Positions 1 through 64,000 of a stretch of 64,000 nucleotides of DNA are shown piece by piece. Source of the DNA: Nocardioides daedukensis (GTDB lineage: Bacteria > Actinomycetota > Actinomycetes > Propionibacteriales > Nocardioidaceae); the NCBI RefSeq assembly GCF_013408415.1, contig NZ_JACCAA010000001.1, forward strand, positions 2,542,001 through 2,606,000. Direction: 5' to 3'. The notes beneath the pieces are model-generated. The model was not told where the DNA came from. It was given only the letters and a program-made list of their open reading frames with translations, and did not search any database. A program made the position numbers and the translations under genes. Every line of letters starts with the position of its first letter. Within the stretch, counting starts at the first letter, position 1.

Positions 1-1451
1 TGTTCCATCGCGACCGCAGGCGCTGCCTCGACATCGGTGGCAAGGGGGGTCCGGGGTTCGCGGCCAACGCCGCGTCCGGGCGCGCCGAGATGGCCGGCGA
101 TGACATCCGACTGACGTACGTCGCTCTCACCCGGGCGCAGTCCCAGGTGGTGGCGTGGTGGTCACCGTCGTGGGACGAGCCCAACGGTGGCATCTCGCGG
201 TTGCTGCGTGGCCGTCGTCCGGACCAGCAGCTGGTGCCGGACAGGGTTGAGCCCAAGCACAGCGAGGACGAGGTGAAGGCGATCTTCGATGCCTGGGCTG
301 CCCGGGGCGGCCCGGTTGTCGAGCCCGCCGTCGTGGTCGAGGCCCCGGCCCCGTCGCCTCCCGAGCTGCCCGACGTCCTCGCCGTACGCTCCTTCACCCG
401 GCGCGTGGACACCGATTGGCGTCGTACCTCCTACTCCGCCCTGGTGCGTTCGGCGGAGCAGCAGGTCGGTGGTGTCGGCAGCGAGCCGGCCGAGGGTGGC
501 AAGGACGACGAGGCGATCAACCCGATTCCTGAATCAGCCGCCGGCCCTGAGGGCGACGGCGCGCCAGGGACCGACTCCGCCGCCTCATCCGTCGATCGGG
601 TGAGCGCCTCGCCCACCTCACCGATGGCCGGCCTGCCGGCCGGGGCCGCATTCGGCTCGTTGGTCCATGCCGTCCTGGAGCGGACCGATCCCGACGCCGC
701 AGACCTGGCCACCGAGCTGCGCGAGCACATGCACAGCGAGGCGTCGTACTGGGCGGTGACGGTCCCCGAGGACGACCTGGTCGAAGGGCTGATCCCGTTG
801 CACGACACGCCCCTGGGGCCGTTGGCCGACGACCTGACCCTGCGCCGGATCCCGATCCGTGACCGGCTGCGTGAGCTCGACTTCGAGATCCCGCTGGCCG
901 GGGGCGACCTGGCCGGCGCCGAGGCCGGTGACCTGTTGCTGGGCGAGATGGCACCGCTGCTCCTCGAGCACCTCGACGCCGACGACCCGATGCGGGCCTA
1001 CGCCAACCGCCTGGCCGACCCGTCCCTGGGTGGCCAGACGCTGCGCGGCTATCTCTCCGGGTCGATCGACGTCGTGCTCCGGATCCCCGGCCCCACCGGG
1101 CCGCGCTTCGTCGTCGTCGACTACAAGACCAACCGGCTCGGCGACCCCGAGGGAGAGCTGAGCGCCGACGACTACCTGCCCGCCCGACTCGACGAGGCGA
1201 TGCTGCACTCCGACTATCCGCTGCAGGCGTTGGTCTACAGCGTGGTCCTGCACCGCTATCTGCGCTGGCGACTCCCCGGTTATCACCCGGAACAGCACCT
1301 GGGCGGGGTCCTCTATCTCTACCTGCGCGGCATGTGCGGGCCTGAGACTCCGAGGGTCAACGACGTGCCTGCAGGCGTGTTCAGCTGGAAGGTCCCCGCC
1401 GACCTGGTGGTGGCGCTCTCCGACCTCCTCGACCGATCGGAGCAGCGATGA
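1..1451 (+). CDS. recB: RecB-like helicase-nuclease subunit, 3' part only
   Basis: The reading frame is open from the first bases of the window (codon phase begins at base 3), so the gene starts upstream and only about 482 C-terminal residues are present. A helicase motif VI (RLTYVALTRA) lies at about 108-137. The C-terminal PD-(D/E)XK nuclease domain shows GSIDVVLR near 1057, VVDYKTN near 1112 and a downstream YPLQALVYSVVL helix, the usual RecB nuclease order. In the family this subunit is a 3'-5' helicase plus nuclease of exonuclease V (RecBCD), which processes double-strand DNA ends. Its stop overlaps the start of recD by four bases (ATGA), so the two are translationally coupled. recC is presumably upstream, outside the window. 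A linker rich in Pro, Ala and Glu separates helicase and nuclease parts. Confidence 0.93.
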   Translation, partial: FHRDRRRCLDIGGKGGPGFAANAASGRAEMAGDDIRLTYVALTRAQSQVVAWWSPSWDEPNGGISRLLRGRRPDQQLVPDRVEPKHSEDEVKAIFDAWAARGGPVVEPAVVVEAPAPSPPELPDVLAVRSFTRRVDTDWRRTSYSALVRSAEQQVGGVGSEPAEGGKDDEAINPIPESAAGPEGDGAPGTDSAASSVDRVSASPTSPMAGLPAGAAFGSLVHAVLERTDPDAADLATELREHMHSEASYWAVTVPEDDLVEGLIPLHDTPLGPLADDLTLRRIPIRDRLRELDFEIPLAGGDLAGAEAGDLLLGEMAPLLLEHLDADDPMRAYANRLADPSLGGQTLRGYLSGSIDVVLRIPGPTGPRFVVVDYKTNRLGDPEGELSADDYLPARLDEAMLHSDYPLQALVYSVVLHRYLRWRLPGYHPEQHLGGVLYLYLRGMCGPETPRVNDVPAGVFSWKVPADLVVALSDLLDRSEQR

Positions 1452-3202
1452 GCGCACTCGACACCGTCGACGACCTGGCCGCCGGCCGGGCCCTCGGCGC
1501 CACCGGACTGCTGGCCACGCTCAACGCCGCGGACGTCCTGGACGCCTCCGACGTACACGTCGCCCTCCGTGCCGGCGCCCTGACCGGAGAGGACGACCAG
1601 GAGCTGTTGCTCGCATTGGCGATGGTGGTCCGCGCACTACGGTCCGGGTCGACCTGCCTCGACCTGAGGACGCTGTCCGACGAGCTCGCCGGTCACGCTG
1701 TGCCCGCCGACCTGGCGGCCCGGCTGGCCGCCAGCCCGCTGGCTGCGGACCCGGCGATCCTCCACGTCGAGGGAGACCTGGTCTTCCTCGACCGCTACTG
1801 GCGAGAGGAGGGCCAGGTCCGCGACGACCTGTTGTCCCGGATCGCACGCCCGGTCGACCCGGTGGATCCCGAGCTGCTCCAGGCCGGCCTCGACCGCCTC
1901 TTCCCCGCCTCGGGTTGGGAGGAGCAGCGCGCCGCGACCGCGATCGCCGTCAACCAGGGCACGACCGTGCTCACCGGTGGCCCGGGAACCGGCAAGACCT
2001 CGACGGTTGCCGCCGTCCTGGCCCTGCTCTGCGAGCACGCCGCCACGACCGACCAGCGTCCTCTGCGGATCGCGCTCACTGCTCCCACGGGCAAGGCGGC
2101 CGCTCGGCTCAACGAGGCCGTCACCGACACCATGCAGCACTGGGACGAGACCGACCGAGCGCGTCTGGGCGACCTGCGCCCGATGACCCTGCACCGGTTG
2201 CTCGGCAGCCGGCCCGACAGCTCGACCCGTTTCCGGCACAACCGCGAGAACCGCCTGGCCCAGGACATCGTCGTCGTCGACGAGTCCTCGATGTTGTCGC
2301 TGACGATGATGGCCAGACTGCTCGAGTCCCTGCGTCCCGAGACCCGGCTGCTGCTGGTCGGTGACCCGTTCCAGCTGGCCTCGATCGACGCCGGCGCGGT
2401 GCTCTCGGACCTCGTCGAGGGCCTGGCAGAGCGGCCCGACATCAAGCTCGCCACGCTGCGCACCTCGCACCGGTTCGGTCCGGCCATCGGTGGACTCGCC
2501 GAGTCGATCCGGCTCGGTGACGCCGTCGGGGCGCTGGCGAACCTGCGCAGCGGTGACCCGAAGCTGGAGTTCATCGAGGACGACGACATCGAGTCGGCAC
2601 TGCACCGGCGCCTCCTCGACCGAGCCCTCGATCTGCGAGCGGCCGCGGCCGCCGGGGACGTGACCGGAGCACTCGAGCTCCTCGAGCAACATCGCCTCCT
2701 GTGCGCCCACCGCGAGGGCCCCCGCGGGGTGAACTGGTGGAACCGCCAGGTCGAGCGCTGGATCAGTGACGAGACCGGGGATCCACTCTGGGACACCTGG
2801 TATCCGGGACGTCCGATCCTGGTCACCGCCAACGACTACGGCCTCGGCATCTTCAACGGCGACACCGGAATCGCGGTGATGAAGGACGGGGAGCTCCGGG
2901 TGGCCATCGCGACCACCGCCGGCATCCGCGACTTCGCGCCCTCCCGGCTCAGCGACGTACAGACCCTGCATGCGATGACGATCCACAAGGCGCAGGGGAG
3001 CCAGGCGCGCGAGATCACCGTGCTGATGCCCGACGAGGAATCCCGGCTGCTGACCCGGGAGCTCTTCTACACCGCGGTGACCAGGGCAGAGGAGAAGGTC
3101 ACGATCGCCGGTGACGAGGCGGTCGTGAGGCAGGCGCTTGAGCGTCAGGTGCGGCGCGCCAGCGGGCTGCGGGAGCGGATCTCCCGGTCGGCCGACGTGT
3201 GA
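1448..3202 (+). CDS. recD: RecD, exodeoxyribonuclease V alpha subunit (5'-3' helicase)
   Basis: 584 residues, a normal RecD length. The N-terminal about 150 residues form the recB-contacting region. Walker A GGPGTGKTS is at about residues 177-185, Walker B DESSM at about 278, and the SF1B signatures IHKAQGSQ (about 512) and FYTAVTRA (about 540) follow, so all helicase motifs are intact. In the family RecD is the fast 5'-3' motor of RecBCD and regulates its nuclease. The ATG start overlaps the recB stop (ATGA), which fixes the start and shows a recB-recD operon. Nothing suggests degeneration. Confidence 0.96.
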   Translation: MSALDTVDDLAAGRALGATGLLATLNAADVLDASDVHVALRAGALTGEDDQELLLALAMVVRALRSGSTCLDLRTLSDELAGHAVPADLAARLAASPLAADPAILHVEGDLVFLDRYWREEGQVRDDLLSRIARPVDPVDPELLQAGLDRLFPASGWEEQRAATAIAVNQGTTVLTGGPGTGKTSTVAAVLALLCEHAATTDQRPLRIALTAPTGKAAARLNEAVTDTMQHWDETDRARLGDLRPMTLHRLLGSRPDSSTRFRHNRENRLAQDIVVVDESSMLSLTMMARLLESLRPETRLLLVGDPFQLASIDAGAVLSDLVEGLAERPDIKLATLRTSHRFGPAIGGLAESIRLGDAVGALANLRSGDPKLEFIEDDDIESALHRRLLDRALDLRAAAAAGDVTGALELLEQHRLLCAHREGPRGVNWWNRQVERWISDETGDPLWDTWYPGRPILVTANDYGLGIFNGDTGIAVMKDGELRVAIATTAGIRDFAPSRLSDVQTLHAMTIHKAQGSQAREITVLMPDEESRLLTRELFYTAVTRAEEKVTIAGDEAVVRQALERQVRRASGLRERISRSADV

Positions 3203-3269
3203 TCGGCAGGCTCACTGGGTAGCCTCAACTCCAGATTCGCTCCCGTCGCAAAGCAGAGAAGAGCCTCAC

Positions 3270-4040
3270 GTGTCGCGTCGCACCCTCACCGGCCTTGCCG
3301 CCGTCGGGATCTCCCTCGCCTTCCTCGCCGGTTGCGGTGACAGCGGTGGTGCAGTCGTCGGCAAGCCCGCCGGCGTCGAGAGCACCGGCAACGGGGACAA
3401 CCCGTTCGAGGGCAAGTCGAGCCAGGAGATCCAGAAGCTGGTGACGGCCGCGATGGCGGAGGTCGAGTCGGTGAGGGTCTCGGCAGACCTCATCAACGAC
3501 GGCTCCTCGATGACGATGGTGATGAGCATGGACCGTGACTCGAACTGCGACGGCAGCCTGAGCATGGGCGGTGGTCGCGCCGACATCAAGGGCGACACCA
3601 CGCACTCCTTCATGAAGGGCGACCGCGCGTTCTGGATCCAGTCCGCCGGAAGCGAGGAGCAGGCAGAACCCGTGCTCAAGATTCTCGGCGACAAGTGGGT
3701 CCGGACCGCGGCAGGCAGCGACGACGGATTCAGCGACGTGTGCGACCTGGACGGGCTGCTCGACGAGTTCGAGAGCAGCGACGCGGACGGGACCACCACC
3801 GTCGGTGCCGTCTCGACCGTCGACGGGGTCGAGGTCGTCGAGTTGAGTGGCGATGGCGACGACGACGGTGACACCACCCGGATGTGGGTCAGCGTGAGTG
3901 CGCCGCACCGGATCGTGAAGATGAAGGTGGAGGGCGGTGACGAACCCGGCGAGTTCCACTTCTCGAAGTTCAACGAACCGATCGAGGTGGAGTTGCCCGG
4001 CGACGGTGAATGGGTCGACCTGAGCAACCTCGGCGGCTGA
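3270..4040 (+). CDS. Secreted lipoprotein, LppX/LprG-like
   Basis: 256 residues from a GTG start; an upstream in-frame start would overlap recD and add a non-signal extension, so 3270 is preferred. A signal peptide with a lipobox (FLAGC, Cys22) marks it as a lipidated exported protein. After a Gly/Ser/Asn-rich linker the mature part has an IQKLVTAAMAEVESVRVSADL start and alternating beta strands, the layout of the LppX/LprAFG fold, whose known members bind lipids in a hydrophobic pocket. Two cysteines (in SNCDG and DVCDL) could form a disulfide. It sits 67 bp after recD but functional linkage is unlikely. Fold assignment is by overall pattern, not by a diagnostic motif, so substrate is unknown. 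Confidence 0.7.
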   Translation: MSRRTLTGLAAVGISLAFLAGCGDSGGAVVGKPAGVESTGNGDNPFEGKSSQEIQKLVTAAMAEVESVRVSADLINDGSSMTMVMSMDRDSNCDGSLSMGGGRADIKGDTTHSFMKGDRAFWIQSAGSEEQAEPVLKILGDKWVRTAAGSDDGFSDVCDLDGLLDEFESSDADGTTTVGAVSTVDGVEVVELSGDGDDDGDTTRMWVSVSAPHRIVKMKVEGGDEPGEFHFSKFNEPIEVELPGDGEWVDLSNLGG

Positions 4041-4075
4041 GCTCCGGGCCTTCCGGACCCGGACGGCTCATCGGT

Positions 4076-5047
4076 TCAGCGCAGGTCGCGCTGCATCTGC
4101 GGTGACCAGTCGGGTCGTCCGTAGGTCACTCCCGGCTGCGTCTCACCGAGCAGCTCGCTGACCGTGACCAGGGTGATCCGGCGCCGCTCCAGGTGACGCA
4201 GCAGCGCCGGAATCGCATCGACCGTGGTCGGTCGGATGTCGTGCAACAGCACGATGCTGTTGCGGCGCAGGTCGCGCTCGACGGATCGGCGTACGACGCG
4301 GGCGTTGCGGTGCTTCCAGTCCGTGGGGTCGACCGTCCACAGGATCTCGGCGAGGTCGGCGCGCCTGTGTTCGGCGCGCACCCGCTCGGAGCTGGCTCCG
4401 TAGGGCGGCCTGCTCAGCACCGGCCGGTCCCCGGTGGTCTGCTCGATGATGCGTCGGGTCCGGACCAGCTGCGCACGGACCTGCTGGGCGGTCAGGTTGC
4501 GCAGGTCCGGGTGACTCCAGCTGTGTACGCCGACCTCGTGTCCGGCGTCCGCGATCCGCCGCGCCACCCACGGGTGAGCGTGGACCATCTTGCCGACCAG
4601 GAAGAACGTCGCGCGGGCGTCGTACTGCTCGAGGATCCTCAAGAGGCGCTTGGTGTGCGGGCCGGGGCCGTCGTCGAAGGTCAGCGCGACGCAGCGCTCC
4701 TGGCTGCAGTCGACTCTCCGCGCGGCCGGGCTCGCCTGCGGAGCCTCTGGGGCGGGGAGCTCGGTCCAGGACAGGCGAGCAGTCGGGGCTTGGGCCTTCG
4801 TCGCGGCGATCGTGAGCGTGGTCGAGCTGTCGGTCGAGCCGGTGATGTGCGAGCCGGTGTCGCGCAAGCCGGTGCTCTGGGTGCCGGTGTCCTGGGGGAA
4901 CGCCCATGCCGCGGCCACGGCGAGCAGCATGATCGCGGTGATCAGTCGTGCGCGAATCGGTCCAACCCCATGTTCTTGATCGAGCGCCGAGCAACCGCCC
5001 CGGCGTGTGCAGCGAGAAGTGTCGCAGAGTGATTCGCGCACCTGCAC
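4076..5047 (-). CDS. Polysaccharide deacetylase (NodB domain), membrane-anchored or secreted
   Basis: 323 residues if the first start is used; an internal Met (about residue 40, base 4930) directly precedes the hydrophobic MLLAVAAAWAF segment and is an alternative, so the start is uncertain. A single N-terminal hydrophobic segment is followed by a Thr/Ser-rich spacer and the NodB catalytic domain. Motif 1 TFDDGPGPHT supplies the Asp base and metal Asp, motif 2 HSWSHPDL the metal histidines, then RPPYG and LLHDI complete the set. Members remove N-acetyl groups from peptidoglycan or chitin-like polymers at the cell surface. Divergent from the acyl-CoA dehydrogenase at 5092 with a short shared promoter region. 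Confidence 0.88.
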   Translation of the reverse strand: MQVRESLCDTSRCTRRGGCSALDQEHGVGPIRARLITAIMLLAVAAAWAFPQDTGTQSTGLRDTGSHITGSTDSSTTLTIAATKAQAPTARLSWTELPAPEAPQASPAARRVDCSQERCVALTFDDGPGPHTKRLLRILEQYDARATFFLVGKMVHAHPWVARRIADAGHEVGVHSWSHPDLRNLTAQQVRAQLVRTRRIIEQTTGDRPVLSRPPYGASSERVRAEHRRADLAEILWTVDPTDWKHRNARVVRRSVERDLRRNSIVLLHDIRPTTVDAIPALLRHLERRRITLVTVSELLGETQPGVTYGRPDWSPQMQRDLR

Positions 5048-5091
5048 AGGTGTTCCGTCGGGGTGACCGAACGACGGTTACTCTTGGGTAC

Positions 5092-6237
5092 ATGAAGCGC
5101 ACGATCTACGACGCAGACCACGAATCCTTCCGCTCCTCGGTGCGTGAGTTCCTCGATCGCGAGGTGATTCCCCACGTCGAGTCGCACGCCGCCGAGAAGG
5201 CGCTGCCTCGCGACTACTGGCTGGCCGCAGGCCGCCAGGGCTTCCTCGGCCTCGAGATCCCCGAGGAGTACGGCGGCTCCGGCGCGGGCGACTACCGCTT
5301 CAACGCGGTCTTCTTCGAGGAGCTCAGCAAGGTCAACGCCGCGCTCGGCTCCTGCACCGGCATCCACGCCGACATCACCGCGCCCTACCTCGTGGAGCTG
5401 GGCACCGAGGAGCAGAAGAAGAAGTGGCTCCCCGGCGTCGCATCCGGCGAGATCCTGCTGGCGATCGGTATGACCGAGCCGTCCGGTGGCTCGGACCTCG
5501 CGGCACTGAAGACCACCGCCGTGCGCGACGGCGACGACTGGGTCATCAACGGCTCCAAGACCTTCATCACCAACGGCTACTCGGCCGACCTGGTCATCAC
5601 CGCGGTGCGCACCAGCCCGGAGAAGAAGGCCCGCGGCATCACCCTGTTCGCGATCCCCTCGGACGCCGAGGGCTTCAGCCGCGGCCGCAAGCTGGACAAG
5701 GTCGGCCAGGACGAGTCCGACACTGCCGAGCTCTTCTTCGAGAACGTCCGGCTCGGCGACGACCACATCATCGGTGAGCTCGACGGCGGCTTCATCCACA
5801 TGATGCAGAAGCTTCCCCAGGAGCGTCTCGGCTGCGCGATTTCCAACGTGGCGCACGCCAAGCAGATCCTCGTGGAGACGTTGCAGTACTCCAAGGACCG
5901 TCAGGCCTTCGGCCAGGGCATCGGGTCGTTCCAGCACAACAAGTTCCTGCTGGCCGAGCTGTTCACCCAGATCGAGGTCACCGAGTCCTACATCGACCAG
6001 TGCGTGGTCGCCCACGACAAGGGTGAGCTCTCCGCCGTCGACGCGGCCAAGGCCAAGTGGTGGTCCTCGCAGGTCCAGAACGAGATCCTCGACCACTGCG
6101 TCCAGCTGCACGGTGGCTATGGCTTCATGAACGAATATCGCGTGGCTCGGGCCTGGCGCGATGCCCGGGTCTCCAAGATCTGGGCCGGCTCGAACGAGAT
6201 CATGAAGGAACTGATCGGGCGCGACCTGGGCCTGTGA
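5092..6237 (+). CDS. Acyl-CoA dehydrogenase, long-chain-like
   Basis: 381 residues, the standard family length, starting at ATG 5092; the open frame upstream overlaps the divergent deacetylase and is not family-like. Signatures IGMTEPSGGSDLAALKTTA and YGGYGFMNEYRVARAWRDARV are present. At the place where short- and medium-chain enzymes carry the catalytic Glu (YEGT) this protein has IWAGSNE; the LPQERL...LVETLQYSKDRQAFG helix offers a Glu at the position used by long-chain and isovaleryl-CoA dehydrogenases, so a long- or branched-chain substrate is inferred. It oxidises acyl-CoA to enoyl-CoA with FAD and electron-transfer flavoprotein. Its stop overlaps the next GTG start, so it is translationally coupled to the 2H phosphoesterase. 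Confidence 0.9.
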   Translation: MKRTIYDADHESFRSSVREFLDREVIPHVESHAAEKALPRDYWLAAGRQGFLGLEIPEEYGGSGAGDYRFNAVFFEELSKVNAALGSCTGIHADITAPYLVELGTEEQKKKWLPGVASGEILLAIGMTEPSGGSDLAALKTTAVRDGDDWVINGSKTFITNGYSADLVITAVRTSPEKKARGITLFAIPSDAEGFSRGRKLDKVGQDESDTAELFFENVRLGDDHIIGELDGGFIHMMQKLPQERLGCAISNVAHAKQILVETLQYSKDRQAFGQGIGSFQHNKFLLAELFTQIEVTESYIDQCVVAHDKGELSAVDAAKAKWWSSQVQNEILDHCVQLHGGYGFMNEYRVARAWRDARVSKIWAGSNEIMKELIGRDLGL

Positions 6238-6803
6238 GGCTCTTCGCGGCACTGGTGCCGTCGACCGACGCGATCGAGGACCTCGACGAGTTCCTAGAAC
6301 CGCGGCGTGCGGCGGCACCGTTCCGTCTCGCCCCGCCGGAGCAGTGGCACCTGACGCTGGCCTTCATGGCCGACGTGGCCCAGTGGCGGGTCGAGGACCT
6401 CGTGGACCGGCTTGCCGACGTCGCGGCACGACGTACGCCGTTCGAGTTGTCGCTTCATGGCGGTGGCGCGTTCCCGGACGCGGCACGCGCGAAGGTGGTC
6501 TGGTGCGGGGTCGCGGGCGCGGTGGAGCAGGTTGACGCGCTGGCTCAGTCGACCCGCGCCGCTGCCAACGCCGCGGGTGCCCGGCCCGACGGTGGCCGGT
6601 TCCGGGCCCACCTGACCATGGGCCGGCTGAGCTGGCCGGACGAGGTCTCCAACTGGGTGCGCCTGCTCGACACCTACTCCGGGCCCGTGTGGAGGGCCGA
6701 GTCGCTCACCCTCTTCGCCTCCCACCTCGGTGAGGGCCCGAGACGTCGGCCTCGGCACGAGGTGCTCGCGGAGCTGCCCTTCGGAAGCGACATCCGCGCG
6801 TAA
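6234..6803 (+). CDS. thpR: 2'-5' RNA ligase-type 2H phosphoesterase
   Basis: 189 residues from a GTG that overlaps the dehydrogenase stop. The two signature histidine motifs of the 2H superfamily are visible: HLTLAF at about residue 39 and HLTMGR at about residue 126, with LFAALVPS at the N-terminus as in LigT/ThpR. Members hydrolyse RNA 2',3'-cyclic phosphate (and join 2'-5' RNA in vitro). The overlap with an acyl-CoA dehydrogenase is unlikely to mean a shared pathway; such pairs are common in compact actinobacterial genomes. Function beyond the fold is inferred. Confidence 0.88.
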   Translation: MRLFAALVPSTDAIEDLDEFLEPRRAAAPFRLAPPEQWHLTLAFMADVAQWRVEDLVDRLADVAARRTPFELSLHGGGAFPDAARAKVVWCGVAGAVEQVDALAQSTRAAANAAGARPDGGRFRAHLTMGRLSWPDEVSNWVRLLDTYSGPVWRAESLTLFASHLGEGPRRRPRHEVLAELPFGSDIRA

Positions 6804-6827
6804 CACGGGACGACTAGAGTCGATCGC

Positions 6828-7445
6828 ATGCCGTTTCTGCTTCGCGTCGAACTTCCCGACGTGCCCGGGTCACTGGGTCGTCTCGCCTCCGCCATCGGTG
6901 AGGCGGGGGGAGACATCGAGGCGATCGAGATCATCGAGCACCGCGCCGACGGCACCGCGGTCGACGACGTGCTGCTGGACATGGCGCCGGGGATGATGCC
7001 GGACTCGATCGTGTCCGCCTGCACGACCCTCGACGGGGTGCGGGTCATCTGGATCTCGCGCTATGCGGCCGGCGGGAACCTGTTCCTCGACCTCGAGGCT
7101 GTCGAGGAGCTCACCGCGAACCCGGCGGGTGCGATCAACCGACTCATCGACCTGCTCCCGATGACCTTCCGCGCCGACTGGGGCGCACTCGTACGCCGCG
7201 CCGACGACGGAGCCGGTGAGCTCCGGCATGCGACGCCGGCGGCTCCGGAGAAGATCGAGTGGTACGACGTCGAGCGCGCCGTGCTGGTCGAGTCCGGGGA
7301 CGAGAACAACCTGGTCGCCGCCGCACCGTTGGGCGACGACCAGATCGTGCTGCTCGGCCGACGAGGTGGACCGGAGATCCTCGACTCGGAGTTGGCCAGG
7401 CTCACTCACCTGATCGGCCTGGCGCTGTCGATCTCTCGGTCCTGA
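6828..7445 (+). CDS. ACT-domain regulatory protein
   Basis: 205 residues. The N-terminal about 80 residues (LLRVELPDVPGSLGRLASAIGEAGGDI) match the ACT ligand-binding fold, with the DVPGSLGRL loop where amino acids usually bind. The C-terminal part (about 110-205) has a GAF-like alternating pattern (AVLVESGDENNLVAAAPLG) but no motif I can name with confidence. No catalytic domain is attached, so a sensor or regulatory role is inferred. It lies 24 bp after the 2H phosphoesterase in the same direction, ending head to head with the F420-type oxidoreductase. Confidence 0.78.
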   Translation: MPFLLRVELPDVPGSLGRLASAIGEAGGDIEAIEIIEHRADGTAVDDVLLDMAPGMMPDSIVSACTTLDGVRVIWISRYAAGGNLFLDLEAVEELTANPAGAINRLIDLLPMTFRADWGALVRRADDGAGELRHATPAAPEKIEWYDVERAVLVESGDENNLVAAAPLGDDQIVLLGRRGGPEILDSELARLTHLIGLALSISRS

Positions 7446-7451
7446 GGTGCC

Positions 7452-7889
7452 TCAGGCTCGTTCGAGCAGGAAGACCGGGATCTCGCGGTCGGTCTTCTCC
7501 TTGTATTCCGCATAGGGCGGGAACGCTTCGACGGCGCGCAGCCACCACTCCTCGCGCTCCTGCGCGGTGGCCAGGCGGGCGACGTACGAGTGCGGCTCCG
7601 GGCCGTCCTGGAGGTCGACGTGGGGGTCGGCGGTGAAGTTGTGGAACCACTCGGGGTGCTCGGGGTCGCCACCCTTCGAGGCGACTGCGGCATAGACGCC
7701 CTCGTGCTCGACGCGCATGACCGGATTCTTGCGGAGCTTCCCGGACTTGTGGCCGCGTGAGGTGATCACCACGATCGGACGGTCGTCCATGATCGTGTTG
7801 GCTTCCTTGCCGCCGGAGGCCTCGTAGGCTGCGACCTGGTTGCGGACCCATTCGGCCGCACTCGGCTCGTACTCTCCTTGAAGTGTCAT
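7452..7889 (-). CDS. Deazaflavin (F420H2)-dependent nitroreductase/quinone reductase family protein
   Basis: 145 residues. The pattern IVVITSRGHKSGKLRKNPVMRVEHEGVYAAVASKGG followed by HPEWFHNFTADPHVDLQDG is characteristic of the small Ddn-like split beta-barrel family that uses reduced coenzyme F420 in actinobacteria. Known members reduce quinones, nitroimidazoles or unsaturated ketones; which substrate applies here cannot be told. Its ATG faces menB at 7946, leaving about 56 bp for divergent promoters. Presence of this family supports an F420-producing actinomycete. Confidence 0.88.
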   Translation of the reverse strand: MTLQGEYEPSAAEWVRNQVAAYEASGGKEANTIMDDRPIVVITSRGHKSGKLRKNPVMRVEHEGVYAAVASKGGDPEHPEWFHNFTADPHVDLQDGPEPHSYVARLATAQEREEWWLRAVEAFPPYAEYKEKTDREIPVFLLERA

Positions 7890-7945
7890 GTCTTCAACAA
7901 CAGCACGGGGCGCGCAGCAATTCCAGCGCCCGATAGCCTGCGCCC

Positions 7946-8890
7946 ATGAGTGCGATCGACGGAGTCTCCGAAATCTTCGATGCCGAGGCTTGGGACGTGG
8001 TCCCCGGCTTCGAGGACCTGACTGACCTGACCTATCACCGGGCCAAGGCGCACGGGACGGTCCGGGTCGCCTTCGACCGGCCCGACGTGCTCAACGCGTT
8101 CCGGCCACACACCGTGGACGAGCTGCTGCGCGTCATGGAGCACGCGCGGATGTCGGCTGATGTCGGATGCGTGCTGCTCACCGGCAACGGCCCGTCGGCC
8201 AAGAGTGACAAGTGGGCGTTCTGCACCGGTGGCGACCAGCGGATCCGAGGGCGTGCGGGCTATCAGTACGAGGCCGGCGCTGCTGGTGGCACCGACACCG
8301 GGGCGGAGGAGCCCAGCCCGATCGACAAGGCCAAGCTGGGCCGGCTGCACATCCTCGAGGTGCAACGGCTGATCCGGTTCATGCCCAAGGTCGTGATCTG
8401 CCTGGTCAACGGCTGGGCAGCCGGCGGCGGCCACTCCCTGCACGTGGTGTGCGACCTGACGCTGGCCTCGCGCGAGCACGCGCAGTTCAAGCAGACCGAC
8501 GCGGACGTCGGGTCGTTCGACGGCGGCTTCGGCTCGGCGTACCTCGCCCGCCAGGTCGGGCAGAAGTTCGCCCGCGAGATCTTCTTCCTGGGCGACGTCC
8601 ACTCCGCCGAGGACATGCACGCGATGGGTGCGGTGAACAAGGTCGTCGCGCACGCGGACCTGGAGAAGGAAGCGCTCGAGTGGGGTCGCAAGATCAACGC
8701 CAAGTCCCCGACCGCGCAGCGGATGCTGAAGTACTCGTTCAACCTGATTGACGACGGCCTGGTCGGCCAGCAGCTCTTCGCCGGCGAGACCACGAGGTTG
8801 GCGTACATGACTGATGAGGCCGTGGAGGGGCGTGACCAGTTCCTCGAGAAGCGTGAGCCGGACTGGTCGGAGTTCCCCTGGTACTACTGA
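7946..8890 (+). CDS. menB: 1,4-dihydroxy-2-naphthoyl-CoA synthase (menaquinone synthesis)
   Basis: 314 residues, the longer actinobacterial MenB. Crotonase-fold signatures: RPDVLNAFRPHTVDELL, SDKWAFCTGGDQRIRGRAGY with the MenB-specific GGDQ loop, and LVNGWAAGGGHSLHVVCDLTLAS oxyanion region, then QTDADVGSFDGGFGSAYLAR. It closes the second aromatic ring from o-succinylbenzoyl-CoA. The protein ends in FPWYY, as MenB proteins typically do. The 18 bases coding this end plus the stop are repeated exactly at 10516-10533, meaning an element appears to have integrated into the 3' end of the gene while preserving its coding sequence. Confidence 0.95.
   Translation: MSAIDGVSEIFDAEAWDVVPGFEDLTDLTYHRAKAHGTVRVAFDRPDVLNAFRPHTVDELLRVMEHARMSADVGCVLLTGNGPSAKSDKWAFCTGGDQRIRGRAGYQYEAGAAGGTDTGAEEPSPIDKAKLGRLHILEVQRLIRFMPKVVICLVNGWAAGGGHSLHVVCDLTLASREHAQFKQTDADVGSFDGGFGSAYLARQVGQKFAREIFFLGDVHSAEDMHAMGAVNKVVAHADLEKEALEWGRKINAKSPTAQRMLKYSFNLIDDGLVGQQLFAGETTRLAYMTDEAVEGRDQFLEKREPDWSEFPWYY
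8873..8890. repeat. 18-bp direct repeat, left copy (attL candidate)
   Basis: TTCCCCTGGTACTACTGA, the last five menB codons and the stop. It is identical to 10516-10533; flanking bases differ on both sides, so the repeat is exactly 18 bp. Confidence 0.85.
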
Positions 8891-8932
8891 TTCGGCGCGT
8901 TTGTGCAGGTCAGAGGCCTAATGGGTGCCCGT

Positions 8933-8951
8933 GCGTGGCAGATGCGTGGCA
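8933..8951. repeat. Paired GCGTGGCA motifs, left arm-type sites
   Basis: GCGTGGCA occurs at 8933-8940 and 8944-8951, an 11-bp period. The same arrangement and spacing recurs near the right boundary at 10391-10409. Paired, helically phased short repeats just inside both ends fit integrase arm sites; that role is inferred. Confidence 0.5.
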
Positions 8952-9040
8952 AGAATCGCGATCGAGCGTCCGCTGAGGTCGGATTGCTGGGTTGGATTCG
9001 GCGCAACGGGTTCATGCGGATTCATCGGGCGTGCGGGAGC

Positions 9041-9439
9041 ATGAGCCGGTGCTGCGCCAACTGGGGAACGTACGCTGGCTGGTCTGGCGAGCGTGATGTT
9101 GCGACTGGTGATGAAGCCAGAGCGCTCTGCGGCGAGATTGAGTCGAACGACGACTCGGGTCGAGTTCTGGTCGGCTTCACGAACGAGCGAGGGCACTTCT
9201 TCGCCATCGGCCTTGGAGCTGATGAATCGTGCGTCATGTTCTGGGAGTCTGCCGAGCCGCCCTACTTCCAGAGTCGAGGAACGGGATCGGCAGATGAGCG
9301 GATTGACTTCGCGTACGACGGCCAGGAGACCGAGCTGCCTAGCAGTGTGCTGATCGGTCGTGAGCTGGCAGTCGCCGCGCTGATGGAGTTCGCGGACTCT
9401 GGGCGCCGCCCTGACTGCGTCGCTTGGGACGAGACCTGA
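9041..9439 (+). CDS. Imm1-family immunity protein (orphan)
   Basis: The frame is open from 8903, but the conserved part begins near 9090. I place the start at ATG 9041 (132 residues) with little confidence; no clear ribosome site decides it. The pattern GRVLVGFTNERGHFFAIGLG, then VMFWESAEPPYFQSRG, a LPSSVLIGRELAVAALMEFADSG helix and the ending RRPDCVAWDE is typical of Imm1, immunity proteins of bacterial polymorphic toxins, often paired with nucleic-acid deaminase toxins in actinobacteria. No toxin gene is adjacent, so this would protect against toxins from other strains or is a leftover. It lies within the att-flanked island. Confidence 0.65.
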   Translation: MSRCCANWGTYAGWSGERDVATGDEARALCGEIESNDDSGRVLVGFTNERGHFFAIGLGADESCVMFWESAEPPYFQSRGTGSADERIDFAYDGQETELPSSVLIGRELAVAALMEFADSGRRPDCVAWDET

Positions 9440-9473
9440 CAGTCGTGAGTGCAGATTGTGGAATCGTTCGAGC

Positions 9474-9569
9474 ATGACGCTTGTGATCCCTGGTATTGGC
9501 ACCCTGACGCAAGACGGGGACTGCTTCTTGACCGAGCTCAAGGTGCAGGTTGCGTTCGCGCTCGAGTAG
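9474..9569 (+). pseudogene. Short orphan frame, possible gene remnant
   Basis: A 31-residue frame beginning MTLVIPGIGTLTQDGD. The opening looks like the start of a small immunity-type domain protein but the frame stops early, and the following bases give no continuation that I can recognise. There is no strong ribosome site. It may be a decayed cargo gene or chance; listed because the 227 bp between the Imm1 gene and the antitoxin hold nothing else besides the operator. Confidence 0.2.
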
Positions 9570-9629
9570 TCGGATCGATGGGCGTCTGGCGGCGCGCGAG
9601 GAGCGATGACGCGGCCAACAGCACGTGGT

Positions 9630-9654
9630 ATTGTGTACACATTGGTTACACAAT
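9630..9654. promoter_or_regulatory. Palindromic operator/promoter of the toxin-antitoxin pair
   Basis: ATTGTGTA at 9630-9637 pairs with TACACAAT at 9647-9654 across a 9-bp spacer; inside it TGTGTACACA (9632-9641) is a perfect 10-bp palindrome. It is AT-rich against the GC-rich background and ends 12 bp before the antitoxin ATG, just before the GAGGAGG ribosome site. Antitoxins of this class normally repress their own operon at such sites, so autoregulation is inferred. Confidence 0.7.
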
Positions 9655-9666
9655 CGAGGAGGCGTG

Positions 9667-9930
9667 ATGACCGCGACGCACGTGGGGATCCGGGAATTCC
9701 GGGCGGGGCTGTCCGACTTCGTGGACGCTGACGCGCCTGTTGCCGTGACGCGTCACGGGCGCACGGTCGGCTACTTCATCCCAGTCAAGGAGGACCGCGC
9801 GGCCGATGCCGCAGCTCTCCGTGCGGCCGGCGAGAAGCTCGACGCGCTGCTCAAGCTCAGTGACGACGACGTCGACGCGGCGGTCGAGGACTTCAAGCAG
9901 CTCCGACGCGAGGCCAAGAAGAAGGCGTAG
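9667..9930 (+). CDS. Phd/YefM-type antitoxin
   Basis: 87 residues. The N-terminus HVGIREFRAGLSDFVDADAPVAVTRHGRTVGYFIPV is the Phd/YefM fold, which dimerises and binds operator DNA; the C-terminal half is a charged helix (RAADAAALRAAGEKLDALL...) that would wrap the toxin. Start at ATG 9667 follows a GAGGAGG ribosome site; an in-frame GTG directly before it (9664) is possible. The gene overlaps the PIN toxin start by one base. It would neutralise the toxin and repress the operon at the palindrome 9630-9654. Part of the menB-end island. Confidence 0.85.
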   Translation: MTATHVGIREFRAGLSDFVDADAPVAVTRHGRTVGYFIPVKEDRAADAAALRAAGEKLDALLKLSDDDVDAAVEDFKQLRREAKKKA

Positions 9931-10370
9931 TGGCACAGGAGCGGCGACTGGTCCTCGACGCGAACATCCTCATACGCGCTGTGCTCGGGCGCCGCGTTCG
10001 CCAGATCATCGAAACCCACATCGAGCACGCTGCCTTCTTCTCGCCCGACGTTGCGTTCTCCGATGCCCAGCGGCACCTACCTGACATCGTGTGCAAGCGT
10101 GGTGGGGACGACGAGGCGGTCGCAGCGGCGCTCGAGCTCCTCGAGGCCGTTTCTCGGAATGTCGACGAGGTCGAGGCCGAGGTTTACGCGGCGCACCGTG
10201 CGGCCGCCTTGGCGCGCATCGAGCGGCGCGACCCCGACGATTGGCCGATCTTGGCGACAGCGATGGCTCTGGACTGCCCGGTCTGGACCGAGGACAACGA
10301 CTTCTTCGGAACCGGCGTCCCAACGTGGATGAGCGACCGAGTCGAGCTCTACCTCAAGGCGACGGAGTAG
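9930..10370 (+). CDS. PIN-domain ribonuclease toxin
   Basis: 146 residues from a GTG sharing a base with the antitoxin stop. The PIN fold is marked by VLDANILIRAV near the N-terminus (Asp10 as a metal ligand), the acidic ERRDPDDWPILATAMAL stretch and PVWTEDNDFFG with its acidic pair near the C-terminus. PIN toxins are Mg-dependent endoribonucleases cutting tRNA, rRNA or mRNA; the target here is unknown. The pairing of a Phd-type antitoxin with a PIN toxin is common in actinobacteria. The catalytic acids appear intact, so the module is probably active and may stabilise the island. Confidence 0.85.
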   Translation: MAQERRLVLDANILIRAVLGRRVRQIIETHIEHAAFFSPDVAFSDAQRHLPDIVCKRGGDDEAVAAALELLEAVSRNVDEVEAEVYAAHRAAALARIERRDPDDWPILATAMALDCPVWTEDNDFFGTGVPTWMSDRVELYLKATE

Positions 10371-10390
10371 GACGCTGGGGACGGTGTGAT

Positions 10391-10409
10391 GCGTGGCAAA
10401 AACGTGGCA
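10391..10409. repeat. Paired CGTGGCA motifs, right arm-type sites
   Basis: GCGTGGCA at 10391-10398 and ACGTGGCA at 10402-10409, again 11 bp apart and in the same orientation as the left pair at 8933-8951. The bases before and after (GAT before, AA after) also partly match the left copy. Inferred integrase arm sites. Confidence 0.5.
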
Positions 10410-10515
10410 GGAGGATCGTCGGAGACCGTCAACGACCAACGCCGCCAAACACGTTTTCGCAGGTCAGCCCCACAACGCCGTCATTGATCAACGACGACCG
10501 CTGAGCGTGCCCGGC

Positions 10516-10533
10516 TTCCCCTGGTACTACTGA
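10516..10533. repeat. 18-bp direct repeat, right copy (attR candidate)
   Basis: Exact copy of the menB 3' terminal 18 bp (8873-8890), outside any gene, 43 bp before the end of the convergent amidotransferase gene. Marks the right boundary of the island. Confidence 0.85.
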
Positions 10534-10576
10534 CCTGCAGCCCGGGGCGCCGCACGCCAAGCCCGGGCCCAGCGCC

Positions 10577-11527
10577 CTACGTCTTCAGCTTGTTGACCTG
10601 CATCGTGATGTCGTCGCCGTTCTTCTCGACGAACACGATCTCGCCGAACTCCAGCTGCAGCCAGCAGTCGGTCTCCTCCGTCAGCGGCTCGGAGGCAAAG
10701 ATCACCGAGGTGGCCTCCTCGGCGGAGGTCACGTCCACGTTGTACGACGACTCGTGCTCCGCGAAGTTGCGTCCGACCAGCAGGTACATCGGCTCCAGGA
10801 GCATGCCGAGAGCCAGCTCCGGGGTTCCGGGCTCGGCCGTGCGCAGCTCGCGCCAGTCGCCCTCCGGCTCGGGCTCGCCGTTGTGCCCCAGACCGAAGTT
10901 GACCCCGATGATCCGGTTGGGAGCGACCAGCGCGATCTTCAGCTTGGTCAGCTCCATCAGGTCGAGCTTCTTCCTCGCATCGACGATGAGCTCCAGCATC
11001 CTCTCGAAGGCGCGCTGCACGTCCTCGTCGCTGTCCCCTTCGAGCAGGGACAGCAGGAGAACGTAGAGGAACTCGGTGTCGGTCGTGCCCCGCATCTGCT
11101 TGAGGAACTCGTCCTTGCAGTGCTGCAACAGCTCCCGCTGCAGGATCATCCAGTGCGTCAGATCGCCGTTCTGGGCAATGATCCAGTCAGTCCCGGCGTA
11201 CGAGTAGGGGTGGCAGTTCTCGTCGGCCAGAACCGTCTTCGAGTTGTAGGCGGCCGCCCTGACGTGAGCCAGCATCGTGTTGATCTGGAGGCTGGGAATC
11301 AACCCGTCGACGTTGTCGTCATAGAACGCCGCCATCGGCCGGTGATAGAGCAGCGGCGCCTCGGGGTTCAGCAGGTGCTCGCCCCATGCGCCGAAGCCCC
11401 AGCCCGCCAGCTGGAGGTCGGGATGAGCCTCGGGATCAAGGGACTGGTTGATCAGGCTGTTGGCCGGTTCTGTCAGCAGGCTGGCCAGCGGGATCTCCGG
11501 ACCGATGTAGGCAAGAACGCGACACAT
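10577..11527 (-). CDS. Class II glutamine amidotransferase (YafJ/EgtC-like)
   Basis: 316 residues starting MCRVLAYIG, so Cys2 becomes the N-terminal nucleophile after Met removal. NTMLAHVRAA, NCHPYSY and WIIAQNGDLTHW correspond to the glutamine-binding and oxyanion elements of Ntn amidotransferases. A TTDTEFLYVLLLSLLEG segment is shared with YafJ-like proteins. It would release ammonia from glutamine or hydrolyse a gamma-glutamyl amide; the acceptor is unknown, and no ergothioneine genes are nearby, so I do not call it EgtC. It ends shortly after the right island boundary and is convergent with menB and the island genes. Confidence 0.85.
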   Translation of the reverse strand: MCRVLAYIGPEIPLASLLTEPANSLINQSLDPEAHPDLQLAGWGFGAWGEHLLNPEAPLLYHRPMAAFYDDNVDGLIPSLQINTMLAHVRAAAYNSKTVLADENCHPYSYAGTDWIIAQNGDLTHWMILQRELLQHCKDEFLKQMRGTTDTEFLYVLLLSLLEGDSDEDVQRAFERMLELIVDARKKLDLMELTKLKIALVAPNRIIGVNFGLGHNGEPEPEGDWRELRTAEPGTPELALGMLLEPMYLLVGRNFAEHESSYNVDVTSAEEATSVIFASEPLTEETDCWLQLEFGEIVFVEKNGDDITMQVNKLKT

Positions 11528-11713
11528 GAGACTTCCTCACTCAGGGGGGATGCTGCATGGACATTCACCTGACGCCGACTTGCGTGGTGCCCGAGCGCTG
11601 TGGGTTCGCCACGGCCCGTTGCCCCCCGGATCAGGAATCTCTCCACCCTACGACCGGGTGGTGAACCTGTGGGCCGCGTCACCGCCGCCACTGTCGCCGC
11701 TTAGGGTGTCGGG

Positions 11714-12400
11714 GTGAAGATCGTGGTCCTGACCGGCGCCGGCATCTCGGCGGAGAGTGGCGTGCCCACCTTCCGTGACTCCGACGGTCTCTGGGAGGGA
11801 CACAACGTCGAGGACGTGGCGACGCCGGAGGCATATGACGCACGCCCGTCGTTCGTGCAGAAGTTCTATGACGAACGGCGAGCGTTCCTGTCGAAGGTCG
11901 AGCCGAACCCCGCCCACGTGGCGCTCGGCCGGCTCAGTGAGCTGCTCGGGTCGGACCTGACCCTGGTCACCCAGAACATCGACGACCTGCACGAGCGCGG
12001 CGGAGCCCACGACGTGGTGCACATGCACGGTGAGCTGCTCTCGGCACTCTGCCGCGCGTGCACCGGCCGTACGCCGTGGCACAAGGAGCTCAGTGACTTC
12101 CCGCCTTGTCCGCGGTGCGGGGTCTCCGAGCTCAGGCCGGACGTGGTCTGGTTCGGGGAGATCCCCTATGAGATGGGTCGGATCCAGGCGGCGCTCATGC
12201 GTGCGGACCTGTTCGTCTCGGTCGGCACCTCGGGCGCGGTCTACCCGGCCGCCGGCTTCGTGCAGATGGCCAAGGCGTGCGGCGCCAAGACGCTCGAGCT
12301 CAACCTGGTTCCCAGCGACGGTACGGCGTTCTTCGACGAGGCCCGCCACGGATTGGCCGGCGAGCTCGTTCCCGCCTGGGTCGACGAGGTCATTGCCTGA
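11714..12400 (+). CDS. cobB: Sirtuin (NAD-dependent protein deacylase)
   Basis: 228 residues from GTG 11714. NAD-binding GAGISAESGVPTFRD, TQNIDDLHERGG and the catalytic His in HMHGELL are present; zinc ligands are in LCRACTG and CPRCG. FYDERR keeps the Tyr and Arg that in CobB and SIRT5 bind acidic acyl groups, so desuccinylation as well as deacetylation is possible. It follows 186 bp of DNA downstream of the divergent amidotransferase in which I see nothing definite, and is convergent with the GNAT gene at 12425, an opposing activity, though a link is speculative. Confidence 0.92.
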   Translation: MKIVVLTGAGISAESGVPTFRDSDGLWEGHNVEDVATPEAYDARPSFVQKFYDERRAFLSKVEPNPAHVALGRLSELLGSDLTLVTQNIDDLHERGGAHDVVHMHGELLSALCRACTGRTPWHKELSDFPPCPRCGVSELRPDVVWFGEIPYEMGRIQAALMRADLFVSVGTSGAVYPAAGFVQMAKACGAKTLELNLVPSDGTAFFDEARHGLAGELVPAWVDEVIA

Positions 12401-12424
12401 TCGGCTCGACTGCTCGACACCCAG

Positions 12425-13903
12425 TCAGAGCGTGAGCGCCCGATTCACCCAGGTCGACGAGACGACCATGCCGACCTTCTCGTAGAGCCCCAGTGCACCG
12501 GTGCGTGAGTCGGTGCTCAGCTCGGAGCGGGTGGCGCCATGGGCGCGGGAGTGCTCGAAGGCATCGGCGAGCATCGCTTGGGCCAGTCCGAGGCCCCTGT
12601 TGCCCTTGCGTACGGCGATCCGGTTCACGTAGCCGCAGTCGTCGGCGAGCACGATGTGGCAGGCGCCGACGATCTCGCCATCCGGCCCGACCAGCACCCG
12701 CAGGTTCCACGGCTGGTGTCCGGGTCGGTCCACGACGGAGGCGAGGAAGTCCTCGAACGGTTCGCGTGGCCGCTCCGACCACTCCAGGAAGGCGTCCTCG
12801 AGGACGGTCCAGGCGTCTCGGAGGTCCTCGTCCAGGGCGTCACGCAGGACATGGCCCTCGGGCAACGGGCGCTCGGGGATCGAGGCACCCGGAGGCAGCA
12901 CGAGAATCCACGACGTCCAGCGGACGACGTACCCGCGCTCGGCCAGGAACCGGTCTGCGGGAGAGCCCAGCGGCACCGGCATGCCGATCACCGCGGCTCC
13001 GGCCGAGCGGCATCGGTCCTCAAGCCATTGGGCCAGGAAGGTGCCGATCCCGCGGCCGTGGACGCCGGGGTCCACCGCGGTGTCGCCACGATCGTGGCCG
13101 GAGTGCTCGGCATAGCCGAGGAGGCGTGGCCCGTCGAAGACGCCGATGGTGGCGGTGGAGATGTCGAAGCTGGGGCGTTGCCAGTCGGCGACGATGTCGG
13201 CTTCCTCGATGGCCACGGTGCCCGTGTCGGCAAGCTCCTCGGCAGCCATCACGGCGGTGACGGCGGTCGCGTCGGCGAGTGTGAGGGGTCTGGTGGTCAG
13301 GCCGGCCGGAAGATTCATGTCCTGATTGTCCGAGGATTCCTGCCGACGCGCACCCTGCTTTTCTCCGGACTGCTCGACGGTGGCCCGCAGGTCGTCCCGC
13401 AGGTCGCGTCGCATGGTGACCCGGGGCCAGGCGTCGAGACCGCGTGCGGCTTCATGGTCACGGATCGTGCGGAGTGCTTCGGTGGCGTGGTCGTCGGCCA
13501 CGACCTCGAAGCCCAGGCGCTCGTAGTAGGGGGCGTTCCATGGCACCTCGGCGTACGTCGTCAACGTGAGCGCAGTGAGGCCGAACCCGCGGGCCCAGGT
13601 GGCCACGACCTCGATCAGGTCTCGACCCAAGCCTTGGCGTGCGTGATCGGGGTGCACCGAGACCTGCTCGACGTGGCCGGTGTCGTCGAGGACCTCCGCC
13701 ATGACGTAGGCGACGGGTCTGTCCTGTGCGTCGACGCTCACCCAGATCCGTCCGAGGTGCTGGGCGGCGAGCAGGTCAGCGATCGGCGGTGGGGCGTCGT
13801 CGGCGATCGCGTCCATGCCGACGGTCCGGAAGACGGCGCCGGCCGCGACCTCGATCACTTGAAGTGCGGGCAGGTCCTCCATCCGCGCCTGTCGGAACGC
13901 CAT
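12425..13903 (-). CDS. Fused GNAT acetyltransferase with probably three GNAT units
   Basis: 492 residues from ATG 13903 (an upstream start at 13939 adds 12 Arg-rich residues). Residues 1 to about 165 form one GNAT domain with acetyl-CoA loop VSVHPDHARQGLGRDLI and YYERLGFEVV. After a linker (EQSGEKQGARRQESS) a second block starts at about residue 197 and resembles the tandem GNAT layout of mycothiol-synthase-like proteins: one weak domain with DPGVHGRGIGTFLAQWLE and one with VRKGNRGLGLAQAMLADAF and GLYEKVGMV. There is no stop between blocks, although a Met at base 13318 could have been the start of a separate two-domain protein. Substrates unknown. The gene is convergent with the sirtuin. Confidence 0.75.
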   Translation of the reverse strand: MAFRQARMEDLPALQVIEVAAGAVFRTVGMDAIADDAPPPIADLLAAQHLGRIWVSVDAQDRPVAYVMAEVLDDTGHVEQVSVHPDHARQGLGRDLIEVVATWARGFGLTALTLTTYAEVPWNAPYYERLGFEVVADDHATEALRTIRDHEAARGLDAWPRVTMRRDLRDDLRATVEQSGEKQGARRQESSDNQDMNLPAGLTTRPLTLADATAVTAVMAAEELADTGTVAIEEADIVADWQRPSFDISTATIGVFDGPRLLGYAEHSGHDRGDTAVDPGVHGRGIGTFLAQWLEDRCRSAGAAVIGMPVPLGSPADRFLAERGYVVRWTSWILVLPPGASIPERPLPEGHVLRDALDEDLRDAWTVLEDAFLEWSERPREPFEDFLASVVDRPGHQPWNLRVLVGPDGEIVGACHIVLADDCGYVNRIAVRKGNRGLGLAQAMLADAFEHSRAHGATRSELSTDSRTGALGLYEKVGMVVSSTWVNRALTL

Positions 13904-13961
13904 GCGCCTGAGTCTGGGGCGTCGGTCTGCGGATCGCACTCGGTTTTCCGTGGGAAATGCA

Positions 13962-13994
13962 GTACGCCGACCCGCAGGCTGCGGGTCGGCGTAC
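13962..13994 (-). terminator. Hairpin terminator downstream of yceI
   Basis: A perfect 16-bp inverted repeat (13962-13977 with 13979-13994) with a one-base centre. It lies 18 bp after the yceI stop and before the start of the next minus-strand gene. Only a weak T-rich stretch follows on the minus strand, so it may be a terminator or a GC-rich processing hairpin. Confidence 0.65.
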
Positions 13995-14011
13995 GGGTGG
14001 AGCAGGGAGAC

Positions 14012-14617
14012 TCAGGCGTTCTTGATGGCCGAGACGTCGAACTTGAGCTTGATCTTCTCGGAGACGAGCACGCCGCCGGTCTCGAGCGCGGCGTTCCAGG
14101 AGAGGCCCCAGTCCTTGCGGTTGACGGCGAGCTCACCCTCGAAGCCCACGCGGACGTTGCCGAACGGGTCCTGGGCGGAGCCGGTGAACTCGAAGGGAAC
14201 CGTGACGGGCTTGGTGACGCCCTTGATGGTCAGGTCGCCGGTGACGGCCCAGTCGTCGCCGTCGCTCTCGACCTTGGTCGAGGCGAACGTGATGGCCGGG
14301 TGGTTCGCGACGTCGAAGAAGTCCTCGCTGGCCAGGTGGCCGTCGCGGTCGGCGGAGCCGGTGTCAACGGAGTCAACGGCGATGGTGAGCTCGGTCTTCG
14401 AGTTGCTCGGGTTCGCAGCGTCGATGGTTGCGGTGCCCTGGAACTCCTTGAAGGCGCCGCGGACGGTGGTGACCATCGCGTGGCGGGCCTGGAAGCCGAT
14501 GTAGGTGTGGCTGGAGTCGATGGTGTAGTCGCCCGAGATGTCGGAGAGGGCGGTGGTGCCGGCGTCGAAGACGGGCTCGGCGGCGGCGGCGTTGTTCTTG
14601 CGGCTGAAGATGCTCAT
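14012..14617 (-). CDS. YceI-family lipid-binding lipocalin-like protein
   Basis: 201 residues. The YceI pattern is clear: SGDYTIDSSHTYIGFQARHAMVTTVRGAF, then SADRDGHLASEDFFDVANHPAITF and TIKGVTKPVTVPFEF. The fold is an eight-stranded barrel that in relatives binds isoprenoid chains or fatty-acid amides. Unlike Gram-negative YceI there is no signal peptide; the N-terminus MSIFSRKNNAAAAEP suggests a cytoplasmic protein. It is a single gene with its own hairpin terminator, and a CRP-type site lies about 100 bp upstream. Confidence 0.92.
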   Translation of the reverse strand: MSIFSRKNNAAAAEPVFDAGTTALSDISGDYTIDSSHTYIGFQARHAMVTTVRGAFKEFQGTATIDAANPSNSKTELTIAVDSVDTGSADRDGHLASEDFFDVANHPAITFASTKVESDGDDWAVTGDLTIKGVTKPVTVPFEFTGSAQDPFGNVRVGFEGELAVNRKDWGLSWNAALETGGVLVSEKIKLKFDVSAIKNA

Positions 14618-14710
14618 GTGGGTGCTCCTTGGGATAGATGTCTTTTTGGGCTTCGTTAAATCTTCAACTACACGCTAGGTGGGATCATTCCCCAGATCCA
14701 CCCGGCTTGG

Positions 14711-14726
14711 TGTGATCCGGGTCACA
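14711..14726. promoter_or_regulatory. CRP-type binding site
   Basis: TGTGATCCGGGTCACA matches the TGTGA-N6-TCACA consensus of the CRP/Cmr/GlxR family at all ten specified positions. It is about 94 bp upstream of yceI and 270 bp upstream of the divergent esterase, more compatible with control of yceI. The 378 bp between the two genes otherwise hold one family-1 repeat unit and no gene. Confidence 0.55.
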
Positions 14727-14767
14727 TCCGGCTGGAGTCCTCGGCCTTTGCCCTGGTCCTAGGATCG

Positions 14768-14793
14768 CGCCGAGTCGGCAGTTGTTGACGCCC
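14768..14793. repeat. Family-1 repeat, single unit
   Basis: One copy of the motif whose core is GCCGAGTCGGCAGTTGTTGA, in the yceI-esterase intergenic region. It is identical over the core to units in the clusters at 15985, 32409 and 49321. No second unit lies within 60 bp, so this is a solitary copy. Confidence 0.85.
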
Positions 14794-14995
14794 GCCCCGA
14801 TGGCTCACGGCCATCGCGGCGACGCCGACGGATGTGGCCAGTGAGGGACTTTCGCTCACCACCATTGGGAAAAGTCGGAAAAGGTTGTGCGACCGACTTT
14901 TGGGTAAAGACGTGACGTGGGCCATACCCGCGTCGTACGCTCGCCCAACGCTTGATGGCCGGTCCGAAGCTCCGTGGCAGTGGAAGGTGAGGCAG

Positions 14996-15964
14996 ATGAT
15001 CAAGATCCACGCCCGACGCAGCGTCAGGTCCCTGGCCATCGGCGCGGCAGCAAAGACCATCGCCCGCCCCGCGTTCGCGTTGTTCCCCGCCACCGGGCCG
15101 CTCACGCCGCTGCTGCACTGCGTCGAGCTCGGCGCCGGGCTGGCGCCGCGGAACAAGGCGACGCGTCTGGAGCGCGTCGCCGGTGATGGCTGGACCGGCG
15201 AGTTGGTCACGCCTCGCGGTGGTCGTCCGGGCAAGGGCGCGATCGTCTACTTCCACGGCGGCGCCTTCCTCTTCTGCGGACTGGCCACGCACCGCCGGAT
15301 CGTCGAGCAGCTCTCCTTGCGGACTGGCATGCCGGTCCTCTCAGTGGCCTACCGGCAGCACGGCCGAGGTTTGGTCGACCAGAGCATCGCCGACTGCGTC
15401 GACGCCACGAACTGGATGATCCGCCGCGGCTTCAGCGCCGAGGAGCTGGTCCTCGCCGGGGACTCCGCCGGCGGACACCTGGCCTTCGCGGTCGCACTCG
15501 AAGCCACCGCGCAGGGCATCAACCCGGCCGGCATCGTCGGTCTCTCGCCCTGGCTGGAGTTCGACAACACCGAGCGTCGCAACCACCCCAACTTCCGACG
15601 CGACCACTACATCCCCTCGCGTCGCCTGGACGCGATCGCGCGGATGGTCACCGGAAAGCCGATCCTCGACCCGGCGATGTCCCCCGTGAACCGCGACCTC
15701 GCCAAGTTGCCGCCGGCACTGATCACCTGCGCCGCCGACGAGGTCCTTCGCTTCGACGCCGAGCTGATGACCGAGCGGCTCACTGCGGTCGGCGTACCGG
15801 TCCGCACACACGTCTTCGAGGGTCAGGTGCACGCGTTTCCGGTGCTTGCCGACCTGCTCCCCGAGAGCAGCAAGGCCGTGGACCTGGTCGCCGAGTTCGT
15901 CACCGAGCGGGTGGCTGCCTCGGCTCCGCGCCGGCTCAGGGCTGTCACCGACCTCGCCGTCTGA
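14996..15964 (+). CDS. Alpha/beta hydrolase of the HSL (esterase/lipase) family
   Basis: 322 residues from ATG 14996, preceded by GGAAGGTGAGG; a GTG three codons earlier is an alternative, and the long open frame upstream is non-family sequence. Oxyanion motif HGGAF is at about residue 87, the nucleophile elbow GDSAGGH at about 155, the Asp in CAADEVLRFDAEL and the His in GQVHAFPVL. Hormone-sensitive-lipase-type enzymes hydrolyse short acyl esters; no signal peptide, so cytoplasmic or membrane associated. It is convergent with the GNAT gene at 16146 across a family-1 repeat cluster. Confidence 0.88.
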   Translation: MIKIHARRSVRSLAIGAAAKTIARPAFALFPATGPLTPLLHCVELGAGLAPRNKATRLERVAGDGWTGELVTPRGGRPGKGAIVYFHGGAFLFCGLATHRRIVEQLSLRTGMPVLSVAYRQHGRGLVDQSIADCVDATNWMIRRGFSAEELVLAGDSAGGHLAFAVALEATAQGINPAGIVGLSPWLEFDNTERRNHPNFRRDHYIPSRRLDAIARMVTGKPILDPAMSPVNRDLAKLPPALITCAADEVLRFDAELMTERLTAVGVPVRTHVFEGQVHAFPVLADLLPESSKAVDLVAEFVTERVAASAPRRLRAVTDLAV

Positions 15965-15984
15965 CGCAACTTTCGCGCACACGC

Positions 15985-16136
15985 GGCGCCGAGTCGGCAG
16001 TTGTTGACGCCAAAGTTGGTCAACAAGTGCCGGGTCGGCGAGCTGGGGCGTCAACAACTGCCGACTCGGCGGGGGTTGGGGCGTCAACAAGTGCCGGGTC
16101 GCGGGGTTGGGGCGTCAACAACTGCCGACTCGGCGT
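15985..16136. repeat. Family-1 repeat cluster (five units) between convergent genes
   Basis: One plus-oriented unit (15988-16010) is followed by four units in the other orientation starting at 16019, 16050, 16083 and 16114, spacing 31, 33 and 31 bp. The inverted units alternate between CAACAAGTGCCGGGTCGGC (or one ending GTCGCG) and CAACAACTGCCGACTCGGC. Opposite units can pair into stems of more than 20 bp. The cluster fills the gap between the convergent esterase and acyltransferase genes, so a terminator-like role is possible, but there is no T-tract. Confidence 0.9.
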
Positions 16137-16145
16137 AATCGGGGG

Positions 16146-16700
16146 TCAGGGGGTGGTGGCCCAGGCCTCGCGGGTCAGGAAGGCGAACTGCGCGGTCTTG
16201 TCCGGCAGTTGCGCGACGTGCGCCTGGTCGGCGCCGATCCGGCCCAGCACCGCGATCGACTTCGCATTGCGTACGTCAGGCTCCAGGACCACCCGCTGGT
16301 GGCGCGGGTCGGTGAACATCCAGCGCGGCAGGAAGTCGAGAAGGGCCGCGGTGAGCCCCGCGGGGCGCGGGCCGGGGGCGAGCAGGAGGTGTACGCCGAC
16401 GTCGCCGGGTCGGCGGTCGTAGAACTGGCCGATCTCGTCGACGAACGGGTCGTAGGTCTGGAACAGCGCCCAGGGCGTCCCCTGCCATGAGGCCAGGTAG
16501 GCCGCGAGGTGCTCCTGCTCGTCGATGTAGGAGTAGATCTCGCCGACCTCCTCGGCCGACTTCTCACGCATCCCCCAGAACTCGGCGCGCTCCTGGGTGA
16601 CCCAGGAGTGGATCAGTGCGACATCACGCACCGGATCGACCGGGGTCAGCGTGATCTCGTCATCGACAGTGGTCATCGACGGGGTGGCGGGGATGCTCAC
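16146..16700 (-). CDS. GNAT acyltransferase, second siderophore N-acyltransferase
   Basis: 184 residues. It parallels the N-terminal domain of the fused protein at 18832-21180 throughout: LTPVDPVRDVALIHSWV, FWGM, ALFQTYDP, GDVGVHLLLAP, RVVLEPDVRNAKSIAVLGRIG and TAQFAFLTREAWA. This is the IucB/AlcB/DesC-type family that acylates the hydroxylamine of N-hydroxylysine or N-hydroxycadaverine from acyl-CoA. It is the last gene of the minus-strand siderophore operon, starting next to the acylase stop. Two acyltransferases in one cluster suggest two acyl groups in the product; that is an inference. Confidence 0.85.
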   Translation of the reverse strand: MSIPATPSMTTVDDEITLTPVDPVRDVALIHSWVTQERAEFWGMREKSAEEVGEIYSYIDEQEHLAAYLASWQGTPWALFQTYDPFVDEIGQFYDRRPGDVGVHLLLAPGPRPAGLTAALLDFLPRWMFTDPRHQRVVLEPDVRNAKSIAVLGRIGADQAHVAQLPDKTAQFAFLTREAWATTP

Positions 16701-18827
16701 TCAGGGCTCCTGGTCAGGGGTCAACTGAAGCAGGGCACCGGTGTGCCAGGCCGCGAACTGGTCGGTGCGATGCGGACTGTCGGGAGCCTCGTGGGCACCG
16801 AGCGGCACCGCCCAACGGCTCTGCGCGCGGTCGGCGAGGTCCCACACGAAGCGGGCCACCGGCCCGCGCACGCAGAGATCACTCCCGGGCACCCAGCTCA
16901 TCGCGGCGACACTGTCCATGTCGCCGGGCAGTGGCTCACCGCTCACGGCGAGGGGCTCGTCGGGCAGGCCGAACTGGGCCGCGCCGGTCAACGGCGTGAA
17001 CCGGTGCCGCTCACCCCACGAGGTGTGCCCGCCCGCGGTCTCGACCGCAGCGGCAACGGCCTCGAGCGACTCGCGCAGCAACGCGCCCACGTCGATGCCG
17101 ATCGACGTAGCGTGCTCGAGCAGCTTGGGCAGCGACTGACCGACCCGCGTGGCCAGGGCCAACCAGGGGCGGTACAGGGCGCCGTACGCCGTCCCGTCCG
17201 CAAGGTCGTCCGCGAGTGTGGCCAGGACCGGGTGGGCGCAGAGCCGGTCGGTGAACTCGGAGCGCAGCGCCGTGAACGCGGCCGCACCGAGCCCGTCGAC
17301 ACTCATCTCGCGGTCCCAGCCGGCCAGCACCTGCTGGAGCTCGGTCGCCCCCTCGCCCAGCCCGGTGGTCTCCGCGACCGCGGCGAGCAGCGACTCACCG
17401 CCCAGCTGACGAGCATCGAGCAGCGGGGTGATCGCGTCGGTGGCCGTGAGCGGGCCTGCCGCGTCCAGCAGCTCGCGGATCCGGTCCGCGCGCCACGACG
17501 CGGCGAAGTGGCTGGCCACCACCGAGAACTCCTCGGTGGCCCGGTCGTTCGCGCTCACGACGCGGCCGGTCTCGCCGGGACGGACCACCGGCAGCGTTGC
17601 CCAGCCGGTCCACTGGTGCTCGCTCGAGGAGGCGGGTACGACGCCGAACAGGTTGTCGATGTGGCGCTCGGGCACCCGACCGGCGACGCGGTGCACGACC
17701 GTTCCCTCGGTGTCGGCGATGACCCAGTTGTTGACCGGCTCCACCCAGTGACCGATCGCGGCCTCCACGTCGGCCACCTTCTTCGCCCGCAACAGCGGCA
17801 GCAGGGCCGCGAAGCCCAGGTCTCCCAGGTCGTGGGATGCGGTACGCAGGCTCAGGGCCCTTGCTCCACAGGGAAGTGGCTCCGAGTCCACGCCACCGAA
17901 GACGACCGGTCCGCGGGCGGTGACGATCACCTCGACCTCGCTCGGCCGGTCGGAGTCGTCGTTCTCGTCCTCGGGCCAGTGGTCGTCGGGCCAGTCCTCG
18001 TCGTCGTCATCGCCGAACCCCAGCTCGCCGCGGACCCGGATCTCCTCCACGAACGACTCGGCGGCCTCCCACCCATCCGGGCCGAGCGCCTCGACGCCGC
18101 CGGTGGGGGTACGCCGCAGCTCCTCGGCGTACAGGTCCTGGTAGTCACCCATCGCGTTGGTCAGTCCCCACGCCACCGAGCCGGTGTGCGCAAAGTGCTG
18201 CACGCCGGGCACGCCGGGGAAGCAGAAGCCCACGACGTCGAACTCGGGGCAGGACAGGTGCGTCTGCAGATAGACGTTGGGCGCCTCGAAGATCCGGTGC
18301 GGATCGCCGGCGATGATCGGGGCACCGGATGCGGTCCGCGCCCCGGTCACCGCATAGGCGTTGCTGCCCGAGACCGTCGGCGGCGCGACCGAGATCGCGC
18401 GCAGCCCGTCGGTGCCGAGCCGGTCGGCGATCGCTTGGCGCCACAGCTTCGACGGGAACGACCCGAAGTGGATCTGCTGCACCAGGAAGACCCCGCACGG
18501 GGACCACGGCATCCAGCGCCGCTCGCGCAGGGTGGCGTTGATGCCGTCGGTGAAGGCGACCAGGAACTCCTGGGTCTCGGCGTCGAGCACGTCGTAGGCC
18601 CGCTGCGCGATCGCGTCGATCCGCGCCTGGCGCGCGAACCGGTCCCACTCCAGGCCAGCCGGTCCCACCCGCTCGGCGGTGCGGCCCTCGCTGCGCAGCC
18701 GTTCGAGCTCGAGCTGGGCAGGGCGGGACGTGGCCTGCTCCGCCCCCTGGGCGAACGCCAGCGCGCCCAGTGAGTCGGCGCTGATGTGCGGGATGCCGTG
18801 CTGGTCGTGGAAGACATGTGAGCTCAC
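16701..18827 (-). CDS. Penicillin-acylase-family Ntn hydrolase in the siderophore operon
   Basis: 708 residues from GTG 18827, four bases after the preceding stop; a longer frame would overlap that gene and lacks the family start. VFHDQHGIPHISADSLGALAFAQGAEQATSRPAQLELERL is the alpha-subunit start of penicillin acylases, and SGSNAYAVTGARTASGAPIIAGDPH contains the Ser that becomes the N-terminal nucleophile after self-cleavage. There is no signal peptide, whereas most family members are exported, so it is probably cytoplasmic. Relatives occur next to desferrioxamine genes in streptomycetes, and PvdQ, a related acylase, trims an acyl chain during pyoverdine maturation. Editing or release of acyl groups on the siderophore or supply of an aryl acid are possible roles; unproven. 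Confidence 0.85.
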   Translation of the reverse strand: MSSHVFHDQHGIPHISADSLGALAFAQGAEQATSRPAQLELERLRSEGRTAERVGPAGLEWDRFARQARIDAIAQRAYDVLDAETQEFLVAFTDGINATLRERRWMPWSPCGVFLVQQIHFGSFPSKLWRQAIADRLGTDGLRAISVAPPTVSGSNAYAVTGARTASGAPIIAGDPHRIFEAPNVYLQTHLSCPEFDVVGFCFPGVPGVQHFAHTGSVAWGLTNAMGDYQDLYAEELRRTPTGGVEALGPDGWEAAESFVEEIRVRGELGFGDDDDEDWPDDHWPEDENDDSDRPSEVEVIVTARGPVVFGGVDSEPLPCGARALSLRTASHDLGDLGFAALLPLLRAKKVADVEAAIGHWVEPVNNWVIADTEGTVVHRVAGRVPERHIDNLFGVVPASSSEHQWTGWATLPVVRPGETGRVVSANDRATEEFSVVASHFAASWRADRIRELLDAAGPLTATDAITPLLDARQLGGESLLAAVAETTGLGEGATELQQVLAGWDREMSVDGLGAAAFTALRSEFTDRLCAHPVLATLADDLADGTAYGALYRPWLALATRVGQSLPKLLEHATSIGIDVGALLRESLEAVAAAVETAGGHTSWGERHRFTPLTGAAQFGLPDEPLAVSGEPLPGDMDSVAAMSWVPGSDLCVRGPVARFVWDLADRAQSRWAVPLGAHEAPDSPHRTDQFAAWHTGALLQLTPDQEP

Positions 18828-18831
18828 CGGA

Positions 18832-21180
18832 TCAGCCAACCACGTCCGCGGGCGACCAGCTCGGGGCCGCCGGGTTCTCCAGTGTCCCGGCAAAGATCAG
18901 CGAGGACGACTGGTCGGCGAGATCGACCATCTGCAGGGTGTTGCGCAGTTGCAGGCGGTTCAGGCAGCTGTGCCGGAACTCGGGGCGCAGCAGGTCCTGG
19001 CGCGCGGCCGCCTCGGCCAATTCCGGGTGATCGGCCAGGTGGTCCTCGATGCACTCGCGCACCAGTCCCCAGAACGACGCCTGGGGGAGCGTGCCGTCCC
19101 CGTCCAGGATGGCGGACAGGTGCCGGAGGAAGCCGTCGAAGACGTCGGTGTGGATGGACAACGACTGCTCCTCGAGCGGCACCTCGGCCCGGATCCGCTC
19201 CACCGCCGCCGGCAGCGGGCCGTTGCCGAGGACGGCGACCTCCTCGCCGATGTCCTTCATCAGCAGCCGCACCGGCACGTCGTCGCGGAGCACCATCACC
19301 AGGTTCTCCCCGTGTGGCATGAAGACCAGGTCGTGTGCCAACAAGCAGTGCACCAGGGGTCTCAGATAGGCACGCAGATAGCTGCGCACCCACTCGGTCG
19401 GCGTCAACGGTGAAGCGGTCACCAGTGCCGCGACCAGCGAGTTGCCCTTGGCGTCGCGGTGCAGCAGCGAGGCCATCGTGGCCAACCGCTCACCCGCGGC
19501 GAGCCGTCCGCCGGAGAACGGGCTCTCGCGCCACAACGCCGCCAGCATCTTCTGATAGGGCGAGGTGAACCCCAGCGCATGGAAGGCGTCGCCGGTGTAG
19601 CCGATCGCGGCCCACTCGCGCAGCACGCCAAAACCACGGGCTTGCAGCTCCTCATCACCCTGGACCAGCTCGTGCACCCAGTCGTTGATCTCCGGGGTGC
19701 CGGCCATGTAGCGGGGCGACAGGCCACGCAGGAACCCCATGTTCTGGATCGCCAACGCGGTCTTCACATAGCTGCGTTCCGGCTGCGTCCGGTTGAAGAA
19801 GGTCCGGATCGACTGCTGCGCGCGATAGTCGTCCTGGCTCTCGCCGAGGAACACGATGTCGCGCCGCGCCACGTCGGGAGCGAACGTGATCGTCACCCGG
19901 TTGGTCCACTGCCACGGGTGCAGCGGCAGGTAGAGATAGTCCGCCGGTGACAGGCCCAGCTCGGTCAGGACCCCTTCGAACTGCTCCAGCCTGGCCTGCC
20001 CGAGCTCGGCGCGATAGAGGTTCGCCTCGTCCAGCCCGGCACTCAGCGAGAGCCGGGCCGCGGACCGGCGTACGGCAACCCAGACCAGGCGGACGTCACT
20101 GCCGGTCTCCGGCGCATAGGCCGCGAAGTCGTCGCTGCCATAGCCGATCCGGCCGTTGTTGGCGACGAAGGACGGGTGGCCCTCGGTCATCGCGGCCTCG
20201 ATCGCCTGGTAGTCCGCGCCGAGGAGTTCCTGCGCGCTGAGCACGGAGTTGCTCAGCTTCCACGCGGCGCTGGCCAGGGTGCTGGCGAGCTCCTCGAGAT
20301 AGGTGGGCAGCAGGGCGTCCGGGATGCCGAGCAGCACGGCGAACTCGACGATGAACTCCTGTACGTCGAGCGGGCGCGGCGCCCCGTCGACCGTGCGCAC
20401 CACCGAGGCCGGGTCGAGGACCCAGTGCTCGAGGGCGAACCGCTGAGCGGTGAAGTCGTACGTCGACTGACCGCCCGGGCTGGTGAGCCGCCACCCCTGC
20501 TGTGTCGCGCGCGGTGCGAGCAGTCGCTCGTGGCTGAACTCCGCGATCGCCTTGGCGACCAGGGCGGCCTGGGCACGCTCGAGGTTCTCCGGGTTCAGGT
20601 GATCGGCGGCCGCGGGGACCGGGCGGGGCGTCCGGTCGCCATCCCGCTCCCGCGACGCGGCGAACGCCTCGCGGGTGCAGAAGGAGAGCGCGGCAGTCTT
20701 GGAGTGCAAGGGAATCTCGCGCGCCACCACGAAGCCAGCGGCTGCATTGAGCGCGGCGATCTTCTGGTTGCGCACGTCCGGCTCGACCACCACGCGAGTC
20801 ACCGACGGGTCCTCGAAGCAGAACTCCATCACCGAGGTGAACACCCGGGTGGTGAATCCCGAGACCGGGGCCGAGGTGGGTGCGACCAGGACGTGCATGC
20901 CGATGTCGCCGGCGCGGAGATCGGGCAGGCCGGCCAGCTCCGAGTGCTGCGGGTCGTAGGTCTCGGCCAAGAATGCGGGCTCACCGTCGACGCGGCCCAA
21001 CCACGCGTGGTGGTGCGGGTTGGCGGCGATGGCCCCATATTCGACGGCGACCTCGGCGGGCGTGGTCTCGCCCATCATCCAGTAGACCGAGCGCGGGTGG
21101 GTGACCCATTCGTGGAGCAGGGCGGCGTCGCGCTCGACGTCCACCGGCTCGAAGGTCACTCGCGGTTCGTGGGCGCTCAT
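18832..21180 (-). CDS. Fused N-acyltransferase plus IucA/IucC (NIS) siderophore synthetase, DesC-DesD-like
   Basis: 782 residues. Residues 1 to about 185 are a GNAT acyltransferase (FEPVDVERDAALLHEWV, GDIGMHVLVAP, RVVVEPDVRNQKIAALNAAAGF). Residues about 200-775 are an NRPS-independent synthetase: HPSFVANNGRIGYGSDDFAAYAPETG, LPLHPWQW, the DDYRAQQSIRTFFNRTQ and VKTALAIQNMGFLRGLSP segments, HGENLVMVLRDDVPVRLLMKDIGEEV. In the desferrioxamine pathway DesC succinylates or acetylates N-hydroxycadaverine and DesD condenses the units with ATP; here both are on one chain. ATGA overlap with desB-like gene upstream gives coupling. Confidence 0.9.
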   Translation of the reverse strand: MSAHEPRVTFEPVDVERDAALLHEWVTHPRSVYWMMGETTPAEVAVEYGAIAANPHHHAWLGRVDGEPAFLAETYDPQHSELAGLPDLRAGDIGMHVLVAPTSAPVSGFTTRVFTSVMEFCFEDPSVTRVVVEPDVRNQKIAALNAAAGFVVAREIPLHSKTAALSFCTREAFAASRERDGDRTPRPVPAAADHLNPENLERAQAALVAKAIAEFSHERLLAPRATQQGWRLTSPGGQSTYDFTAQRFALEHWVLDPASVVRTVDGAPRPLDVQEFIVEFAVLLGIPDALLPTYLEELASTLASAAWKLSNSVLSAQELLGADYQAIEAAMTEGHPSFVANNGRIGYGSDDFAAYAPETGSDVRLVWVAVRRSAARLSLSAGLDEANLYRAELGQARLEQFEGVLTELGLSPADYLYLPLHPWQWTNRVTITFAPDVARRDIVFLGESQDDYRAQQSIRTFFNRTQPERSYVKTALAIQNMGFLRGLSPRYMAGTPEINDWVHELVQGDEELQARGFGVLREWAAIGYTGDAFHALGFTSPYQKMLAALWRESPFSGGRLAAGERLATMASLLHRDAKGNSLVAALVTASPLTPTEWVRSYLRAYLRPLVHCLLAHDLVFMPHGENLVMVLRDDVPVRLLMKDIGEEVAVLGNGPLPAAVERIRAEVPLEEQSLSIHTDVFDGFLRHLSAILDGDGTLPQASFWGLVRECIEDHLADHPELAEAAARQDLLRPEFRHSCLNRLQLRNTLQMVDLADQSSSLIFAGTLENPAAPSWSPADVVG

Positions 21181-22553
21181 CGGTCTGCTCCCTGTGTCCT
21201 GCGCAGGTGATCGGGTACGCCGAACTCCTGGAACGCGATCCGCTTCTCGACCGGGTAGACCTCGCGTCCGGTCATCGCGGCGATGATCACCGAGTTGCGA
21301 TGGGCGCCCATGCCGAGGTCGGGCGCCACGAAGCCGTGGGTGTGCTCCTCGGCGTTCTGCACGAAGATCTCGTTGCCCGAGGTGAGCTCGGAGTCGATCG
21401 CATAGGTCGGCGAGGCGACGAAGCGGCCGTGGTCGTCCCAGGTGATCCGCTCGCGGATCGGGGCGAGGAACTCCGGCACCTCGCGGCCATAGCCGGTCGC
21501 GAAGACAACGCCGCCAGTCTCCAGGCTGAAGTCCTCGTCCTGCTCGACGTGGTGCAGGTCGAGGCGGATCCCGGCCTCGGTCCGCTCCGCGCCGGTGACC
21601 GCGGTGTTGGTGACCAGCGTGGTCGCGGTGCCGCCCTCGACCTCTCGACGATAGAGCTCGTCGTGGATCCGGTCGATCAGCTCGGAGCTGATCCCCTTGT
21701 AGAGCGCGCGTTGCTCGCGCAGCAGCGACTCACGGGTCTCGGCGGGTAGCGACTGGAAGTAGGCGGTGTACTCCGGCGAGGTCATCTCGAGGGTGAGCTT
21801 GGTGTATTCCATCGGGAAGAACCGGGGTGAGCGGGTGACCCAGTTGAGCGCATAGCTGTGGTCGTCGATCTCTGCGAGCAGGTCGAGATAGATCTCGGCC
21901 GCGCTCTGTCCGCTGCCGACGATGGTGATCGACTCGAGCCGTTGCAGGGCGGCCTTGCGGGCCAGGTAGTCCGCCGAGTGACAGGCGTTCTCGCCGAGGA
22001 CGCCCCGCGCCACCTCGGGCACCCACGGCTGGGTCCCGGTGCCCAGCACCAGGCGACGCCCGCGGTGGACCTGACCGGAACCGGTCGTGACGACGTACGA
22101 CGTGGAGTCGTGCTCGATCCGCGCCACGGGGGAGTCGAAGTGGACCGAGTCGAGCTGCTCGGCGACCCAGCGGCAGTAGTCGCTGTACTCCTTGCGCAGC
22201 GGATAGAACGACTCGCGGATGTAGAACGGATAGAGCCGCCCGGTCTGCTTGAGGTGATTGAGGAACGACCAGCGCGAGGTCGGGTCGGCCATCGAGACCA
22301 GGTCAGCCAGGAACGGGACCTGGAGGGTGGCGTCGGCCAGCAGCATCCCGGGATGCCACTCGAAGCTGGAACGGGCTTCGAGGAAGATGCCGTCGAGGTC
22401 CTCGACCGGGTCGGTGAGCGCGGCCAGGCCGAGGTTGAAGGGGCCGAGACCGACTGCGACGAAGTCGCGCACGGGCTCAGTGACGAAGTCGCGCACGGGC
22501 TCAGCGACGAAGTCGTGGATCGGTTCTGCGATGTCGCCCTGAGTGGTCGTCAT
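21177..22553 (-). CDS. Lysine/cadaverine N6-hydroxylase (flavin monooxygenase), DesB-like
   Basis: 458 residues from ATG 22553, which overlaps the decarboxylase stop (ATGA); the longer frame upstream is a shadow. DFVAVGLGPFNLGLAAL is the FAD site, FEWHPGMLLADATLQVPFLADLVSM is typical of the IucD/SidA/DesB family, VVGSGQSAAEIYLDLL the NADPH site, and FATGY the C-terminal signature. It hydroxylates the terminal amine of cadaverine (or lysine). The first 33 residues contain a three-fold octapeptide repeat that precedes the FAD motif and is not part of the normal domain. The gene is coupled on both sides. Confidence 0.92.
   Translation of the reverse strand: MTTTQGDIAEPIHDFVAEPVRDFVTEPVRDFVAVGLGPFNLGLAALTDPVEDLDGIFLEARSSFEWHPGMLLADATLQVPFLADLVSMADPTSRWSFLNHLKQTGRLYPFYIRESFYPLRKEYSDYCRWVAEQLDSVHFDSPVARIEHDSTSYVVTTGSGQVHRGRRLVLGTGTQPWVPEVARGVLGENACHSADYLARKAALQRLESITIVGSGQSAAEIYLDLLAEIDDHSYALNWVTRSPRFFPMEYTKLTLEMTSPEYTAYFQSLPAETRESLLREQRALYKGISSELIDRIHDELYRREVEGGTATTLVTNTAVTGAERTEAGIRLDLHHVEQDEDFSLETGGVVFATGYGREVPEFLAPIRERITWDDHGRFVASPTYAIDSELTSGNEIFVQNAEEHTHGFVAPDLGMGAHRNSVIIAAMTGREVYPVEKRIAFQEFGVPDHLRRTQGADR
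22455..22526 (-). repeat. In-frame 24-bp tandem repeat at the hydroxylase N-terminus
   Basis: Three 24-bp copies encode EPIHDFVA, EPVRDFVT and EPVRDFVA (residues 10-33); the last copy runs into the FAD-binding beta strand (DFVAVGLG). Copies two and three are nearly identical in DNA, consistent with recent slippage duplication. Confidence 0.85.
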
Positions 22554-24010
22554 GCTGCGCCCTCCACGCTCAGCAGGCCGGCGCCGGTGGAGCGCACCTC
22601 GTCGACGATGGCGAGGATCTGCTCGGTGGTGGCCATCGGGTTGAGCAGGGTGAGCTTGAGCCAGACCTGCCCGTCGATCCGGGTGGCGGCCACCATCGAG
22701 CGCCCTGCGGAATAGAGCGCCGAGCGGATCCTGGTGTTCAGCCGCGAGACCTCCTCGGGGCAGGCGCCGGCGGGCCGGTAGCGGAAGACCAGGGTGCTCA
22801 GGCCGGGCTCTGCGGCGACCTCGATGTCGCGGCACTGCACCACCAGGTCGTGCACCTCGCGGGCCAGGTCGATCACGGTGTCGAAGTAGTCGCCGATCTG
22901 GTCCGGGCCCATGATCCGCAGGCTCAGCCACAGCTTCAGCGCGTCGAAGCGGCGGGTGGTCTGCATCGACTTGTCCACCTGGTTGGGGTGCTCGGCGTCC
23001 TTGGGGTTGAGGTAGTCCGCATGCCAGGTGACGTGGCGCATCGTGCTGGTGTCGCGCACGATCACCGCGCTGGCGGAGACCGGCTGGAACCAGGTCTTGT
23101 GATAGTCCACGGTCACCGAGTCGGCCAGCTCGATGCCGTCCAGCAGGTGCCGGCGCCGGGTCGAGGCGAGCAGGCCGCCGCCATAGGCGGCATCGACGTG
23201 GAACCACGCACCGTGGTCCCGGCACAGCGCACCGATCGGGCCGAGCTGGTCGATGGCGCCGAAGTCCGTGGTGCCCGCGGTGGAGACGACGGCCATCGGG
23301 ACCAGGCCGTCGGCCAGGCACCGCTCCAGGGCGGACTCGAGTGCGAGCGGGTCCATCCGTCGCTGCTCGTCGACCGGGACGCAGACGACCGCTGCGTCGC
23401 CCAGGCCCAGGATCCGGGCGGCCTTCTGGATGGAGAAGTGGCCGTCGACCGAGACGAAGATCCGCAGCCGTTTGGGGGCCACGTGGGCGAACTGGTCCCG
23501 CGCGAGGTGCATTGCCTGCAGGTTGGACTGGGTGCCACCGCTGGTGAAGATGCCGTCCGCACCCAACGGTTGACCCGGTGCCCCGGTGGGCGCGAACCCG
23601 ATCCGCTCGGCCGTCCAGTCGATCAGGTGACGTTCGATGAAGGTGCCGCCGACGCTCTGGTCGAAGGTGTCGAGCGAGGAGTTCACCGAGGAGATGAAGA
23701 GCTCGGCGAGCAGGGCCGGGATCACGACCGGACAGTTCAGGTGTGCCGCATAGCCGGGCTCGTGGAACCAGATCGCGTCGTCGAGGTAGAGCCGGGAGAG
23801 CTCCTCGAGCGCGGGGCCCACCTCGCCCAGTGGGGAGTCGAGGTCCACGTCGGCGACGAGCTTGGCGGCCAGCTCCGGTGGTGTTCCGGTGGAGGGCCCG
23901 CGGACCTTGCCCAGGTGCTGGGTGAGGTGGTCGATGCCGGTGGTCAGCGTGTGGGCCCAGGCGTCGGCGTGGGCAGGGTGGAACAAGTGGTGCGCGGGAG
24001 TGAGGGACAC
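22550..24010 (-). CDS. PLP-dependent lysine decarboxylase, DesA-like (first siderophore gene)
   Basis: 486 residues, group II decarboxylase fold. SVDGHFSIQKAARILG, the PLP-contacting WFHVDAAYGGGLL, and DSVTVDYHKTWFQPVSASA with the Schiff-base Lys (about residue 305) are present, as is DGIFTSGGTQSNLQAM. In the desferrioxamine pathway this enzyme makes cadaverine from lysine; a diaminobutyrate-type substrate is possible from homology alone. GTG start at 24010 is preceded by AAGGAG. It leads an operon of five tightly packed genes (to 16146), and an iron box lies 18 bp before the start. Confidence 0.9.
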   Translation of the reverse strand: MSLTPAHHLFHPAHADAWAHTLTTGIDHLTQHLGKVRGPSTGTPPELAAKLVADVDLDSPLGEVGPALEELSRLYLDDAIWFHEPGYAAHLNCPVVIPALLAELFISSVNSSLDTFDQSVGGTFIERHLIDWTAERIGFAPTGAPGQPLGADGIFTSGGTQSNLQAMHLARDQFAHVAPKRLRIFVSVDGHFSIQKAARILGLGDAAVVCVPVDEQRRMDPLALESALERCLADGLVPMAVVSTAGTTDFGAIDQLGPIGALCRDHGAWFHVDAAYGGGLLASTRRRHLLDGIELADSVTVDYHKTWFQPVSASAVIVRDTSTMRHVTWHADYLNPKDAEHPNQVDKSMQTTRRFDALKLWLSLRIMGPDQIGDYFDTVIDLAREVHDLVVQCRDIEVAAEPGLSTLVFRYRPAGACPEEVSRLNTRIRSALYSAGRSMVAATRIDGQVWLKLTLLNPMATTEQILAIVDEVRSTGAGLLSVEGAA

Positions 24011-24027
24011 CGCGACTCCTTCCGAGA

Positions 24028-24046
24028 TAGGTAAGGCTTACCTTAG
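24028..24046. promoter_or_regulatory. DtxR/IdeR-type iron box
   Basis: TAGGTAAGGCTTACCTTAG is a near-perfect 19-bp palindrome matching the iron-box consensus TTAGGTTAGGCTMACCTAA in layout. It lies directly upstream of the siderophore operon, so Fe2+-loaded DtxR/IdeR/DmdR repressor would shut the operon when iron is sufficient. It could also affect the divergent hydrolase gene at 24134. Confidence 0.88.
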
Positions 24047-24133
24047 TGGAGTCGATGGCCCTGCTGTCGACCAGCGACGAGTGTGATCCGCATCTCCCTC
24101 GCCGGGTTGGGTGCGGCGCGGCATACTCGGGCC

Positions 24134-25015
24134 ATGACCGCCAGGGTGCGCACCTTCAGCAACGCCGGACTGACCTTCGACGTGATCGACGAAGGCCCGA
24201 TCGACGGGCCGATCGCCGTCCTGCTGCACGGATTCCCGCAGCGCTCCACGTCGTGGAACGAGGTGGCCAGGCACCTGCACGGACAGGGGATCCGCACCAT
24301 CGCCCCAGACCAGCGCGGCTACAGCCCCGGCGCGCGACCACGCCGCCGCGCGGCGTACCGGCTCTCGAACCTGGCCGCCGACGTGGTCGCGCTGATCGAG
24401 CTGGTCCGCGAGCCCGGCCACCCCGAGTGGGACCGGGTCCACCTGGTCGGCCACGACTGGGGATCGGTGGTGGCCTGGACGGTTGCCGCCCGCGACGATC
24501 TGGTGGCCACCCTGACCGCGGTCTCGGTCGGCCACCCCGCCGCCTTCATGAAGTCGATGGCGGGAAGCCAGGTGCTGAAGAGCTGGTACATGGGCCTCTT
24601 CCAGCTGCCCATGCTGCCCGAACGCGTGCTCTCGGACCCCGGCAGTGCGCACCACATGCTCGGCTCGGCCGGGATGACCCGCGAGATGCTGCGGACCTAT
24701 CACCGCGAGATCGTCGAGTACGGCGCGCTTCGTGGCGGACTCCAGTGGTACCGCGCCCTGCCCTATGCCCATCCCCGGGTGATGGGCAACCGGATCTCGG
24801 TGCCGACCACGATGGTCTGGAGCGACGGTGACACCGCCCTGGGCCGACGCGGGGCCGAGCTCTCCGAGCGCCACGTGGACGCGCCGTTCGAGCTCCAGGT
24901 GCTCGAAGGAGTCAGTCACTGGATCCCGGACGAGGCCCCCGAGGTGCTCGCCGAAATCGTGTGTGAGCGGATCGGCACCGCCCGGAATGGAACATCTGCG
25001 GCTCGCGGGCACTAA
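24134..25015 (+). CDS. Alpha/beta hydrolase, epoxide-hydrolase-like
   Basis: 293 residues from ATG 24134; an earlier in-frame start (24083) lacks family sequence. LLHGFPQRSTSWNEV is the oxyanion loop, GHDWGSVVAW (about residue 107) has the Asp nucleophile that separates epoxide hydrolases and haloalkane dehalogenases from esterases, and GVSHWIPDEAPE supplies the His. Two Tyr-containing cap segments (RTYHREIVEYGAL, WYRALPYAHP) could activate the epoxide. Substrate unknown. It ends 10 bp before the DEAD helicase start. Confidence 0.82.
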   Translation: MTARVRTFSNAGLTFDVIDEGPIDGPIAVLLHGFPQRSTSWNEVARHLHGQGIRTIAPDQRGYSPGARPRRRAAYRLSNLAADVVALIELVREPGHPEWDRVHLVGHDWGSVVAWTVAARDDLVATLTAVSVGHPAAFMKSMAGSQVLKSWYMGLFQLPMLPERVLSDPGSAHHMLGSAGMTREMLRTYHREIVEYGALRGGLQWYRALPYAHPRVMGNRISVPTTMVWSDGDTALGRRGAELSERHVDAPFELQVLEGVSHWIPDEAPEVLAEIVCERIGTARNGTSAARGH

Positions 25016-25025
25016 CGTGGTAGGC

Positions 25026-26816
25026 ATGACTGACCCTGAACTCGATGCCCCCAAGACCATCGACCTGACTTTCGATGATCTCGGACTCGACGAACGGGTG
25101 CTCAAGGCACTGAAGAAGATTGGCTACGAGTCCCCCTCGCCGATCCAGGCCGAGACCATCCCGCCGCTGCTCGAGGGACGCCACGTCGTCGGCCTCGCGC
25201 AGACCGGAACCGGCAAGACCGCGGCCTTCGCGCTGCCGATCCTGTCCCAGCTCGACCTCAAGCAGAAGACGCCGCAGGCACTCGTCCTCGCGCCCACCCG
25301 TGAGCTCGCGCTCCAGGTCTCCGAGGCGTTCGAGAAGTACGCCGCCTTCATGAACGGCGTCCACGTCCTCCCCGTCTACGGCGGCCAGGGCTACGGCGTA
25401 CAGCTCTCCGCGCTGCGCCGCGGCGTCCACGTCGTGGTCGGCACCCCCGGCCGGATCATGGACCACCTGGAGAAGGGCACGCTCGACCTCTCCCAGCTGC
25501 GCTTCCTGGTCCTCGACGAGGCCGACGAGATGCTGAAGATGGGCTTCGCCGAGGACGTCGAGACGATCCTCGCCGACACCCCCGACACCAAGCACGTCGC
25601 GCTCTTCTCCGCGACCATGCCCTCGCAGATCCGCCGGATCTCGAAGAAGTACCTCGAGGACCCGGTCGAGATCACGGTCAAGAACAAGACCACGACGGCC
25701 ACCAACATCACCCAGCGCTACATGTTCGTCTCGTGGCCGCAGAAGATCGATGCGCTGACCCGCATCCTCGAGGTCGAGAACTTCGAGGCGATGATCATCT
25801 TCGCGCGCACCAAGTCCGCCACCGAGGAGCTCGCCGAGAAGTTGCGGGCCCGGGGGTTCTCCGCCACCGCGATCAACGGTGACATCGCGCAGAACCAGCG
25901 TGAGCGCACGATCAACCAGCTCAAGTCCGGCAAGCTCGACATCCTGGTCGCCACCGACGTCGCCGCCCGCGGTCTCGACGTGGAGCGGATCAGCCACGTC
26001 GTGAACTTCGACATCCCGACCGACACCGAGTCCTACGTGCACCGCATCGGCCGCACCGGTCGCGCGGGTCGTTCCGGTGACGCGATCTCGTTCATCACGC
26101 CGCGCGAGCGCTACCTGCTCAAGGCGATCGAGAAGGCCACCCGCCAGACGCTCACCCAGATGCAGCTCCCGAGCGTCGAGGACATCAACACCACGCGCCT
26201 CTCCCGCTTCGACGACGCGATCACCGCAGCGCTCAACTCCGACAAGGTCGAGTTCTTCCGCGAGGTGGTCAACCACTACGTCCGCGAGTACGACGTACCC
26301 GAGATCGACGTGGCGGCTGCACTCGCCGCCGTCCAGCAGGGCGACACCCCGCTGCTGCTCGACCCGGCTGCTGAGAAGCCCGCCAAGGAGTTCAAGGAGC
26401 GCCCGCAGCGCGGCGACCGTCCCGACCGTGGTGGACGCCCCGAGCGCGGTGGCCACCGTGAGGACCGCGGCCCCCGCCGCGAGAGCCCCGCACGCCGCAG
26501 CGACGTCCCGATGGCGACCTATCGCATCGAGGTCGGCAAGCGCCACAAGGTCGAGCCCCGCCAGATCGTCGGCGCACTCGCCAACGAGGGCGGCCTGGGC
26601 CGCGGTGACTTCGGCAAGATCGACATCCGCGCGGACCACTCGATCGTCGAGCTGCCCGTGAACCTGCCCTCGAGCTCGTGGGACTCCCTCAAGGGCACCC
26701 GGATCTCCGGCAAGCTGATCGAGCTGAGCCAGGCCGAGGGTGAGACCGCCGGTGGCCGTCCGCGCTTCGAGAAGCGCTCGTTCGACAAGAAGCCGCGGCA
26801 CAAGCACCGCGACTGA
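25026..26816 (+). CDS. deaD: DEAD-box RNA helicase with DbpA-type RNA-binding tail
   Basis: 596 residues from ATG 25026. Complete motif series: Q motif (GYESPSPIQAETIP), AQTGTGKT, PTRELALQ, TPGRIMDH, LDEADEM, SATMP, IIFARTKSATEEL, VATDVAARGLDVERISHV, HRIGRTGRAGR. A basic Arg/Asp/Gly-rich linker is followed by ATYRIEVGKRHKVEPRQIVGALANEGGLGRGDFGKIDI, the DbpA RNA-recognition domain of the CsdA/DeaD group. It unwinds structured RNA in ribosome assembly and cold adaptation. A hairpin follows the stop at 26823-26856. Confidence 0.95.
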   Translation: MTDPELDAPKTIDLTFDDLGLDERVLKALKKIGYESPSPIQAETIPPLLEGRHVVGLAQTGTGKTAAFALPILSQLDLKQKTPQALVLAPTRELALQVSEAFEKYAAFMNGVHVLPVYGGQGYGVQLSALRRGVHVVVGTPGRIMDHLEKGTLDLSQLRFLVLDEADEMLKMGFAEDVETILADTPDTKHVALFSATMPSQIRRISKKYLEDPVEITVKNKTTTATNITQRYMFVSWPQKIDALTRILEVENFEAMIIFARTKSATEELAEKLRARGFSATAINGDIAQNQRERTINQLKSGKLDILVATDVAARGLDVERISHVVNFDIPTDTESYVHRIGRTGRAGRSGDAISFITPRERYLLKAIEKATRQTLTQMQLPSVEDINTTRLSRFDDAITAALNSDKVEFFREVVNHYVREYDVPEIDVAAALAAVQQGDTPLLLDPAAEKPAKEFKERPQRGDRPDRGGRPERGGHREDRGPRRESPARRSDVPMATYRIEVGKRHKVEPRQIVGALANEGGLGRGDFGKIDIRADHSIVELPVNLPSSSWDSLKGTRISGKLIELSQAEGETAGGRPRFEKRSFDKKPRHKHRD

Positions 26817-26822
26817 GCCTCA

Positions 26823-26856
26823 CACTGAGCGAGTCGCCTGCGGGCGTCGCTCAGTG
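26823..26856. terminator. Bidirectional hairpin between deaD and the SDR gene
   Basis: CACTGAGCGA (26823-26832) pairs with TCGCTCAGTG (26847-26856) with further GC pairing inside. It lies after the helicase stop and includes the last codons of the convergent SDR gene, so it can serve transcripts from both sides. Confidence 0.65.
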
Positions 26857-27672
26857 GCGGATGCCGAACTTTCGCGCCGTGATCGCTTCGACCAGCGATC
26901 GCGGCGCGATCCGTTTGAGCGCGAAGACGACTTGGGCGTTCGAGCCCCGCGCGTGCAGCGACCCGGGTCGCTCGGCCCGGACTGCCGCCAGGATCGTCTC
27001 CGCCACGTCGTCGGCGCTGGTGCCGCTCGCCTCGAGGGCGTCGAGGCGAGCGATCACGGCCTCGCACTCGCGCTGGTACGGCGAACCGTCGGCGACGTAC
27101 TTCGTCCGACGTGTGGAGATCCCGGTGTTGATGGATCCCGGTTCGACCGTGGTCAGCCAGACACCGTAGGGCGTCAGCTCCTTGCGTGCTGCAGTTGCGA
27201 ACGCCTTGATCGCGGCCTTAGACGCGGCGTACGACGCGCGGTAGGGCAGCGGGAAGCTGGCCAGCATCGAGCCCACCATCACCACCCGGCCGAAGCCTCG
27301 CGCCCGCATCCCGGGCAGCAGCAGCTGGGTCAGCTGCACCGGCCCGAGCACGTTGACCTGGAACAACCGGTCCAGGGCGTCGAGCGGCAGCTCCTCGAGC
27401 GGGCCGGACTGGGACTCGCCGGCGTTGTTGATCAGTACGTCGATCGGCCCGGCAGCCTCGGCGAGCGCACGGATCGAGTCCCGCGACTCCAGGTCCAGGG
27501 CCAACCACTCGACGCCGTCGATGCGCTGGTCGGCGCTCAGGGTGGCGGGGTTGCGGCTGGTACCGATCACCCGGAAGCCCGCGTCGCGCAGCGCGAGCGC
27601 GCTCGCTCGGCCGATGCCGGAGGAGGCGCCGGTGACCAGGGCGGTGCGGGTGGTCTCGTCGTGGGCGGCCAT
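26851..27672 (-). CDS. Short-chain dehydrogenase/reductase
   Basis: 273 residues. TALVTGASSGIGRASALAL is the NAD(P) motif, DVLINNAGESQSGPLEEL the NNAG motif, and VVMVGSMLASFPLPYRASYAASKAAIKAF gives the catalytic Ser, Tyr and Lys. The longer C-terminal region (to RKFGIRH) resembles SDR proteins acting on lipid-like alcohols or ketones, but the substrate is unknown. ATG 27672 overlaps the flavoprotein stop by one base, and a TetR gene leads the operon, so the three probably serve one catabolic step series. Confidence 0.88.
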   Translation of the reverse strand: MAAHDETTRTALVTGASSGIGRASALALRDAGFRVIGTSRNPATLSADQRIDGVEWLALDLESRDSIRALAEAAGPIDVLINNAGESQSGPLEELPLDALDRLFQVNVLGPVQLTQLLLPGMRARGFGRVVMVGSMLASFPLPYRASYAASKAAIKAFATAARKELTPYGVWLTTVEPGSINTGISTRRTKYVADGSPYQRECEAVIARLDALEASGTSADDVAETILAAVRAERPGSLHARGSNAQVVFALKRIAPRSLVEAITARKFGIRH

Positions 27673-29342
27673 CAGGCCTTCTTCGCCAAGGCCAGGCCGG
27701 CCGCGCGGCCCGAGAAGATGCACCCGCCGAGGAAGGTGCCCTCCAGCGCGTTGTAGCCGTGCACGCCGCCGCCACCGAACCCGGCGACCTCGCCAGCGGC
27801 GTACAGACCCTGGATCGGTCGCCGGTCCGCGCCGATGACCTGCGAGTCCAGGTTGGTCTGGATGCCGCCGAGGGTCTTGCGGGAGAGGATGTTGAGCCGG
27901 ACCGCGATCAGCGGGCCGTTCTTCTCCTCGAGGAACCGGTGCGGGGAGGCGACCCGGATCAGCTTGTCGGTGCGCGAGAGCCGGGCGTTGTTGATCGCCA
28001 TCAGCTGCAGGTCCTTGGAGAACGCGTTGTCGAGCTCCCGGTCGCGGGCCACGATCTGGGCCTCGATGTGGTCGGCGTCGAGCTCTGCGCCGTCGCGGCC
28101 GAGCTGGTTCATCCCCTCCACCAGCTCCCGGATCGTCGAGGCGACCACGAAGTCCTCCCCGTGCTCCTTGAACTTCTCCACCGGCGCGGGGGCCCCCTTG
28201 GCCAGGCGTGACTGGAGCATGAACTTGAGGTCGCGGCTGGTGATGTCGGGGTTCTGCTCGGAACCGGAGAGCGCGAACTCCTTCTCGATGATCTTCTGGG
28301 TGAGGATGAACCACGAGTAGTCGTGCCCGGTGGCCAGGATCGCCTTCATCGTGCCGATCGAGTCGAAGCCGGGGAAGTTCGGTGCCGGAAGCCGGTTGCC
28401 CAGGGCGTCGAACCACATCGACGACGGTCCGGGGATGATCCGGATCGCGTGATTGGGCCAGATCGGGTCCCAGTTGTGGATCCCCTCGGTGTAGGCCCAC
28501 ATCCGGTCGGAGTTCACCAGCTGCGCACCGGCGGTCTCGGAGATCTCGAGCATCCGGCCGTCCACGTGCGCGGGCACCCCGGCGATCAGGTGCTTGGGCA
28601 CCGGTCCGAGTCTGTCGACCGGCCAGTTCTGCCGCATCAGGTCGAAGTTGTGGCCGATGCCGCCCGAGGTGACGACCACGGCGGCGGCCCGGTGCTCGAA
28701 GTCGCCGACGACCTCGCGAGACGACTTCACGCCACGCTCGGCATCACTGGCCTCCAGCACGGATCCGCGTACGCCGACCGCGGCGCCGTCCTCCATCAGG
28801 ATCTCGTCGACCTGGTGCCGGAACGCGAACCGGACCAGCCCCTCGCGCTCGCCGGCGAGCACCGGCTTCTCGAAGATCTCCACGACCGCCGGGCCGGTGC
28901 CCCAGGAGAGGTGGAAGCGGGGGACGGAGTTGCCGTGGCCGGTGGCCGAGCCTGAACCGCGCTCGGCCCAGCCGACGAAGGGGAGGAACTTCAGCCCGAG
29001 CTCGCGGACGTAGTCGCGCTTGCCGCCCGCCGCCCAGTCGACGTACGCCTGGGCCCACTGCTTGCCCCAGACGTCCTCGTCGTCGAGTCGGTCGAAGGCA
29101 GCCGAGCCGAGCCAGTCCTGCAGGGCGAGCTCCATGTTGTCCTTGATCCCCATCCGCCGCTGCTCGGGTGAGTCGACGAAGAAGAGCCCGCCCAGGGACC
29201 AGAACGCCTGCCCACCGAGGTTGTTGCGGTTCTCCTGCTCGAGGACGAGGACCTTGCGGCCGGCCTTGACCAGCTCGTGGGTGGCGACCAGGCCGGCCAG
29301 GCCGGCGCCGACCACGATCACGTCGGGCTTGAAGTCGGTCAT
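27672..29342 (-). CDS. FAD-binding dehydrogenase (ketosteroid dehydrogenase/fumarate reductase superfamily)
   Basis: 556 residues from ATG 29342, overlapping the TetR stop. DVIVVGAGLAGLVATHELVKAGRKVLVLEQE is the FAD dinucleotide fold; GGQAFWSLGGLFFVDSPEQRRMGIKDN and the C-terminal GLYAAGEVAGFGGGGVHGYNALEGTFLGGCIFSGR are the signatures of the FAD-binding dehydrogenase group related to 3-ketosteroid 1-dehydrogenase. Such enzymes introduce or remove a double bond next to a carbonyl. No signal peptide. Coupled to the TetR and SDR genes, suggesting oxidation of a steroid- or terpenoid-like compound under repressor control; inference only. Confidence 0.85.
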   Translation of the reverse strand: MTDFKPDVIVVGAGLAGLVATHELVKAGRKVLVLEQENRNNLGGQAFWSLGGLFFVDSPEQRRMGIKDNMELALQDWLGSAAFDRLDDEDVWGKQWAQAYVDWAAGGKRDYVRELGLKFLPFVGWAERGSGSATGHGNSVPRFHLSWGTGPAVVEIFEKPVLAGEREGLVRFAFRHQVDEILMEDGAAVGVRGSVLEASDAERGVKSSREVVGDFEHRAAAVVVTSGGIGHNFDLMRQNWPVDRLGPVPKHLIAGVPAHVDGRMLEISETAGAQLVNSDRMWAYTEGIHNWDPIWPNHAIRIIPGPSSMWFDALGNRLPAPNFPGFDSIGTMKAILATGHDYSWFILTQKIIEKEFALSGSEQNPDITSRDLKFMLQSRLAKGAPAPVEKFKEHGEDFVVASTIRELVEGMNQLGRDGAELDADHIEAQIVARDRELDNAFSKDLQLMAINNARLSRTDKLIRVASPHRFLEEKNGPLIAVRLNILSRKTLGGIQTNLDSQVIGADRRPIQGLYAAGEVAGFGGGGVHGYNALEGTFLGGCIFSGRAAGLALAKKA

Positions 29343-29980
29343 GGGTGCTCCTTGGTTGCGGGGTGGTTCGAGACGGGTTCGGTCAGGGAGGTGACGATCA
29401 GGACGAACAGGTCGGTACGCCGCCGGCGTACGGCCTTGTCGTCGGGTGCGACGAGGCACTGCACGCTGGTCCCGTCGTGGGCCGCGACGAGGGCCGGGCC
29501 GAGGGCGTCGGGGTCGGTGACCCGGAGTCCGACGCGGGCCAGCAGGGCGGTGATCAGTGGCATCAGGGCTGCCTCGATGCCCTCCTCGCGGGCGGCGACG
29601 ACCCGGCGCAGGGCGGGGGTGCGCAGGGCGTGGGCGGTGAACTCGGCGGTGACCCGGAACCACTCGTCGTCGACGGGGACCAGCGCGAGGACGTGCTCGA
29701 CTGCCTCTCGGAGGTCCTTGACCGGGGGCAGGTCTGCCTCGAGGGCGGCGGCAAGTGCGCCGCGCATCGCCTCGGACTTCTGCTCCCAGATGGCCAGGAA
29801 GAGCTCGTCGAGCGAGGTGAAGTTGGAGTAGAACGCACCGCGGGTGAAGCCGGCCTGGGCACAGACCTGCTCGACCGTGGAGCGACCGAACCCCTCGCGG
29901 GCGAAGACCGTCAGTGCGCCGTCCAGCAGGCGCTGCCGCGTCTGTTGTCGGCGGGGCGACAGGGCGGTGGGTTGGCTCAC
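29339..29980 (-). CDS. TetR-family repressor of the flavoprotein/SDR operon
   Basis: 213 residues. The N-terminal HTH is clear (RQRLLDGALTVFAREGFGRSTVEQVCAQAGFTRGAFYSNFTSLDELF). The C-terminal ligand domain contains no recognisable motif. ATGA overlap with the flavoprotein gene. Two tandem inverted repeats directly before its start (29981-30013) are probable operators, so it is likely autoregulatory and controls the two downstream enzymes. Confidence 0.9.
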   Translation of the reverse strand: MSQPTALSPRRQQTRQRLLDGALTVFAREGFGRSTVEQVCAQAGFTRGAFYSNFTSLDELFLAIWEQKSEAMRGALAAALEADLPPVKDLREAVEHVLALVPVDDEWFRVTAEFTAHALRTPALRRVVAAREEGIEAALMPLITALLARVGLRVTDPDALGPALVAAHDGTSVQCLVAPDDKAVRRRRTDLFVLIVTSLTEPVSNHPATKEHP

Positions 29981-30013
29981 GATACGTCAACGTATCGGAT
30001 GCATTGGTGTATC
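29981..30013. promoter_or_regulatory. Tandem TetR operators
   Basis: GATACGTCAACGTATC (29981-29996) is a perfect inverted repeat of GATACG/CGTATC; 17 bp further GATGCATTGGTGTATC (29998-30013) repeats the layout with one mismatch (GATRC-N6-GTATC). Both lie next to the TetR start. Confidence 0.75.
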
Positions 30014-30149
30014 GGAAGGGCGCTGGTGGCCTTGTGGGAGTTCCCCGTCGTGGTGAGCGCGAGTGCGTTGGTACTGGTCAGCGGCGAGTTGTGCGCCCTA
30101 GTGTGACGCAGGACACAACGGGGTGTCCCTCTGATGAGGAGTCAATTGC

Positions 30150-30968
30150 ATGAAGCTGAAGATCTCGGGGGCTGCGCTGGCAGCTTCTTCGCTGGCCGCC
30201 ATCGCAACCATGTTCACGGCCGCCCTGGCCGCTGTTCCCGCCCACGCCGCGGGTCCGTCGTACGTCGCCCTCGGCGACTCCTATGCCTCCGGAACCGGCA
30301 CGCGCACCTACATCGACGACGGCAGCTCGTGCCAACGATCGAATGCGGCCTATCCGAAGCGGATCGCCAGCGCACGCGGCTATTCGCTGAACTTCAAGGC
30401 ATGCTCCGGCGCCACCGTCTCGACGGTGACCAGCGGCCAGCTCTCCGCGCTGAACACGAGCACCCGCTACGTCACGATCTCGGTCGGCGGCAATGACGCC
30501 GGCTTCGTCTCGGTGCTGACCACGTGTGCGGCGCCCGGGTGGATGACCAACTGCGACGGTGCGATCAACAACGCGCAGTCCTACATCAACAACACTCTTC
30601 CGGGGCGACTCTCGACGCTCTATTCATCGATCAGGGCCAAGGCACCCAATGCCAAGGTGGTCGTGGTCGGTTATCCGCGGGTCTTCATGGGTGAGGACTG
30701 CAACGCGCTGACCTGGTTCTCGCCGGCCGAGCAGACCCGGCTCAACCAGACCGCCGACCTGTTGAACACTCGCACCCGGGCGCAGGCGACCGCCAAGGGC
30801 TTCACGTTCGCGAACCCCACGAGTCGGTTCACGGGCCACGCGGTGTGTGACGACCCCGAGTGGATCAACGGCTTGTCCAGCCCGGCCGGGGAGTCCTACC
30901 ACCCGAACTCGAGCGGTCACTCCGCCGGTTACACGCCGCTGGTCAGCCCGCTGCTCACTGGCAACTGA
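30150..30968 (+). CDS. Secreted SGNH/GDSL hydrolase (lipase/esterase)
   Basis: 272 residues. Signal peptide (basic MKLK, hydrophobic core, cleavage near AVPAHA, about residue 33). Block I ALGDSYASGTG carries the Ser nucleophile, block III VGGNDAGF the Asn, and the final SYHPNSSGHSAGY the catalytic His; six cysteines in the mature part suggest three disulfides, as in secreted Streptomyces-type lipases. It would hydrolyse lipid esters outside the cell. A GAGGAG ribosome site precedes ATG 30150. Two PhoP-type boxes follow the gene. Confidence 0.93.
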   Translation: MKLKISGAALAASSLAAIATMFTAALAAVPAHAAGPSYVALGDSYASGTGTRTYIDDGSSCQRSNAAYPKRIASARGYSLNFKACSGATVSTVTSGQLSALNTSTRYVTISVGGNDAGFVSVLTTCAAPGWMTNCDGAINNAQSYINNTLPGRLSTLYSSIRAKAPNAKVVVVGYPRVFMGEDCNALTWFSPAEQTRLNQTADLLNTRTRAQATAKGFTFANPTSRFTGHAVCDDPEWINGLSSPAGESYHPNSSGHSAGYTPLVSPLLTGN

Positions 30969-30980
30969 CTCGATCCAACC

Positions 30981-31002
30981 GTTCACTTTCTGTTCACTTT
31001 GC
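30981..31002. promoter_or_regulatory. PhoP-type box (two 11-bp direct repeat units), plus orientation
   Basis: GTTCACTTTCT followed by GTTCACTTTGC: two 11-bp units beginning GTTCACT. This is the layout of the PHO box of streptomycete PhoP (tandem 11-nt GTTCACC-like units). It lies 13 bp after the SGNH hydrolase stop and 148 bp before the small gene. Confidence 0.65.
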
Positions 31003-31115
31003 CGGTCCGGGTGGAGGGAGTTGACCCGAATTGGTGCCTCTTCGCAGGTCAGAGTGGGGCCCGAGCGGGAATCTGGGTGCGCTCAGGGTGCTTTCGGCCG
31101 GATTTTGTGTCACAC

Positions 31116-31137
31116 TGAAAGTGAACAATGAGTGAAC
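31116..31137. promoter_or_regulatory. PhoP-type box, minus orientation, before the small gene
   Basis: Read on the minus strand the site is GTTCACTCATTGTTCACTTT, matching the box at 30981 at 17 of 20 positions and with the same 11-bp period. It ends 12 bp before the small gene ATG and overlaps its ribosome-site region, so binding would block or reorganise the promoter. Phosphate control is inferred from the match to PHO boxes. Confidence 0.65.
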
Positions 31138-31149
31138 AGGAGGTGTCTC

Positions 31150-31284
31150 ATGCGGAACCGCCAGTCAAATGACCGCCCGGTGATGACATGGGTCGAGGTT
31201 TGTGACGCCCTGGGCCGCACGCGCATGGAGGCCCAATGGGTCGACCCCGATACGGTGCACGCTGCCCAGCCGCACGCTGCCTGA
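31150..31284 (+). CDS. Small protein of 44 residues, function unknown
   Basis: ATG 31150 follows the strong ribosome site AGGAGGTG at the right distance. The peptide begins MRNRQSNDRPVMTWVEV and ends in HAAQPHAA; it is moderately charged with two Trp and no membrane segment. A strong perfect hairpin follows 14 bp after the stop, so this is a complete transcription unit. A PhoP-type box lies just upstream. An alternative 14-codon frame starting at ATG 31128 overlaps the ribosome site and could act as a leader. I do not recognise the family; the clear ribosome site, terminator and regulatory box are the evidence that it is real. Confidence 0.6.
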   Translation: MRNRQSNDRPVMTWVEVCDALGRTRMEAQWVDPDTVHAAQPHAA

Positions 31285-31297
31285 TCTGAGATTTTCG

Positions 31298-31332
31298 AGC
31301 GGGACCCGACGTCAGTGACGTCGGGTCCCGCT
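31298..31332 (+). terminator. Strong hairpin terminator after the small gene
   Basis: A perfect 17-bp inverted repeat (31298-31314 with 31316-31332) around a single base, followed by GCATTTCTG. It lies 14 bp after the stop of the 44-residue gene. Confidence 0.8.
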
Positions 31333-31384
31333 GCATTTCTGCCCCCTGGTGCCGCAGTGGGCACAGGCGGGGTTTGATGGACCC

Positions 31385-32098
31385 GTGCCCGCCCGTCGAT
31401 CCCGATCAACGCGTCGCCTTGGACTGCGTCAGCTGAACGAGAGCCTCGGCGGGACCTTGCTCCGTGACATCGTCTTGGTCAACGTCGCGATCGCGATGGT
31501 CGGTGTCTCCTATGGCGCGATCACGGTGGGAGAGGGTCTCCCGGTCTGGCTGCCGAACCTGATGTCGGTCGTGGTCCTCGGAGGCGCGAGCCAGTTCCTC
31601 TTCACCGGCTTGATCGCCTCGGGTGCCGGGCCGGTCGCGGCCGTCGTCGCCGGCATCCTGGTGAATCTGCGCCACCTGCCGTTCGGGTTCGCGCTCGCCG
31701 AGACCGTCGACCGGCGCCCCTTCCTCGGCAGCTATCTGATGATCGACGAGGTGGTGGCCTTCAGCCTGGCCCAGAAGGACCTCGAGCTGCGCCGCAAGGT
31801 CTTCTTCACCTGCGGCATCTGCCTGCTGATCTTCTGGAACGTCGGCTCGTTGCTGGGCGCGCTGCTGGGCCGCGCGGTTGGCGACACCGACGTGTTCGGC
31901 CTCGATGCCGCCTTCCCCGCTGTGTTGCTGGCCCTGGTGATGCCGGCGCTTCGCGACTCCAGGACCTTGCGAGTGGCGGTGCTGGGTGCCGTGCTGGCGC
32001 TGGCTCTGACTCCGGTGATGCCTGCTGGCACCGCGGTGCTCTGCTCGCTGCTCGCCCTCGTCACCGTGCGGCCCTGGTGGAAGGCGGAGGAGCGATGA
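31385..32098 (+). CDS. azlC: AzlC-family branched-chain amino acid exporter, large subunit
   Basis: 237 residues from GTG 31385 (GTG 31349 is an alternative adding 12 residues). Six or seven hydrophobic segments; GTLLRDIVLVNVAIAMVGVSYGAITVGEG and LGGASQFLFTGLIASGAG...NLRHLPFG are AzlC signatures. With AzlD it exports branched-chain amino acids or analogues. It overlaps azlD by four bases (ATGA). No Lrp-type regulator is adjacent. Confidence 0.9.
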   Translation: MPARRSRSTRRLGLRQLNESLGGTLLRDIVLVNVAIAMVGVSYGAITVGEGLPVWLPNLMSVVVLGGASQFLFTGLIASGAGPVAAVVAGILVNLRHLPFGFALAETVDRRPFLGSYLMIDEVVAFSLAQKDLELRRKVFFTCGICLLIFWNVGSLLGALLGRAVGDTDVFGLDAAFPAVLLALVMPALRDSRTLRVAVLGAVLALALTPVMPAGTAVLCSLLALVTVRPWWKAEER

Positions 32099-32409
32099 GT
32101 ACGACGACCCTGATCGTGTCCGCCTTCGTCCTGGGCGCCGCGACCTTCGCGATCCGCGCGGCCGGACCGTTCCTGCACACCCGGATCTCGATCGGCACTC
32201 GCTGGCTCGAACTGATGTCGCTCGCTGCGACGGTGTTGCTGGTTGCGCTGGCTGCCACGAGTGCGCTGGCCGACGGCGACGAGTGGAGCGACCCGGCGCG
32301 ACCCGCCGGCGTCGTGGTGGCCGGCGTACTCGCCTGGCGACGGGCGCCGTTCATGGTGATCGTGATCGCCGCAGCTGCCACCACCGCCCTGCTCCGTCTT
32401 CTTCTCTAG
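32095..32409 (+). CDS. azlD: AzlD-family exporter, small subunit
   Basis: 104 residues, ATG 32095 in the ATGA overlap with azlC. Three to four membrane segments; ATFAIRAAGPFLHTRI and VLAWRRAPFMVIVIAAAATTALLR match the AzlD family. Partner of AzlC. The stop TAG (32407-32409) touches a family-1 repeat cluster, so the repeats follow the gene immediately. Confidence 0.88.
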   Translation: MSTTTLIVSAFVLGAATFAIRAAGPFLHTRISIGTRWLELMSLAATVLLVALAATSALADGDEWSDPARPAGVVVAGVLAWRRAPFMVIVIAAAATTALLRLLL

Positions 32410-32493
32410 TCGAGTCGGCAGTTGTTGACGCCCGAGGTGGTCAACAACTGCCGGGTCGGCGGGTTGGGGCGTCAACAACTGCCGACTCGGCGT
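32409..32493. repeat. Family-1 repeat cluster (three units) after azlD
   Basis: One plus unit (32409-32432) and two inverted units starting at 32440 (CAACAACTGCCGGGTCGGC, a mixed variant) and 32471 (CAACAACTGCCGACTCGGC), 31 bp apart. The first and third can pair over more than 20 bp. It lies between azlD and the aldehyde dehydrogenase, both on the plus strand. Confidence 0.9.
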
Positions 32494-32518
32494 GCTGGGG
32501 GGTGGTTATTGTGGGGGC

Positions 32519-33895
32519 ATGAGCACCTTCGACGTCCTCGATCCAGTTGACGGCTCCGTCCTCGACTCCGTCCCCGACGCCACCGTGGAGGATGCCAAGG
32601 CCGCGCTCGACCGAGCTGTCTCGGTCCAGAAGGAGTGGGCCAGCACGCCGCCCCGCGAGCGCGGCGAGATCCTGCGCCGGGCGTTCGAGCTGGTCACCGA
32701 GCGTGCCGACGACTTCGCCCGCACGATCAGCTTGGAGATGGGCAAGACCCTGGCCGAGGCGAAGGGTGAGGTCACCTACGGCGCCGAGTTCCTGCGCTGG
32801 TTCAGCGAGGAGGCGGTGCGGATCCGCGGCAGCTGGCTGCAGGCGCCCGCCGGCGGCTCGCGACTGCTGACGGTGAAGAAGCCCGTCGGACCATGCCTGT
32901 TCGTGACGCCGTGGAACTTCCCGCTCGCGATGGGCACCCGCAAGATCGGGCCCGCGATCGCGGCCGGCTGCACGATGATCGTCAAGCCTGCTTCGGCAAC
33001 CCCGCTGACCATGCTCAAGCTGGCTGAGGTGTTCGCGGAGGCCGGACTGCCCGAGGGCGTGCTCCAGGTGATCACCTCGAAGAAGTCCCGCGAGATCACC
33101 GAGGCCCTGATGGGCGACGCCCGACTCCGCAAGATCTCCTTCACCGGTTCCACCGCGGTGGGCAAGGGCCTGGTGGCCCAGTCCGCGGAGAACCTGCAGC
33201 GGGTCTCGATGGAGCTCGGCGGCAACGCACCGTTCCTGGTCTTCGACGACGCCGACATCGACGCCGCCATCGAGGGCGCGATGATCGCCAAGATGCGCAA
33301 CATGGGTGAGGCCTGCACCTCGGCCAACCGCTTCCTGGTCCAGAACGGGGTCGCGCGAGAGTTCACCGAGAAGCTTGCCGTCCGGATGGGCGACCTCACC
33401 GTGGGCCGCGGCCAGGACGATGGCGTCGACGTGGGTCCGCTGATCGACGCCGAGGCGGTTGCCGGTGTCACCGAGCTCGTCGAGGCGGCCGTCGCACAGG
33501 GAGCCACCGTGGTCACCGGCGGTGGTGACGGCGACGGCAACTTCTATCCGCCGACGGTGCTTGCCGGCGTACCGGCCGATGCCCGCGTGAACCACGAGGA
33601 GATCTTCGGCCCGGTCGCCCCGGTGACCACGTTCGAGACCGAGGACGAGGCGATCGCCCTGGCCAACGACACGGAATACGGGCTGGCCTCCTACGTCTAC
33701 ACCCGCGGCCTGGACCGCACGCTGCGCGTCGTGGAGTCGCTCGAGTTCGGGATGATCGGCGTCAACACCGGGCTGGTCTCCAACCCCGCCGCGCCGTTCG
33801 GGGGCGTGAAGGCGAGCGGGTTCGGGCGCGAGGGCGGCTTCGAGGGGATCGAGGAGTACCTCGACACGACGTACGTCGGGATCGCCGCCGACTGA
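32519..33895 (+). CDS. gabD: NAD(P)-dependent succinate-semialdehyde dehydrogenase-like aldehyde dehydrogenase
   Basis: 458 residues from ATG 32519. KPVGPCLFVTPWNFPLAMGTRKIGPAIAAGCTMIVKPASATPLT is the cofactor-binding loop, SFTGSTAVGKGL the nucleotide motif, ELGGNAPFLVFDDADID the catalytic Glu, and MGEACTSANRF the catalytic Cys (about residue 264). The overall pattern fits GabD (succinate semialdehyde to succinate), though other small aldehydes cannot be excluded. No GABA transaminase is adjacent. Start lies downstream of the family-1 cluster. Confidence 0.85.
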   Translation: MSTFDVLDPVDGSVLDSVPDATVEDAKAALDRAVSVQKEWASTPPRERGEILRRAFELVTERADDFARTISLEMGKTLAEAKGEVTYGAEFLRWFSEEAVRIRGSWLQAPAGGSRLLTVKKPVGPCLFVTPWNFPLAMGTRKIGPAIAAGCTMIVKPASATPLTMLKLAEVFAEAGLPEGVLQVITSKKSREITEALMGDARLRKISFTGSTAVGKGLVAQSAENLQRVSMELGGNAPFLVFDDADIDAAIEGAMIAKMRNMGEACTSANRFLVQNGVAREFTEKLAVRMGDLTVGRGQDDGVDVGPLIDAEAVAGVTELVEAAVAQGATVVTGGGDGDGNFYPPTVLAGVPADARVNHEEIFGPVAPVTTFETEDEAIALANDTEYGLASYVYTRGLDRTLRVVESLEFGMIGVNTGLVSNPAAPFGGVKASGFGREGGFEGIEEYLDTTYVGIAAD

Positions 33896-33976
33896 CTTGT
33901 CGTCTGGCTGGTCGTCCGACTGAGCGACTGCCCGGACGCTATGGGCGGGCTGGCCGGGCGACATAGTCTGGGGGAC

Positions 33977-35416
33977 ATGGCTGACAACCCGCAGGGAAAT
34001 CCGGGACCACCCACCACGATCGTCCTCTTCGGCGCCACCGGCGACCTGGCTCGCCGCAAGTTGTTGCCGGGGATGATCCACCTCTGGCGCTCCGGCCTGC
34101 TGCCGCAGATGCAGGTCGTGGGCACCTCTCTCGACGAGCACACCCGCGAGTCGTTCATCGAGCTCGCGCGCAAGGCGATCGAGGAGCACGGCGACGACGA
34201 GGACGACAAGAAGGAGTTCGACGCCTTCGCCGAGCGACTCTTCTGGGCCAACGACGGCGACGACAACCTGATGGCCGGGATCGCCGAGGCCGAGGCCGAC
34301 TGCGAGCAGGAACAGGCGCGCCTGCACTACCTCTCGGTCCCACCGAAGGCCGCGCTCGACGTCGTACAGAGCCTCGACAAGTGCGGCCTGGCCAAGGGCA
34401 GCCGGATTGTGATGGAGAAGCCGTTCGGCACTGACCTGGCCTCCGCACGCGCACTGAACGCGGCGATCCACGAGGTGTTCACCGAGGACCAGATCTTCCG
34501 CATCGACCACTTCCTCGGCAAGGAGGCGGCGCTCAACATCCTCGCGCTGCGCTTCGCCAACGGCCTCTTCGAGCCGATCTGGCACCGCAACCACATCGAC
34601 CACATCCAGATCGACGTCCCCGAGACGCTGGGCCTGGAGGGCCGGGCCGCCTTCTACGAGAACACCGGCGCCTACCGCGACATGGTGGTCACCCACCTGT
34701 TCCAGGTGATGGCGTTCATCGCGATGGAGCCGCCGGTCGCGCTCGACCCGATCTCGATCAGCGAGGAGAAGCACAAGGTCTTCCGCTCCATGCTGCCGTT
34801 GGACCCGCACAACGTGGTGCGCGGGCAATACACCGGCTACACCGAGGAGGAGGGCGTCGACCCGAACTCCGACACCGAGACCTTCATCGCGCTCAAGTGC
34901 TTCGTGGACAACTGGCGCTGGGCCGACGTGCCGTTCTACCTGCGCACCGGCAAGAAGCTCGCCGAGGGCACCAGGATCATCTCGATCGCGTTCAAGGAGC
35001 CACCCCAGTCGATGTTCCCCGACAGCTCGGGGATCGGTGACCACGGCCCCGACCACCTGACCTTCGACCTCTCCGACCAGTCCCGGATGTCGCTGTCGTT
35101 CTATGGCAAGCGCCCGGGGCCGGGCTTCCACCTGAACAAGGTGTCGATGCAGTTCGCCATGGAGGACACGGGTTGGGCGGGCTCCATCCTGGAGGCCTAT
35201 GAGCGACTGATTCTGGAGGCGGTCAAGGGCAACCGGACGCTCTTCACCAGCGCCGAGGGCGTCGAGCGGTTGTGGGAGATCTCGCAGCCCCTGCTCGAGC
35301 ACATGCCGCCGGTGCGGGCCTATCCGCAAGGCTCGTGGGGGCCGAACCAGATCCACCAGCTGATCGCCCCGTCGTCGTGGCGACTGCCCTTCGAGAGGAA
35401 GTGGCGAGACGGCTGA
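33977..35416 (+). CDS. zwf: Glucose-6-phosphate 1-dehydrogenase
   Basis: 479 residues from ATG 33977. VLFGATGDLARRKLLPGM is the NADP motif, RIVMEKPFGTDLASA the substrate-side EKPFG, RIDHFLGKEAALNILALRFAN (about residue 174) the active site with catalytic His, and YENTGAYRDMVVTHLFQVM a conserved block. It starts the oxidative pentose phosphate pathway. It is not clustered with 6-phosphogluconolactonase or opcA, unlike the main actinobacterial zwf locus, so it may be a second copy. The stop overlaps the following gene by one base. Confidence 0.95.
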   Translation: MADNPQGNPGPPTTIVLFGATGDLARRKLLPGMIHLWRSGLLPQMQVVGTSLDEHTRESFIELARKAIEEHGDDEDDKKEFDAFAERLFWANDGDDNLMAGIAEAEADCEQEQARLHYLSVPPKAALDVVQSLDKCGLAKGSRIVMEKPFGTDLASARALNAAIHEVFTEDQIFRIDHFLGKEAALNILALRFANGLFEPIWHRNHIDHIQIDVPETLGLEGRAAFYENTGAYRDMVVTHLFQVMAFIAMEPPVALDPISISEEKHKVFRSMLPLDPHNVVRGQYTGYTEEEGVDPNSDTETFIALKCFVDNWRWADVPFYLRTGKKLAEGTRIISIAFKEPPQSMFPDSSGIGDHGPDHLTFDLSDQSRMSLSFYGKRPGPGFHLNKVSMQFAMEDTGWAGSILEAYERLILEAVKGNRTLFTSAEGVERLWEISQPLLEHMPPVRAYPQGSWGPNQIHQLIAPSSWRLPFERKWRDG

Positions 35417-36399
35417 TGGAGCCCTATCTCGAGGTGCGGGAGTCCTACGCCGCGTTCGCACGTGAGGCCGTCGATTCGCCTTGCTTCGTGGACTGGTCGC
35501 TGGGGGTCCGGGACGACCCCGAGGTGCAGGCCCTGATCGCGACCCTGCCTGCGGTCAAGCAACAGCCGAACCTGGTCTTCGCGGCGGCTCGCTGGCTCGG
35601 GGTCACCGCGCCCGGACCGTATGAGGGACTGCGCGAGTTGCTGCTTGCCCGGTGGGACGAGGTGCGTTCGGTGGTGCTGGACCGATCCACCCAGACCAAT
35701 GAGGTACGCCGCCTCGCGACGCTGCTGCCTGCGTTCACCGCGGCCGTGGGTTCGGGGCCGGTGGCGCTGCTCGAGGTCGGCGCCTCGGCCGGCCTGAACC
35801 TCTTTCCCGACCGGTGGTCCTTCCGCTGGTCGCACAGCGACGGATCCGTGGTCGCGTTGGGCGATGGTGATCCGCTCGACTGTGACATCGAGGGCACTCC
35901 GCCGCTGCCGGACACGCACCCGAAGATCAGCTGGCGCGGTGGCATCGACCTCAACCCGCTCGACGTCACCGACCCGGATGCGATGGCCTGGCTGGAGAAC
36001 CTGGTCTGGCCCGAGCAGGACGCGCGCCGCGAACGGCTGCGCACCGCGATCGCGATCGCCGCCGAGGACCCGCCCGACCTCCGCGCCGGCGACCTGATCG
36101 AGACCCTGTCCGCGATGCTCGAGGAGGTCCCGGAGGATTCAACAGCGATCGTCTTCCACTCCGCCGTGATCGCCTACCTGCCGCCGCAGCGGCGTACCGA
36201 CTTCCACGCGTTGATGAGCGAGCTCGTCGCCGCCGGGCGGTGTCACTGGGTGAGCAACGAGGGGCCGGGAGTGCTCCCTGAAATCACACGAACCGCACCA
36301 GCCCGGGGTGAGGGCGAGGTGCGGTTCGTGCTGGGGCTCGACGGCCGTGCGGTGGGGTTCGCCCACGGTCACGGCGCGAGCCTGACCTGGTTCGGCTGA
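35416..36399 (+). CDS. DUF2332-family protein
   Basis: 327 residues from ATG 35416, directly at the zwf stop (TGATG). The family pattern is clear: DWSLGVRDDPEVQALIATLPAVKQQPNLVFAAARWLG, LLEVGASAGLNLFPDRW, ISWRGGIDLNPLDVTDPDAMAWLENLVWPEQ and ALVFHSAVIAYLP-like sequence. LLEVGASAGLNL resembles a methyltransferase glycine loop, but no activity is known to me. Coupling to zwf may be incidental. A long hairpin follows the stop. Confidence 0.85.
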   Translation: MEPYLEVRESYAAFAREAVDSPCFVDWSLGVRDDPEVQALIATLPAVKQQPNLVFAAARWLGVTAPGPYEGLRELLLARWDEVRSVVLDRSTQTNEVRRLATLLPAFTAAVGSGPVALLEVGASAGLNLFPDRWSFRWSHSDGSVVALGDGDPLDCDIEGTPPLPDTHPKISWRGGIDLNPLDVTDPDAMAWLENLVWPEQDARRERLRTAIAIAAEDPPDLRAGDLIETLSAMLEEVPEDSTAIVFHSAVIAYLPPQRRTDFHALMSELVAAGRCHWVSNEGPGVLPEITRTAPARGEGEVRFVLGLDGRAVGFAHGHGASLTWFG

Positions 36400-36414
36400 G
36401 CGCTGGCGTCGTTG

Positions 36415-36466
36415 CGGGATACGGATTGGCTGTTCTCGACGCTGAGAACAGCCGAGCTGTATCCCG
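36415..36466. terminator. Long hairpin between convergent genes
   Basis: Arms 36415-36437 and 36444-36466 pair at 20 of 23 positions around a 6-base loop. It fills the gap between the DUF2332 gene and the convergent NmrA-type gene and can terminate either transcript, but has no T-tract. Confidence 0.7.
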
Positions 36467-36476
36467 GAGTGCCAGA

Positions 36477-37322
36477 TCAGCCGCGCAGGGACTCCACCAG
36501 GGGAGTGGTCGGGCGGCCGATCAGCTCGGCCAGGGTCGGGTCGACCTCGGCCAGGTCGCCACGCGCGGTGTTGGCGTCCAGGGTCGCGACGAACCCAGCG
36601 CTGCCCGCGTCGAGGCCGGCCTCGACGAGTGCGGCCGTGACGTCGTCGGCCGAGACCGACTGATAGGCCACGTCGCGACCGACGGCCTCGCCGATGGCCG
36701 TGGCCAGCTCGTCGTAGTCATAGGCGCTGTCGCCGGTGAGCTCATAGACCTTGCCCTCGTGGCCCTCGGTGGTGAGCACGACCGCAGCGGCGTCCGCATA
36801 GTCGCGGCGGGCGGCGCCGGCAACCTTGCCGTCTCCAGCAGCGCCGAGGAGGATGCCGCTCTCCTTGGCCGGGGCAAGGTTGGGCAGGTAGTTCTCGTGG
36901 TACCAGTTGTTGCGCAGGATCGTGGTGGTCAGGCCGGACGCCGCGAGGAGCTCCTCGGTCGCCTTGTGCTCCGGGGCCAGCACGTGCTCGCTCGTGGTCG
37001 CGTTGACCAGCGAGGTGTAGGCGACGTGGGAGACGCCGGCCGACTTCGCGGCCTCGATGACGTTGCTGTGCTGGGCGAGGCGCTGACCGACCTCGCTGCT
37101 CGAGATCAAGAGGAGGCTGTCGACGCCTTCCAGAGCGGCCTTGAGGGCAGTCGGGTCCGTGTAGTCGGCGACGCGGACCTGCACGCCACGCGCGGCCAGC
37201 GAAGCCGCCTTCGACTCGTTGCGGACCACGGCAACGAGGGAGGCAGGGTCCTCGGTGCGGAGGAGGGCATCGAGGACTAGGGATCCGAGGGCGCCGGTCG
37301 CGCCGGTGACTGCGATGGTCAT
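36477..37322 (-). CDS. NmrA-like NAD(P)H-binding protein (quinone oxidoreductase 2 type)
   Basis: 281 residues from ATG 37322. TIAVTGATGALGSLVLDALL is the dinucleotide motif; RNESKAASLAARGVQVRVADYTDPTALKAAL, HVAYTSLVNATTS and LRNNWYHENYL match the QorB/NmrA-like atypical SDR group, which reduces quinones or senses NADP redox state. No catalytic Tyr-x3-Lys in standard form. It is alone on the minus strand, divergent from the MFS gene. Confidence 0.85.
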   Translation of the reverse strand: MTIAVTGATGALGSLVLDALLRTEDPASLVAVVRNESKAASLAARGVQVRVADYTDPTALKAALEGVDSLLLISSSEVGQRLAQHSNVIEAAKSAGVSHVAYTSLVNATTSEHVLAPEHKATEELLAASGLTTTILRNNWYHENYLPNLAPAKESGILLGAAGDGKVAGAARRDYADAAAVVLTTEGHEGKVYELTGDSAYDYDELATAIGEAVGRDVAYQSVSADDVTAALVEAGLDAGSAGFVATLDANTARGDLAEVDPTLAELIGRPTTPLVESLRG

Positions 37323-37442
37323 GAAAGGTCCTTTGCGGGTGGGGGCAGTGAGTGATGGTTGAACCTGCAACGATCTGAGATCATTCCCCCGCGGTGACGG
37401 CTGTGGCTGCGCTGCTGATGAAATAAGTGTCGAACACCGGTC

Positions 37443-37463
37443 TGCACCAGAGACACTGGTGCA
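37443..37463. promoter_or_regulatory. Inverted repeat upstream of the MFS gene
   Basis: TGCACCAG (37443-37450) and CTGGTGCA (37456-37463) are perfect 8-bp arms around five bases, 18 bp before the MFS start. Probable operator or 5'-end hairpin; no regulator is adjacent. Confidence 0.4.
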
Positions 37464-37481
37464 TTCCCTGATCGGAGTCCG

Positions 37482-38807
37482 ATGACCAACCTGCGCCCGC
37501 CGCTCGAGGAGCCGGTGGACCAACCTGCCGTGGTGCGGCGGTTGCCGCGCGCGCTGACCCCGTTCCGGATCCCGGCCTATCGCAAGCTGGCGCTGGCCCT
37601 GGTGCTCACGATGTTCGCGTGGGGCACCTGGGTGATCGGACTGGTCTGGGAAGTGATTCGGATCGGTGGGGACGCAACGCAGCTCTCCCTGGTCACCGGG
37701 GCCAACGCCGTCGGCATGCTCGTGCCGGTCCTCTTCGCCGGCGTCGTCGCGGACCGGATCCCGCAGAAGGTCATTCTGATCGGCGTGGCCGGCGTGCAGT
37801 TCGTCTGCATGGCACTGGTCGCGGCGTTGTCCCTGTCCGACCTGGCCCGACTCGAGCACCTGGTCGTGGTCTCGTTCGTCTATGGCTGTGCGACGTCGTT
37901 CTACTACCCGGCCTACTCCGCCTGGCTGCCGTCCCTGGTCCCGGAGAAGGACCTGCTCGCCGTCAACGGGTTCGAGGGCATGGTCCGGCCGACGATCGGC
38001 CAGGCGATGGGGCCAGCGTTCGCCGGCTTCCTGGTCGGTGCGGCCTCGTCGGGGTGGGCGATCACGGTGGCCGCGGCGATGGCCGGCCTGGCCGTGCTGG
38101 CGTTGCTCCCGGTGCCGCTCACGCCCGTACGCCGTCAAGTCGTCGAGCCCGGAGAGGATTCGCCGCCGCCGACCCACGCCGTACGCTCCGCCCTCGCTGA
38201 CATGGGCGAGGGGTTCCGCTACATGGTCAAGACCCCGTGGCTGCTGGCGACCCTGCTCTTCGCGAGCCTGATGATCCTGGTCTTCATGGGCCCGTTCGAG
38301 GTGCTCGTCCCGTTCCTGATCAAGGACGGCCTCGGCGGGGATGCCGGCGACCACGCGCTGGTGCTGGCCGCCTTCGGTGTCGGCGGCGCGATCGGATCGT
38401 TCGTGATGGCGTCACTGAAGATGCCGCGTCGCTATCTCACGGTGATGAACATGACCTGGGGCGTGAGCTGTCTGCCGTTGGTGCTCTTCGGCATCGTCGA
38501 CCAGGTGTGGATGATGGTGGTGATCGGGTTCTTCGTCGGCGCGATGTTCTCGGCGCCGATGGTGATCTGGGGGACGCTGCTCCAGCGCCGGGTGCCGCCG
38601 CACATGCTCGGCCGGGTCTCCTCGCTGGACTTCTTCGTCTCGATCTCACTGATGCCGGTCTCGATGGCGCTGGCCGGCCCGGTCTCCGAGCTGATCGGCG
38701 TACGGGAGACGTTCTATGTCGCCGGGATCCTGCCGATCGTGGTCGCGGTCATCGCCACGGTCTGGGCGAAGCTGCCGGCCGACGAGTTGGCCCACCCGCT
38801 CGACTGA
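37482..38807 (+). CDS. Major facilitator superfamily exporter
   Basis: 441 residues with about twelve hydrophobic segments. The loop between helices 2 and 3 (GVVADRIPQKVILIG) and the YYPAYSAWLPSLVPEKDLLAVNGFEGMVRPTIGQAMGPAFAGFLV block fit the MFS_3 / EntS-TetV type of drug or siderophore exporters. Substrate unknown; it is not next to the siderophore operon. An inverted repeat precedes it and a family-3 cluster follows it. Confidence 0.88.
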   Translation: MTNLRPPLEEPVDQPAVVRRLPRALTPFRIPAYRKLALALVLTMFAWGTWVIGLVWEVIRIGGDATQLSLVTGANAVGMLVPVLFAGVVADRIPQKVILIGVAGVQFVCMALVAALSLSDLARLEHLVVVSFVYGCATSFYYPAYSAWLPSLVPEKDLLAVNGFEGMVRPTIGQAMGPAFAGFLVGAASSGWAITVAAAMAGLAVLALLPVPLTPVRRQVVEPGEDSPPPTHAVRSALADMGEGFRYMVKTPWLLATLLFASLMILVFMGPFEVLVPFLIKDGLGGDAGDHALVLAAFGVGGAIGSFVMASLKMPRRYLTVMNMTWGVSCLPLVLFGIVDQVWMMVVIGFFVGAMFSAPMVIWGTLLQRRVPPHMLGRVSSLDFFVSISLMPVSMALAGPVSELIGVRETFYVAGILPIVVAVIATVWAKLPADELAHPLD

Positions 38808-38855
38808 GCAGTTCGGCGAGCGCTTCGGCTGGCCGGTGGCGGGCCGTGCTCCGGA

Positions 38856-39000
38856 AACTGATGGGTTGGGCATCCAAATCCGCCGGTTTTCGACCCCAAA
38901 GCATCAGTTGCTGGCCCGCCCGACCCCAACCCATCAGTTTGTCGCAGCCACGGATCCGAACCCATCAGTTGGTTGCCCCGCCGACCCCAACCCATCAGTT
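38856..39000. repeat. Family-3 repeat cluster (five units) between convergent genes
   Basis: Core units AACTGATGGGTTGGG (38856-38870) and, in the other orientation, CCCCAAAGCATCAGTT (38894-38909), CCCCAACCCATCAGTT (38924-38939 and 38985-39000) and a CCGAACCCATCAGTT copy (38956-38970). Successive starts are about 30-32 bp apart. The GGG and CTT core variants are both present. The cluster lies between the MFS gene and the convergent maleylpyruvate isomerase-like gene. Confidence 0.88.
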
Positions 39001-39026
39001 GCCGCACCCACTTCCGAGTGAGGCGT

Positions 39027-39596
39027 TCAGCGCTGATGTGCCCAGGCACCAGCCCTGCCGAGGCGGGAGAGCAACCGCAGGGCGGGTTCGACGTCTTCGG
39101 TGATGGTGATTGGCGCGCCGAACCGGCCGGGCCTGTCGTCGTCGGTGACCACCTGTCGCGCGACCGGCAGCAGGTTGCGCGCCAACCCCGCCGGGATCGG
39201 CGTACCGACTCCGGTGGCTTGCCCGACATCCCAGCCGTGGACCGCGATCTCGAGTGCGCCGACGCGGAGCAGCAGGCCGCTGTCGAGCACCAGTGCGCCC
39301 AGTCGGGCCGAGATGACGGCGGGGGAGGTCCAGGCGCCGAGGAGGGTGCAGGCCTTCTCCCGGAGCTCTCCTACGGTGGTGTCGGCAGGGGGCGCGGGGG
39401 CGATGTCGATGTGGCCACGGCTGGCCTCGGTGAACGCGTCGAGACCGTCGGACATGTGCGCCAGCAACGCGGCCAGGTCCCAGTCAGCACACGGCGTACG
39501 TCGTGACATCAGGTCGTCGGTGACCGTGCCGAGGGTGCCGCGGGTGTAGCCGATGGCGCGCTCGAGCAGCTCCACCGGGTCGGTGGCGGTGAGCAC
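39027..39596 (-). CDS. DinB/mycothiol-dependent maleylpyruvate isomerase-type N-terminal domain protein
   Basis: 189 residues from GTG 39596, five bases after the sigma factor stop. TPCADWDLAALLAHMSDGLDAF carries the metal-site His of the MDMPI_N four-helix fold, and LEIAVHGWDVGQATG has the second conserved His. Such proteins often follow ECF sigma factors of this type in actinobacteria; a role as mycothiol-dependent enzyme or sigma partner is possible. The long open frame extending upstream overlaps the sigma gene and is not used. Confidence 0.78.
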   Translation of the reverse strand: MLTATDPVELLERAIGYTRGTLGTVTDDLMSRRTPCADWDLAALLAHMSDGLDAFTEASRGHIDIAPAPPADTTVGELREKACTLLGAWTSPAVISARLGALVLDSGLLLRVGALEIAVHGWDVGQATGVGTPIPAGLARNLLPVARQVVTDDDRPGRFGAPITITEDVEPALRLLSRLGRAGAWAHQR

Positions 39597-39601
39597 GGGG
39601 A

Positions 39602-40606
39602 TCAGCTCCCGACGTAGCGCTCGGGAAGATCGGCCTCGGTGAGGACGGTGGGCAGTCCGAAGGTCTCGAAGATGCCCTCGCCGAAGAAGGCGCTGACCTT
39701 CGCGACCTTGGTTCCGTCGAGCTGCAGGACCTGGAGCTGGAAGGGGGTGAAGGTGCCGTCCGGTTGGGCCATGTAGAGGCCGTACGCCGGCTGCCCGTTG
39801 GCGAGGGTGGAGAGCATCGGCATGTCGTGGGTGCCGCCGGGGCACTGGGTGTCGATGAGGCGCCCGATGTTCTCGTTGCCGATGTACCAACCGGTGAAGG
39901 GCGGCATCTCCCAGACGGCGTCGCGCTTGAGCATGCCGACGATCGCCTCGATGTCCTTGCGCCAGAACGCGTCGACGTAGGAGTCGAGCATCGCCTTCTG
40001 CTCGATGTTCAGCGCCTCGTGCGGGCTCTCCGCCGTCAGGCCGGCCTCGGCCATCTGCGCGTGGGCGCGCTGCAGGGCGGAGTTCACCGCAGCGGGGGTC
40101 GTCTCCAACGCCTCGGCGACCTCCTTGGCCGACCAGCGCAGGACGTCGCGCATGATCAGTACGGCGCGCTGCCGGGCGGGCAGGTGCTGCAGGGCGGCAA
40201 CGAACGCGAGCCGGATGGTGTCCCGCTCCTCGACCACGACCGCCACGTCGGGGATCGGTTCGAGCCAGGGAATCTCGGAGTCGGTGATCAGCTCGGCGCC
40301 CGGATCGGAATCGACGGTGCCCAGCCCGGTCGGCAGCGGGCGGCGGTCCTTACCCTCCAAGTTGGTCAGGCAGACGTTCGTCGTGATCCGGTAGAGCCAG
40401 GTCCGCACCGAGGAGCGACCCTCGAAGTTGTGATAGGCCTTCCACGCCCGCAGGTAGGTCTCCTGGACCAGGTCCTCGGCGTCGGCCATCGAGCCGGTCA
40501 TCCGATAGCAGTGCGCGATCAGCTCGCGACGGAAACCGTTCGCCACGTCCTGGAAGTCATCCCGCTCGGGAGCTTGGGTCTCGGTCTCGATGTCTGTGGT
40601 GCTCAT
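39602..40606 (-). CDS. ECF sigma factor with SnoaL-like C-terminal domain (SigG/TIGR02960 type)
   Basis: 334 residues from ATG 40606. Region 2: FRRELIAHCYRMTGSMADAEDLVQETYLRAWKA; region 4: ALQHLPARQRAVLIMRDVLRWSAKEVAEALETTPAAVNSALQRA. Residues about 205-330 are a SnoaL/NTF2-like domain (LDSYVDAFWRKDIEAIVGMLKRDAVWEMPPFTGWYIGNENI), which in this sigma group modulates activity in place of a classical anti-sigma factor. It leads a two-gene unit with the MDMPI-like protein. The trigger cannot be told from sequence. Confidence 0.92.
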   Translation of the reverse strand: MSTTDIETETQAPERDDFQDVANGFRRELIAHCYRMTGSMADAEDLVQETYLRAWKAYHNFEGRSSVRTWLYRITTNVCLTNLEGKDRRPLPTGLGTVDSDPGAELITDSEIPWLEPIPDVAVVVEERDTIRLAFVAALQHLPARQRAVLIMRDVLRWSAKEVAEALETTPAAVNSALQRAHAQMAEAGLTAESPHEALNIEQKAMLDSYVDAFWRKDIEAIVGMLKRDAVWEMPPFTGWYIGNENIGRLIDTQCPGGTHDMPMLSTLANGQPAYGLYMAQPDGTFTPFQLQVLQLDGTKVAKVSAFFGEGIFETFGLPTVLTEADLPERYVGS

Positions 40607-40675
40607 GCTCTGCCTCCAATGGCCGCGTCTCAGTCTGCCCTGAGATGTGGACCGGCCGCCACCGCCAAATTCATC

Positions 40676-40718
40676 GCGAACCTGCACTTGTTGTGGCGCG
40701 AACCTGCAGTTGTTGTCG
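40676..40718. repeat. Family-2 repeat pair, 22-bp period
   Basis: Two units GCGAACCTGCACTTGTTG and GCGAACCTGCAGTTGTTG begin at 40676 and 40698, exactly 22 bp apart. On the minus strand the cores read CAACAAGTGCAGGTTCG and CAACAACTGCAGGTTCG, the same C/G alternation as in family 1. They lie in the shared upstream region of the sigma factor and the VOC gene. Confidence 0.85.
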
Positions 40719-40797
40719 TGTCGATGAGTTTGTCCGGCATTGCTGGTCTGACCCTGCGAGACCGGCAACTGGTGCCGGTGAACATGAGGAGTGCGCG

Positions 40798-41178
40798 ATG
40801 ACCATGATCTTCCCGAACCTGCCGGTCAAGGACGTGGAGAAGTCGAAGCGGTTCTGGACCGCCCTGGGGTTCTCGTTCAACGACGACTTCAGCAGCGAGG
40901 ACGCCGCCTGCCTGGTGATCAACGAGTCGGCCAGCGTGATGCTCCTGTCGGAGAGGTTCTTCCACGGCTTCCACGACACCACTCCGCACACGGGCACCGA
41001 GATCCTGATGGGCCTCGGCGTGGCCAGCCGCGACGAGGTCGACCGGCTCTGCGACGCCGCCGAGGCCGCCGGTGGCAGCGACACCGAGACCAGGGTCGAC
41101 CAGTCGCCGATGTATGGCGGTTCCTTCCGCGACCTGGACGGACACATCTGGGAGCCGCTGTGGATGGAGATCGCCTGA
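40798..41178 (+). CDS. VOC (glyoxalase/dioxygenase superfamily) protein
   Basis: 126 residues from ATG 40798. PNLPVKDVEKSKRFWTALGFSFNDDFSSEDAACLVI and GGSFRDLDGHIWEPLWMEI give the paired beta-alpha-beta modules with the C-terminal D-G-H-x-W-E metal/exit signature. This subgroup resembles YaeR/PhnB-type proteins of unknown substrate. It could respond to the divergent ECF sigma factor. A family-1 cluster follows the stop. Confidence 0.85.
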   Translation: MTMIFPNLPVKDVEKSKRFWTALGFSFNDDFSSEDAACLVINESASVMLLSERFFHGFHDTTPHTGTEILMGLGVASRDEVDRLCDAAEAAGGSDTETRVDQSPMYGGSFRDLDGHIWEPLWMEIA

Positions 41179-41190
41179 GCGACCAACCCC

Positions 41191-41247
41191 GCGCCGAGCC
41201 GGCAGTTGTTGACGCTCGGGCGGGGTCAACAAGTGCCGGGTCGGCGG
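41191..41247. repeat. Family-1 repeat pair between convergent genes
   Basis: A plus unit (41193-41215, with GAGCCGG in place of GAGTCGG) and an inverted CAACAAGTGCCGGGTCGGC unit (41225-41245). They form a stem between the VOC gene and glpD, which ends four bases after the cluster. Confidence 0.85.
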
Positions 41248-41250
41248 GTG

Positions 41251-42792
41251 TCAGTTTTGAGCGGGCGTGGAGCGGACCAGGGCGAGCGCACGCTCTGCGG
41301 CAGGGCGGGCAGGCTCGACGTCAGCAGGCACGAGTGCGATCCGGGTACGTCGTTCCAGCAGGTCGGCGACGTCCACGGCGCCCTCATGGGTCACCCCGAA
41401 GATGAGCTCGGCCAGGGTGGCCGGCAGGTGAGGGGCGATCGGCGCGAGGAGGTCTTCGTCCGAGAGACCGCTGACCTCACGGGCGTTCTCGAGCACGAGA
41501 TCGGCCTCGGTGCCGAACCGGCGTACCAGTCGCGGATGCTCCTCGAGGAGCGCCAGCTCGGGCCGCGCGGCGGCGCCGAGCAGCGGCAGATCGCGGGTCC
41601 GGCACAGGCCCGGCGCGAGCCCGGTCGCGTCGACGGCCTCCTCGGCCATCTGGCGATAGGTGGTCAGCTTGCCGCCGACGACCGTGATCACGCCCGTGGG
41701 GGAGGTGAGGACTGCGTGCTTGCGCGACAGGTCGGCAGTGGACCCGTCGCTGTCCAGGAGCGGGCGGAGGCCGGCATAGGCGCCCACGACGTCGGAGCGC
41801 CGCAGCGGCCGGTCGAACGCCGCCGCGACGACATCGAGCAGGAAGCCGATCTCGGACTCGGACGGCACGGGGACGTCGGGAATCGCGCCCTCGATCTCCT
41901 CGTCGGTGAGCCCGACATAGATGGTGCCGTCGGGTTGGGGCAGGACCAGCGCGAAGCGGTTGCTGGTGCCGGGGATCGGCACGGTGAGCGAGGTGCGGAC
42001 CCCGGGCAGCGTCGCCGCGCGTAGCACCAGGTGCGTGCCCCTGCTGGGCTTCAGCTTCACGTCGACCAGGTCGCCGGCCCACACGCCGGTGGCGTTGATG
42101 ACCCGCTTCGCCCGCACCGTTGTCGTCGCACCGGTGCGTTCGTCGCGGACCTCGACGCTGGTCCCGGTGGCCGAGGTGACCCGGGCACGCGTGCGTACGT
42201 CGGCCCCGTGCGCGGCGGCGGTCCGGGCGATGCCGATGACGAGTCGGGCGTCGTCCTCGAGCTGCCCGTCCCACGACAGCAGGCCTCCGCGCAGGCCCGC
42301 CGAGCGGAGGCCGGGAGCCATCGCGAGCACCTCGGTGCGCGAGATCCGGCGCGGGCCGGGCAGGGTGTCCGCGCTGGTGTGTGCGCCGCGGCGCAGGAGG
42401 TCGCCGGCCACGAAGCCGACGCCGGCAAGAGTCGCCTGGCCGTGCGAAACGCTGGACATCAAGGGCAGCAGCATCGGCATCGCGCGGGTCAGGTGCGGGG
42501 CGGTGCGTTCCATCAGGATGCCGCGCTCCACCGCGCTCTCGCGGGCCACGCCGATCTGTCCGTTGGCCAGGTAGCGCAGCCCGCCGTGCACCAGCTTGCT
42601 CGACCAGCGCGAGGTGCCGAAGGCGATGTCGAACGCGTCGAGTGCGAGCACCGACAGACCCCGGGAGGCGGCATCGAGGGCGACACCGGCGCCGGTGACG
42701 CCGAGGCCGATCACCACCAGGTCCACCTCGGAGGCGACTCCCTCGATGCCGGCGCGGATCCGTGCGGCGTCGGGGTTCACTGTGGAGGTCAT
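41251..42792 (-). CDS. glpD: Glycerol-3-phosphate dehydrogenase (FAD)
   Basis: 513 residues from ATG 42792, overlapping the TetR stop (ATGA). DLVVIGLGVTGAGVALDAASRGLSVLALDAFDIAFGTSRWSSKLVHGGLRYL is the GlpD FAD and substrate block; RTSLTVPIPGTSNRFALVLPQPDGTIYVGLTDEEIEG and VVGGKLTTYRQMAEEAVD follow. It oxidises glycerol-3-phosphate to dihydroxyacetone phosphate and passes electrons to menaquinone. Divergent across a short operator region from an alkyl-DHAP synthase-like gene, which would use acylated DHAP. Confidence 0.93.
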   Translation of the reverse strand: MTSTVNPDAARIRAGIEGVASEVDLVVIGLGVTGAGVALDAASRGLSVLALDAFDIAFGTSRWSSKLVHGGLRYLANGQIGVARESAVERGILMERTAPHLTRAMPMLLPLMSSVSHGQATLAGVGFVAGDLLRRGAHTSADTLPGPRRISRTEVLAMAPGLRSAGLRGGLLSWDGQLEDDARLVIGIARTAAAHGADVRTRARVTSATGTSVEVRDERTGATTTVRAKRVINATGVWAGDLVDVKLKPSRGTHLVLRAATLPGVRTSLTVPIPGTSNRFALVLPQPDGTIYVGLTDEEIEGAIPDVPVPSESEIGFLLDVVAAAFDRPLRRSDVVGAYAGLRPLLDSDGSTADLSRKHAVLTSPTGVITVVGGKLTTYRQMAEEAVDATGLAPGLCRTRDLPLLGAAARPELALLEEHPRLVRRFGTEADLVLENAREVSGLSDEDLLAPIAPHLPATLAELIFGVTHEGAVDVADLLERRTRIALVPADVEPARPAAERALALVRSTPAQN

Positions 42793-43361
42793 CGTGCGAG
42801 CCCTCGAGTCAGCAGGGCGGTGAACTCGGCAGCCAGGTCGGCCTCGTCGATGCCCTCGCCGGCCATCGTGTGCGCGGAGAGAGTCAGTCCGTGGGCGGTG
42901 AGCAGGATCGTGCGGGCCAGCAGCTCGGGGTTGCCACCTCGGATGTGACCGGCGGCCTGACCGGCCGCGATCCGCGGGGTGAGCAGCTCGAGGATCGCCT
43001 GTTGGGAGCGGCCTCGCCGGTCCAGGAGGTAGGGCAGCAGCAGCTCGGGATCGAGGTCGAGGATGCGCCGGAACAACGGGTTCACCCGGAGCGCATCGAT
43101 CGCGGCGACGATGCCCGTGGCGATCCGCTCGGGGGTGGGTTCCTGGTCCGGCGGAGTCGGGACCGCGGCCACGACGGTGGTCCATTCGCGGGTCATCAGG
43201 TCGGCCATCAGCGTCTGCATGTCCGGCCACGCGCGATAGATCGTCATCCGGGAGACGTCGGCGCGACGGGCGACGTCGGTCAGGGTGGTGCGCTTCCAGC
43301 CCACGTCGAGGATCGATGCGCGGGCTGCGTCAAGATAGTCATTGTGACGAGTAGACGTCAT
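42789..43361 (-). CDS. TetR-family regulator of the glycerolipid locus
   Basis: 190 residues from ATG 43361 (a GTG at 43370 lies inside the operator and is less likely). HTH: RASILDVGWKRTTLTDVARRADVSRMTIYRAWPDMQTL. The ligand domain is unremarkable. It is coupled to glpD and separated by a 17-bp quasi-palindrome from the divergent gene, so it probably controls both directions. Confidence 0.88.
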   Translation of the reverse strand: MTSTRHNDYLDAARASILDVGWKRTTLTDVARRADVSRMTIYRAWPDMQTLMADLMTREWTTVVAAVPTPPDQEPTPERIATGIVAAIDALRVNPLFRRILDLDPELLLPYLLDRRGRSQQAILELLTPRIAAGQAAGHIRGGNPELLARTILLTAHGLTLSAHTMAGEGIDEADLAAEFTALLTRGLAR

Positions 43362-43378
43362 GTGTAACACTGTAACAC
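43362..43378. promoter_or_regulatory. Operator between TetR/glpD and the alkyl-DHAP synthase-like gene
   Basis: GTGTAACACTGTAACAC: a quasi-palindrome (14 of 17 positions symmetric) that is also a tandem 8-bp direct repeat TGTAACAC. It touches the TetR start and lies about 28 bp before ATG 43406. Expected TetR operator. Confidence 0.65.
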
Positions 43379-43405
43379 GTGACCCCAGAACATACTGCCA
43401 GCGAG

Positions 43406-44956
43406 ATGCACCCCTCCCGCTGGGGCGACCCGGCCGCCGCCACCGCCCTCCCGGAGGCGACTCGCGGGCTGGTCGAGCTGGCCCTCGGCGTCCGCGACAC
43501 CCCCGCCGCCAGCGCGGTGACGCTTCCGGCCCCGAGCATCGACGCCGCGATCCTCGACGACTTCCGCCGCCTCCTCGGTGACGAGCACGTGCTGACCGAG
43601 GACGACGTACGCCGTCTCCGCACGCGCGGCAAGTCCACCCCGGACCTGCTCAAGCAGCGGATCGGCGACCTCTCCGACGCCCCGGACGCGGTGGTGCGCC
43701 CCGGCAGCCACGACGACGTCCAGGCGGTGATCGAGCTCGCCGTACGCCACCACGTGGCTCTGGTCCCGTTCGGCGGTGGCACCAGTGTCACCGGCGGACT
43801 CGTCGCGCGTCGCGAAGGATTCGCGGGCGTGCTCTCCCTCGACCTGGTCCGGATGAAGGCGGCGCGCGAGGTGGACACCGTCTCGATGACCGCCGTCCTC
43901 GAACCCGGCCTGCGCGGGCCCGAGGCCGAGGCACTGCTGGCCGAGCACGGCCTGATGCTCGGGCACTACCCGCAGTCGTTCCAGTTCGCCTCCATCGGCG
44001 GCTTCGCGGCCACGCGTTCCTCGGGCCAGTCCTCGGCCGGCTACGGACGCTTCGACTCGATGGTCGTCGGCCTCACCGTCGCCACGCCGCAAGGCACCCT
44101 GGAGCTCGGTTCCGCACCGGCCAACGCCGCGGGCCCGGACCTGCGCGAGCTGGTCCTGGGCTCCGAGGGCGCGTTCGGCGTGATCACCGCGGTCAAGGTG
44201 CGGGTCAAGAAGGTCCCGGCCGAGAAGGTCTATGAGGCATGGCAGTTCGCCTCCTTCGCCGAGGGCTCGGACGCGATGCGGCACCTCGCCCAGAACGGCC
44301 TGCTGCCCACCGTGCTGCGCCTCTCCGACGAGAACGAGACCGCGATCAACCTCTCCTCACAGGACAACGTGGGCGGGGAGAGCGTCGGCGGGTGCCTGAT
44401 GATCGTCGGGCACGAGGGTGCCTCGATCGCGGGTCGTCGCGCGCTCGTCACCGAGGCGCTCACCTCGCTCGGCGGGACGCCTGCCGGTGAGGAGCGCGGT
44501 CGCGCCTGGGCCGAGGGACGATTCCACGCGCCCTACCTGCGCGACTCGATGCTCGACGTCGGCGTGCTGGTCGAGACCCTCGAGACCGCGACCTTCTGGT
44601 CCAACCGGGACCGGCTCTACACCGCGGTCCGGGACGCGCTGAGTGAGTCGCTCGGCGAGAAGTCGCTCGTGCTCTGCCACATCTCGCACGTCTACGAGAC
44701 CGGCTGCTCGCTCTACTTCACCGTCGCCGCACCCCAGGCCGATGACCCGCTGGCCCAGTGGGACCTCGCCAAGCAGAAGGCCAGCCAGGCGATGATCGAC
44801 GCCGGCGCCACGATCACCCACCACCACGCGGTCGGCACCGACCACAAGCCCTGGCTCGCCCAGGAGATCGGCCCCGTCGGGGTCTCCATCCTCCGCTCGG
44901 TCAAGGCCGGGCTCGATCCGAGCGGCGTGCTCAACCCGGGGGTGCTGATCCCGTGA
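43406..44956 (+). CDS. FAD-linked oxidase, alkyl-dihydroxyacetonephosphate synthase-like
   Basis: 516 residues from ATG 43406 (MHPSRWGDPAA, the typical family opening); a GTG at 43379 would start inside the operator. VALVPFGGGTSVTGGL and the RSSGQSSAGYGRFDSMVVGL block form the PCMH FAD domain; LRDSMLDVGVLVETLETATFW, SLVLCHISHVYETGCSLYFTVAA and ATITHHHAVGTDHKPWL correspond to the ADHAP synthase catalytic region including the His-rich loop. In the family it swaps the acyl group of acyl-DHAP for an alkyl group, the key ether-lipid step; mycobacterial homologues (AgpS) are poorly characterised. Coupled to a lipid kinase. Confidence 0.87.
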   Translation: MHPSRWGDPAAATALPEATRGLVELALGVRDTPAASAVTLPAPSIDAAILDDFRRLLGDEHVLTEDDVRRLRTRGKSTPDLLKQRIGDLSDAPDAVVRPGSHDDVQAVIELAVRHHVALVPFGGGTSVTGGLVARREGFAGVLSLDLVRMKAAREVDTVSMTAVLEPGLRGPEAEALLAEHGLMLGHYPQSFQFASIGGFAATRSSGQSSAGYGRFDSMVVGLTVATPQGTLELGSAPANAAGPDLRELVLGSEGAFGVITAVKVRVKKVPAEKVYEAWQFASFAEGSDAMRHLAQNGLLPTVLRLSDENETAINLSSQDNVGGESVGGCLMIVGHEGASIAGRRALVTEALTSLGGTPAGEERGRAWAEGRFHAPYLRDSMLDVGVLVETLETATFWSNRDRLYTAVRDALSESLGEKSLVLCHISHVYETGCSLYFTVAAPQADDPLAQWDLAKQKASQAMIDAGATITHHHAVGTDHKPWLAQEIGPVGVSILRSVKAGLDPSGVLNPGVLIP

Positions 44957-45882
44957 GCTCACCGCAGGAAGATCCCCGCCAGACGCCCACGCAGCGCTCC
45001 TTCGCGTTCCTGGTCAACCCCACCTCGGGTGGCGGCGCCGCACCCGCTGCGGTGGTGACGGTCGCCAGGATCCTGCGCGACGCCGGAGCGGTGGTAGACG
45101 TGACCTACTCGCCCGGTCCGAAGGCGACGCTCGACCTGGTCGCCGCGGCCGTCGAGCGTGGCGACGTGGTGGTCTCGGTCGGCGGCGACGGGATGCTCTC
45201 CTCGATCGCCGGTGAGGTGGCCCGGCTCGGCGGCGTCCTGGCGATCGTGCCGGCCGGGCGAGGCAACGACTTCGCCCGGATGCTGGGGCTTCCGGAGTCC
45301 CCGGAGGAGATTGCCTCGGTCCTGCTTGAGGCCGCACCCACCCCGACAGACCTGCTCGAGGCGACCCTTGCCGATGGATCGACACGGGTGGTCGCCGGCT
45401 CGGTCTATGCCGGTGTCGACGCGCAGACCGCGGCCCTGGTGAACCGGCTGCACTGGCTGCCGAAGAAGCTGCAATATCCGGCAGCCACGGTGAAGTCGCT
45501 GGCCACCTTCCGCCCCACGACGTACACCGTCTCGATCGACGGGCTCACCCGGAGCTTCCTGGGTGCCACGGTGGTGGTGGCGAACTCGGGCTACTACGGC
45601 AAGGGGATGCACATCGCGCCGAATGCCAGTGTCGACGACGGCGAGCTGGACGTGATCGTGATCGAGGCCGCCGGCCGGGTCGGGATGATCAGGGCGTTCC
45701 CCAAGGTCTACGACGGCCGGCACGTCGACCTCGAGCAGGTCCACGTCTTCCGCGGTCGCTCCGTCACCGTGGCCGGCTCGCCGCCGGTGGCCATGGGCGG
45801 CGATGGTGAACCGATGGCGGCACTGGGCGCGGAGCCGGTGCGGATCGACGTACGCCCCGGCGCCGTACGCATCCTGCGCTGA
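44953..45882 (+). CDS. Diacylglycerol/lipid kinase family protein
   Basis: 309 residues from GTG 44953, overlapping the previous stop (GTGA). AFLVNPTSGGGAAPAAV and VSVGGDGMLSSIAGEVARLGGVLAIVPAGRGNDFARMLGLP form the DAGK catalytic ATP site; VANSGYYGKGMHIAPNASVDDGELDVIVIE is the conserved C-terminal barrel. It phosphorylates a lipid alcohol such as diacylglycerol or an alkylglycerol. Its coupling to the ADHAP synthase-like gene supports a joint ether-lipid role. Confidence 0.92.
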   Translation: MSSPQEDPRQTPTQRSFAFLVNPTSGGGAAPAAVVTVARILRDAGAVVDVTYSPGPKATLDLVAAAVERGDVVVSVGGDGMLSSIAGEVARLGGVLAIVPAGRGNDFARMLGLPESPEEIASVLLEAAPTPTDLLEATLADGSTRVVAGSVYAGVDAQTAALVNRLHWLPKKLQYPAATVKSLATFRPTTYTVSIDGLTRSFLGATVVVANSGYYGKGMHIAPNASVDDGELDVIVIEAAGRVGMIRAFPKVYDGRHVDLEQVHVFRGRSVTVAGSPPVAMGGDGEPMAALGAEPVRIDVRPGAVRILR

Positions 45883-45890
45883 GCCCAGGT

Positions 45891-46538
45891 TCAGCCGAAC
45901 GTGTAGCGGCTGGTCGGCACCAGGTCGAGCCCCTGGTCGGCACCGAAGCGCGCGCAGCTCTCCATCATCGCGGCGAACCTGCGCTTCAGCTCGGCCCGGT
46001 CCCCACCGCTGCCGTAGTGGGCGTGGGGGTCGCTCACCGCTGCCATCGGGAAGAGCTCCTCGACGATCCCGGCCACGTCGGCAGAGCCCGCCACCAGCGG
46101 CTCGATGACGGGGTTCTGCACATAGCCGAACGTGCCCTGGGTGTCGATCGCGACCTGCGTGTGGCTCTCCAGCCAGACGGTCAACCACTCCTCGTGCGTC
46201 ATCGACTCCGGCCGACGCAGGAACGCGAAATTGGCCAGCGCGTCGGTGCGCTCGCCGTCCACGCGGGGCGGGGGCGGCAACGGCTCGCGCTCGTTGACCG
46301 CCCAAGCGTGCACGGTGGGGTCGAGACGGCGTACGACGTCGATCGCCGTCGCCACGTCATCTGCCCAGAGCGACAGCACGGCGGTGATCTGCGGACCCGG
46401 CCCGAGTCGCATCGCGGGGGCGACCGCCTCGTCGTCGACGTTGACCTGGATCCGGTCGACGGCCAAGGAGGCGTGGAAGTCGGGGTCGAGCAGCTGTTCC
46501 CGGACGCCTTCGGCGTGCAGGGCGAGGATTGCCTTCAT
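45891..46538 (-). CDS. EthD-domain protein
   Basis: 215 residues. The central FAFLRRPESMTHEEWLTVWLESHTQVAIDTQGTFGYVQNPV matches the EthD ferredoxin-like dimer domain; the flanks may form a second half (VLSLWADDVATAIDVVRRL). EthD proteins accompany ether- or aromatic-degrading systems but biochemical roles are unclear. It overlaps the DUF3592 membrane protein by four bases (ATGA). Confidence 0.78.
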   Translation of the reverse strand: MKAILALHAEGVREQLLDPDFHASLAVDRIQVNVDDEAVAPAMRLGPGPQITAVLSLWADDVATAIDVVRRLDPTVHAWAVNEREPLPPPPRVDGERTDALANFAFLRRPESMTHEEWLTVWLESHTQVAIDTQGTFGYVQNPVIEPLVAGSADVAGIVEELFPMAAVSDPHAHYGSGGDRAELKRRFAAMMESCARFGADQGLDLVPTSRYTFG

Positions 46539-47227
46539 GGCGCGGGGTGCTCCTGTTGTAGTTGGACGACGATCCGGTCCCAGTCCTCGGGGTCGGCCGG
46601 GTCATACCAGAGCTCGGTCTCCTGCCCCTCCTCGATCGGGTCCGCCGGGAGGATCAGCAGTCGCTTCTCGACGCGGTGCTTGTGGCCCTGCTCGTCGGAG
46701 AACTCGAAGGTGACCGGGGTGTTGACCTGCGTGCTCTCGCCGAACTCGAGATAGCCACGGTTGAGCACGACGGCCGTGGTCCGCACGCCGGTGCTCTTCA
46801 GATCGCCCACCAGGTTGACCTTCCGGCGGGCCTTGGAGCCGCCCGATAGGCCCAGGAGGAGGAGCAGCGCGGCGGCCACGATCATGCCGACGCCGAACCA
46901 GAGCGCCTTGGAGTTGTCCTCGCCGAGGTTGCCGAGCAGGGTCCCGGCGCCGACGCCCAGGAACGATGCGGCGATGCCGTGCCAGATGGTCAGGGCCCGG
47001 CGCGGGTCCGCCAGGGTGGACCAGAGGATCAGTGCGCAGACGGTGACGACCAGGGCGAAGCCGGTCAGGCCGATCGTCCACATCCGCGGCGTGGCATACA
47101 TATCGGTGTTGACCGCGCGGATGATCGCCCAACCTGCGAGGAGTCCGCTGAGCAGCAGGGCCCCCAGGACGAGGTAGCGGCTGGTCGCGGATCCGGGGTT
47201 CGGCTCGGTGGTGCTCACGCCCGCCAT
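46535..47227 (-). CDS. DUF3592-type membrane protein
   Basis: 230 residues with four hydrophobic segments in the first 135 residues, then a soluble beta-rich tail (VRTTAVVLNRGYLEFGESTQVNTPVTFEFSDEQGHKHRVEKRLLI...GQETELWYDPADPEDW) typical of DUF3592. Function unknown. ATGA overlap with the EthD gene downstream. ATG 47227 chosen; GTG one turn inside is possible. Confidence 0.72.
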   Translation of the reverse strand: MAGVSTTEPNPGSATSRYLVLGALLLSGLLAGWAIIRAVNTDMYATPRMWTIGLTGFALVVTVCALILWSTLADPRRALTIWHGIAASFLGVGAGTLLGNLGEDNSKALWFGVGMIVAAALLLLLGLSGGSKARRKVNLVGDLKSTGVRTTAVVLNRGYLEFGESTQVNTPVTFEFSDEQGHKHRVEKRLLILPADPIEEGQETELWYDPADPEDWDRIVVQLQQEHPAP

Positions 47228-47261
47228 TGAATCAGGCGGCCGGGAACCGGGAGAGGCTGCC

Positions 47262-47954
47262 TCATCCGGCGAACGTCCAGAGCAGCAGCTCGGTCGGCGC
47301 CGCTGCGGTGATCGTGCCGCCCTCGGCGCGCAGCCGGACCGCGTCGCCCTCGCCGAGTGCGCTGCCCTCGAAGACCGCCGACCCGGTGGTCACGAAGAGA
47401 TGGGCGAGGGGTGTCTCGGGCACCTCCACCCGCTCGCCCGCAGCCAGCAGGGCGGCGTACAACGTTGCTCGGTTCGCCGAGATCCGGGTGGCGGCATCGG
47501 GGTGCGAGCCCGAGACCACCGGCAACCATTGGCCTGCCGGCTCCGCTGCCGCCGACGAATAGGTGGTCTCGCCGCCCGGCTCGTCGGGCAGCACCCAGGT
47601 CTGGATGAACCGGGTCGGGCCGGACGTGGCGTCGACGGTCTCGGAGTGGACCACCCCGCTGCCGGCCGACATCACCTGCACCCGGCCTGGCTCGACCACG
47701 CCCGTGTGCCCCTTGGAATCGGTGTGTCGCAGCGCCCCGGAGAGCACCCAGGTGACGATCTCCAGGTTGCTGTGCGGGTGGTCGGGGTAGCCGCCGCCGG
47801 GCAGGACCAGGTCGTCGTTGTGGCACACCAACAGCCCGAAGCGGAGGTTGTCGGGGTCGTAGTGGCTGCCGAACGAGAAGGAGTGCCGGGTACGCCGTCT
47901 CTCGGCGTCGGTGGCGAAGCGGTCGCCGGAGCGGTGTATTTCCACGGTGAACAC
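47262..47954 (-). CDS. Pirin-family cupin protein
   Basis: 230 residues from GTG 47954 (GTG 47945 also possible). TRHSFSFGSHYDPDNLRFGLLVCHNDDLVLPGGGYPDHPHSNLEIVTWVLSGALRHTDSKGHTGVVEPGRVQVMSAGSGVVHSE is the pirin cupin with its His/His/His/Glu metal ligands. Relatives act as redox sensors or quercetin dioxygenase-like enzymes. Its start is 16 bp from the divergent glucosidase start, so promoters overlap. Confidence 0.93.
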   Translation of the reverse strand: MFTVEIHRSGDRFATDAERRRTRHSFSFGSHYDPDNLRFGLLVCHNDDLVLPGGGYPDHPHSNLEIVTWVLSGALRHTDSKGHTGVVEPGRVQVMSAGSGVVHSETVDATSGPTRFIQTWVLPDEPGGETTYSSAAAEPAGQWLPVVSGSHPDAATRISANRATLYAALLAAGERVEVPETPLAHLFVTTGSAVFEGSALGEGDAVRLRAEGGTITAAAPTELLLWTFAG

Positions 47955-47969
47955 ACTAGGTTCGACGGC

Positions 47970-49319
47970 GTGACCGCACACGAGCCTGCCCCTCAGTTTC
48001 CTGCGAGCTTCCGTTTCGGCGCCAGCACGGCGTCGTACCAGATCGAGGGGGGTGTGGACGCCGGCGGACGCGGCCCGAGCATCTGGGACACCTTCTGTGC
48101 CGAGCCCGGCCGGATCCTTGACGGTTCGTCGGGCGCGCAGGCGTGCGACCACTACAACAGGTATCCCGAGGACGTGGCCCTGCTGAAGGGGCTGGGTGCG
48201 GACGGCTATCGGTTCTCGATCGCCTGGCCGCGGATCCAGCCGCTCGGCTCGGGGCGGGCCAACGGTGAGGGGTTGGGCTTCTATGACCGGCTCCTCGACG
48301 AGCTGCTCGAGGCCGGCGTCGAGCCGATGGCGACGCTCTATCACTGGGACTTGCCGCAGGCTCTTGAGGACGATGGCGGCTGGTTGAACCGCGACACCGC
48401 GGACCGGTTCGCCGAATATGCGACCCTCTGCGCGATGCGGTTCGGGGACCGGATCAAGCAGTGGATCCCGGTCAACGAGCCCAACGTGGTCGCGCTGATG
48501 GGCTACGCGCTGGGGATGCACGCGCCCGGCAAGGCCCTGATGTTCGACGCGTTGCCCGCCGCGCACCACGTCCTGCTCGCGCACGGCAAGGCCGTCCAGG
48601 CCCTGCGCGCGGTCGGCGCCAAGCAGATCGGGTGTGCCAACAACCATGCTCCGATGTGGCCCGAGAACCAGACCCCCGAGGCGTTGGCGGCGACCCAGGT
48701 CTTCGACGACCTGTGGAACAACCTGTTCGCCGACCCGATGCTGACCGGTGAATATCCCACCGGTTTCGCCGAGCAGATGCCCGCTGCCAAGGGTGGTTCG
48801 GTCGCCGACGACCTGGCCCTGATCGGGGCGCCGCTCGACTTCTACGGGGTGAACTACTACAACCCGTTCCAGGTCGGTGCCGCCCCCGAGGGGGCCGAGA
48901 TGCCGTTCGAGTATCGCGACATCGAGGGCTACCCGAAGACCGATTTCGGCTGGCCGGTGGTGCCGGACGGGTTGCGCGAGCAGCTCGTGCACCTGCGCGA
49001 CCGCTATCCGAACCTGCCGCCGGTGGTGATCACCGAGTCCGGCTGTGCCTACAACATGGAGCCGGATGCCTCGGGTGTGGTCGACGACCAGCCCCGGATC
49101 GACTACCTGGACTCGCACCTGCGCGCGGTCGCCGATGCGATGGCCGAGGGTGTCGACGTGGCCGGCTATTACACGTGGTCGCTGATGGACAACTTCGAAT
49201 GGTCGGAGGGCTATTCGCAGCGGTTCGGCCTGGTGCACGTCGACTACGACACCCAGGTGCGGACCCCGAAGCGGTCCTATGACTGGTTCCGCTCCGTGAT
49301 CGCCGCCTCCCGCCCCTGA
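47970..49319 (+). CDS. Beta-glucosidase, glycoside hydrolase family 1
   Basis: 449 residues from GTG 47970; sequence upstream is the pirin gene in reverse. FRFGASTASYQIEGGVDAGGRGPSIWDTF is the GH1 N-terminal signature; acid/base Glu in VNEPN (about residue 170) and nucleophile Glu in VITESG (about 355); WSLMDNFEWSEGY closes the barrel. No signal peptide, so it cleaves cello-oligosaccharides or glycosides inside the cell. The stop is directly followed by a family-1 cluster. Confidence 0.95.
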   Translation: MTAHEPAPQFPASFRFGASTASYQIEGGVDAGGRGPSIWDTFCAEPGRILDGSSGAQACDHYNRYPEDVALLKGLGADGYRFSIAWPRIQPLGSGRANGEGLGFYDRLLDELLEAGVEPMATLYHWDLPQALEDDGGWLNRDTADRFAEYATLCAMRFGDRIKQWIPVNEPNVVALMGYALGMHAPGKALMFDALPAAHHVLLAHGKAVQALRAVGAKQIGCANNHAPMWPENQTPEALAATQVFDDLWNNLFADPMLTGEYPTGFAEQMPAAKGGSVADDLALIGAPLDFYGVNYYNPFQVGAAPEGAEMPFEYRDIEGYPKTDFGWPVVPDGLREQLVHLRDRYPNLPPVVITESGCAYNMEPDASGVVDDQPRIDYLDSHLRAVADAMAEGVDVAGYYTWSLMDNFEWSEGYSQRFGLVHVDYDTQVRTPKRSYDWFRSVIAASRP

Positions 49320-49320
49320 C

Positions 49321-49468
49321 GCCGAGTCGGCAGTTGTTGACGCCTGTTTGCGCCGACCCGGCACTTGTTGACGCCTCTTCCCGCCGAGTCGGCAGTTGTT
49401 GACGCGTTCTTCCGTCGAGTCGGCACTTGTTGACAACCGGTTGTCGGTGAACAACTGACGGGTCGGCG
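49321..49468. repeat. Family-1 repeat cluster (five units) between convergent genes
   Basis: Four plus units start at 49321, 49351, 49382 and 49413, a 30-31 bp period, alternating CGGCAGTTGTTGAC and CGGCACTTGTTGAC types; a divergent inverted unit (CAACTGACGGGTCGGCG) ends the cluster at 49468. Between GH1 and the convergent dienoyl-CoA reductase gene. Confidence 0.9.
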
Positions 49469-49492
49469 AATGCGGGGCGGTGCGGGGTGGTG

Positions 49493-51556
49493 TCAGAGCG
49501 CGGCTGCGACTCGCGTGCCCTGCTCGATCGCCCGCTTCGCGTCCAGCTCGGCTGCGACATCGGCACCGCCGATCAGGTGGACACGCCGTGCTCCACGGAC
49601 CGCGGTGGCGTCAACAACTGCCGGGTCGGTGAGGGCGTCGTGGAGTGCCCGCACCGACTCCTGCCCAGCGCAGAGCACCACGTGGTCCACGTCGAGGACC
49701 TGACTGGTCACCTCCCCCGAGGCCGACGTGACGGTGATGTGCAGACCGGCGTCGTCGACCTTGTCGTAGAAGACCCCGGGCACCAGGTGCACGCCGGAGT
49801 CCTTGAGCACGGCCCGGTGCGCCCAACCCGATGTCTTGGCCAGGCCGCGACCGATCGAGGTGGACTTGCGCTGGAGCAGCCAGACCTCGCGCAACGGCGT
49901 ACGCGCCTTCTTCTCCATCAGGCCGCCGCGGTGCAGCGACGGATCGCCGACGCCCCAGTGCGCCATCCAGGCGTCCAGATCTGCCGGGCTGCCGTCGTGC
50001 GGTTCCTCGGCGAGGAAGTGGCTCATGTCGACGCCGATGCCGCCCGCGCCGATCACGGCCACCTTGGCGCCGACCGTCACGGCCCCGGAGAGGACCTGGT
50101 CGTAGCGGACCACCTTGGCGTGGTCGACGCCCGGGAAGGACGGCACCCGTGGGGTGACGCCGGTGGCGACGATGACGTCGTCGAAGCCGGCCAGGTCGGC
50201 GGGCGTCGCCTCAGTGGAGAGGCGTACGTCGACCCCGAGCACCTCGAGCCGGCGGCCGTAGTAGCGCAGCGTCTCGCGGAAGTCCTCCTTGCCGGGCACC
50301 ATCATCGCCAGCCGGAACTGGCCGCCGATCGACGCGGACTTCTCGAAGAGGGTGACCGCGAGGCCGCGCTCGGCAGCGGAGACGGCAGCCGCGAGCCCGG
50401 CCGGACCGGCCCCCACCACGGCGACGCGCTTGCGGGACCGGGTCGGCGACAGCACCAAGGTGGTCTCGCGGCAGGCGCGTGGGTTGACCAGGCAGGAGGC
50501 GTGCTTGTTCGAGAAGACGTGGTCCAGGCAGGCCTGGTTGCAGGCAATGCAGGTGTTGATCTCGTCCGCGCGACCCGAGGCGGCCTTGTTCACGATCTCG
50601 GGGTCGGCCAGGAACGGACGCGCCATCGAGACCAGGTCCGCGCCACCCGTCGCGAGGATGTCCTCGGCGGTGGCGGGGGAGTTGATCCGGTTGGAGGCGC
50701 AGACCGGGATCGAGACCTCGGGCTTGAGGCGTGCGGTGTGGTCGCGCCAGGCGCCCTGCGGGACCTGGGTGATGATCGTCGGGACACGGGCCTCGTGCCA
50801 GCCGATGCCCGTGTTGAGCAGGCTGACCCCGGCCTCCTCGAGCCGCTTGGCCAGCTCGACGATCTCCTCCCAGGTCTGGCCGCCCTCGACCAGGTCGAGC
50901 AGGGAGATCCGGTAGCCGATCATGAAGTCGTCGCCGACCAGTTCACGCGCCCGACGCACGATCTCGAGGGGGAATCGCATCCGGTTGCTCGCCGTACCGC
51001 CCCACTTGTCGTCGCGGTCGTTCGTGCGCGCCGCGAGCATCTGGTTGATCAGGTAACCCTCCGAGCCCATGATCTCGACGCCGTCATAACCGGCCTTGCG
51101 GGCCAGCGCGATCGCCTTGGCGAAGTCGGTGGCGGTCGCATCGACGCCCTTCGTGGACAGCGCCGAGGGCTTGAACGGGGTGATCGGGGACTTCTTCGTC
51201 GACGCGGAGACGCTGTACGGCGTGTAGCCGTAGCGCCCCGCGTGGAGCACCTGCAAGGCGATCTTGGAGTCGTGCTCGTGCACCGCGTCGGTGATCTGCC
51301 GGTGCCGGGCGGCGTGCAGACGGGTGCTGAACTGCGAGCCGAGCGGTTTGAGCTGCCCGCGGAAGTTGGGCGAGTAGCCGCCGGTGATGATCAGCCCGGC
51401 ACCCCCCTTGGCGCGCTCGGCGAAGTACGCCGCCAACTTGCCGGTGTTCCAGAAGAAGTCCTCGAGGCCGGTGTGCATCGAGCCCATCACCACCCGGTTG
51501 CGCAGCGTCGTCGACCCGATGGTGATCGGCGAGAGCAGGTGCGGGAAGTCGTTCAT
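49493..51556 (-). CDS. NADH:flavin oxidoreductase, 2,4-dienoyl-CoA reductase-like
   Basis: 687 residues in three parts: an Old Yellow Enzyme barrel (1 to about 370), an iron-sulfur segment CIACNQACLDHVFSNKHASCLVNPRAC, and FAD (KRVAVVGAGPAGLAAAVSAAERG) plus NADH (AKVAVIGAGGIGVDMSHFL) modules. This is the FadH layout; the YEGVEIMGSEGYLINQMLAARTNDRDDKWGG block fits. FadH-type enzymes reduce 2,4-dienoyl-CoA during unsaturated fatty acid degradation; a steroid or enoate substrate is an alternative. A family-1-like motif lies inside the gene near its 3' end (49609-49630). Confidence 0.88.
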   Translation of the reverse strand: MNDFPHLLSPITIGSTTLRNRVVMGSMHTGLEDFFWNTGKLAAYFAERAKGGAGLIITGGYSPNFRGQLKPLGSQFSTRLHAARHRQITDAVHEHDSKIALQVLHAGRYGYTPYSVSASTKKSPITPFKPSALSTKGVDATATDFAKAIALARKAGYDGVEIMGSEGYLINQMLAARTNDRDDKWGGTASNRMRFPLEIVRRARELVGDDFMIGYRISLLDLVEGGQTWEEIVELAKRLEEAGVSLLNTGIGWHEARVPTIITQVPQGAWRDHTARLKPEVSIPVCASNRINSPATAEDILATGGADLVSMARPFLADPEIVNKAASGRADEINTCIACNQACLDHVFSNKHASCLVNPRACRETTLVLSPTRSRKRVAVVGAGPAGLAAAVSAAERGLAVTLFEKSASIGGQFRLAMMVPGKEDFRETLRYYGRRLEVLGVDVRLSTEATPADLAGFDDVIVATGVTPRVPSFPGVDHAKVVRYDQVLSGAVTVGAKVAVIGAGGIGVDMSHFLAEEPHDGSPADLDAWMAHWGVGDPSLHRGGLMEKKARTPLREVWLLQRKSTSIGRGLAKTSGWAHRAVLKDSGVHLVPGVFYDKVDDAGLHITVTSASGEVTSQVLDVDHVVLCAGQESVRALHDALTDPAVVDATAVRGARRVHLIGGADVAAELDAKRAIEQGTRVAAAL
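49609..49630. repeat. Family-1 unit inside the dienoyl-CoA reductase coding sequence
   Basis: CAACAACTGCCGGGTCGG (plus strand) is the mixed family-1 variant. On the coding strand it reads DPAVVDAT, 21 residues before the VHLIGG motif neighbourhood. The position in a surface-type linker before the final NAD module suggests the motif was tolerated in frame. Confidence 0.7.
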
Positions 51557-51581
51557 CAGGATTCCTTCTTCGATCGGTGTC

Positions 51582-51668
51582 GCACAACAAGTGCCGGTTC
51601 AACGCGCAAGATCTGCAGGTTCGACGCTCAAGAACTGCCGGTTCGGCGCGCAACAACTGCAGGTTCGT
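51582..51668. repeat. Family-2 repeat array, four units at exactly 22 bp
   Basis: Units start at 51582, 51604, 51626 and 51648. Cores read CAACAAGTGCCGGTTC, CAAGATCTGCAGGTTCG, CAAGAACTGCCGGTTCG and CAACAACTGCAGGTTCG. The last two units lie within the padR coding sequence and supply its C-terminal residues and stop. Confidence 0.85.
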
Positions 51669-52191
51669 GGGCTTGGAGGTAGTCGGTGAGCCAGTCGATC
51701 CAGAACTGCTCCATGCGGACCCCGCCGCGCAGCACCAGGTAGATGTCGAGCTCGCGACCGGTCAGGGCGGGTGGGTCCGGATAGTCCCGCGCCTCCATCG
51801 ACTCATAGAGGGCGAGTCGCTGGGTGTGCTCGACGAGCTTGGCCCGGGCCTGCTCGATCAACGCTGCGCGGTCGCCGTACGACGCTCCGCGGAACTTGAC
51901 CATCAGCTCGGAACGGAGCGGTTCGACCGCGGTGGGTTCGGCCAGCCAGCGTTCGAGCTCGAGGCGGCCCGGCTCGGTGACCTCGTAGACCTTCTTGTCC
52001 GGGCGGCCCTGCTGCGCGACCACCTCAGAGCGGACCCAGCCGTCGCGCTCCATCCGGCCGAGGACCCGATAGATCTGCTGGTGGCTCGCGGTCCAGAAGT
52101 GGCCGATCGACTTGTCGAAGCGCCGGGTCAGCTCCAGACCGGACGCGGTGCGCTCGCTCAGGGAGACCAGGAGGGCGTGTTCGAGGGCCAT
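51628..52191 (-). CDS. PadR-family transcriptional regulator
   Basis: 187 residues. N-terminal winged helix: ALLVSLSERTASGLELTRRFDKSIGHFWTASHQQIYRVLGRMERDGWV; QQGRPDKKVYEVTEPGRLELERWL is the wing; the C-terminal half is the Vir-like helical dimer region. The final residues EPAVVARRTGSS are encoded by two family-2 repeat units, so the natural C-terminus appears to have been extended or replaced by the repeat. A 14-bp palindrome is 22 bp upstream, probably its operator. Divergent from the racemase gene. Confidence 0.9.
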   Translation of the reverse strand: MALEHALLVSLSERTASGLELTRRFDKSIGHFWTASHQQIYRVLGRMERDGWVRSEVVAQQGRPDKKVYEVTEPGRLELERWLAEPTAVEPLRSELMVKFRGASYGDRAALIEQARAKLVEHTQRLALYESMEARDYPDPPALTGRELDIYLVLRGGVRMEQFWIDWLTDYLQAHEPAVVARRTGSS

Positions 52192-52212
52192 GCGGCCATG
52201 GTGACCTACCTA

Positions 52213-52226
52213 TGCAACTAGTTGCA
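52213..52226. promoter_or_regulatory. Perfect palindrome, PadR operator candidate
   Basis: TGCAACTAGTTGCA is a perfect 14-bp palindrome 22 bp upstream of padR, in the padR-racemase divergent region. Placement supports autoregulation by PadR. Confidence 0.6.
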
Positions 52227-52271
52227 AGCCCTTGGTCCAGATGCTGATGGATGAGACCGGACCTGTTGACC

Positions 52272-52290
52272 GTGACAGTAGATCTGTCAC
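52272..52290. promoter_or_regulatory. Inverted repeat before the racemase gene
   Basis: GTGACAG and CTGTCAC flank five bases (52272-52290), 10 bp before ATG 52300. It overlaps the ribosome-site region and could be an operator for an unidentified regulator. Confidence 0.45.
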
Positions 52291-52299
52291 AATCGCGCC

Positions 52300-53457
52300 A
52301 TGACTTTCGAACTCGGCCGGGGAACCGGTCCGCTGCGTGGTGTCAAGGTCGTCGAGATCGCCGGCATCGGCCCGAGCCCGCACGCCTGCATGATCCTTGC
52401 GGACCTCGGCGCGGACATCATCCGGATCGAGCGCCCGGGCGGGCAGATGCTCGCCGGCGGTTCGACCGACCTGCTCAACCGAGGTCGCCCGAGCGTCGCG
52501 CTCAACCTCAAGGACCCCGCCGCTGTGGCCACCGTGCTCGACCTGATCGAGACCGCTGACGTGCTCGTCGAGGGGATGCGCCCCGGCGTCACCGAGCGGA
52601 TGGGCCTGGGCCCCGACGACGCGCTCGCGCGCAACCCGAAGCTGGTCTATGCCCGGATGACCGGATGGGGCCAGACCGGCCCGTTCGCCCAGGTCGCCGG
52701 GCACGACATGAACTACATCGCCATCACCGGCACCCTGCATGGGCTGGGCCAGGACAAGTCCAAGCCGATGTTCCCGGCCAACCTCGTCGGCGACTTCGGC
52801 GGCGGGTCGACGTACCTCGTGATGGGCATCCTGGCCGCACTCCTCGAGTCGCGCACCAGTGGCGAGGGCCAGGTCGTCGACGCTGCGATCATCGACGGCA
52901 CCGCGCACCTGAACGCGATGACCGCGGCCTTCGTGGCCAGCGGCAACTTCAACGAGGAGCGCGCCTCGAACCTGCTCGACGGCGGCGCGCCCTACTACGA
53001 CATCTATGAGACCTCCGACGGCAAGCACATGTCCGTCGGCGCCCTCGAGCCCCAGTTCTACGAGGTCTTCGTGGACCTGCTCGGGATCCGCGACCAGGCC
53101 CCCGACCGCTTCGACCTCTCGAAGTATGACGAGCTGCGCACCGTGATCGAGAAGGCCTTCGCATCCCGCACCCAGGCCGAGTGGATCGAGGTCTTCGAGG
53201 GCACTGACGCCTGCGTCGCCGGGATCATCCCGATGACCGAGGCGTTCAACCACCCGCAGATGAAGGCTCGCGAGGTCTTCGTCGAGCACGAGGGGATCAC
53301 CCAGCCCGCCCCGGCGCCGCGGTTCTCGCGCACCGAGCCGACCCTGGGCTTGCCGCCGGCCGCGAAGGCCGGCATCCACACCCGCGAGGCGCTGACCGCC
53401 TGGGGCGTGGCCAACGTCGATGAGCTCCTCGAGAGTGGTGCCGCGGTCCAGGCCTGA
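52300..53457 (+). CDS. Alpha-methylacyl-CoA racemase / CaiB-type CoA transferase family
   Basis: 385 residues. GPLRGVKVVEIAGIGPSPHACMILADLGADIIRIERPGG is the family start; MTGWGQTGPFAQVAGHDMNYIAITGTLHGLG gives the His and NLVGDFGGGSTYLVMGILAALLES the Asp used by alpha-methylacyl-CoA racemase. It would interconvert 2R- and 2S-methyl acyl-CoA so that branched fatty acids or sterol side chains can enter beta-oxidation. Fits beside the dienoyl-CoA reductase. Confidence 0.92.
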   Translation: MTFELGRGTGPLRGVKVVEIAGIGPSPHACMILADLGADIIRIERPGGQMLAGGSTDLLNRGRPSVALNLKDPAAVATVLDLIETADVLVEGMRPGVTERMGLGPDDALARNPKLVYARMTGWGQTGPFAQVAGHDMNYIAITGTLHGLGQDKSKPMFPANLVGDFGGGSTYLVMGILAALLESRTSGEGQVVDAAIIDGTAHLNAMTAAFVASGNFNEERASNLLDGGAPYYDIYETSDGKHMSVGALEPQFYEVFVDLLGIRDQAPDRFDLSKYDELRTVIEKAFASRTQAEWIEVFEGTDACVAGIIPMTEAFNHPQMKAREVFVEHEGITQPAPAPRFSRTEPTLGLPPAAKAGIHTREALTAWGVANVDELLESGAAVQA

Positions 53458-53517
53458 TCCTGGCTCGGTTTCACGAACGCGGTTGTACGAAAGTCCGTAT
53501 TTCCGTAATATCGAGGT

Positions 53518-54045
53518 ATGGAAGATGCTGCCGACCTCGAACGCGACCTCGCCGACCTGCGCGAACGCGTGGAGCGCCTCGAGTCCCGCACGACTGCACC
53601 GACGGCTTCTCCCGGTGCGCCCGGACCCGACGAGGACACCTTCTGGGCGCTCGAAGGAGTGCGTGCCAGGCGTGACGCGCACCCGGAGACTGCCGACGGG
53701 ATCGTGCTGCTCACCGGTTCGCTGAACCTGCCCACCGGCGAGCCCGTCGAGTGGCAGATGGGGGCCGCGACCTCCGATCTGGTCGGGACCGACTGGAGTG
53801 ACGCGGCGGCGCCACTTGCCGCGCTCGGCCACCCGGTCCGCCTCAAGCTCCTTCGATCCGTCCTGGACGGAGTGCGCAGCACCGCCGAGCTCGCCGAGAG
53901 CCTGGGCAGCACCGGGCAACTGCACCATCACCTCAAGCAACTGGTCTCAACGGGCTGGCTGGCACAGCGCGGACGCGGCAACTATGAGGTGCCGCCGACC
54001 CGCGTCGTACCCCTGCTCGTGATCCTGACAGGAGTGCTCCGATGA
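53518..54045 (+). CDS. ArsR-like winged-helix regulator with N-terminal coiled coil
   Basis: 175 residues. An N-terminal heptad segment (EDAADLERDLADLRERVERLESR) predicts a coiled coil; a middle segment has no recognised fold; the C-terminus (PLAALGHPVRLKLLRSVLDGVRSTAELAESLGSTGQLHHHLKQLVSTGWLAQRGRGNYEV) is an ArsR-type winged helix. No metal-binding cysteines. It overlaps the M23 gene by four bases (ATGA), implying a regulator-peptidase pair. Confidence 0.82.
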   Translation: MEDAADLERDLADLRERVERLESRTTAPTASPGAPGPDEDTFWALEGVRARRDAHPETADGIVLLTGSLNLPTGEPVEWQMGAATSDLVGTDWSDAAAPLAALGHPVRLKLLRSVLDGVRSTAELAESLGSTGQLHHHLKQLVSTGWLAQRGRGNYEVPPTRVVPLLVILTGVLR

Positions 54046-54866
54046 TCGACTTCCTCCAGCGCAACGCGATGCGCACCATCCTGCTCGGCATGCTGCTCGC
54101 CTTCGGTACGCCGATCATGCAGCGCTTCGCCGACCTGCCCTCGTGGGTCGGGCTGTTCGAGACCGCGGGCATCGTGCTCGTCCTGGTCGGCCTGGCGATG
54201 GCCTTCCTCTTCTCCGGCAAGGACTCCGACGCCGACCCGATCACGGTGCACAGCCCGGTCGGCGGGCGCTGGCTGGCGATGAACTCCCCGGCCAGCAAGG
54301 TGCCAAGCCACGGCGTACGAGCCTATGGACAGGCGTTCGCCATCGACCTTCTCCACGAACCCGAGGACGGCGTGCGCCCGCAGTTCGGCACCGGCTCGGG
54401 GATGTCCGACCCCAAGGAATATCCCGCCTTCGGTGAGCCGGTCCTGGCCATGGTCGACGGCGTCGTCGTGAAGGCCGCCGACCGGCAGCGCGACCATCGC
54501 ACCCGCACCCACTGGTGGTCGGTGGCGGTGATGATGCTCGAGGGGGTCTTCCGCGAACTGCGCGGCGCCGGCGGAGTCGTCGGCAACCATGTCGTGATCG
54601 ATCGCGGCGACGGGGTCTTCGCGCTGGTCGCACACCTCAAGAAGGGCTCGGCCACGGTCAAGGTCGGCGACAGGGTGCGGGCCGGCGACGTGATCGGCGC
54701 CTGCGGGAACTCCGGCAACACCAGCGAGCCGCACGTGCACGCACAACTGATGGATCGGGCGCGGCCGAGCGCGGCCAAGGGGCTGCCGATGGCCTTCGCC
54801 GACGTACGCCTCGGTGGCGAGACCCGCGACGGGCTGCCGGAGAACACGGCGTACGTCGTCGCCTGA
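54042..54866 (+). CDS. M23-family (LytM) metallopeptidase with two membrane segments
   Basis: 274 residues. Two hydrophobic segments near residues 10-28 and 38-58 anchor the protein. The peptidase domain shows SHGVRAYGQAFAIDL (first His and Asp), then VVIDRGDGVFALVAHLKKGSATVKVGDRVRAGDVIGACGNSGNTSEPHVHAQLMD with the H-x-H zinc site. Intact LytM enzymes cut peptidoglycan cross-bridges. Coupling to an HTH gene makes it a candidate output or sensor. The family-3 array follows the stop. Confidence 0.85.
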   Translation: MIDFLQRNAMRTILLGMLLAFGTPIMQRFADLPSWVGLFETAGIVLVLVGLAMAFLFSGKDSDADPITVHSPVGGRWLAMNSPASKVPSHGVRAYGQAFAIDLLHEPEDGVRPQFGTGSGMSDPKEYPAFGEPVLAMVDGVVVKAADRQRDHRTRTHWWSVAVMMLEGVFRELRGAGGVVGNHVVIDRGDGVFALVAHLKKGSATVKVGDRVRAGDVIGACGNSGNTSEPHVHAQLMDRARPSAAKGLPMAFADVRLGGETRDGLPENTAYVVA

Positions 54867-54884
54867 TCCGTACGGGTGGCGCCC

Positions 54885-55150
54885 AACTGATGGGTTGGGG
54901 ATGCCGGGCAGACAACTGATGCTTTGGGAGTTGCTCGGGCTAGCCAACTGATGGGTTGGGGTAGACCAGGCAAAACTGATGCTTTGGGGACGATATTGGG
55001 GTGTTCTGGACGACCAACCCATCAGTTTCCGCAGAGCCTCCCGCCAACCCATCAGTTTCCGCAGAGCCTCCCGCCAACCCACCAGTTACCGCAGAGCCTC
55101 CCGCCAACCCATCAGTTACCGCAGCGCCTCCCGCCAACCCATCAGTTGCC
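54885..55150. repeat. Family-3 repeat region with a five-copy 30-bp tandem array
   Basis: Four spaced plus units start at 54885, 54913, 54945 and 54973, alternating CAACTGATGGGTTGGGG and CAACTGATGCTTTGGG types. Then five opposite-strand copies of a 30-bp unit start at 55014, 55044, 55074, 55104 and 55134; each contains CCAACCCATCAGTT followed by CCGCAGAGCCTCCCG-like sequence with a few substitutions. The 459 bp between the M23 gene and psd contain nothing else. There are no unique spacers, so it is not a CRISPR array. Confidence 0.92.
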
Positions 55151-55325
55151 GCACAGCGCACCCCGAAACACCCGCACAACCGCCGCACTCGCCCTCGACA
55201 ATCGGCTGAGACCCACGCCACGGGGCGATTCGCGAAGGATGCTCTGATCGTCCTCGCGGGTTAAGTTGTCCGGCGACACCGACCGGCACCGGCCGAAGAG
55301 TTGGGCCGAAGGAACGGAGCCACCC

Positions 55326-56033
55326 GTGCAGCACCAGCGCACCACGATCGATCGCGAAGCGGTCCTCCCCGCCGCGCTCGGCGCCATCCCCAGCGTGATC
55401 GCCCTGGCCACCGGCCACCGTCGCACCGCCGCGGGACTGCTGGCCCTCCCCGCCGGCCTCGTCGCCTTCTTCCGCGACCCGGCCCGCCGCGTCGACAGCA
55501 CGCCCGTCGACGAGGACACCGTGGTCGCCCCGGCCGACGGCAAGGTGATGTACGCCGGTCCCGGTCAGCCCGAGGTCGTTCCCGAGGGGGGACCCTGGCA
55601 GCAGGTCAGCGTCTTCCTGTCCGTCTTCGACGTGCACATCAACCGCGCGCCCTACGGCGGCATCATCGAGTCGGTGCACTACCGGCCCGGCCGCTGGCTG
55701 GCCGCCTACAAGTTCGAGAGCGCCTTCGAGAACGAGCGCAGCGACATCCAGGTCTCCCGCGTCGTCGGCGGTGAGGTTCGCCGCTATGTCTTCCGCCAGA
55801 TCGTCGGCCTGGTTGCCCGTCGCGTCGTCACCCGGGTCAAGGCAGGCGACGAGATCCAGTCCGGCCAGCGGATCGGGTTGATGAAGTTCGGCTCCCGGAT
55901 GGACATCTTCCTGCCCGAGTCGGTCGACCTCACCGTGGCCACCGGCCAGCGCACCGTGGCCGGCGAGACGGTGATCGGTCGCTGGCGCAGCGACGCCACC
56001 GACGCCGCCGATGCGGTCTCGCTCGGCGCCTGA
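55326..56033 (+). CDS. psd: Phosphatidylserine decarboxylase proenzyme
   Basis: 235 residues from GTG 55326, preceded by AAGGAACGGAG; a TTG at 55266 in frame is a weaker alternative. VVAPADGKVMYAGPG, VSVFLSVFDVHINRAPYGGIIESVHYRPG and RIGLMKFGSRMDIFLP are the short-form PSD blocks; self-cleavage between Gly189 and Ser190 (FGSR) creates the pyruvoyl group. Makes phosphatidylethanolamine from phosphatidylserine. Overlaps pssA by one base. Confidence 0.93.
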   Translation: MQHQRTTIDREAVLPAALGAIPSVIALATGHRRTAAGLLALPAGLVAFFRDPARRVDSTPVDEDTVVAPADGKVMYAGPGQPEVVPEGGPWQQVSVFLSVFDVHINRAPYGGIIESVHYRPGRWLAAYKFESAFENERSDIQVSRVVGGEVRRYVFRQIVGLVARRVVTRVKAGDEIQSGQRIGLMKFGSRMDIFLPESVDLTVATGQRTVAGETVIGRWRSDATDAADAVSLGA

Positions 56034-56950
56034 TGATGTCCGCGCACGTGCCGATCCGCAAGCGGGTGCTGGCCCGCTGGCGCCTCGAGTCCCATTCCGG
56101 GGCCGAGGTCGTCTCGCTGCGCCAGCTCAGCGCCAAGGAGCAGCTGAGGGTCACCTCCCCGAGCCTGTTCACCACCGCGAACATGGCCTGCGGGTTCTCG
56201 TCGGTGCTGCTGGCCACCGAGGGCCACTTCCAGTTCGCCGCGATCCTGATCGCGGTCGCGATCATCATGGACATCCTCGACGGTGGCGTGGCCCGGCTGG
56301 TCGGCGCGACCTCCCCGTTCGGCGTACAGCTCGACTCCCTGGCCGACCTGGTCTCCTTCGGGCTCGCGCCGGCGGTGCTGGTGTATACGTGGGTGCTCCC
56401 GGAGTGGCCGATCACGGCATGGCTGGCGGCGTTCCTCTGGCTGGCCTGTGCCGGCTTCCGGTTGGCTCGGTTCAACTTCACCATCGACCCGACCGACGAC
56501 AAGCGCTACTTCATCGGCCTGCCCTCACCGGCCGCGGCCGCGGTCGTGATGGCGACCGTCTTCGCCCTGGACAACCCCGACGTCGCCGGGCCGGACGTCA
56601 CGGTGGGTCCGGCGATCCTGCTCCCGGTGCTGATCTCGCTGGTGCCCGCATGGTTGATGGTCAGCACGGTGCGGTTCCGCTCGTTCCGCGACCTGGTCAC
56701 CCCACGCACCCAGCAGGCGCGGATCACCACCGGACTGGTCCTGCTCGCCGTGGTCGTCGGGCTCGCGCTCGCACCCGCGACGACCGCGCTCACCGTCGCC
56801 TACTGCTATGTGCTGACCGCCCCGCTCGGCGTGCTGACCGCGCCACTGCGTCGGCGCTGGCTCGGCCCGGACTCCGTGGCGCCTCCGCGCGAGCGCCAGC
56901 AGTCCGTCTTCCTGCCGCTGGCCGGGGACGACGACACCACCACCGACTGA
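56033..56950 (+). CDS. pssA: CDP-diacylglycerol-serine O-phosphatidyltransferase
   Basis: 305 residues with six or more membrane segments. The CDP-alcohol phosphatidyltransferase motif is intact: DGGVARLVGATSPFGVQLDSLADLVSFG (D-G-x2-A-R-x8-G-x3-D-x3-D, first Asp about residue 83). It transfers serine onto CDP-diacylglycerol; the product feeds Psd upstream, so psd-pssA form a complete phosphatidylethanolamine operon. Confidence 0.95.
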   Translation: MMSAHVPIRKRVLARWRLESHSGAEVVSLRQLSAKEQLRVTSPSLFTTANMACGFSSVLLATEGHFQFAAILIAVAIIMDILDGGVARLVGATSPFGVQLDSLADLVSFGLAPAVLVYTWVLPEWPITAWLAAFLWLACAGFRLARFNFTIDPTDDKRYFIGLPSPAAAAVVMATVFALDNPDVAGPDVTVGPAILLPVLISLVPAWLMVSTVRFRSFRDLVTPRTQQARITTGLVLLAVVVGLALAPATTALTVAYCYVLTAPLGVLTAPLRRRWLGPDSVAPPRERQQSVFLPLAGDDDTTTD

Positions 56951-56967
56951 CGAAACAAAACGCCGCG

Positions 56968-58164
56968 TCAGGCCAGTGCGATCGTCGCCTCCAGCACGAA
57001 CTGCGGATCGGTGAGGCGCTCGCCATACAGCTCACGCAACCTGCCGACGCGGTAGCGCACGGTCTGCGGGTGTACGAAGAGCGCGGTCGCGATGTCGTCG
57101 CGGCGGCCCTGGTGGAGCAGCCAGGCGCGCAAGGTCTCGACCAGCTTCTCCACGGTGGAGGGACGCAGGCCGTCCAGCGGTGCCAGCACCTTCGCGCGCA
57201 GGTCGGCCAGCGTCTCCGGGTCGGCGGTGAGCACCAGCGGGACCAGGTGATCCGCGGCGTCGGAGGAGGCATCGGTCGCGGCCAGGCCCAGGTCGAGCGC
57301 CCGCTTCGCACGCACGTATGACGACTGCGCGGCCTCCCAGGGCAGCGTCGGGCCGATCATCGCCTCGCGGTCGCCGAGTGAGTCGAGCAGGCGCGTGCGA
57401 GCCAGCTCGGTGAGGTCCGCCGCCAGGATCGCGGTGAGGTCAGGACGATCCTCGAGCCCGGGCGCCTCGCCCCCGGCATACAGACTGCTCGCCGCCAGGT
57501 GCGGACGGACTCCGGACAGCGCCGACTCCGGGACGATGAGTGCGGTCAGTGACTCCGGCGGCTCCCACCCCGCCCGCTCGGACATGGTCGCCACGGTGTC
57601 CGGTCCGGATCCGTTGAGCAGGGCCACCGCGAGTCGCTCGAGATGCCGCTCGCGCACCCGGCCGGTGGTGGCGAGCTCGTCGGCGTGGCCGGAGACACTG
57701 ACGTCGGAGAGCTCGTCGATGTAGTCGAAGACCAGCTCCGCAAAGCGGCCGAGCTCTCCGGCGGAGAGGCCGGCCTCGACGGCGGCGGTGCTGAGGTCGT
57801 GCCAGGCGGTGCGGGCGCCGACCCGATAGGCGGCGGTCAGCGCGTCCATCGTCCGACCGCTGCGCGCCTCGCCGCGGCCCAGGGCATAGGCGGCCTGGAA
57901 GACCGACTCCACCCGGATGCCCTGGTCCTCCTCGACCGGTCCGTCGGTAGCCATCATGTCCAGGAAGCCACCCAGGGCCAGGGCCACCGCGTTCTCGATG
58001 TTGCGGCCCATCCGGCCGCGGAACGGCTCGGAATAGCTCGGCACCTCGCCGACGACTGCGACGACCACGCGCTCGGCGCACCCGGGCAACTCGGCACGCA
58101 TCGCCGCGATGACGTGGTCGGGGAGGCGGAGCCCGGCCAGTCGGCGGGCATCGCTCCTCGACAC
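56968..58164 (-). CDS. PucR/CdaR-type transcriptional regulator
   Basis: 398 residues from GTG 58164, which has GGAGG seven bases upstream; TTG 58197 would be an extension. The C-terminal LVETLRAWLLHQGRRDDIATALFVHPQTVRYRVGRLRELYG is the PucR HTH_30 domain; the middle is a GGDEF-like CdaR region; the N-terminus has a helical RsbRD/PucR sensor. It is divergent from the ferredoxin reductase/desaturase operon, with a 7-bp inverted repeat between them, so control of fatty-acid desaturation is likely. Confidence 0.88.
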   Translation of the reverse strand: MSRSDARRLAGLRLPDHVIAAMRAELPGCAERVVVAVVGEVPSYSEPFRGRMGRNIENAVALALGGFLDMMATDGPVEEDQGIRVESVFQAAYALGRGEARSGRTMDALTAAYRVGARTAWHDLSTAAVEAGLSAGELGRFAELVFDYIDELSDVSVSGHADELATTGRVRERHLERLAVALLNGSGPDTVATMSERAGWEPPESLTALIVPESALSGVRPHLAASSLYAGGEAPGLEDRPDLTAILAADLTELARTRLLDSLGDREAMIGPTLPWEAAQSSYVRAKRALDLGLAATDASSDAADHLVPLVLTADPETLADLRAKVLAPLDGLRPSTVEKLVETLRAWLLHQGRRDDIATALFVHPQTVRYRVGRLRELYGERLTDPQFVLEATIALA

Positions 58165-58222
58165 TGAACCTCCGCCAACTTCACTCTTCACGAACAAAAG
58201 AGTACTCCTGTTTCACGCACAA

Positions 58223-58250
58223 CGGGTCATGAATCATTCGCATTGACCCG
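58223..58250. promoter_or_regulatory. Inverted repeat between pucR and the desaturase operon
   Basis: CGGGTCA (58223-58229) and TGACCCG (58244-58250) are perfect arms around 14 bases, 13 bp before the ferredoxin reductase start. Probable site for the PucR regulator. Confidence 0.5.
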
Positions 58251-58263
58251 CCACTATGGAGTC

Positions 58264-59406
58264 ATGGCACTCCTCGAAGCATCTGGGCGCGGCTCCCGTC
58301 CGAGCAATCGCCTGGCGGACCGCGTGGTCCGGCTCGTCGAAGCGGCGACCACGCCGCTGCTGCCGGCCGACTACCTCGACCTGTTCGCCCCCTTGCGCAG
58401 TGGGGCGCCCCTTCGGGGTCGCATCGAGCAGGTCATCCCCGAGACCCGGGACGCGGCCACCATCGTGATCCGTCCCGGGGCGGACTGGGCCGGCCACGTG
58501 CCCGGGCAGTACATCCGCCTGGGCATCGACGTCGACGGTGTGCGCCAGTGGCGCGCCTACTCGCTGACGCACGGCCCCCGTGCCGACGGGTTCATCTCGA
58601 TCACGGTCAAGGCCGTGCCCGGTGGCGTCGTCTCCAACCACCTGGTCCACGAGGCCCAGCGCGGCACCCTGGTCCACCTCGAGCAGGCCACCGGCGACTT
58701 CGTCCTGCCCGACGACCTCGCGGGACGCAAGCTGCTCTTTCTCACCGCCGGCTCCGGGGTCACGCCGGTGATCGGCATGCTGCGCAACCTGTTCCCGGTC
58801 ACCGACACCGGCGTGCTCAAGCTGGAGCGCAGCGACGACCTCGACATCACCGTCGTCCACGTCGCCCCCAGCGAGCCGGACTCGATCTTCATCCAGAACC
58901 TGCGCGAGCTCGGCGAGGCCGACGCGATCAACCTGATCGCCCGCTACGACGACGAGCACGGGGTTCTCGCCGTCGACGACCTGGCCTCGCTGGTGCCCGA
59001 CCTGGCCGAGCGTACGACGTACGCCTGCGGCCCGGCGGGACTGCTGGACGCCCTCGGCGCCCACCACACCGAGCGCGGTCTGGAGCTGTTCACCGAGCAG
59101 TTCCGCCCGGTGACCATCGCTGCCGGCGAGGGCGGCACGGTGGTCCTGGAGAAGTCCGGCGTCGAGCTCGACCTCGACGGAGCGACCACCATCCTGGACG
59201 CGGCCGAACAGGCCGGCGTCCTGATGCCCAGCGGCTGCCGGATGGGCATCTGCATGGGCTGCGTGCTGCCGCTGCGCGAAGGGGCGGTGCGCGACCTGCG
59301 CAACGGGGAGATCACCACAGCGACCCCCGGCGAGACCAACACCGGCGGCGTCTCCATCCAGACCTGCATCAGCGCGGCCGCCGGGCCGTGCCACATCGAC
59401 CACTGA
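58264..59406 (+). CDS. Ferredoxin reductase with 2Fe-2S domain, desaturase electron donor
   Basis: 380 residues from ATG 58264. RAYSLTHGPRADGFISITVKAVPGGVVSNHLV is the FAD site, LFLTAGSGVTPVIGMLRNL the NADPH site, and CRMGICMGCVLPLREGAVRDL with a later IQTCIS the 2Fe-2S cluster. The layout matches mycobacterial Rv3230c, which passes electrons from NADPH to the DesA3 stearoyl-CoA desaturase. The desaturase gene follows 18 bp downstream. Confidence 0.93.
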   Translation: MALLEASGRGSRPSNRLADRVVRLVEAATTPLLPADYLDLFAPLRSGAPLRGRIEQVIPETRDAATIVIRPGADWAGHVPGQYIRLGIDVDGVRQWRAYSLTHGPRADGFISITVKAVPGGVVSNHLVHEAQRGTLVHLEQATGDFVLPDDLAGRKLLFLTAGSGVTPVIGMLRNLFPVTDTGVLKLERSDDLDITVVHVAPSEPDSIFIQNLRELGEADAINLIARYDDEHGVLAVDDLASLVPDLAERTTYACGPAGLLDALGAHHTERGLELFTEQFRPVTIAAGEGGTVVLEKSGVELDLDGATTILDAAEQAGVLMPSGCRMGICMGCVLPLREGAVRDLRNGEITTATPGETNTGGVSIQTCISAAAGPCHIDH

Positions 59407-59424
59407 TCCTGGGAGGACACCCAC

Positions 59425-60672
59425 ATGACCACGATCACCCGCAAGGAAACCAACCCGACCGCGCACCTCACCGAGGCCGACGTCGAGCAGGTCGGCATCG
59501 AGCTCGACGCGATCCGCCAGGACATCATCGACTCGCGGGGCGCCAAGGACGCGGCGTACATCCGCAAGGTCGTCGACGCCCAGCGCAAGCTCGAGCTCGG
59601 CTCGCGCGCCGTCCTGCTCGCCTCCGCGTTCCCGCCCGCCTGGATCGCCGGCACGATCGGCCTCTCGATCGCCAAGATCCTCGAGAACATGGAGATCGGA
59701 CACAACGTCATGCACGGCCAGTGGGACTGGATGCGTGACCCGAAGATCCACTCGACCACCTGGGAGTGGGACAACGCCTCCACCGCCGAGGGTTGGAAGC
59801 ACTCGCACAACCAGGTGCACCACACCTACACGAACATCGTCGGCAAGGACAACGACCTCGGCTACGGCATCATGCGCGTGGACGAGGACCAGAAGTGGTA
59901 CCCGATGTACCTCGGCCAGCCGCTGTGGAACTTCATCAACGCCTGCTTCTTCGAGTACGGCATCGCGGCCTACGACCTCGAGCTGGGCAAGAACCTGAAG
60001 GTGCCCAAGGCCAAGCGCAGCGAGGCCTTCAAGCGCAACGCGAAGAACACCCTTGCCAAGATCCGCCGCCAGGCCACCAAGGACTACGTCGTCCACCCGG
60101 CACTGTCGATCCCGACCGGCTCGTTCCTGCCGACCCTGGCCGCGAACTTCACCGCCAACCTGGTCCGCAACCTGTGGACCCACTCGGTGATCATGTGCGG
60201 TCACTTCCCCGAGGGCGTCGAGACGTTCGAGAAGAAGTCGATCCCCGCCAACGAGACCCGCGGCGAGTGGTACGTCCGTCAGATGCTCGGCTCGGCCAAC
60301 ATCTCCGGGTCCAAGCCGATGCACCTGATGACCGGCAACCTGAGCTTCCAGATCGAGCACCACCTGTTCCCGGACCTGCCGAGCAACCGCTACTCGGAGG
60401 TCGCACCCAAGGTGCAGGCGCTCTTCGAGAAGTACGACCTCAACTACCACTCGGCCTCCCTGCCCCGCCAGGTCGGCAGCGCATGGCACAAGATCGTCCG
60501 GCTCTCGCTGCCCAACGGCTGGCTCGAGCAGACCAACGTCAAGAACGCGCCCCAGCAGGCCGGCCTGCTCTGGAAGCTCGCCACCGGCGGCCCCAAGGTG
60601 CGTCGGGCGTACGACGCCGCGCAGCGTCGGGCGGAGAACCAGCGCAAGGCTGCCGCACTCACCGCTGCCTGA
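59425..60672 (+). CDS. Acyl-CoA desaturase (membrane fatty acid desaturase, DesA3-like)
   Basis: 415 residues. Three His boxes: GHNVMHGQWDW, HSHNQVHHTYTN and QIEHHLFPDLPSNRY, which bind the di-iron centre; hydrophobic segments lie between them. It introduces a delta-9 double bond into stearoyl-CoA using electrons from the adjacent reductase. A 28-bp-arm hairpin follows the stop. Confidence 0.93.
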   Translation: MTTITRKETNPTAHLTEADVEQVGIELDAIRQDIIDSRGAKDAAYIRKVVDAQRKLELGSRAVLLASAFPPAWIAGTIGLSIAKILENMEIGHNVMHGQWDWMRDPKIHSTTWEWDNASTAEGWKHSHNQVHHTYTNIVGKDNDLGYGIMRVDEDQKWYPMYLGQPLWNFINACFFEYGIAAYDLELGKNLKVPKAKRSEAFKRNAKNTLAKIRRQATKDYVVHPALSIPTGSFLPTLAANFTANLVRNLWTHSVIMCGHFPEGVETFEKKSIPANETRGEWYVRQMLGSANISGSKPMHLMTGNLSFQIEHHLFPDLPSNRYSEVAPKVQALFEKYDLNYHSASLPRQVGSAWHKIVRLSLPNGWLEQTNVKNAPQQAGLLWKLATGGPKVRRAYDAAQRRAENQRKAAALTAA

Positions 60673-60696
60673 GGTTTCGCACCCACGCCACACCAG

Positions 60697-60756
60697 CGCG
60701 CCGTTCGTGTCGCTTCGCACCCTGCCGACAGGGTGCAAAGCGACACGAACGGCGCG
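60697..60756. repeat. Very long near-perfect inverted repeat
   Basis: Arms 60697-60724 and 60729-60756 pair at 27 of 28 positions with a 4-base loop CCGA. It lies between the desaturase stop and the next gene. There is no T-tract, and the stem is longer than ordinary terminators, so it may be a REP/MITE-like element or a bidirectional terminator. Confidence 0.8.
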
Positions 60757-60778
60757 TTGCATGTGCCAGCATGTCGCC

Positions 60779-62425
60779 GTGCGCGCTCCCTCCCTGAGCC
60801 GGATCACTCCGCTCCTCATCCCCACTGCAGCTGTCCTGGCCGCCCTGGTGGTGATCTGGGCGATCGGGCCGCTCGGAATCGTGCTGGTCCTCGCGCCGCT
60901 GCTGGTCCCGCGGCTGCGGCACCGGATCCTGGGCGGGGCCCGGGACCTGGTCGGCTGGCGTTCCACCGGGACCGGAGTCGTAGTGGTGGCCGCCCTGGCC
61001 GGGCTGGTCCTGCTGCTCCCGGACGGCCTGCTCCCGATCCCGCCGGGCATCGGTGCGCTGACCACCCCGTCGTACGTCGGTCATCCGGCCACGGCACGTC
61101 CGATCAGCGGGGTGGAGCTGCCGCAGCACCCGTTCCTGGCTCGCAACGGTGCCAACAACATGCACAACGACGCGGGTGCGAGCGACGCATACACCTGGGC
61201 CGGGCCCCGCGGAAGCGAGCCCTCGGTGAAGACCGCTTGGTATGGCATCGAGGAGTGCGCGACGCTGGCCTTCGACCGGCACGAGCGGTTGATCGCGCTG
61301 TGCGGTGACGTGAACAGCGCCAACCTGCACATCATCGACCCGGACTCGATGCGCAAGCTGGACAGCTTCGCGCTTCCGGCGCGGCCCAAGGTCGAGGGGA
61401 CCAAGCCCTGGGAGAACCTGTGCGGCGGGGCCTACTTCTACCTGGACGCCCAGGACCGGGCCGTGGTCGCGACCAGTGACCGCCGGGTGCTCACCTTCAC
61501 CACGTCCGACTCCGATGGCGAGGCGCAGCTGGCCAAGGTCGAGACGCTGGACCTCTCCACCGAGATCCCCGACGGCGACTGCCTGATCGCGCTGCTGCCC
61601 GACTGGGACGGCCGGATCTGGTTCGAGTCCCAGGGCGGGCTGGTCGGGGTGTTCAGTCCGGACACCGGCCAGGTGCGGGTGCACGATCTCGGCGAGGAGC
61701 TGGTCAACTCGTTCTCCGTCGACGAGACCGGAGGCGTCTACATCGTCTCGGCCGAGGCGTTCTACCGCTTCGAGGCAGATCCCAAGGGCGCGCCCAGGGT
61801 GGCCTGGCGCACGACGTACGACCGCGGGGTCAAGCACAAGCCCGGCCAGCTCAGCCAGGGGTCGGGGACGACGCCGACCGTCGTGGACGAACGCCTGGTC
61901 GCGATCACCGACAACGCCGACGACCGGATGAACGTGGTCTTCCATGACCGCGAGACCGGCAAGGTCGTGTGCAAGGCACCGGTCTTCGAGAGCGGGCGCA
62001 GTGCGACCGAGAACTCCCTGGTCACCGTGGACGGTGGGGTGATCGTCGAGAACAACTACGGCTACACCGGCCCGCAGCGGGTGATGCTCGGCCGGGCGAG
62101 CGAGCCCGGCATCGCACGAGTGAACGTCAACGGCGACGACTGCGAGGTCGCCTGGACCAGTGACGTGGTCGCGCCGACCTCGGTGCCGAAGGTCTCCCTG
62201 GAGACCGGCCTGCTCTACGTCTATGCGAAGCGGCCGAACCTGTGGGGCGTGAACGCGTGGTACTTCACCGGGATCAACGCCCGCACCGGCAAGACCGTCT
62301 TCAGCGTCCGGACCGGGCTCGGCACCCTGTTCAACAACCACTATGCCGCGGTGACGATCGCCCCGGACGGCTCGGCGTTCATCGCGACCCTGGCCGGGAT
62401 GGTGCGGGTGCGCGACCGTTCCTGA
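60779..62425 (+). CDS. Membrane-anchored beta-propeller protein, function unknown
   Basis: 548 residues from GTG 60779; ATG 60761 in frame begins just beyond the hairpin and is an alternative. Two hydrophobic segments near the N-terminus (PLLIPTAAVLAALVVIWAIGP and TGVVVVAALAGLVLLLP) anchor it; the rest is repeated beta-sheet with LAFDRHERLIALCGD, LIALLPDWDGRIWFESQGG, TGGVYIVSAEAFYRFE and VTIAPDGSAFIATLAGM blades, a WD40/PQQ-like propeller outside the cell. No catalytic motif seen. Role unknown. Confidence 0.7.
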   Translation: MRAPSLSRITPLLIPTAAVLAALVVIWAIGPLGIVLVLAPLLVPRLRHRILGGARDLVGWRSTGTGVVVVAALAGLVLLLPDGLLPIPPGIGALTTPSYVGHPATARPISGVELPQHPFLARNGANNMHNDAGASDAYTWAGPRGSEPSVKTAWYGIEECATLAFDRHERLIALCGDVNSANLHIIDPDSMRKLDSFALPARPKVEGTKPWENLCGGAYFYLDAQDRAVVATSDRRVLTFTTSDSDGEAQLAKVETLDLSTEIPDGDCLIALLPDWDGRIWFESQGGLVGVFSPDTGQVRVHDLGEELVNSFSVDETGGVYIVSAEAFYRFEADPKGAPRVAWRTTYDRGVKHKPGQLSQGSGTTPTVVDERLVAITDNADDRMNVVFHDRETGKVVCKAPVFESGRSATENSLVTVDGGVIVENNYGYTGPQRVMLGRASEPGIARVNVNGDDCEVAWTSDVVAPTSVPKVSLETGLLYVYAKRPNLWGVNAWYFTGINARTGKTVFSVRTGLGTLFNNHYAAVTIAPDGSAFIATLAGMVRVRDRS

Positions 62426-62531
62426 GGGTTGGCGGGGCATCGACGGGGTTCTGTGACGGGCGCCACATGCCGACTGGCAGACTCACCGCAGGCACTCATC
62501 GCCCACGCCGCTCGCGAGCCAGGAGGAACCG

Positions 62532-64000
62532 ATGTACCCCGGAGTCCACGCAGCCAAGAACCCAGACAAGCCCGCGCTGATCAAGGCCGACACCGGTGAG
62601 GTGGTCACCTATGCGCAGCTCGAGGAGCGGTCGGTCCGACTGGCGCACGTGTTCCACGACGCGGGGCTGCGCAAGGGCGACAACGTGGCGTTGCTCAGCG
62701 AGAACAGCCTGCGCTACTACGACGTGTTCTGGGCGACGATGCGCAGCGGGCTCTTCCTGACGGCGGTCAACTTCCACCTCTCGCTCGAGGAGCAGCTCTA
62801 CATCCTGCGCGACTGCGGCGCGAAGGTGCTGATCGTCTCGGCCGAGCAGGCCGACGCTGCCCGGGCGATCCTCGAGGAGGTCCCGGACCTCGGCCTGAAG
62901 CTGGTCTTCGGCGGTGAGATCGAGGGGTACGACGACTTCGAGGCCGCCCTGGCCGGCGCCTCGGACGTGCCGTTCGAGGTGCAGCCTGCCGGCGCTGACA
63001 TGCTCTACTCGTCCGGGACCACCGGGCGTCCCAAGGCGATCCAGGTGGCGTTGCCCGACCGGCAGATCAGCGAGCCCGGCGACCTGATGGTGGCCGTCTT
63101 CGGCGGCATCTACGGCTTCGACGAGGACACCGTCTATCTCTCCCCGGCACCGCTCTACCACGCGGCCCCGTTGCGTTATGTCGGCATCGTCGGCGCGACC
63201 GGCGGCACCGCGGTGATCATGCCGCGCTTCGATCCCGAGCAGGCGTTGATCAACATCGAGAAGTTCAAGGTCACCCACAGTCAGTGGGTGCCGACGATGT
63301 TCGTCAGGCTGCTCAAGCTGCCCGACGCCGTCCGGGAGAAGTACGACGTCTCCAGCCTCAAGATCGCCATCCACGCGGCCGCGCCGTGCCCGATCGAGGT
63401 CAAGCAGCGGATGATCGCGTGGTGGGGCCCGATCCTGCAGGAGTACTACGCCGCGACCGAGGCTGCCGGTGTCACCCTGATCAACTCCCAGGAGTGGCTC
63501 GAGCGACCGGGCTCGGTCGGCAAGGGCGTCCTGGGCACCGTGCGGATCTGCGACGAGTCGGTCCCGGATCGTCCCGAGCTGCCCGTCGGCGAGACCGGCC
63601 TGGTCTACTTCGAGCGCGACGTGATGCCGTTCAGCTATCACAACGACCCGGAGAAGACCCGCGAGGCGCAGCACCCCGTGCACGACAACTGGGCGACCAC
63701 CGGGGACATCGGGCACCTCGACGAGGACGGCTTCCTCTACCTGACCGACCGCAAGGCGTTCATGATCATCTCCGGCGGGGTGAACATCTATCCGCAGGAG
63801 ACCGAGAACGCGATGACCCTGCACCCGAAGGTCCTCGACGTCGCCGTGATCGGCGTGCCCGACGAGGAGATGGGGGAGCGGGTGCACGCCGTCGTCCAGG
63901 TCGCCCCGGGGCACGAGGGCGGCCCGGCGCTGGCCGACGAGCTGACCGCCTACCTGCGTGAGCGCATCGCGACCTACAAGGTTCCGCGGTCGTTCGCCTT
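62532..64000 (+). CDS. Fatty-acyl-CoA synthetase (ANL superfamily), 3' end beyond window
   Basis: The frame runs from ATG 62532, behind AGGAGGA, to the window edge, so at least 489 residues are present and the C-terminus is missing. YSSGTTGRPKAI (about residue 158) is the AMP-binding P-loop, EYYAATEAAGVT the A5 motif, TTGDIGHLDEDGFLYLTDRKAFMIISGGVNIYPQE the A7/A8 hinge. It activates a fatty or aryl acid to the CoA ester. The substrate group cannot be set from sequence; FadD-type acyl-CoA ligases of actinobacteria are the nearest. Confidence 0.9.
   Translation, partial: MYPGVHAAKNPDKPALIKADTGEVVTYAQLEERSVRLAHVFHDAGLRKGDNVALLSENSLRYYDVFWATMRSGLFLTAVNFHLSLEEQLYILRDCGAKVLIVSAEQADAARAILEEVPDLGLKLVFGGEIEGYDDFEAALAGASDVPFEVQPAGADMLYSSGTTGRPKAIQVALPDRQISEPGDLMVAVFGGIYGFDEDTVYLSPAPLYHAAPLRYVGIVGATGGTAVIMPRFDPEQALINIEKFKVTHSQWVPTMFVRLLKLPDAVREKYDVSSLKIAIHAAAPCPIEVKQRMIAWWGPILQEYYAATEAAGVTLINSQEWLERPGSVGKGVLGTVRICDESVPDRPELPVGETGLVYFERDVMPFSYHNDPEKTREAQHPVHDNWATTGDIGHLDEDGFLYLTDRKAFMIISGGVNIYPQETENAMTLHPKVLDVAVIGVPDEEMGERVHAVVQVAPGHEGGPALADELTAYLRERIATYKVPRSFA

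Follow-up and report, generated by a model that had tools for sequence, protein, structure and literature searches.

What are the short, near-identical sequences that recur between genes in this 64-kb window (the whole stretch of DNA analyzed) of the Nocardioides daedukensis genome, and does their regular spacing point to a protein that reads them?

Repeat units and their placement

The first-pass annotation had recognized three families of short repeats, and all three were recovered when motif counts were compared with chance in the window and with reversed controls in the whole genome. CAACAASTGC had 20 exact matches in the 64-kb window against a chance mean of 0.11, while CAACTGATG had 8 matches against 0.21. 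The genome-wide motif search that the annotation had proposed found the repeat unit, 22 bp in length, about 220 times in the 3.81-Mb genome (G000) as compared to 6 times for the reversed control: CAACAASTGCCGRSTCGGC with up to two mismatches gave 113 + 110 matches (control 2 + 4), the family 2 pattern 31 + 37 (control 0 + 0) and the family 3 pattern with up to one mismatch 35 + 35 (control 0 + 1). These counts cover the whole genome, with positions given for part of the matches. Rfam models gave 0 matches to the window at the gathering score. The idea that families 1 and 2 are variants of one design was supported, each having cousins with a changed middle in relatives. A C/G switch after CAACAA had been described as two alternating variants; the switch is present (C in 98, G in 20 and T in 1 of 119 units), but the alternation is irregular and confined to some arrays. 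By reading, GCCGACTCGGC is a palindrome that closes the family 1 unit, and no palindrome of this kind is found in families 2 and 3 or in the unit of the relative G002.

Gap types were assigned from our own gene calls, made with a codon-usage caller, and they agreed with the earlier placement of four clusters in convergent gaps. These are a family 1 array at 15987..16135 (order - + + + +, plus-unit steps of 31, 33 and 31 bp), a family 3 array at 38856..39001 (step ~30 bp), a family 1 facing pair at 41192..41246 between a glyoxalase-like and a glpD-like gene, and a family 1 array at 49320..49467 (order - - - - +, step 31 bp). Tandem gaps hold a family 1 array at 32408..32492 (order - + +), a plus-strand family 2 array at 51583..51670 (step 22 bp) that reaches into a PadR-like gene at its 3' end, and a family 3 array at 54884..55150 (plus then minus units, step ~30 bp). 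Divergent gaps hold a single minus-strand family 1 unit at 14768..14789 and a minus-strand family 2 array of two units at 40675..40716 (step 22 bp), the latter between a sigma factor gene and the glyoxalase-like gene. A single plus-strand family 1 unit at 49610..49631 lies within coding sequence, in an Oxidored_FMN/Pyr_redox_2 gene. Apart from the facing pair and the two single units, all of these were detected by Tandem Repeats Finder, with periods of 31, 22 and 30.

A sample of 464 kb was made up of the window and 20 further stretches of 20 kb, taken at even spacing. Of its 62 exact CAACAASTG matches, 58 fell outside called genes, in a non-genic space of 44,933 bases. An equal density inside genes, which the annotation had set against the idea of phased sites, was thus not seen. 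Arrays were enriched at convergent gene ends, occupying 13 of 61 convergent gaps as compared to 7 of 259 other gaps, and tandem and divergent gaps also hold arrays.

Spacing and orientation of the units

The distance between neighboring units of the same orientation is quantized. Among 64 such steps, 22 bp occurred 6 times, 29-33 bp 46 times (31 bp in 36 of them), 41-44 bp 11 times and 66 bp once, and none measured 23-28 or 34-40 bp. This sample comprised the 464-kb sample and 21 loci picked via the CAACAASTGCCGRSTCGGC search, so that it is partly biased towards exact units, and most of its 22-bp steps come from family 2 units that the family 1 matrix picked up. The peaks near 22 and 31 bp on which the annotation had staked the phased-site idea are therefore real, and to its two steps (22 and 30-31 bp) a third of 41-44 bp has to be added; family 3 steps of ~30 bp are slightly under three helix turns. 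The 9-bp spacers of the 31-bp step were no more alike between arrays (0.41) than column composition predicted (0.43), while the units had a likeness of 0.87. Since the step holds although the spacers are unrelated, it is imposed and not merely inherited.

We also detected arrays de novo in named loci, using the best 80 of 189, of which 68 are titled Nocardioides. At a period of 10.5 bp the resultant was 0.65 with a phase of 0.34 bp for 47 of the 52 arrays, five with a period outside 18-66 bp and gaps below 25 or above 700 bp being left out; 10.5 bp was not a unique peak of the periodogram, which gave 0.67 at 10.0 bp (phase 1.83 bp) and 0.56 at 11.0 bp. Together with the quantized steps, this periodicity supports the whole-turn spacing proposed earlier, and the phasing of units to about whole helix turns is well supported.

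Both strands are used, as the annotation's mixed orientation implied, but their order is not random. Both orientations were present in 23 of 29 multi-unit arrays, and 26 junctions were head-to-head as compared to 2 tail-to-tail, with minus units on the left and plus units on the right. Nearly all arrays have this dyad order whatever the type of gap, so that orientation appears to follow the center of the array more than one gene. The gaps between facing units cluster at -2/0, 8-12 and 20-21 bp.

We interpret the arrays as phased double-stranded DNA sites for a putative sequence-specific protein, probably serving as a two-sided transcription stop or insulator, and give this reading a probability of about 0.5. 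From the geometry, the protein would be expected to take one direction on every 22-bp unit and to bind neighboring units cooperatively, since these are separated by roughly two, three or four helix turns and mirrored about a center. In the proposed arrangement, with arrays just 3' of the stop codons of facing genes, polymerase from either gene would meet the units from the same side, and a filled array could stop or insulate RNA polymerase in both directions.

Arrays in relatives and other genera

Genes of all genera were called with the caller trained on G000. Steps of 22 or 31-32 bp were the commonest in the named loci, with 24 of the 52 arrays, and were seen in 0 of 13 arrays from 36 stretches of other genera. 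At least 10 family-1-like units were present in 9 of 128 genomes of the genus. Units are species-specific: between species their ends are alike and their middle is variable, and the exact double unit had no match in the other named genomes (own genome excluded). The short outer-end motif, whose one-strand density was highest in one tandem class, was too unspecific for a genus-wide detector, at 0.5 per kb in genes. A two-unit BLAST query found no match in phage or plasmid collections, and an origin from either was rejected on this ground. One lone unit was present in one viral contig.

In the relative G003 all 14 same-orientation steps measured 31 bp, with spacers that are repeated within an array and different between arrays; several of its stretches had been picked around exact units. 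At the place of the in-gene unit 49610, G003 has three units at 31 + 31 bp. This spacing does not keep the reading frame, and the constraint therefore acts on DNA. In line with the phased-site reading, relatives carry elements of other families at the gene ends of two window sites. Units are also more conserved than spacers. Across 11 copies of a repeat in G101, conservation was 0.93-0.98 in unit columns, 0.75 in the spacer and 0.63-0.68 in the flanks, with unit 3 excluded as fixed by the search and 2 of 13 copies (L284 and L295) dropped as lacking the upstream part.

Other observations in relatives bear on the main rival, in which the arrays are REP/BIME-like repeats: an unknown copying process would spread short elements and set their spacing without a bound protein, and convergent gaps would tolerate them best because nothing is disrupted there. 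Comparison of syntenic gaps, which the annotation had suggested, showed that array positions are mostly unshared with G003 and G125, as such mobility predicts. The 41192..41246 pair is missing at the same junction in G003 and G125, where glpD overlaps its neighbor. Dispersal is further favored by G101, whose array is carried within a larger dispersed repeat, and by tandem copies with identical spacers, present in G003 and in a single G000 array that steps by 43 bp. The many short intergenic copies (223 versus 6; 58 of 62 outside genes) are also a REP/BIME trait. REP/BIME units are, however, imperfect palindromes, linked in many hosts to a Y1 transposase (RAYT), while many units here (family 2, family 3 and G002) lack a palindrome. 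PF01797 (Y1 transposase/RAYT) had no match in the genome, though it matched 5 of 14 control genomes, and PF00078 (reverse transcriptase) was not found in the genome either; RAYT-driven REP and retroelement copying were rejected accordingly. The mobile-repeat alternative of the annotation thus retains dispersal in one relative but not its transposase, and spacers random in sequence but fixed in length also argue against it. We consider it possible but rather unlikely.

RNA hairpins and topology sites

Facing units could instead form long hairpins in both transcripts, with a role as two-sided terminators or in stabilizing 3' ends; we regard this as unlikely. Four folded both-orientation arrays had z-scores of -2.0 to -6.7, and the frequency of such arrays suits this explanation, whereas three folded one-orientation arrays (z -0.2 to -0.9) were no better than shuffles. 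The best facing pair was slightly more alike within than between arrays (p 0.017), and facing units agreed slightly better than shuffled partners (p 0.027), as RNA pairing would also produce; yet agreement was stronger for direct neighbors than for facing units, so that local duplication suffices. Nor does a stem need whole-turn steps or whole-turn facing gaps. The terminator-like stems of the annotation therefore fit both-orientation arrays, but neither one-orientation arrays nor the quantized steps.

Arrays occupy the same position as intrinsic terminators between convergent genes, but consist of repeated, sequence-constrained units and do not have a GC hairpin with a downstream T run: one-orientation arrays showed no excess of folding, and hairpins outside units occurred in 1 of 13 array gaps. 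After length matching, hairpin terminators were found in 1 of 11 gaps with arrays versus 11 of 24 without in G000 (p 0.055) and in 4 of 9 versus 26 of 42 in the named loci (p 0.46). Because the exclusion weakens in this way, it is unsafe as proof of a terminator role. By reading, one junction carries a GC hairpin in some species, units in others and both in some.

Recruitment of gyrase or a general nucleoid protein to positively supercoiled convergent ends, as with gyrase at E. coli BIMEs, is very improbable, since such general proteins are conserved while the unit changes between species, even though the arrays prefer convergent gaps and a phased, mirrored array could wrap DNA. LexA boxes, DnaA boxes, integron attC sites, CRISPR-like arrays and ParB sites were also considered, by reading alone.

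Comparison with known systems and significance

REP/BIME clusters are described as short, species-specific and intergenic, with both orientations clustered, often between convergent genes, and as bound by gyrase and IHF (PMC1525189). The arrays share the former features but have 22-bp units, several kinds of them without a palindrome, quantized steps and random spacers, and no Y1 transposase was found. Mycobacteriophage stoperators (PMC9283540) are asymmetric sites with a direction, lie in short intergenic spaces and have immunity-group-specific sequences; they serve as a working model for polymerase stop. The arrays are likewise asymmetric sites in short intergenic spaces, but stoperators are 13-mers of phage genomes with more than 20 per genome, whereas here 22-bp units form phased, mirrored chromosomal arrays. 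The TAACTGA direct repeats of Beggiatoaceae are similarly abundant and intergenic, of unknown role (PMC4679880); they are heptamers mostly upstream of start codons, while the 22-bp units lie mostly at convergent gene ends.

The phased-site reading may be extended, tentatively, to the genus: many convergent Nocardioides genes might be ended by a directional DNA-binding protein on helix-phased units that blocks RNA polymerase on both sides, in place of hairpin terminators, with protein and unit changing together into species dialects, much as phage stoperators differ by immunity group. T-rich intrinsic terminators are scarce in high-GC actinobacteria, and to our knowledge it is not settled how transcription ends and facing genes are separated in these organisms. 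Phased, oriented and replaceable arrays offer a concrete handle on transcription ending between facing genes, and would show a genome-wide set of sites that changes its sequence while keeping its geometry.

Repeat arrays and their geometry

The three motif families of short repeat units lay where the first-pass annotation had placed them in the window, and their counts were far above chance. The window corresponds to bases 2,542,001-2,606,000 of G000, a genome in one contig of 3,809,834 bases. Across this genome, the family 1 pattern CAACAASTGCCGRSTCGGC with up to two mismatches gave 223 matches versus 6 for the reversed control pattern; the family 2 and family 3 patterns gave 68 (control 0) and 70 (control 1). 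The motifs did not prove to be scattered through genes: in a 464-kb sample of G000, 58 of 62 exact CAACAASTG occurrences were outside called genes, and the top enriched intergenic 9-mers and 12-mers were mostly parts of the repeat motifs. The repeat arrays are a real feature, present in several Nocardioides species and arranged close to the helix.

Geometry was measured in the 464-kb sample plus 21 loci picked via exact units, where a weight matrix built on the 22-bp family 1 unit GTCAACAASTGCCGRSTCGGCG located the copies. In this partly biased set the spacing histogram had the peaks near 22 and 31 bp that had been anticipated; the 64 steps between same-orientation units were 22 bp (6), 29-33 bp (46, of which 36 were exactly 31 bp), 41-44 bp (11) or 66 bp (1), and none fell at 23-28 or 34-40 bp. 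Gaps between facing units were 8-12 bp in 22 cases, 20-21 bp in two and -2 or 0 bp in two. Plus units lay to the right and minus units to the left with the CAACAA ends pointing to the centre, and head-to-head junctions outnumbered tail-to-tail ones by 26 to 2.

We scored gaps with at least 20 bp of unit as array-bearing in the 464-kb sample. Arrays occupied 13/61 convergent gaps as compared to 2/110 (++), 2/84 (--) and 3/65 divergent gaps (convergent versus all others, p = 3.6e-6), and the partly biased geometry set had 21 of its 33 multi-unit arrays in convergent gaps. The array start in G000 was often only a few bases from a stop codon. By reading, at several gene ends (L184, L225, L231, L235 and L245) the stop codon TGA apparently sits inside CGCTGACC, where the outermost unit has its outer end.

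Distribution among relatives

The loose pattern CMACAMSNNNNGRNTCGGCG reached at least 10 matches in 9 of 128 Nocardioides genomes (G000 122, G018 62, G003 33, G135 23, G002 20, G101 20, G093 14, G015 11 and G036 10; controls 0-1 in those nine). The stricter pattern CMACAASNNNCGRSTCGGCG matched at least once in 22 of the 296 genomes sampled from the class, a set lacking G003 and G018, and gave more than two matches only in G000 (109) and G101 (16). As sampled, the family 1 form of the motif is limited to the genus, while other genera may carry arrays of other motifs. Unit variants kept the ends and changed the middle (CAACACGTGCCGACTCGGCG in G003, CCACAAGGGGAGATTCGGCG in G002 and, by reading, CCACAAGCCCCGACTCGGCG in G018). 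Family 2 had any match in 4/98 genomes and family 3 in 2/59, almost all matches being in G000. A 22-bp cousin of family 2 was present in G003 and in G125, which ranks among the two nearest genomes when the glpD-like protein is compared (79% identity).

G125 also had, at two convergent gaps (58992-59053 and 77112-77180 of the joined stretch, L115/L136/L137 region), GTGTGGGTYCTGAC ... GTCAGAACCCACAC as an inverted pair separated by 11 bases; the family is unrelated and the facing design alike. Two convergent gaps of G003 (L061:19242-19399 and L062:18424-18522) held long inverted repeats with a common GATAGTCCCT end.

A de novo gap search of 80 loci in named genomes, the best 80 of 189 matching the window's glpD-like protein (68 titled Nocardioides; 1.5 Mb), yielded 52 arrays, of which 24 lay in the 134 convergent gaps, with period peaks at 22 bp (11 arrays) and 31-32 bp (13 arrays). 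For the 47 arrays with a period of 18-66 bp, the resultant was 0.65 at 10.5 bp (phase 0.34 bp), 0.67 at 10.0 bp (phase 1.83 bp) and 0.56 at 11.0 bp, so the data do not single out an exact helical repeat. Our own calculation puts exp(-nR2) at ~2e-9 for 10.5 bp, a value inflated by kinship of the species. The same test in other genera yielded 13 arrays in 36 stretches (719 kb), none with a period of 21-22 or 31-32 bp, the nearest being 20 (two), 23 and 33. Five of 57 convergent gaps there bore an array, four of the five in genera that belong to the same family as Nocardioides, so the possession of arrays does not set the genus apart; their periods do, as far as sampled. Another genus carried GACCCGCTGACGCACC as a 16-bp direct array where convergent genes end (L260:2551 region).

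Origin of the 31-bp step

Between arrays, family 1 units had an identity of 0.87, while the 36 nine-base spacers belonging to steps of exactly 31 bp had 0.41 (column composition predicts 0.43); within arrays these spacers reached 0.52. All 14 same-orientation steps of G003 were 31 bp in ten stretches, four of them picked around motif matches, and its spacers were alike inside one array and unlike from array to array. Since spacers repeat within arrays and differ between them, we infer that the 31-bp spacing was not simply inherited and that each array arrived at it independently.

G101 has a three-unit array, common to 11 of 13 fetched copies, in which two units overlap head-to-head by 10 bp and a 31-bp step follows. 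All 11 copies aligned without gaps; conservation was 0.93 and 0.98 for the two units that the search had left free, 0.75 for the spacer and 0.63-0.68 for the flanks. The array sits within a larger repeat, itself dispersed, whose halves are GGTTTCGAGAC ... CTCAACCA and which was seen at L284-L296 in G101 and at L062:13665-14261 in G003.

Inside an Oxidored_FMN + Pyr_redox_2 gene, one and the same place holds a single unit in G000, three units within an open reading frame in G003 (steps 31 + 31 bp) and a different inverted element in G125. Because the reading frame changes with each step of 31 bp, the constraint on the step is one acting at the DNA level.

Terminators and RNA folding

Hairpins outside the units were found in 1/13 array-bearing convergent gaps of the G000 sample versus 16/24 without arrays (at least 40 bp; p = 6.6e-4), and in 1/11 versus 11/24 at a free length of at least 40 (p = 0.055). 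The corresponding figures for the 80 loci were 6/20 versus 64/90 (p = 0.0014), 4/9 versus 26/42 after length matching (p = 0.46), and 1/20 versus 17/90 for hairpins with a T run (p = 0.19). A link to terminators, with arrays replacing hairpins at convergent ends, is suggestive only.

Terminator-like RNA stems had been proposed as an alternative, and folding agreed with this for one class of array: four both-orientation arrays folded strongly (z -2.0, -4.1, -6.5 and -6.7), whereas three one-orientation arrays did not (z -0.2, -0.7 and -0.9). RNA pairing between facing units may make some contribution to their agreement. At variable columns facing units agreed slightly more than shuffled partners (86/125 versus 76.9, p = 0.027), with a small excess when the best facing pair of each array was taken (p = 0.017) and a lesser one for the outermost pair (p = 0.064). 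Direct neighbours, however, agreed more strongly (198/285 versus 169.5; 0 of 5000 shuffles as high), and local duplication suffices to account for the agreement of units.

Turnover at matching junctions

We compared the nine intergenic array sites of the window with relatives, and at two of them the relatives bore array-like elements where the same gene ends. At 32408, a single unit resembling the family 2 cousin is present in G003, whereas in G125 the matching gene ends in four 21-bp units that belong to another family; at 49320, the right-hand gene end bears its own four-unit array in G003 and an inverted pair in G125. None was seen at the other seven sites, where some junctions were not syntenic. 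At 41192, G000 has a unit pair; in G003 and G125 the glpD-like gene there overlaps its glyoxalase-like neighbour.

The gap downstream of the YceI-family gene was readable in 21 genomes (19 of the 80 loci, the window and G003), and in 15 the next called gene was on the opposite strand. By reading, several of the 15 had a GC hairpin without units; L223, L225 and L243 had units beside or around a hairpin; and L231, L245 and L246 had units facing each other without another clear hairpin. L227 and L232, with the next gene on the same strand, likewise had facing units.

On either side of the family 2 pair in G000 lie TCATCG and CGATGA halves, which are found again in G003 and G125 where the pair is missing. 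At window positions 39605-40798 a sigma factor gene, whose end weakly matches SnoaL-like domains, stands divergent to a glyoxalase-like gene. The adjoining genes at 9667-10370, with a weak Phd/YefM antitoxin match (below the curated cut-off) and a strong PIN_2 match, are likely a toxin-antitoxin pair.

Dispersal and proposed role

Dispersal is a question separate from that of a binding protein. A REP-like mobile repeat, also suggested by the first-pass annotation, fits the arrays riding in larger dispersed repeats in G101, but Y1 transposase is absent from the G000 genome, as is reverse transcriptase. The Nocardioides arrays stand next to REP/BIME clusters (PMC1525189) and stoperators (PMC9283540); the TAACTGA repeats of Beggiatoaceae (PMC4679880) are another intergenic direct-repeat case. 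Judged by titles and the openings of abstracts, no account of such arrays was found in mostly open-access literature on Nocardioides repeats or convergent or helically phased repeats, which argues weakly for novelty.

Four features call for a mechanism: the spacing stays quantised although the sequence of the spacers does not persist, the units stand in mirrored order, the arrays sit where genes end, and unit sequences differ from species to species. A putative dedicated, directional DNA-binding protein that binds cooperatively would account for all four. Since the arrays sit at gene ends, we propose that they may act as a two-sided stop or insulator.
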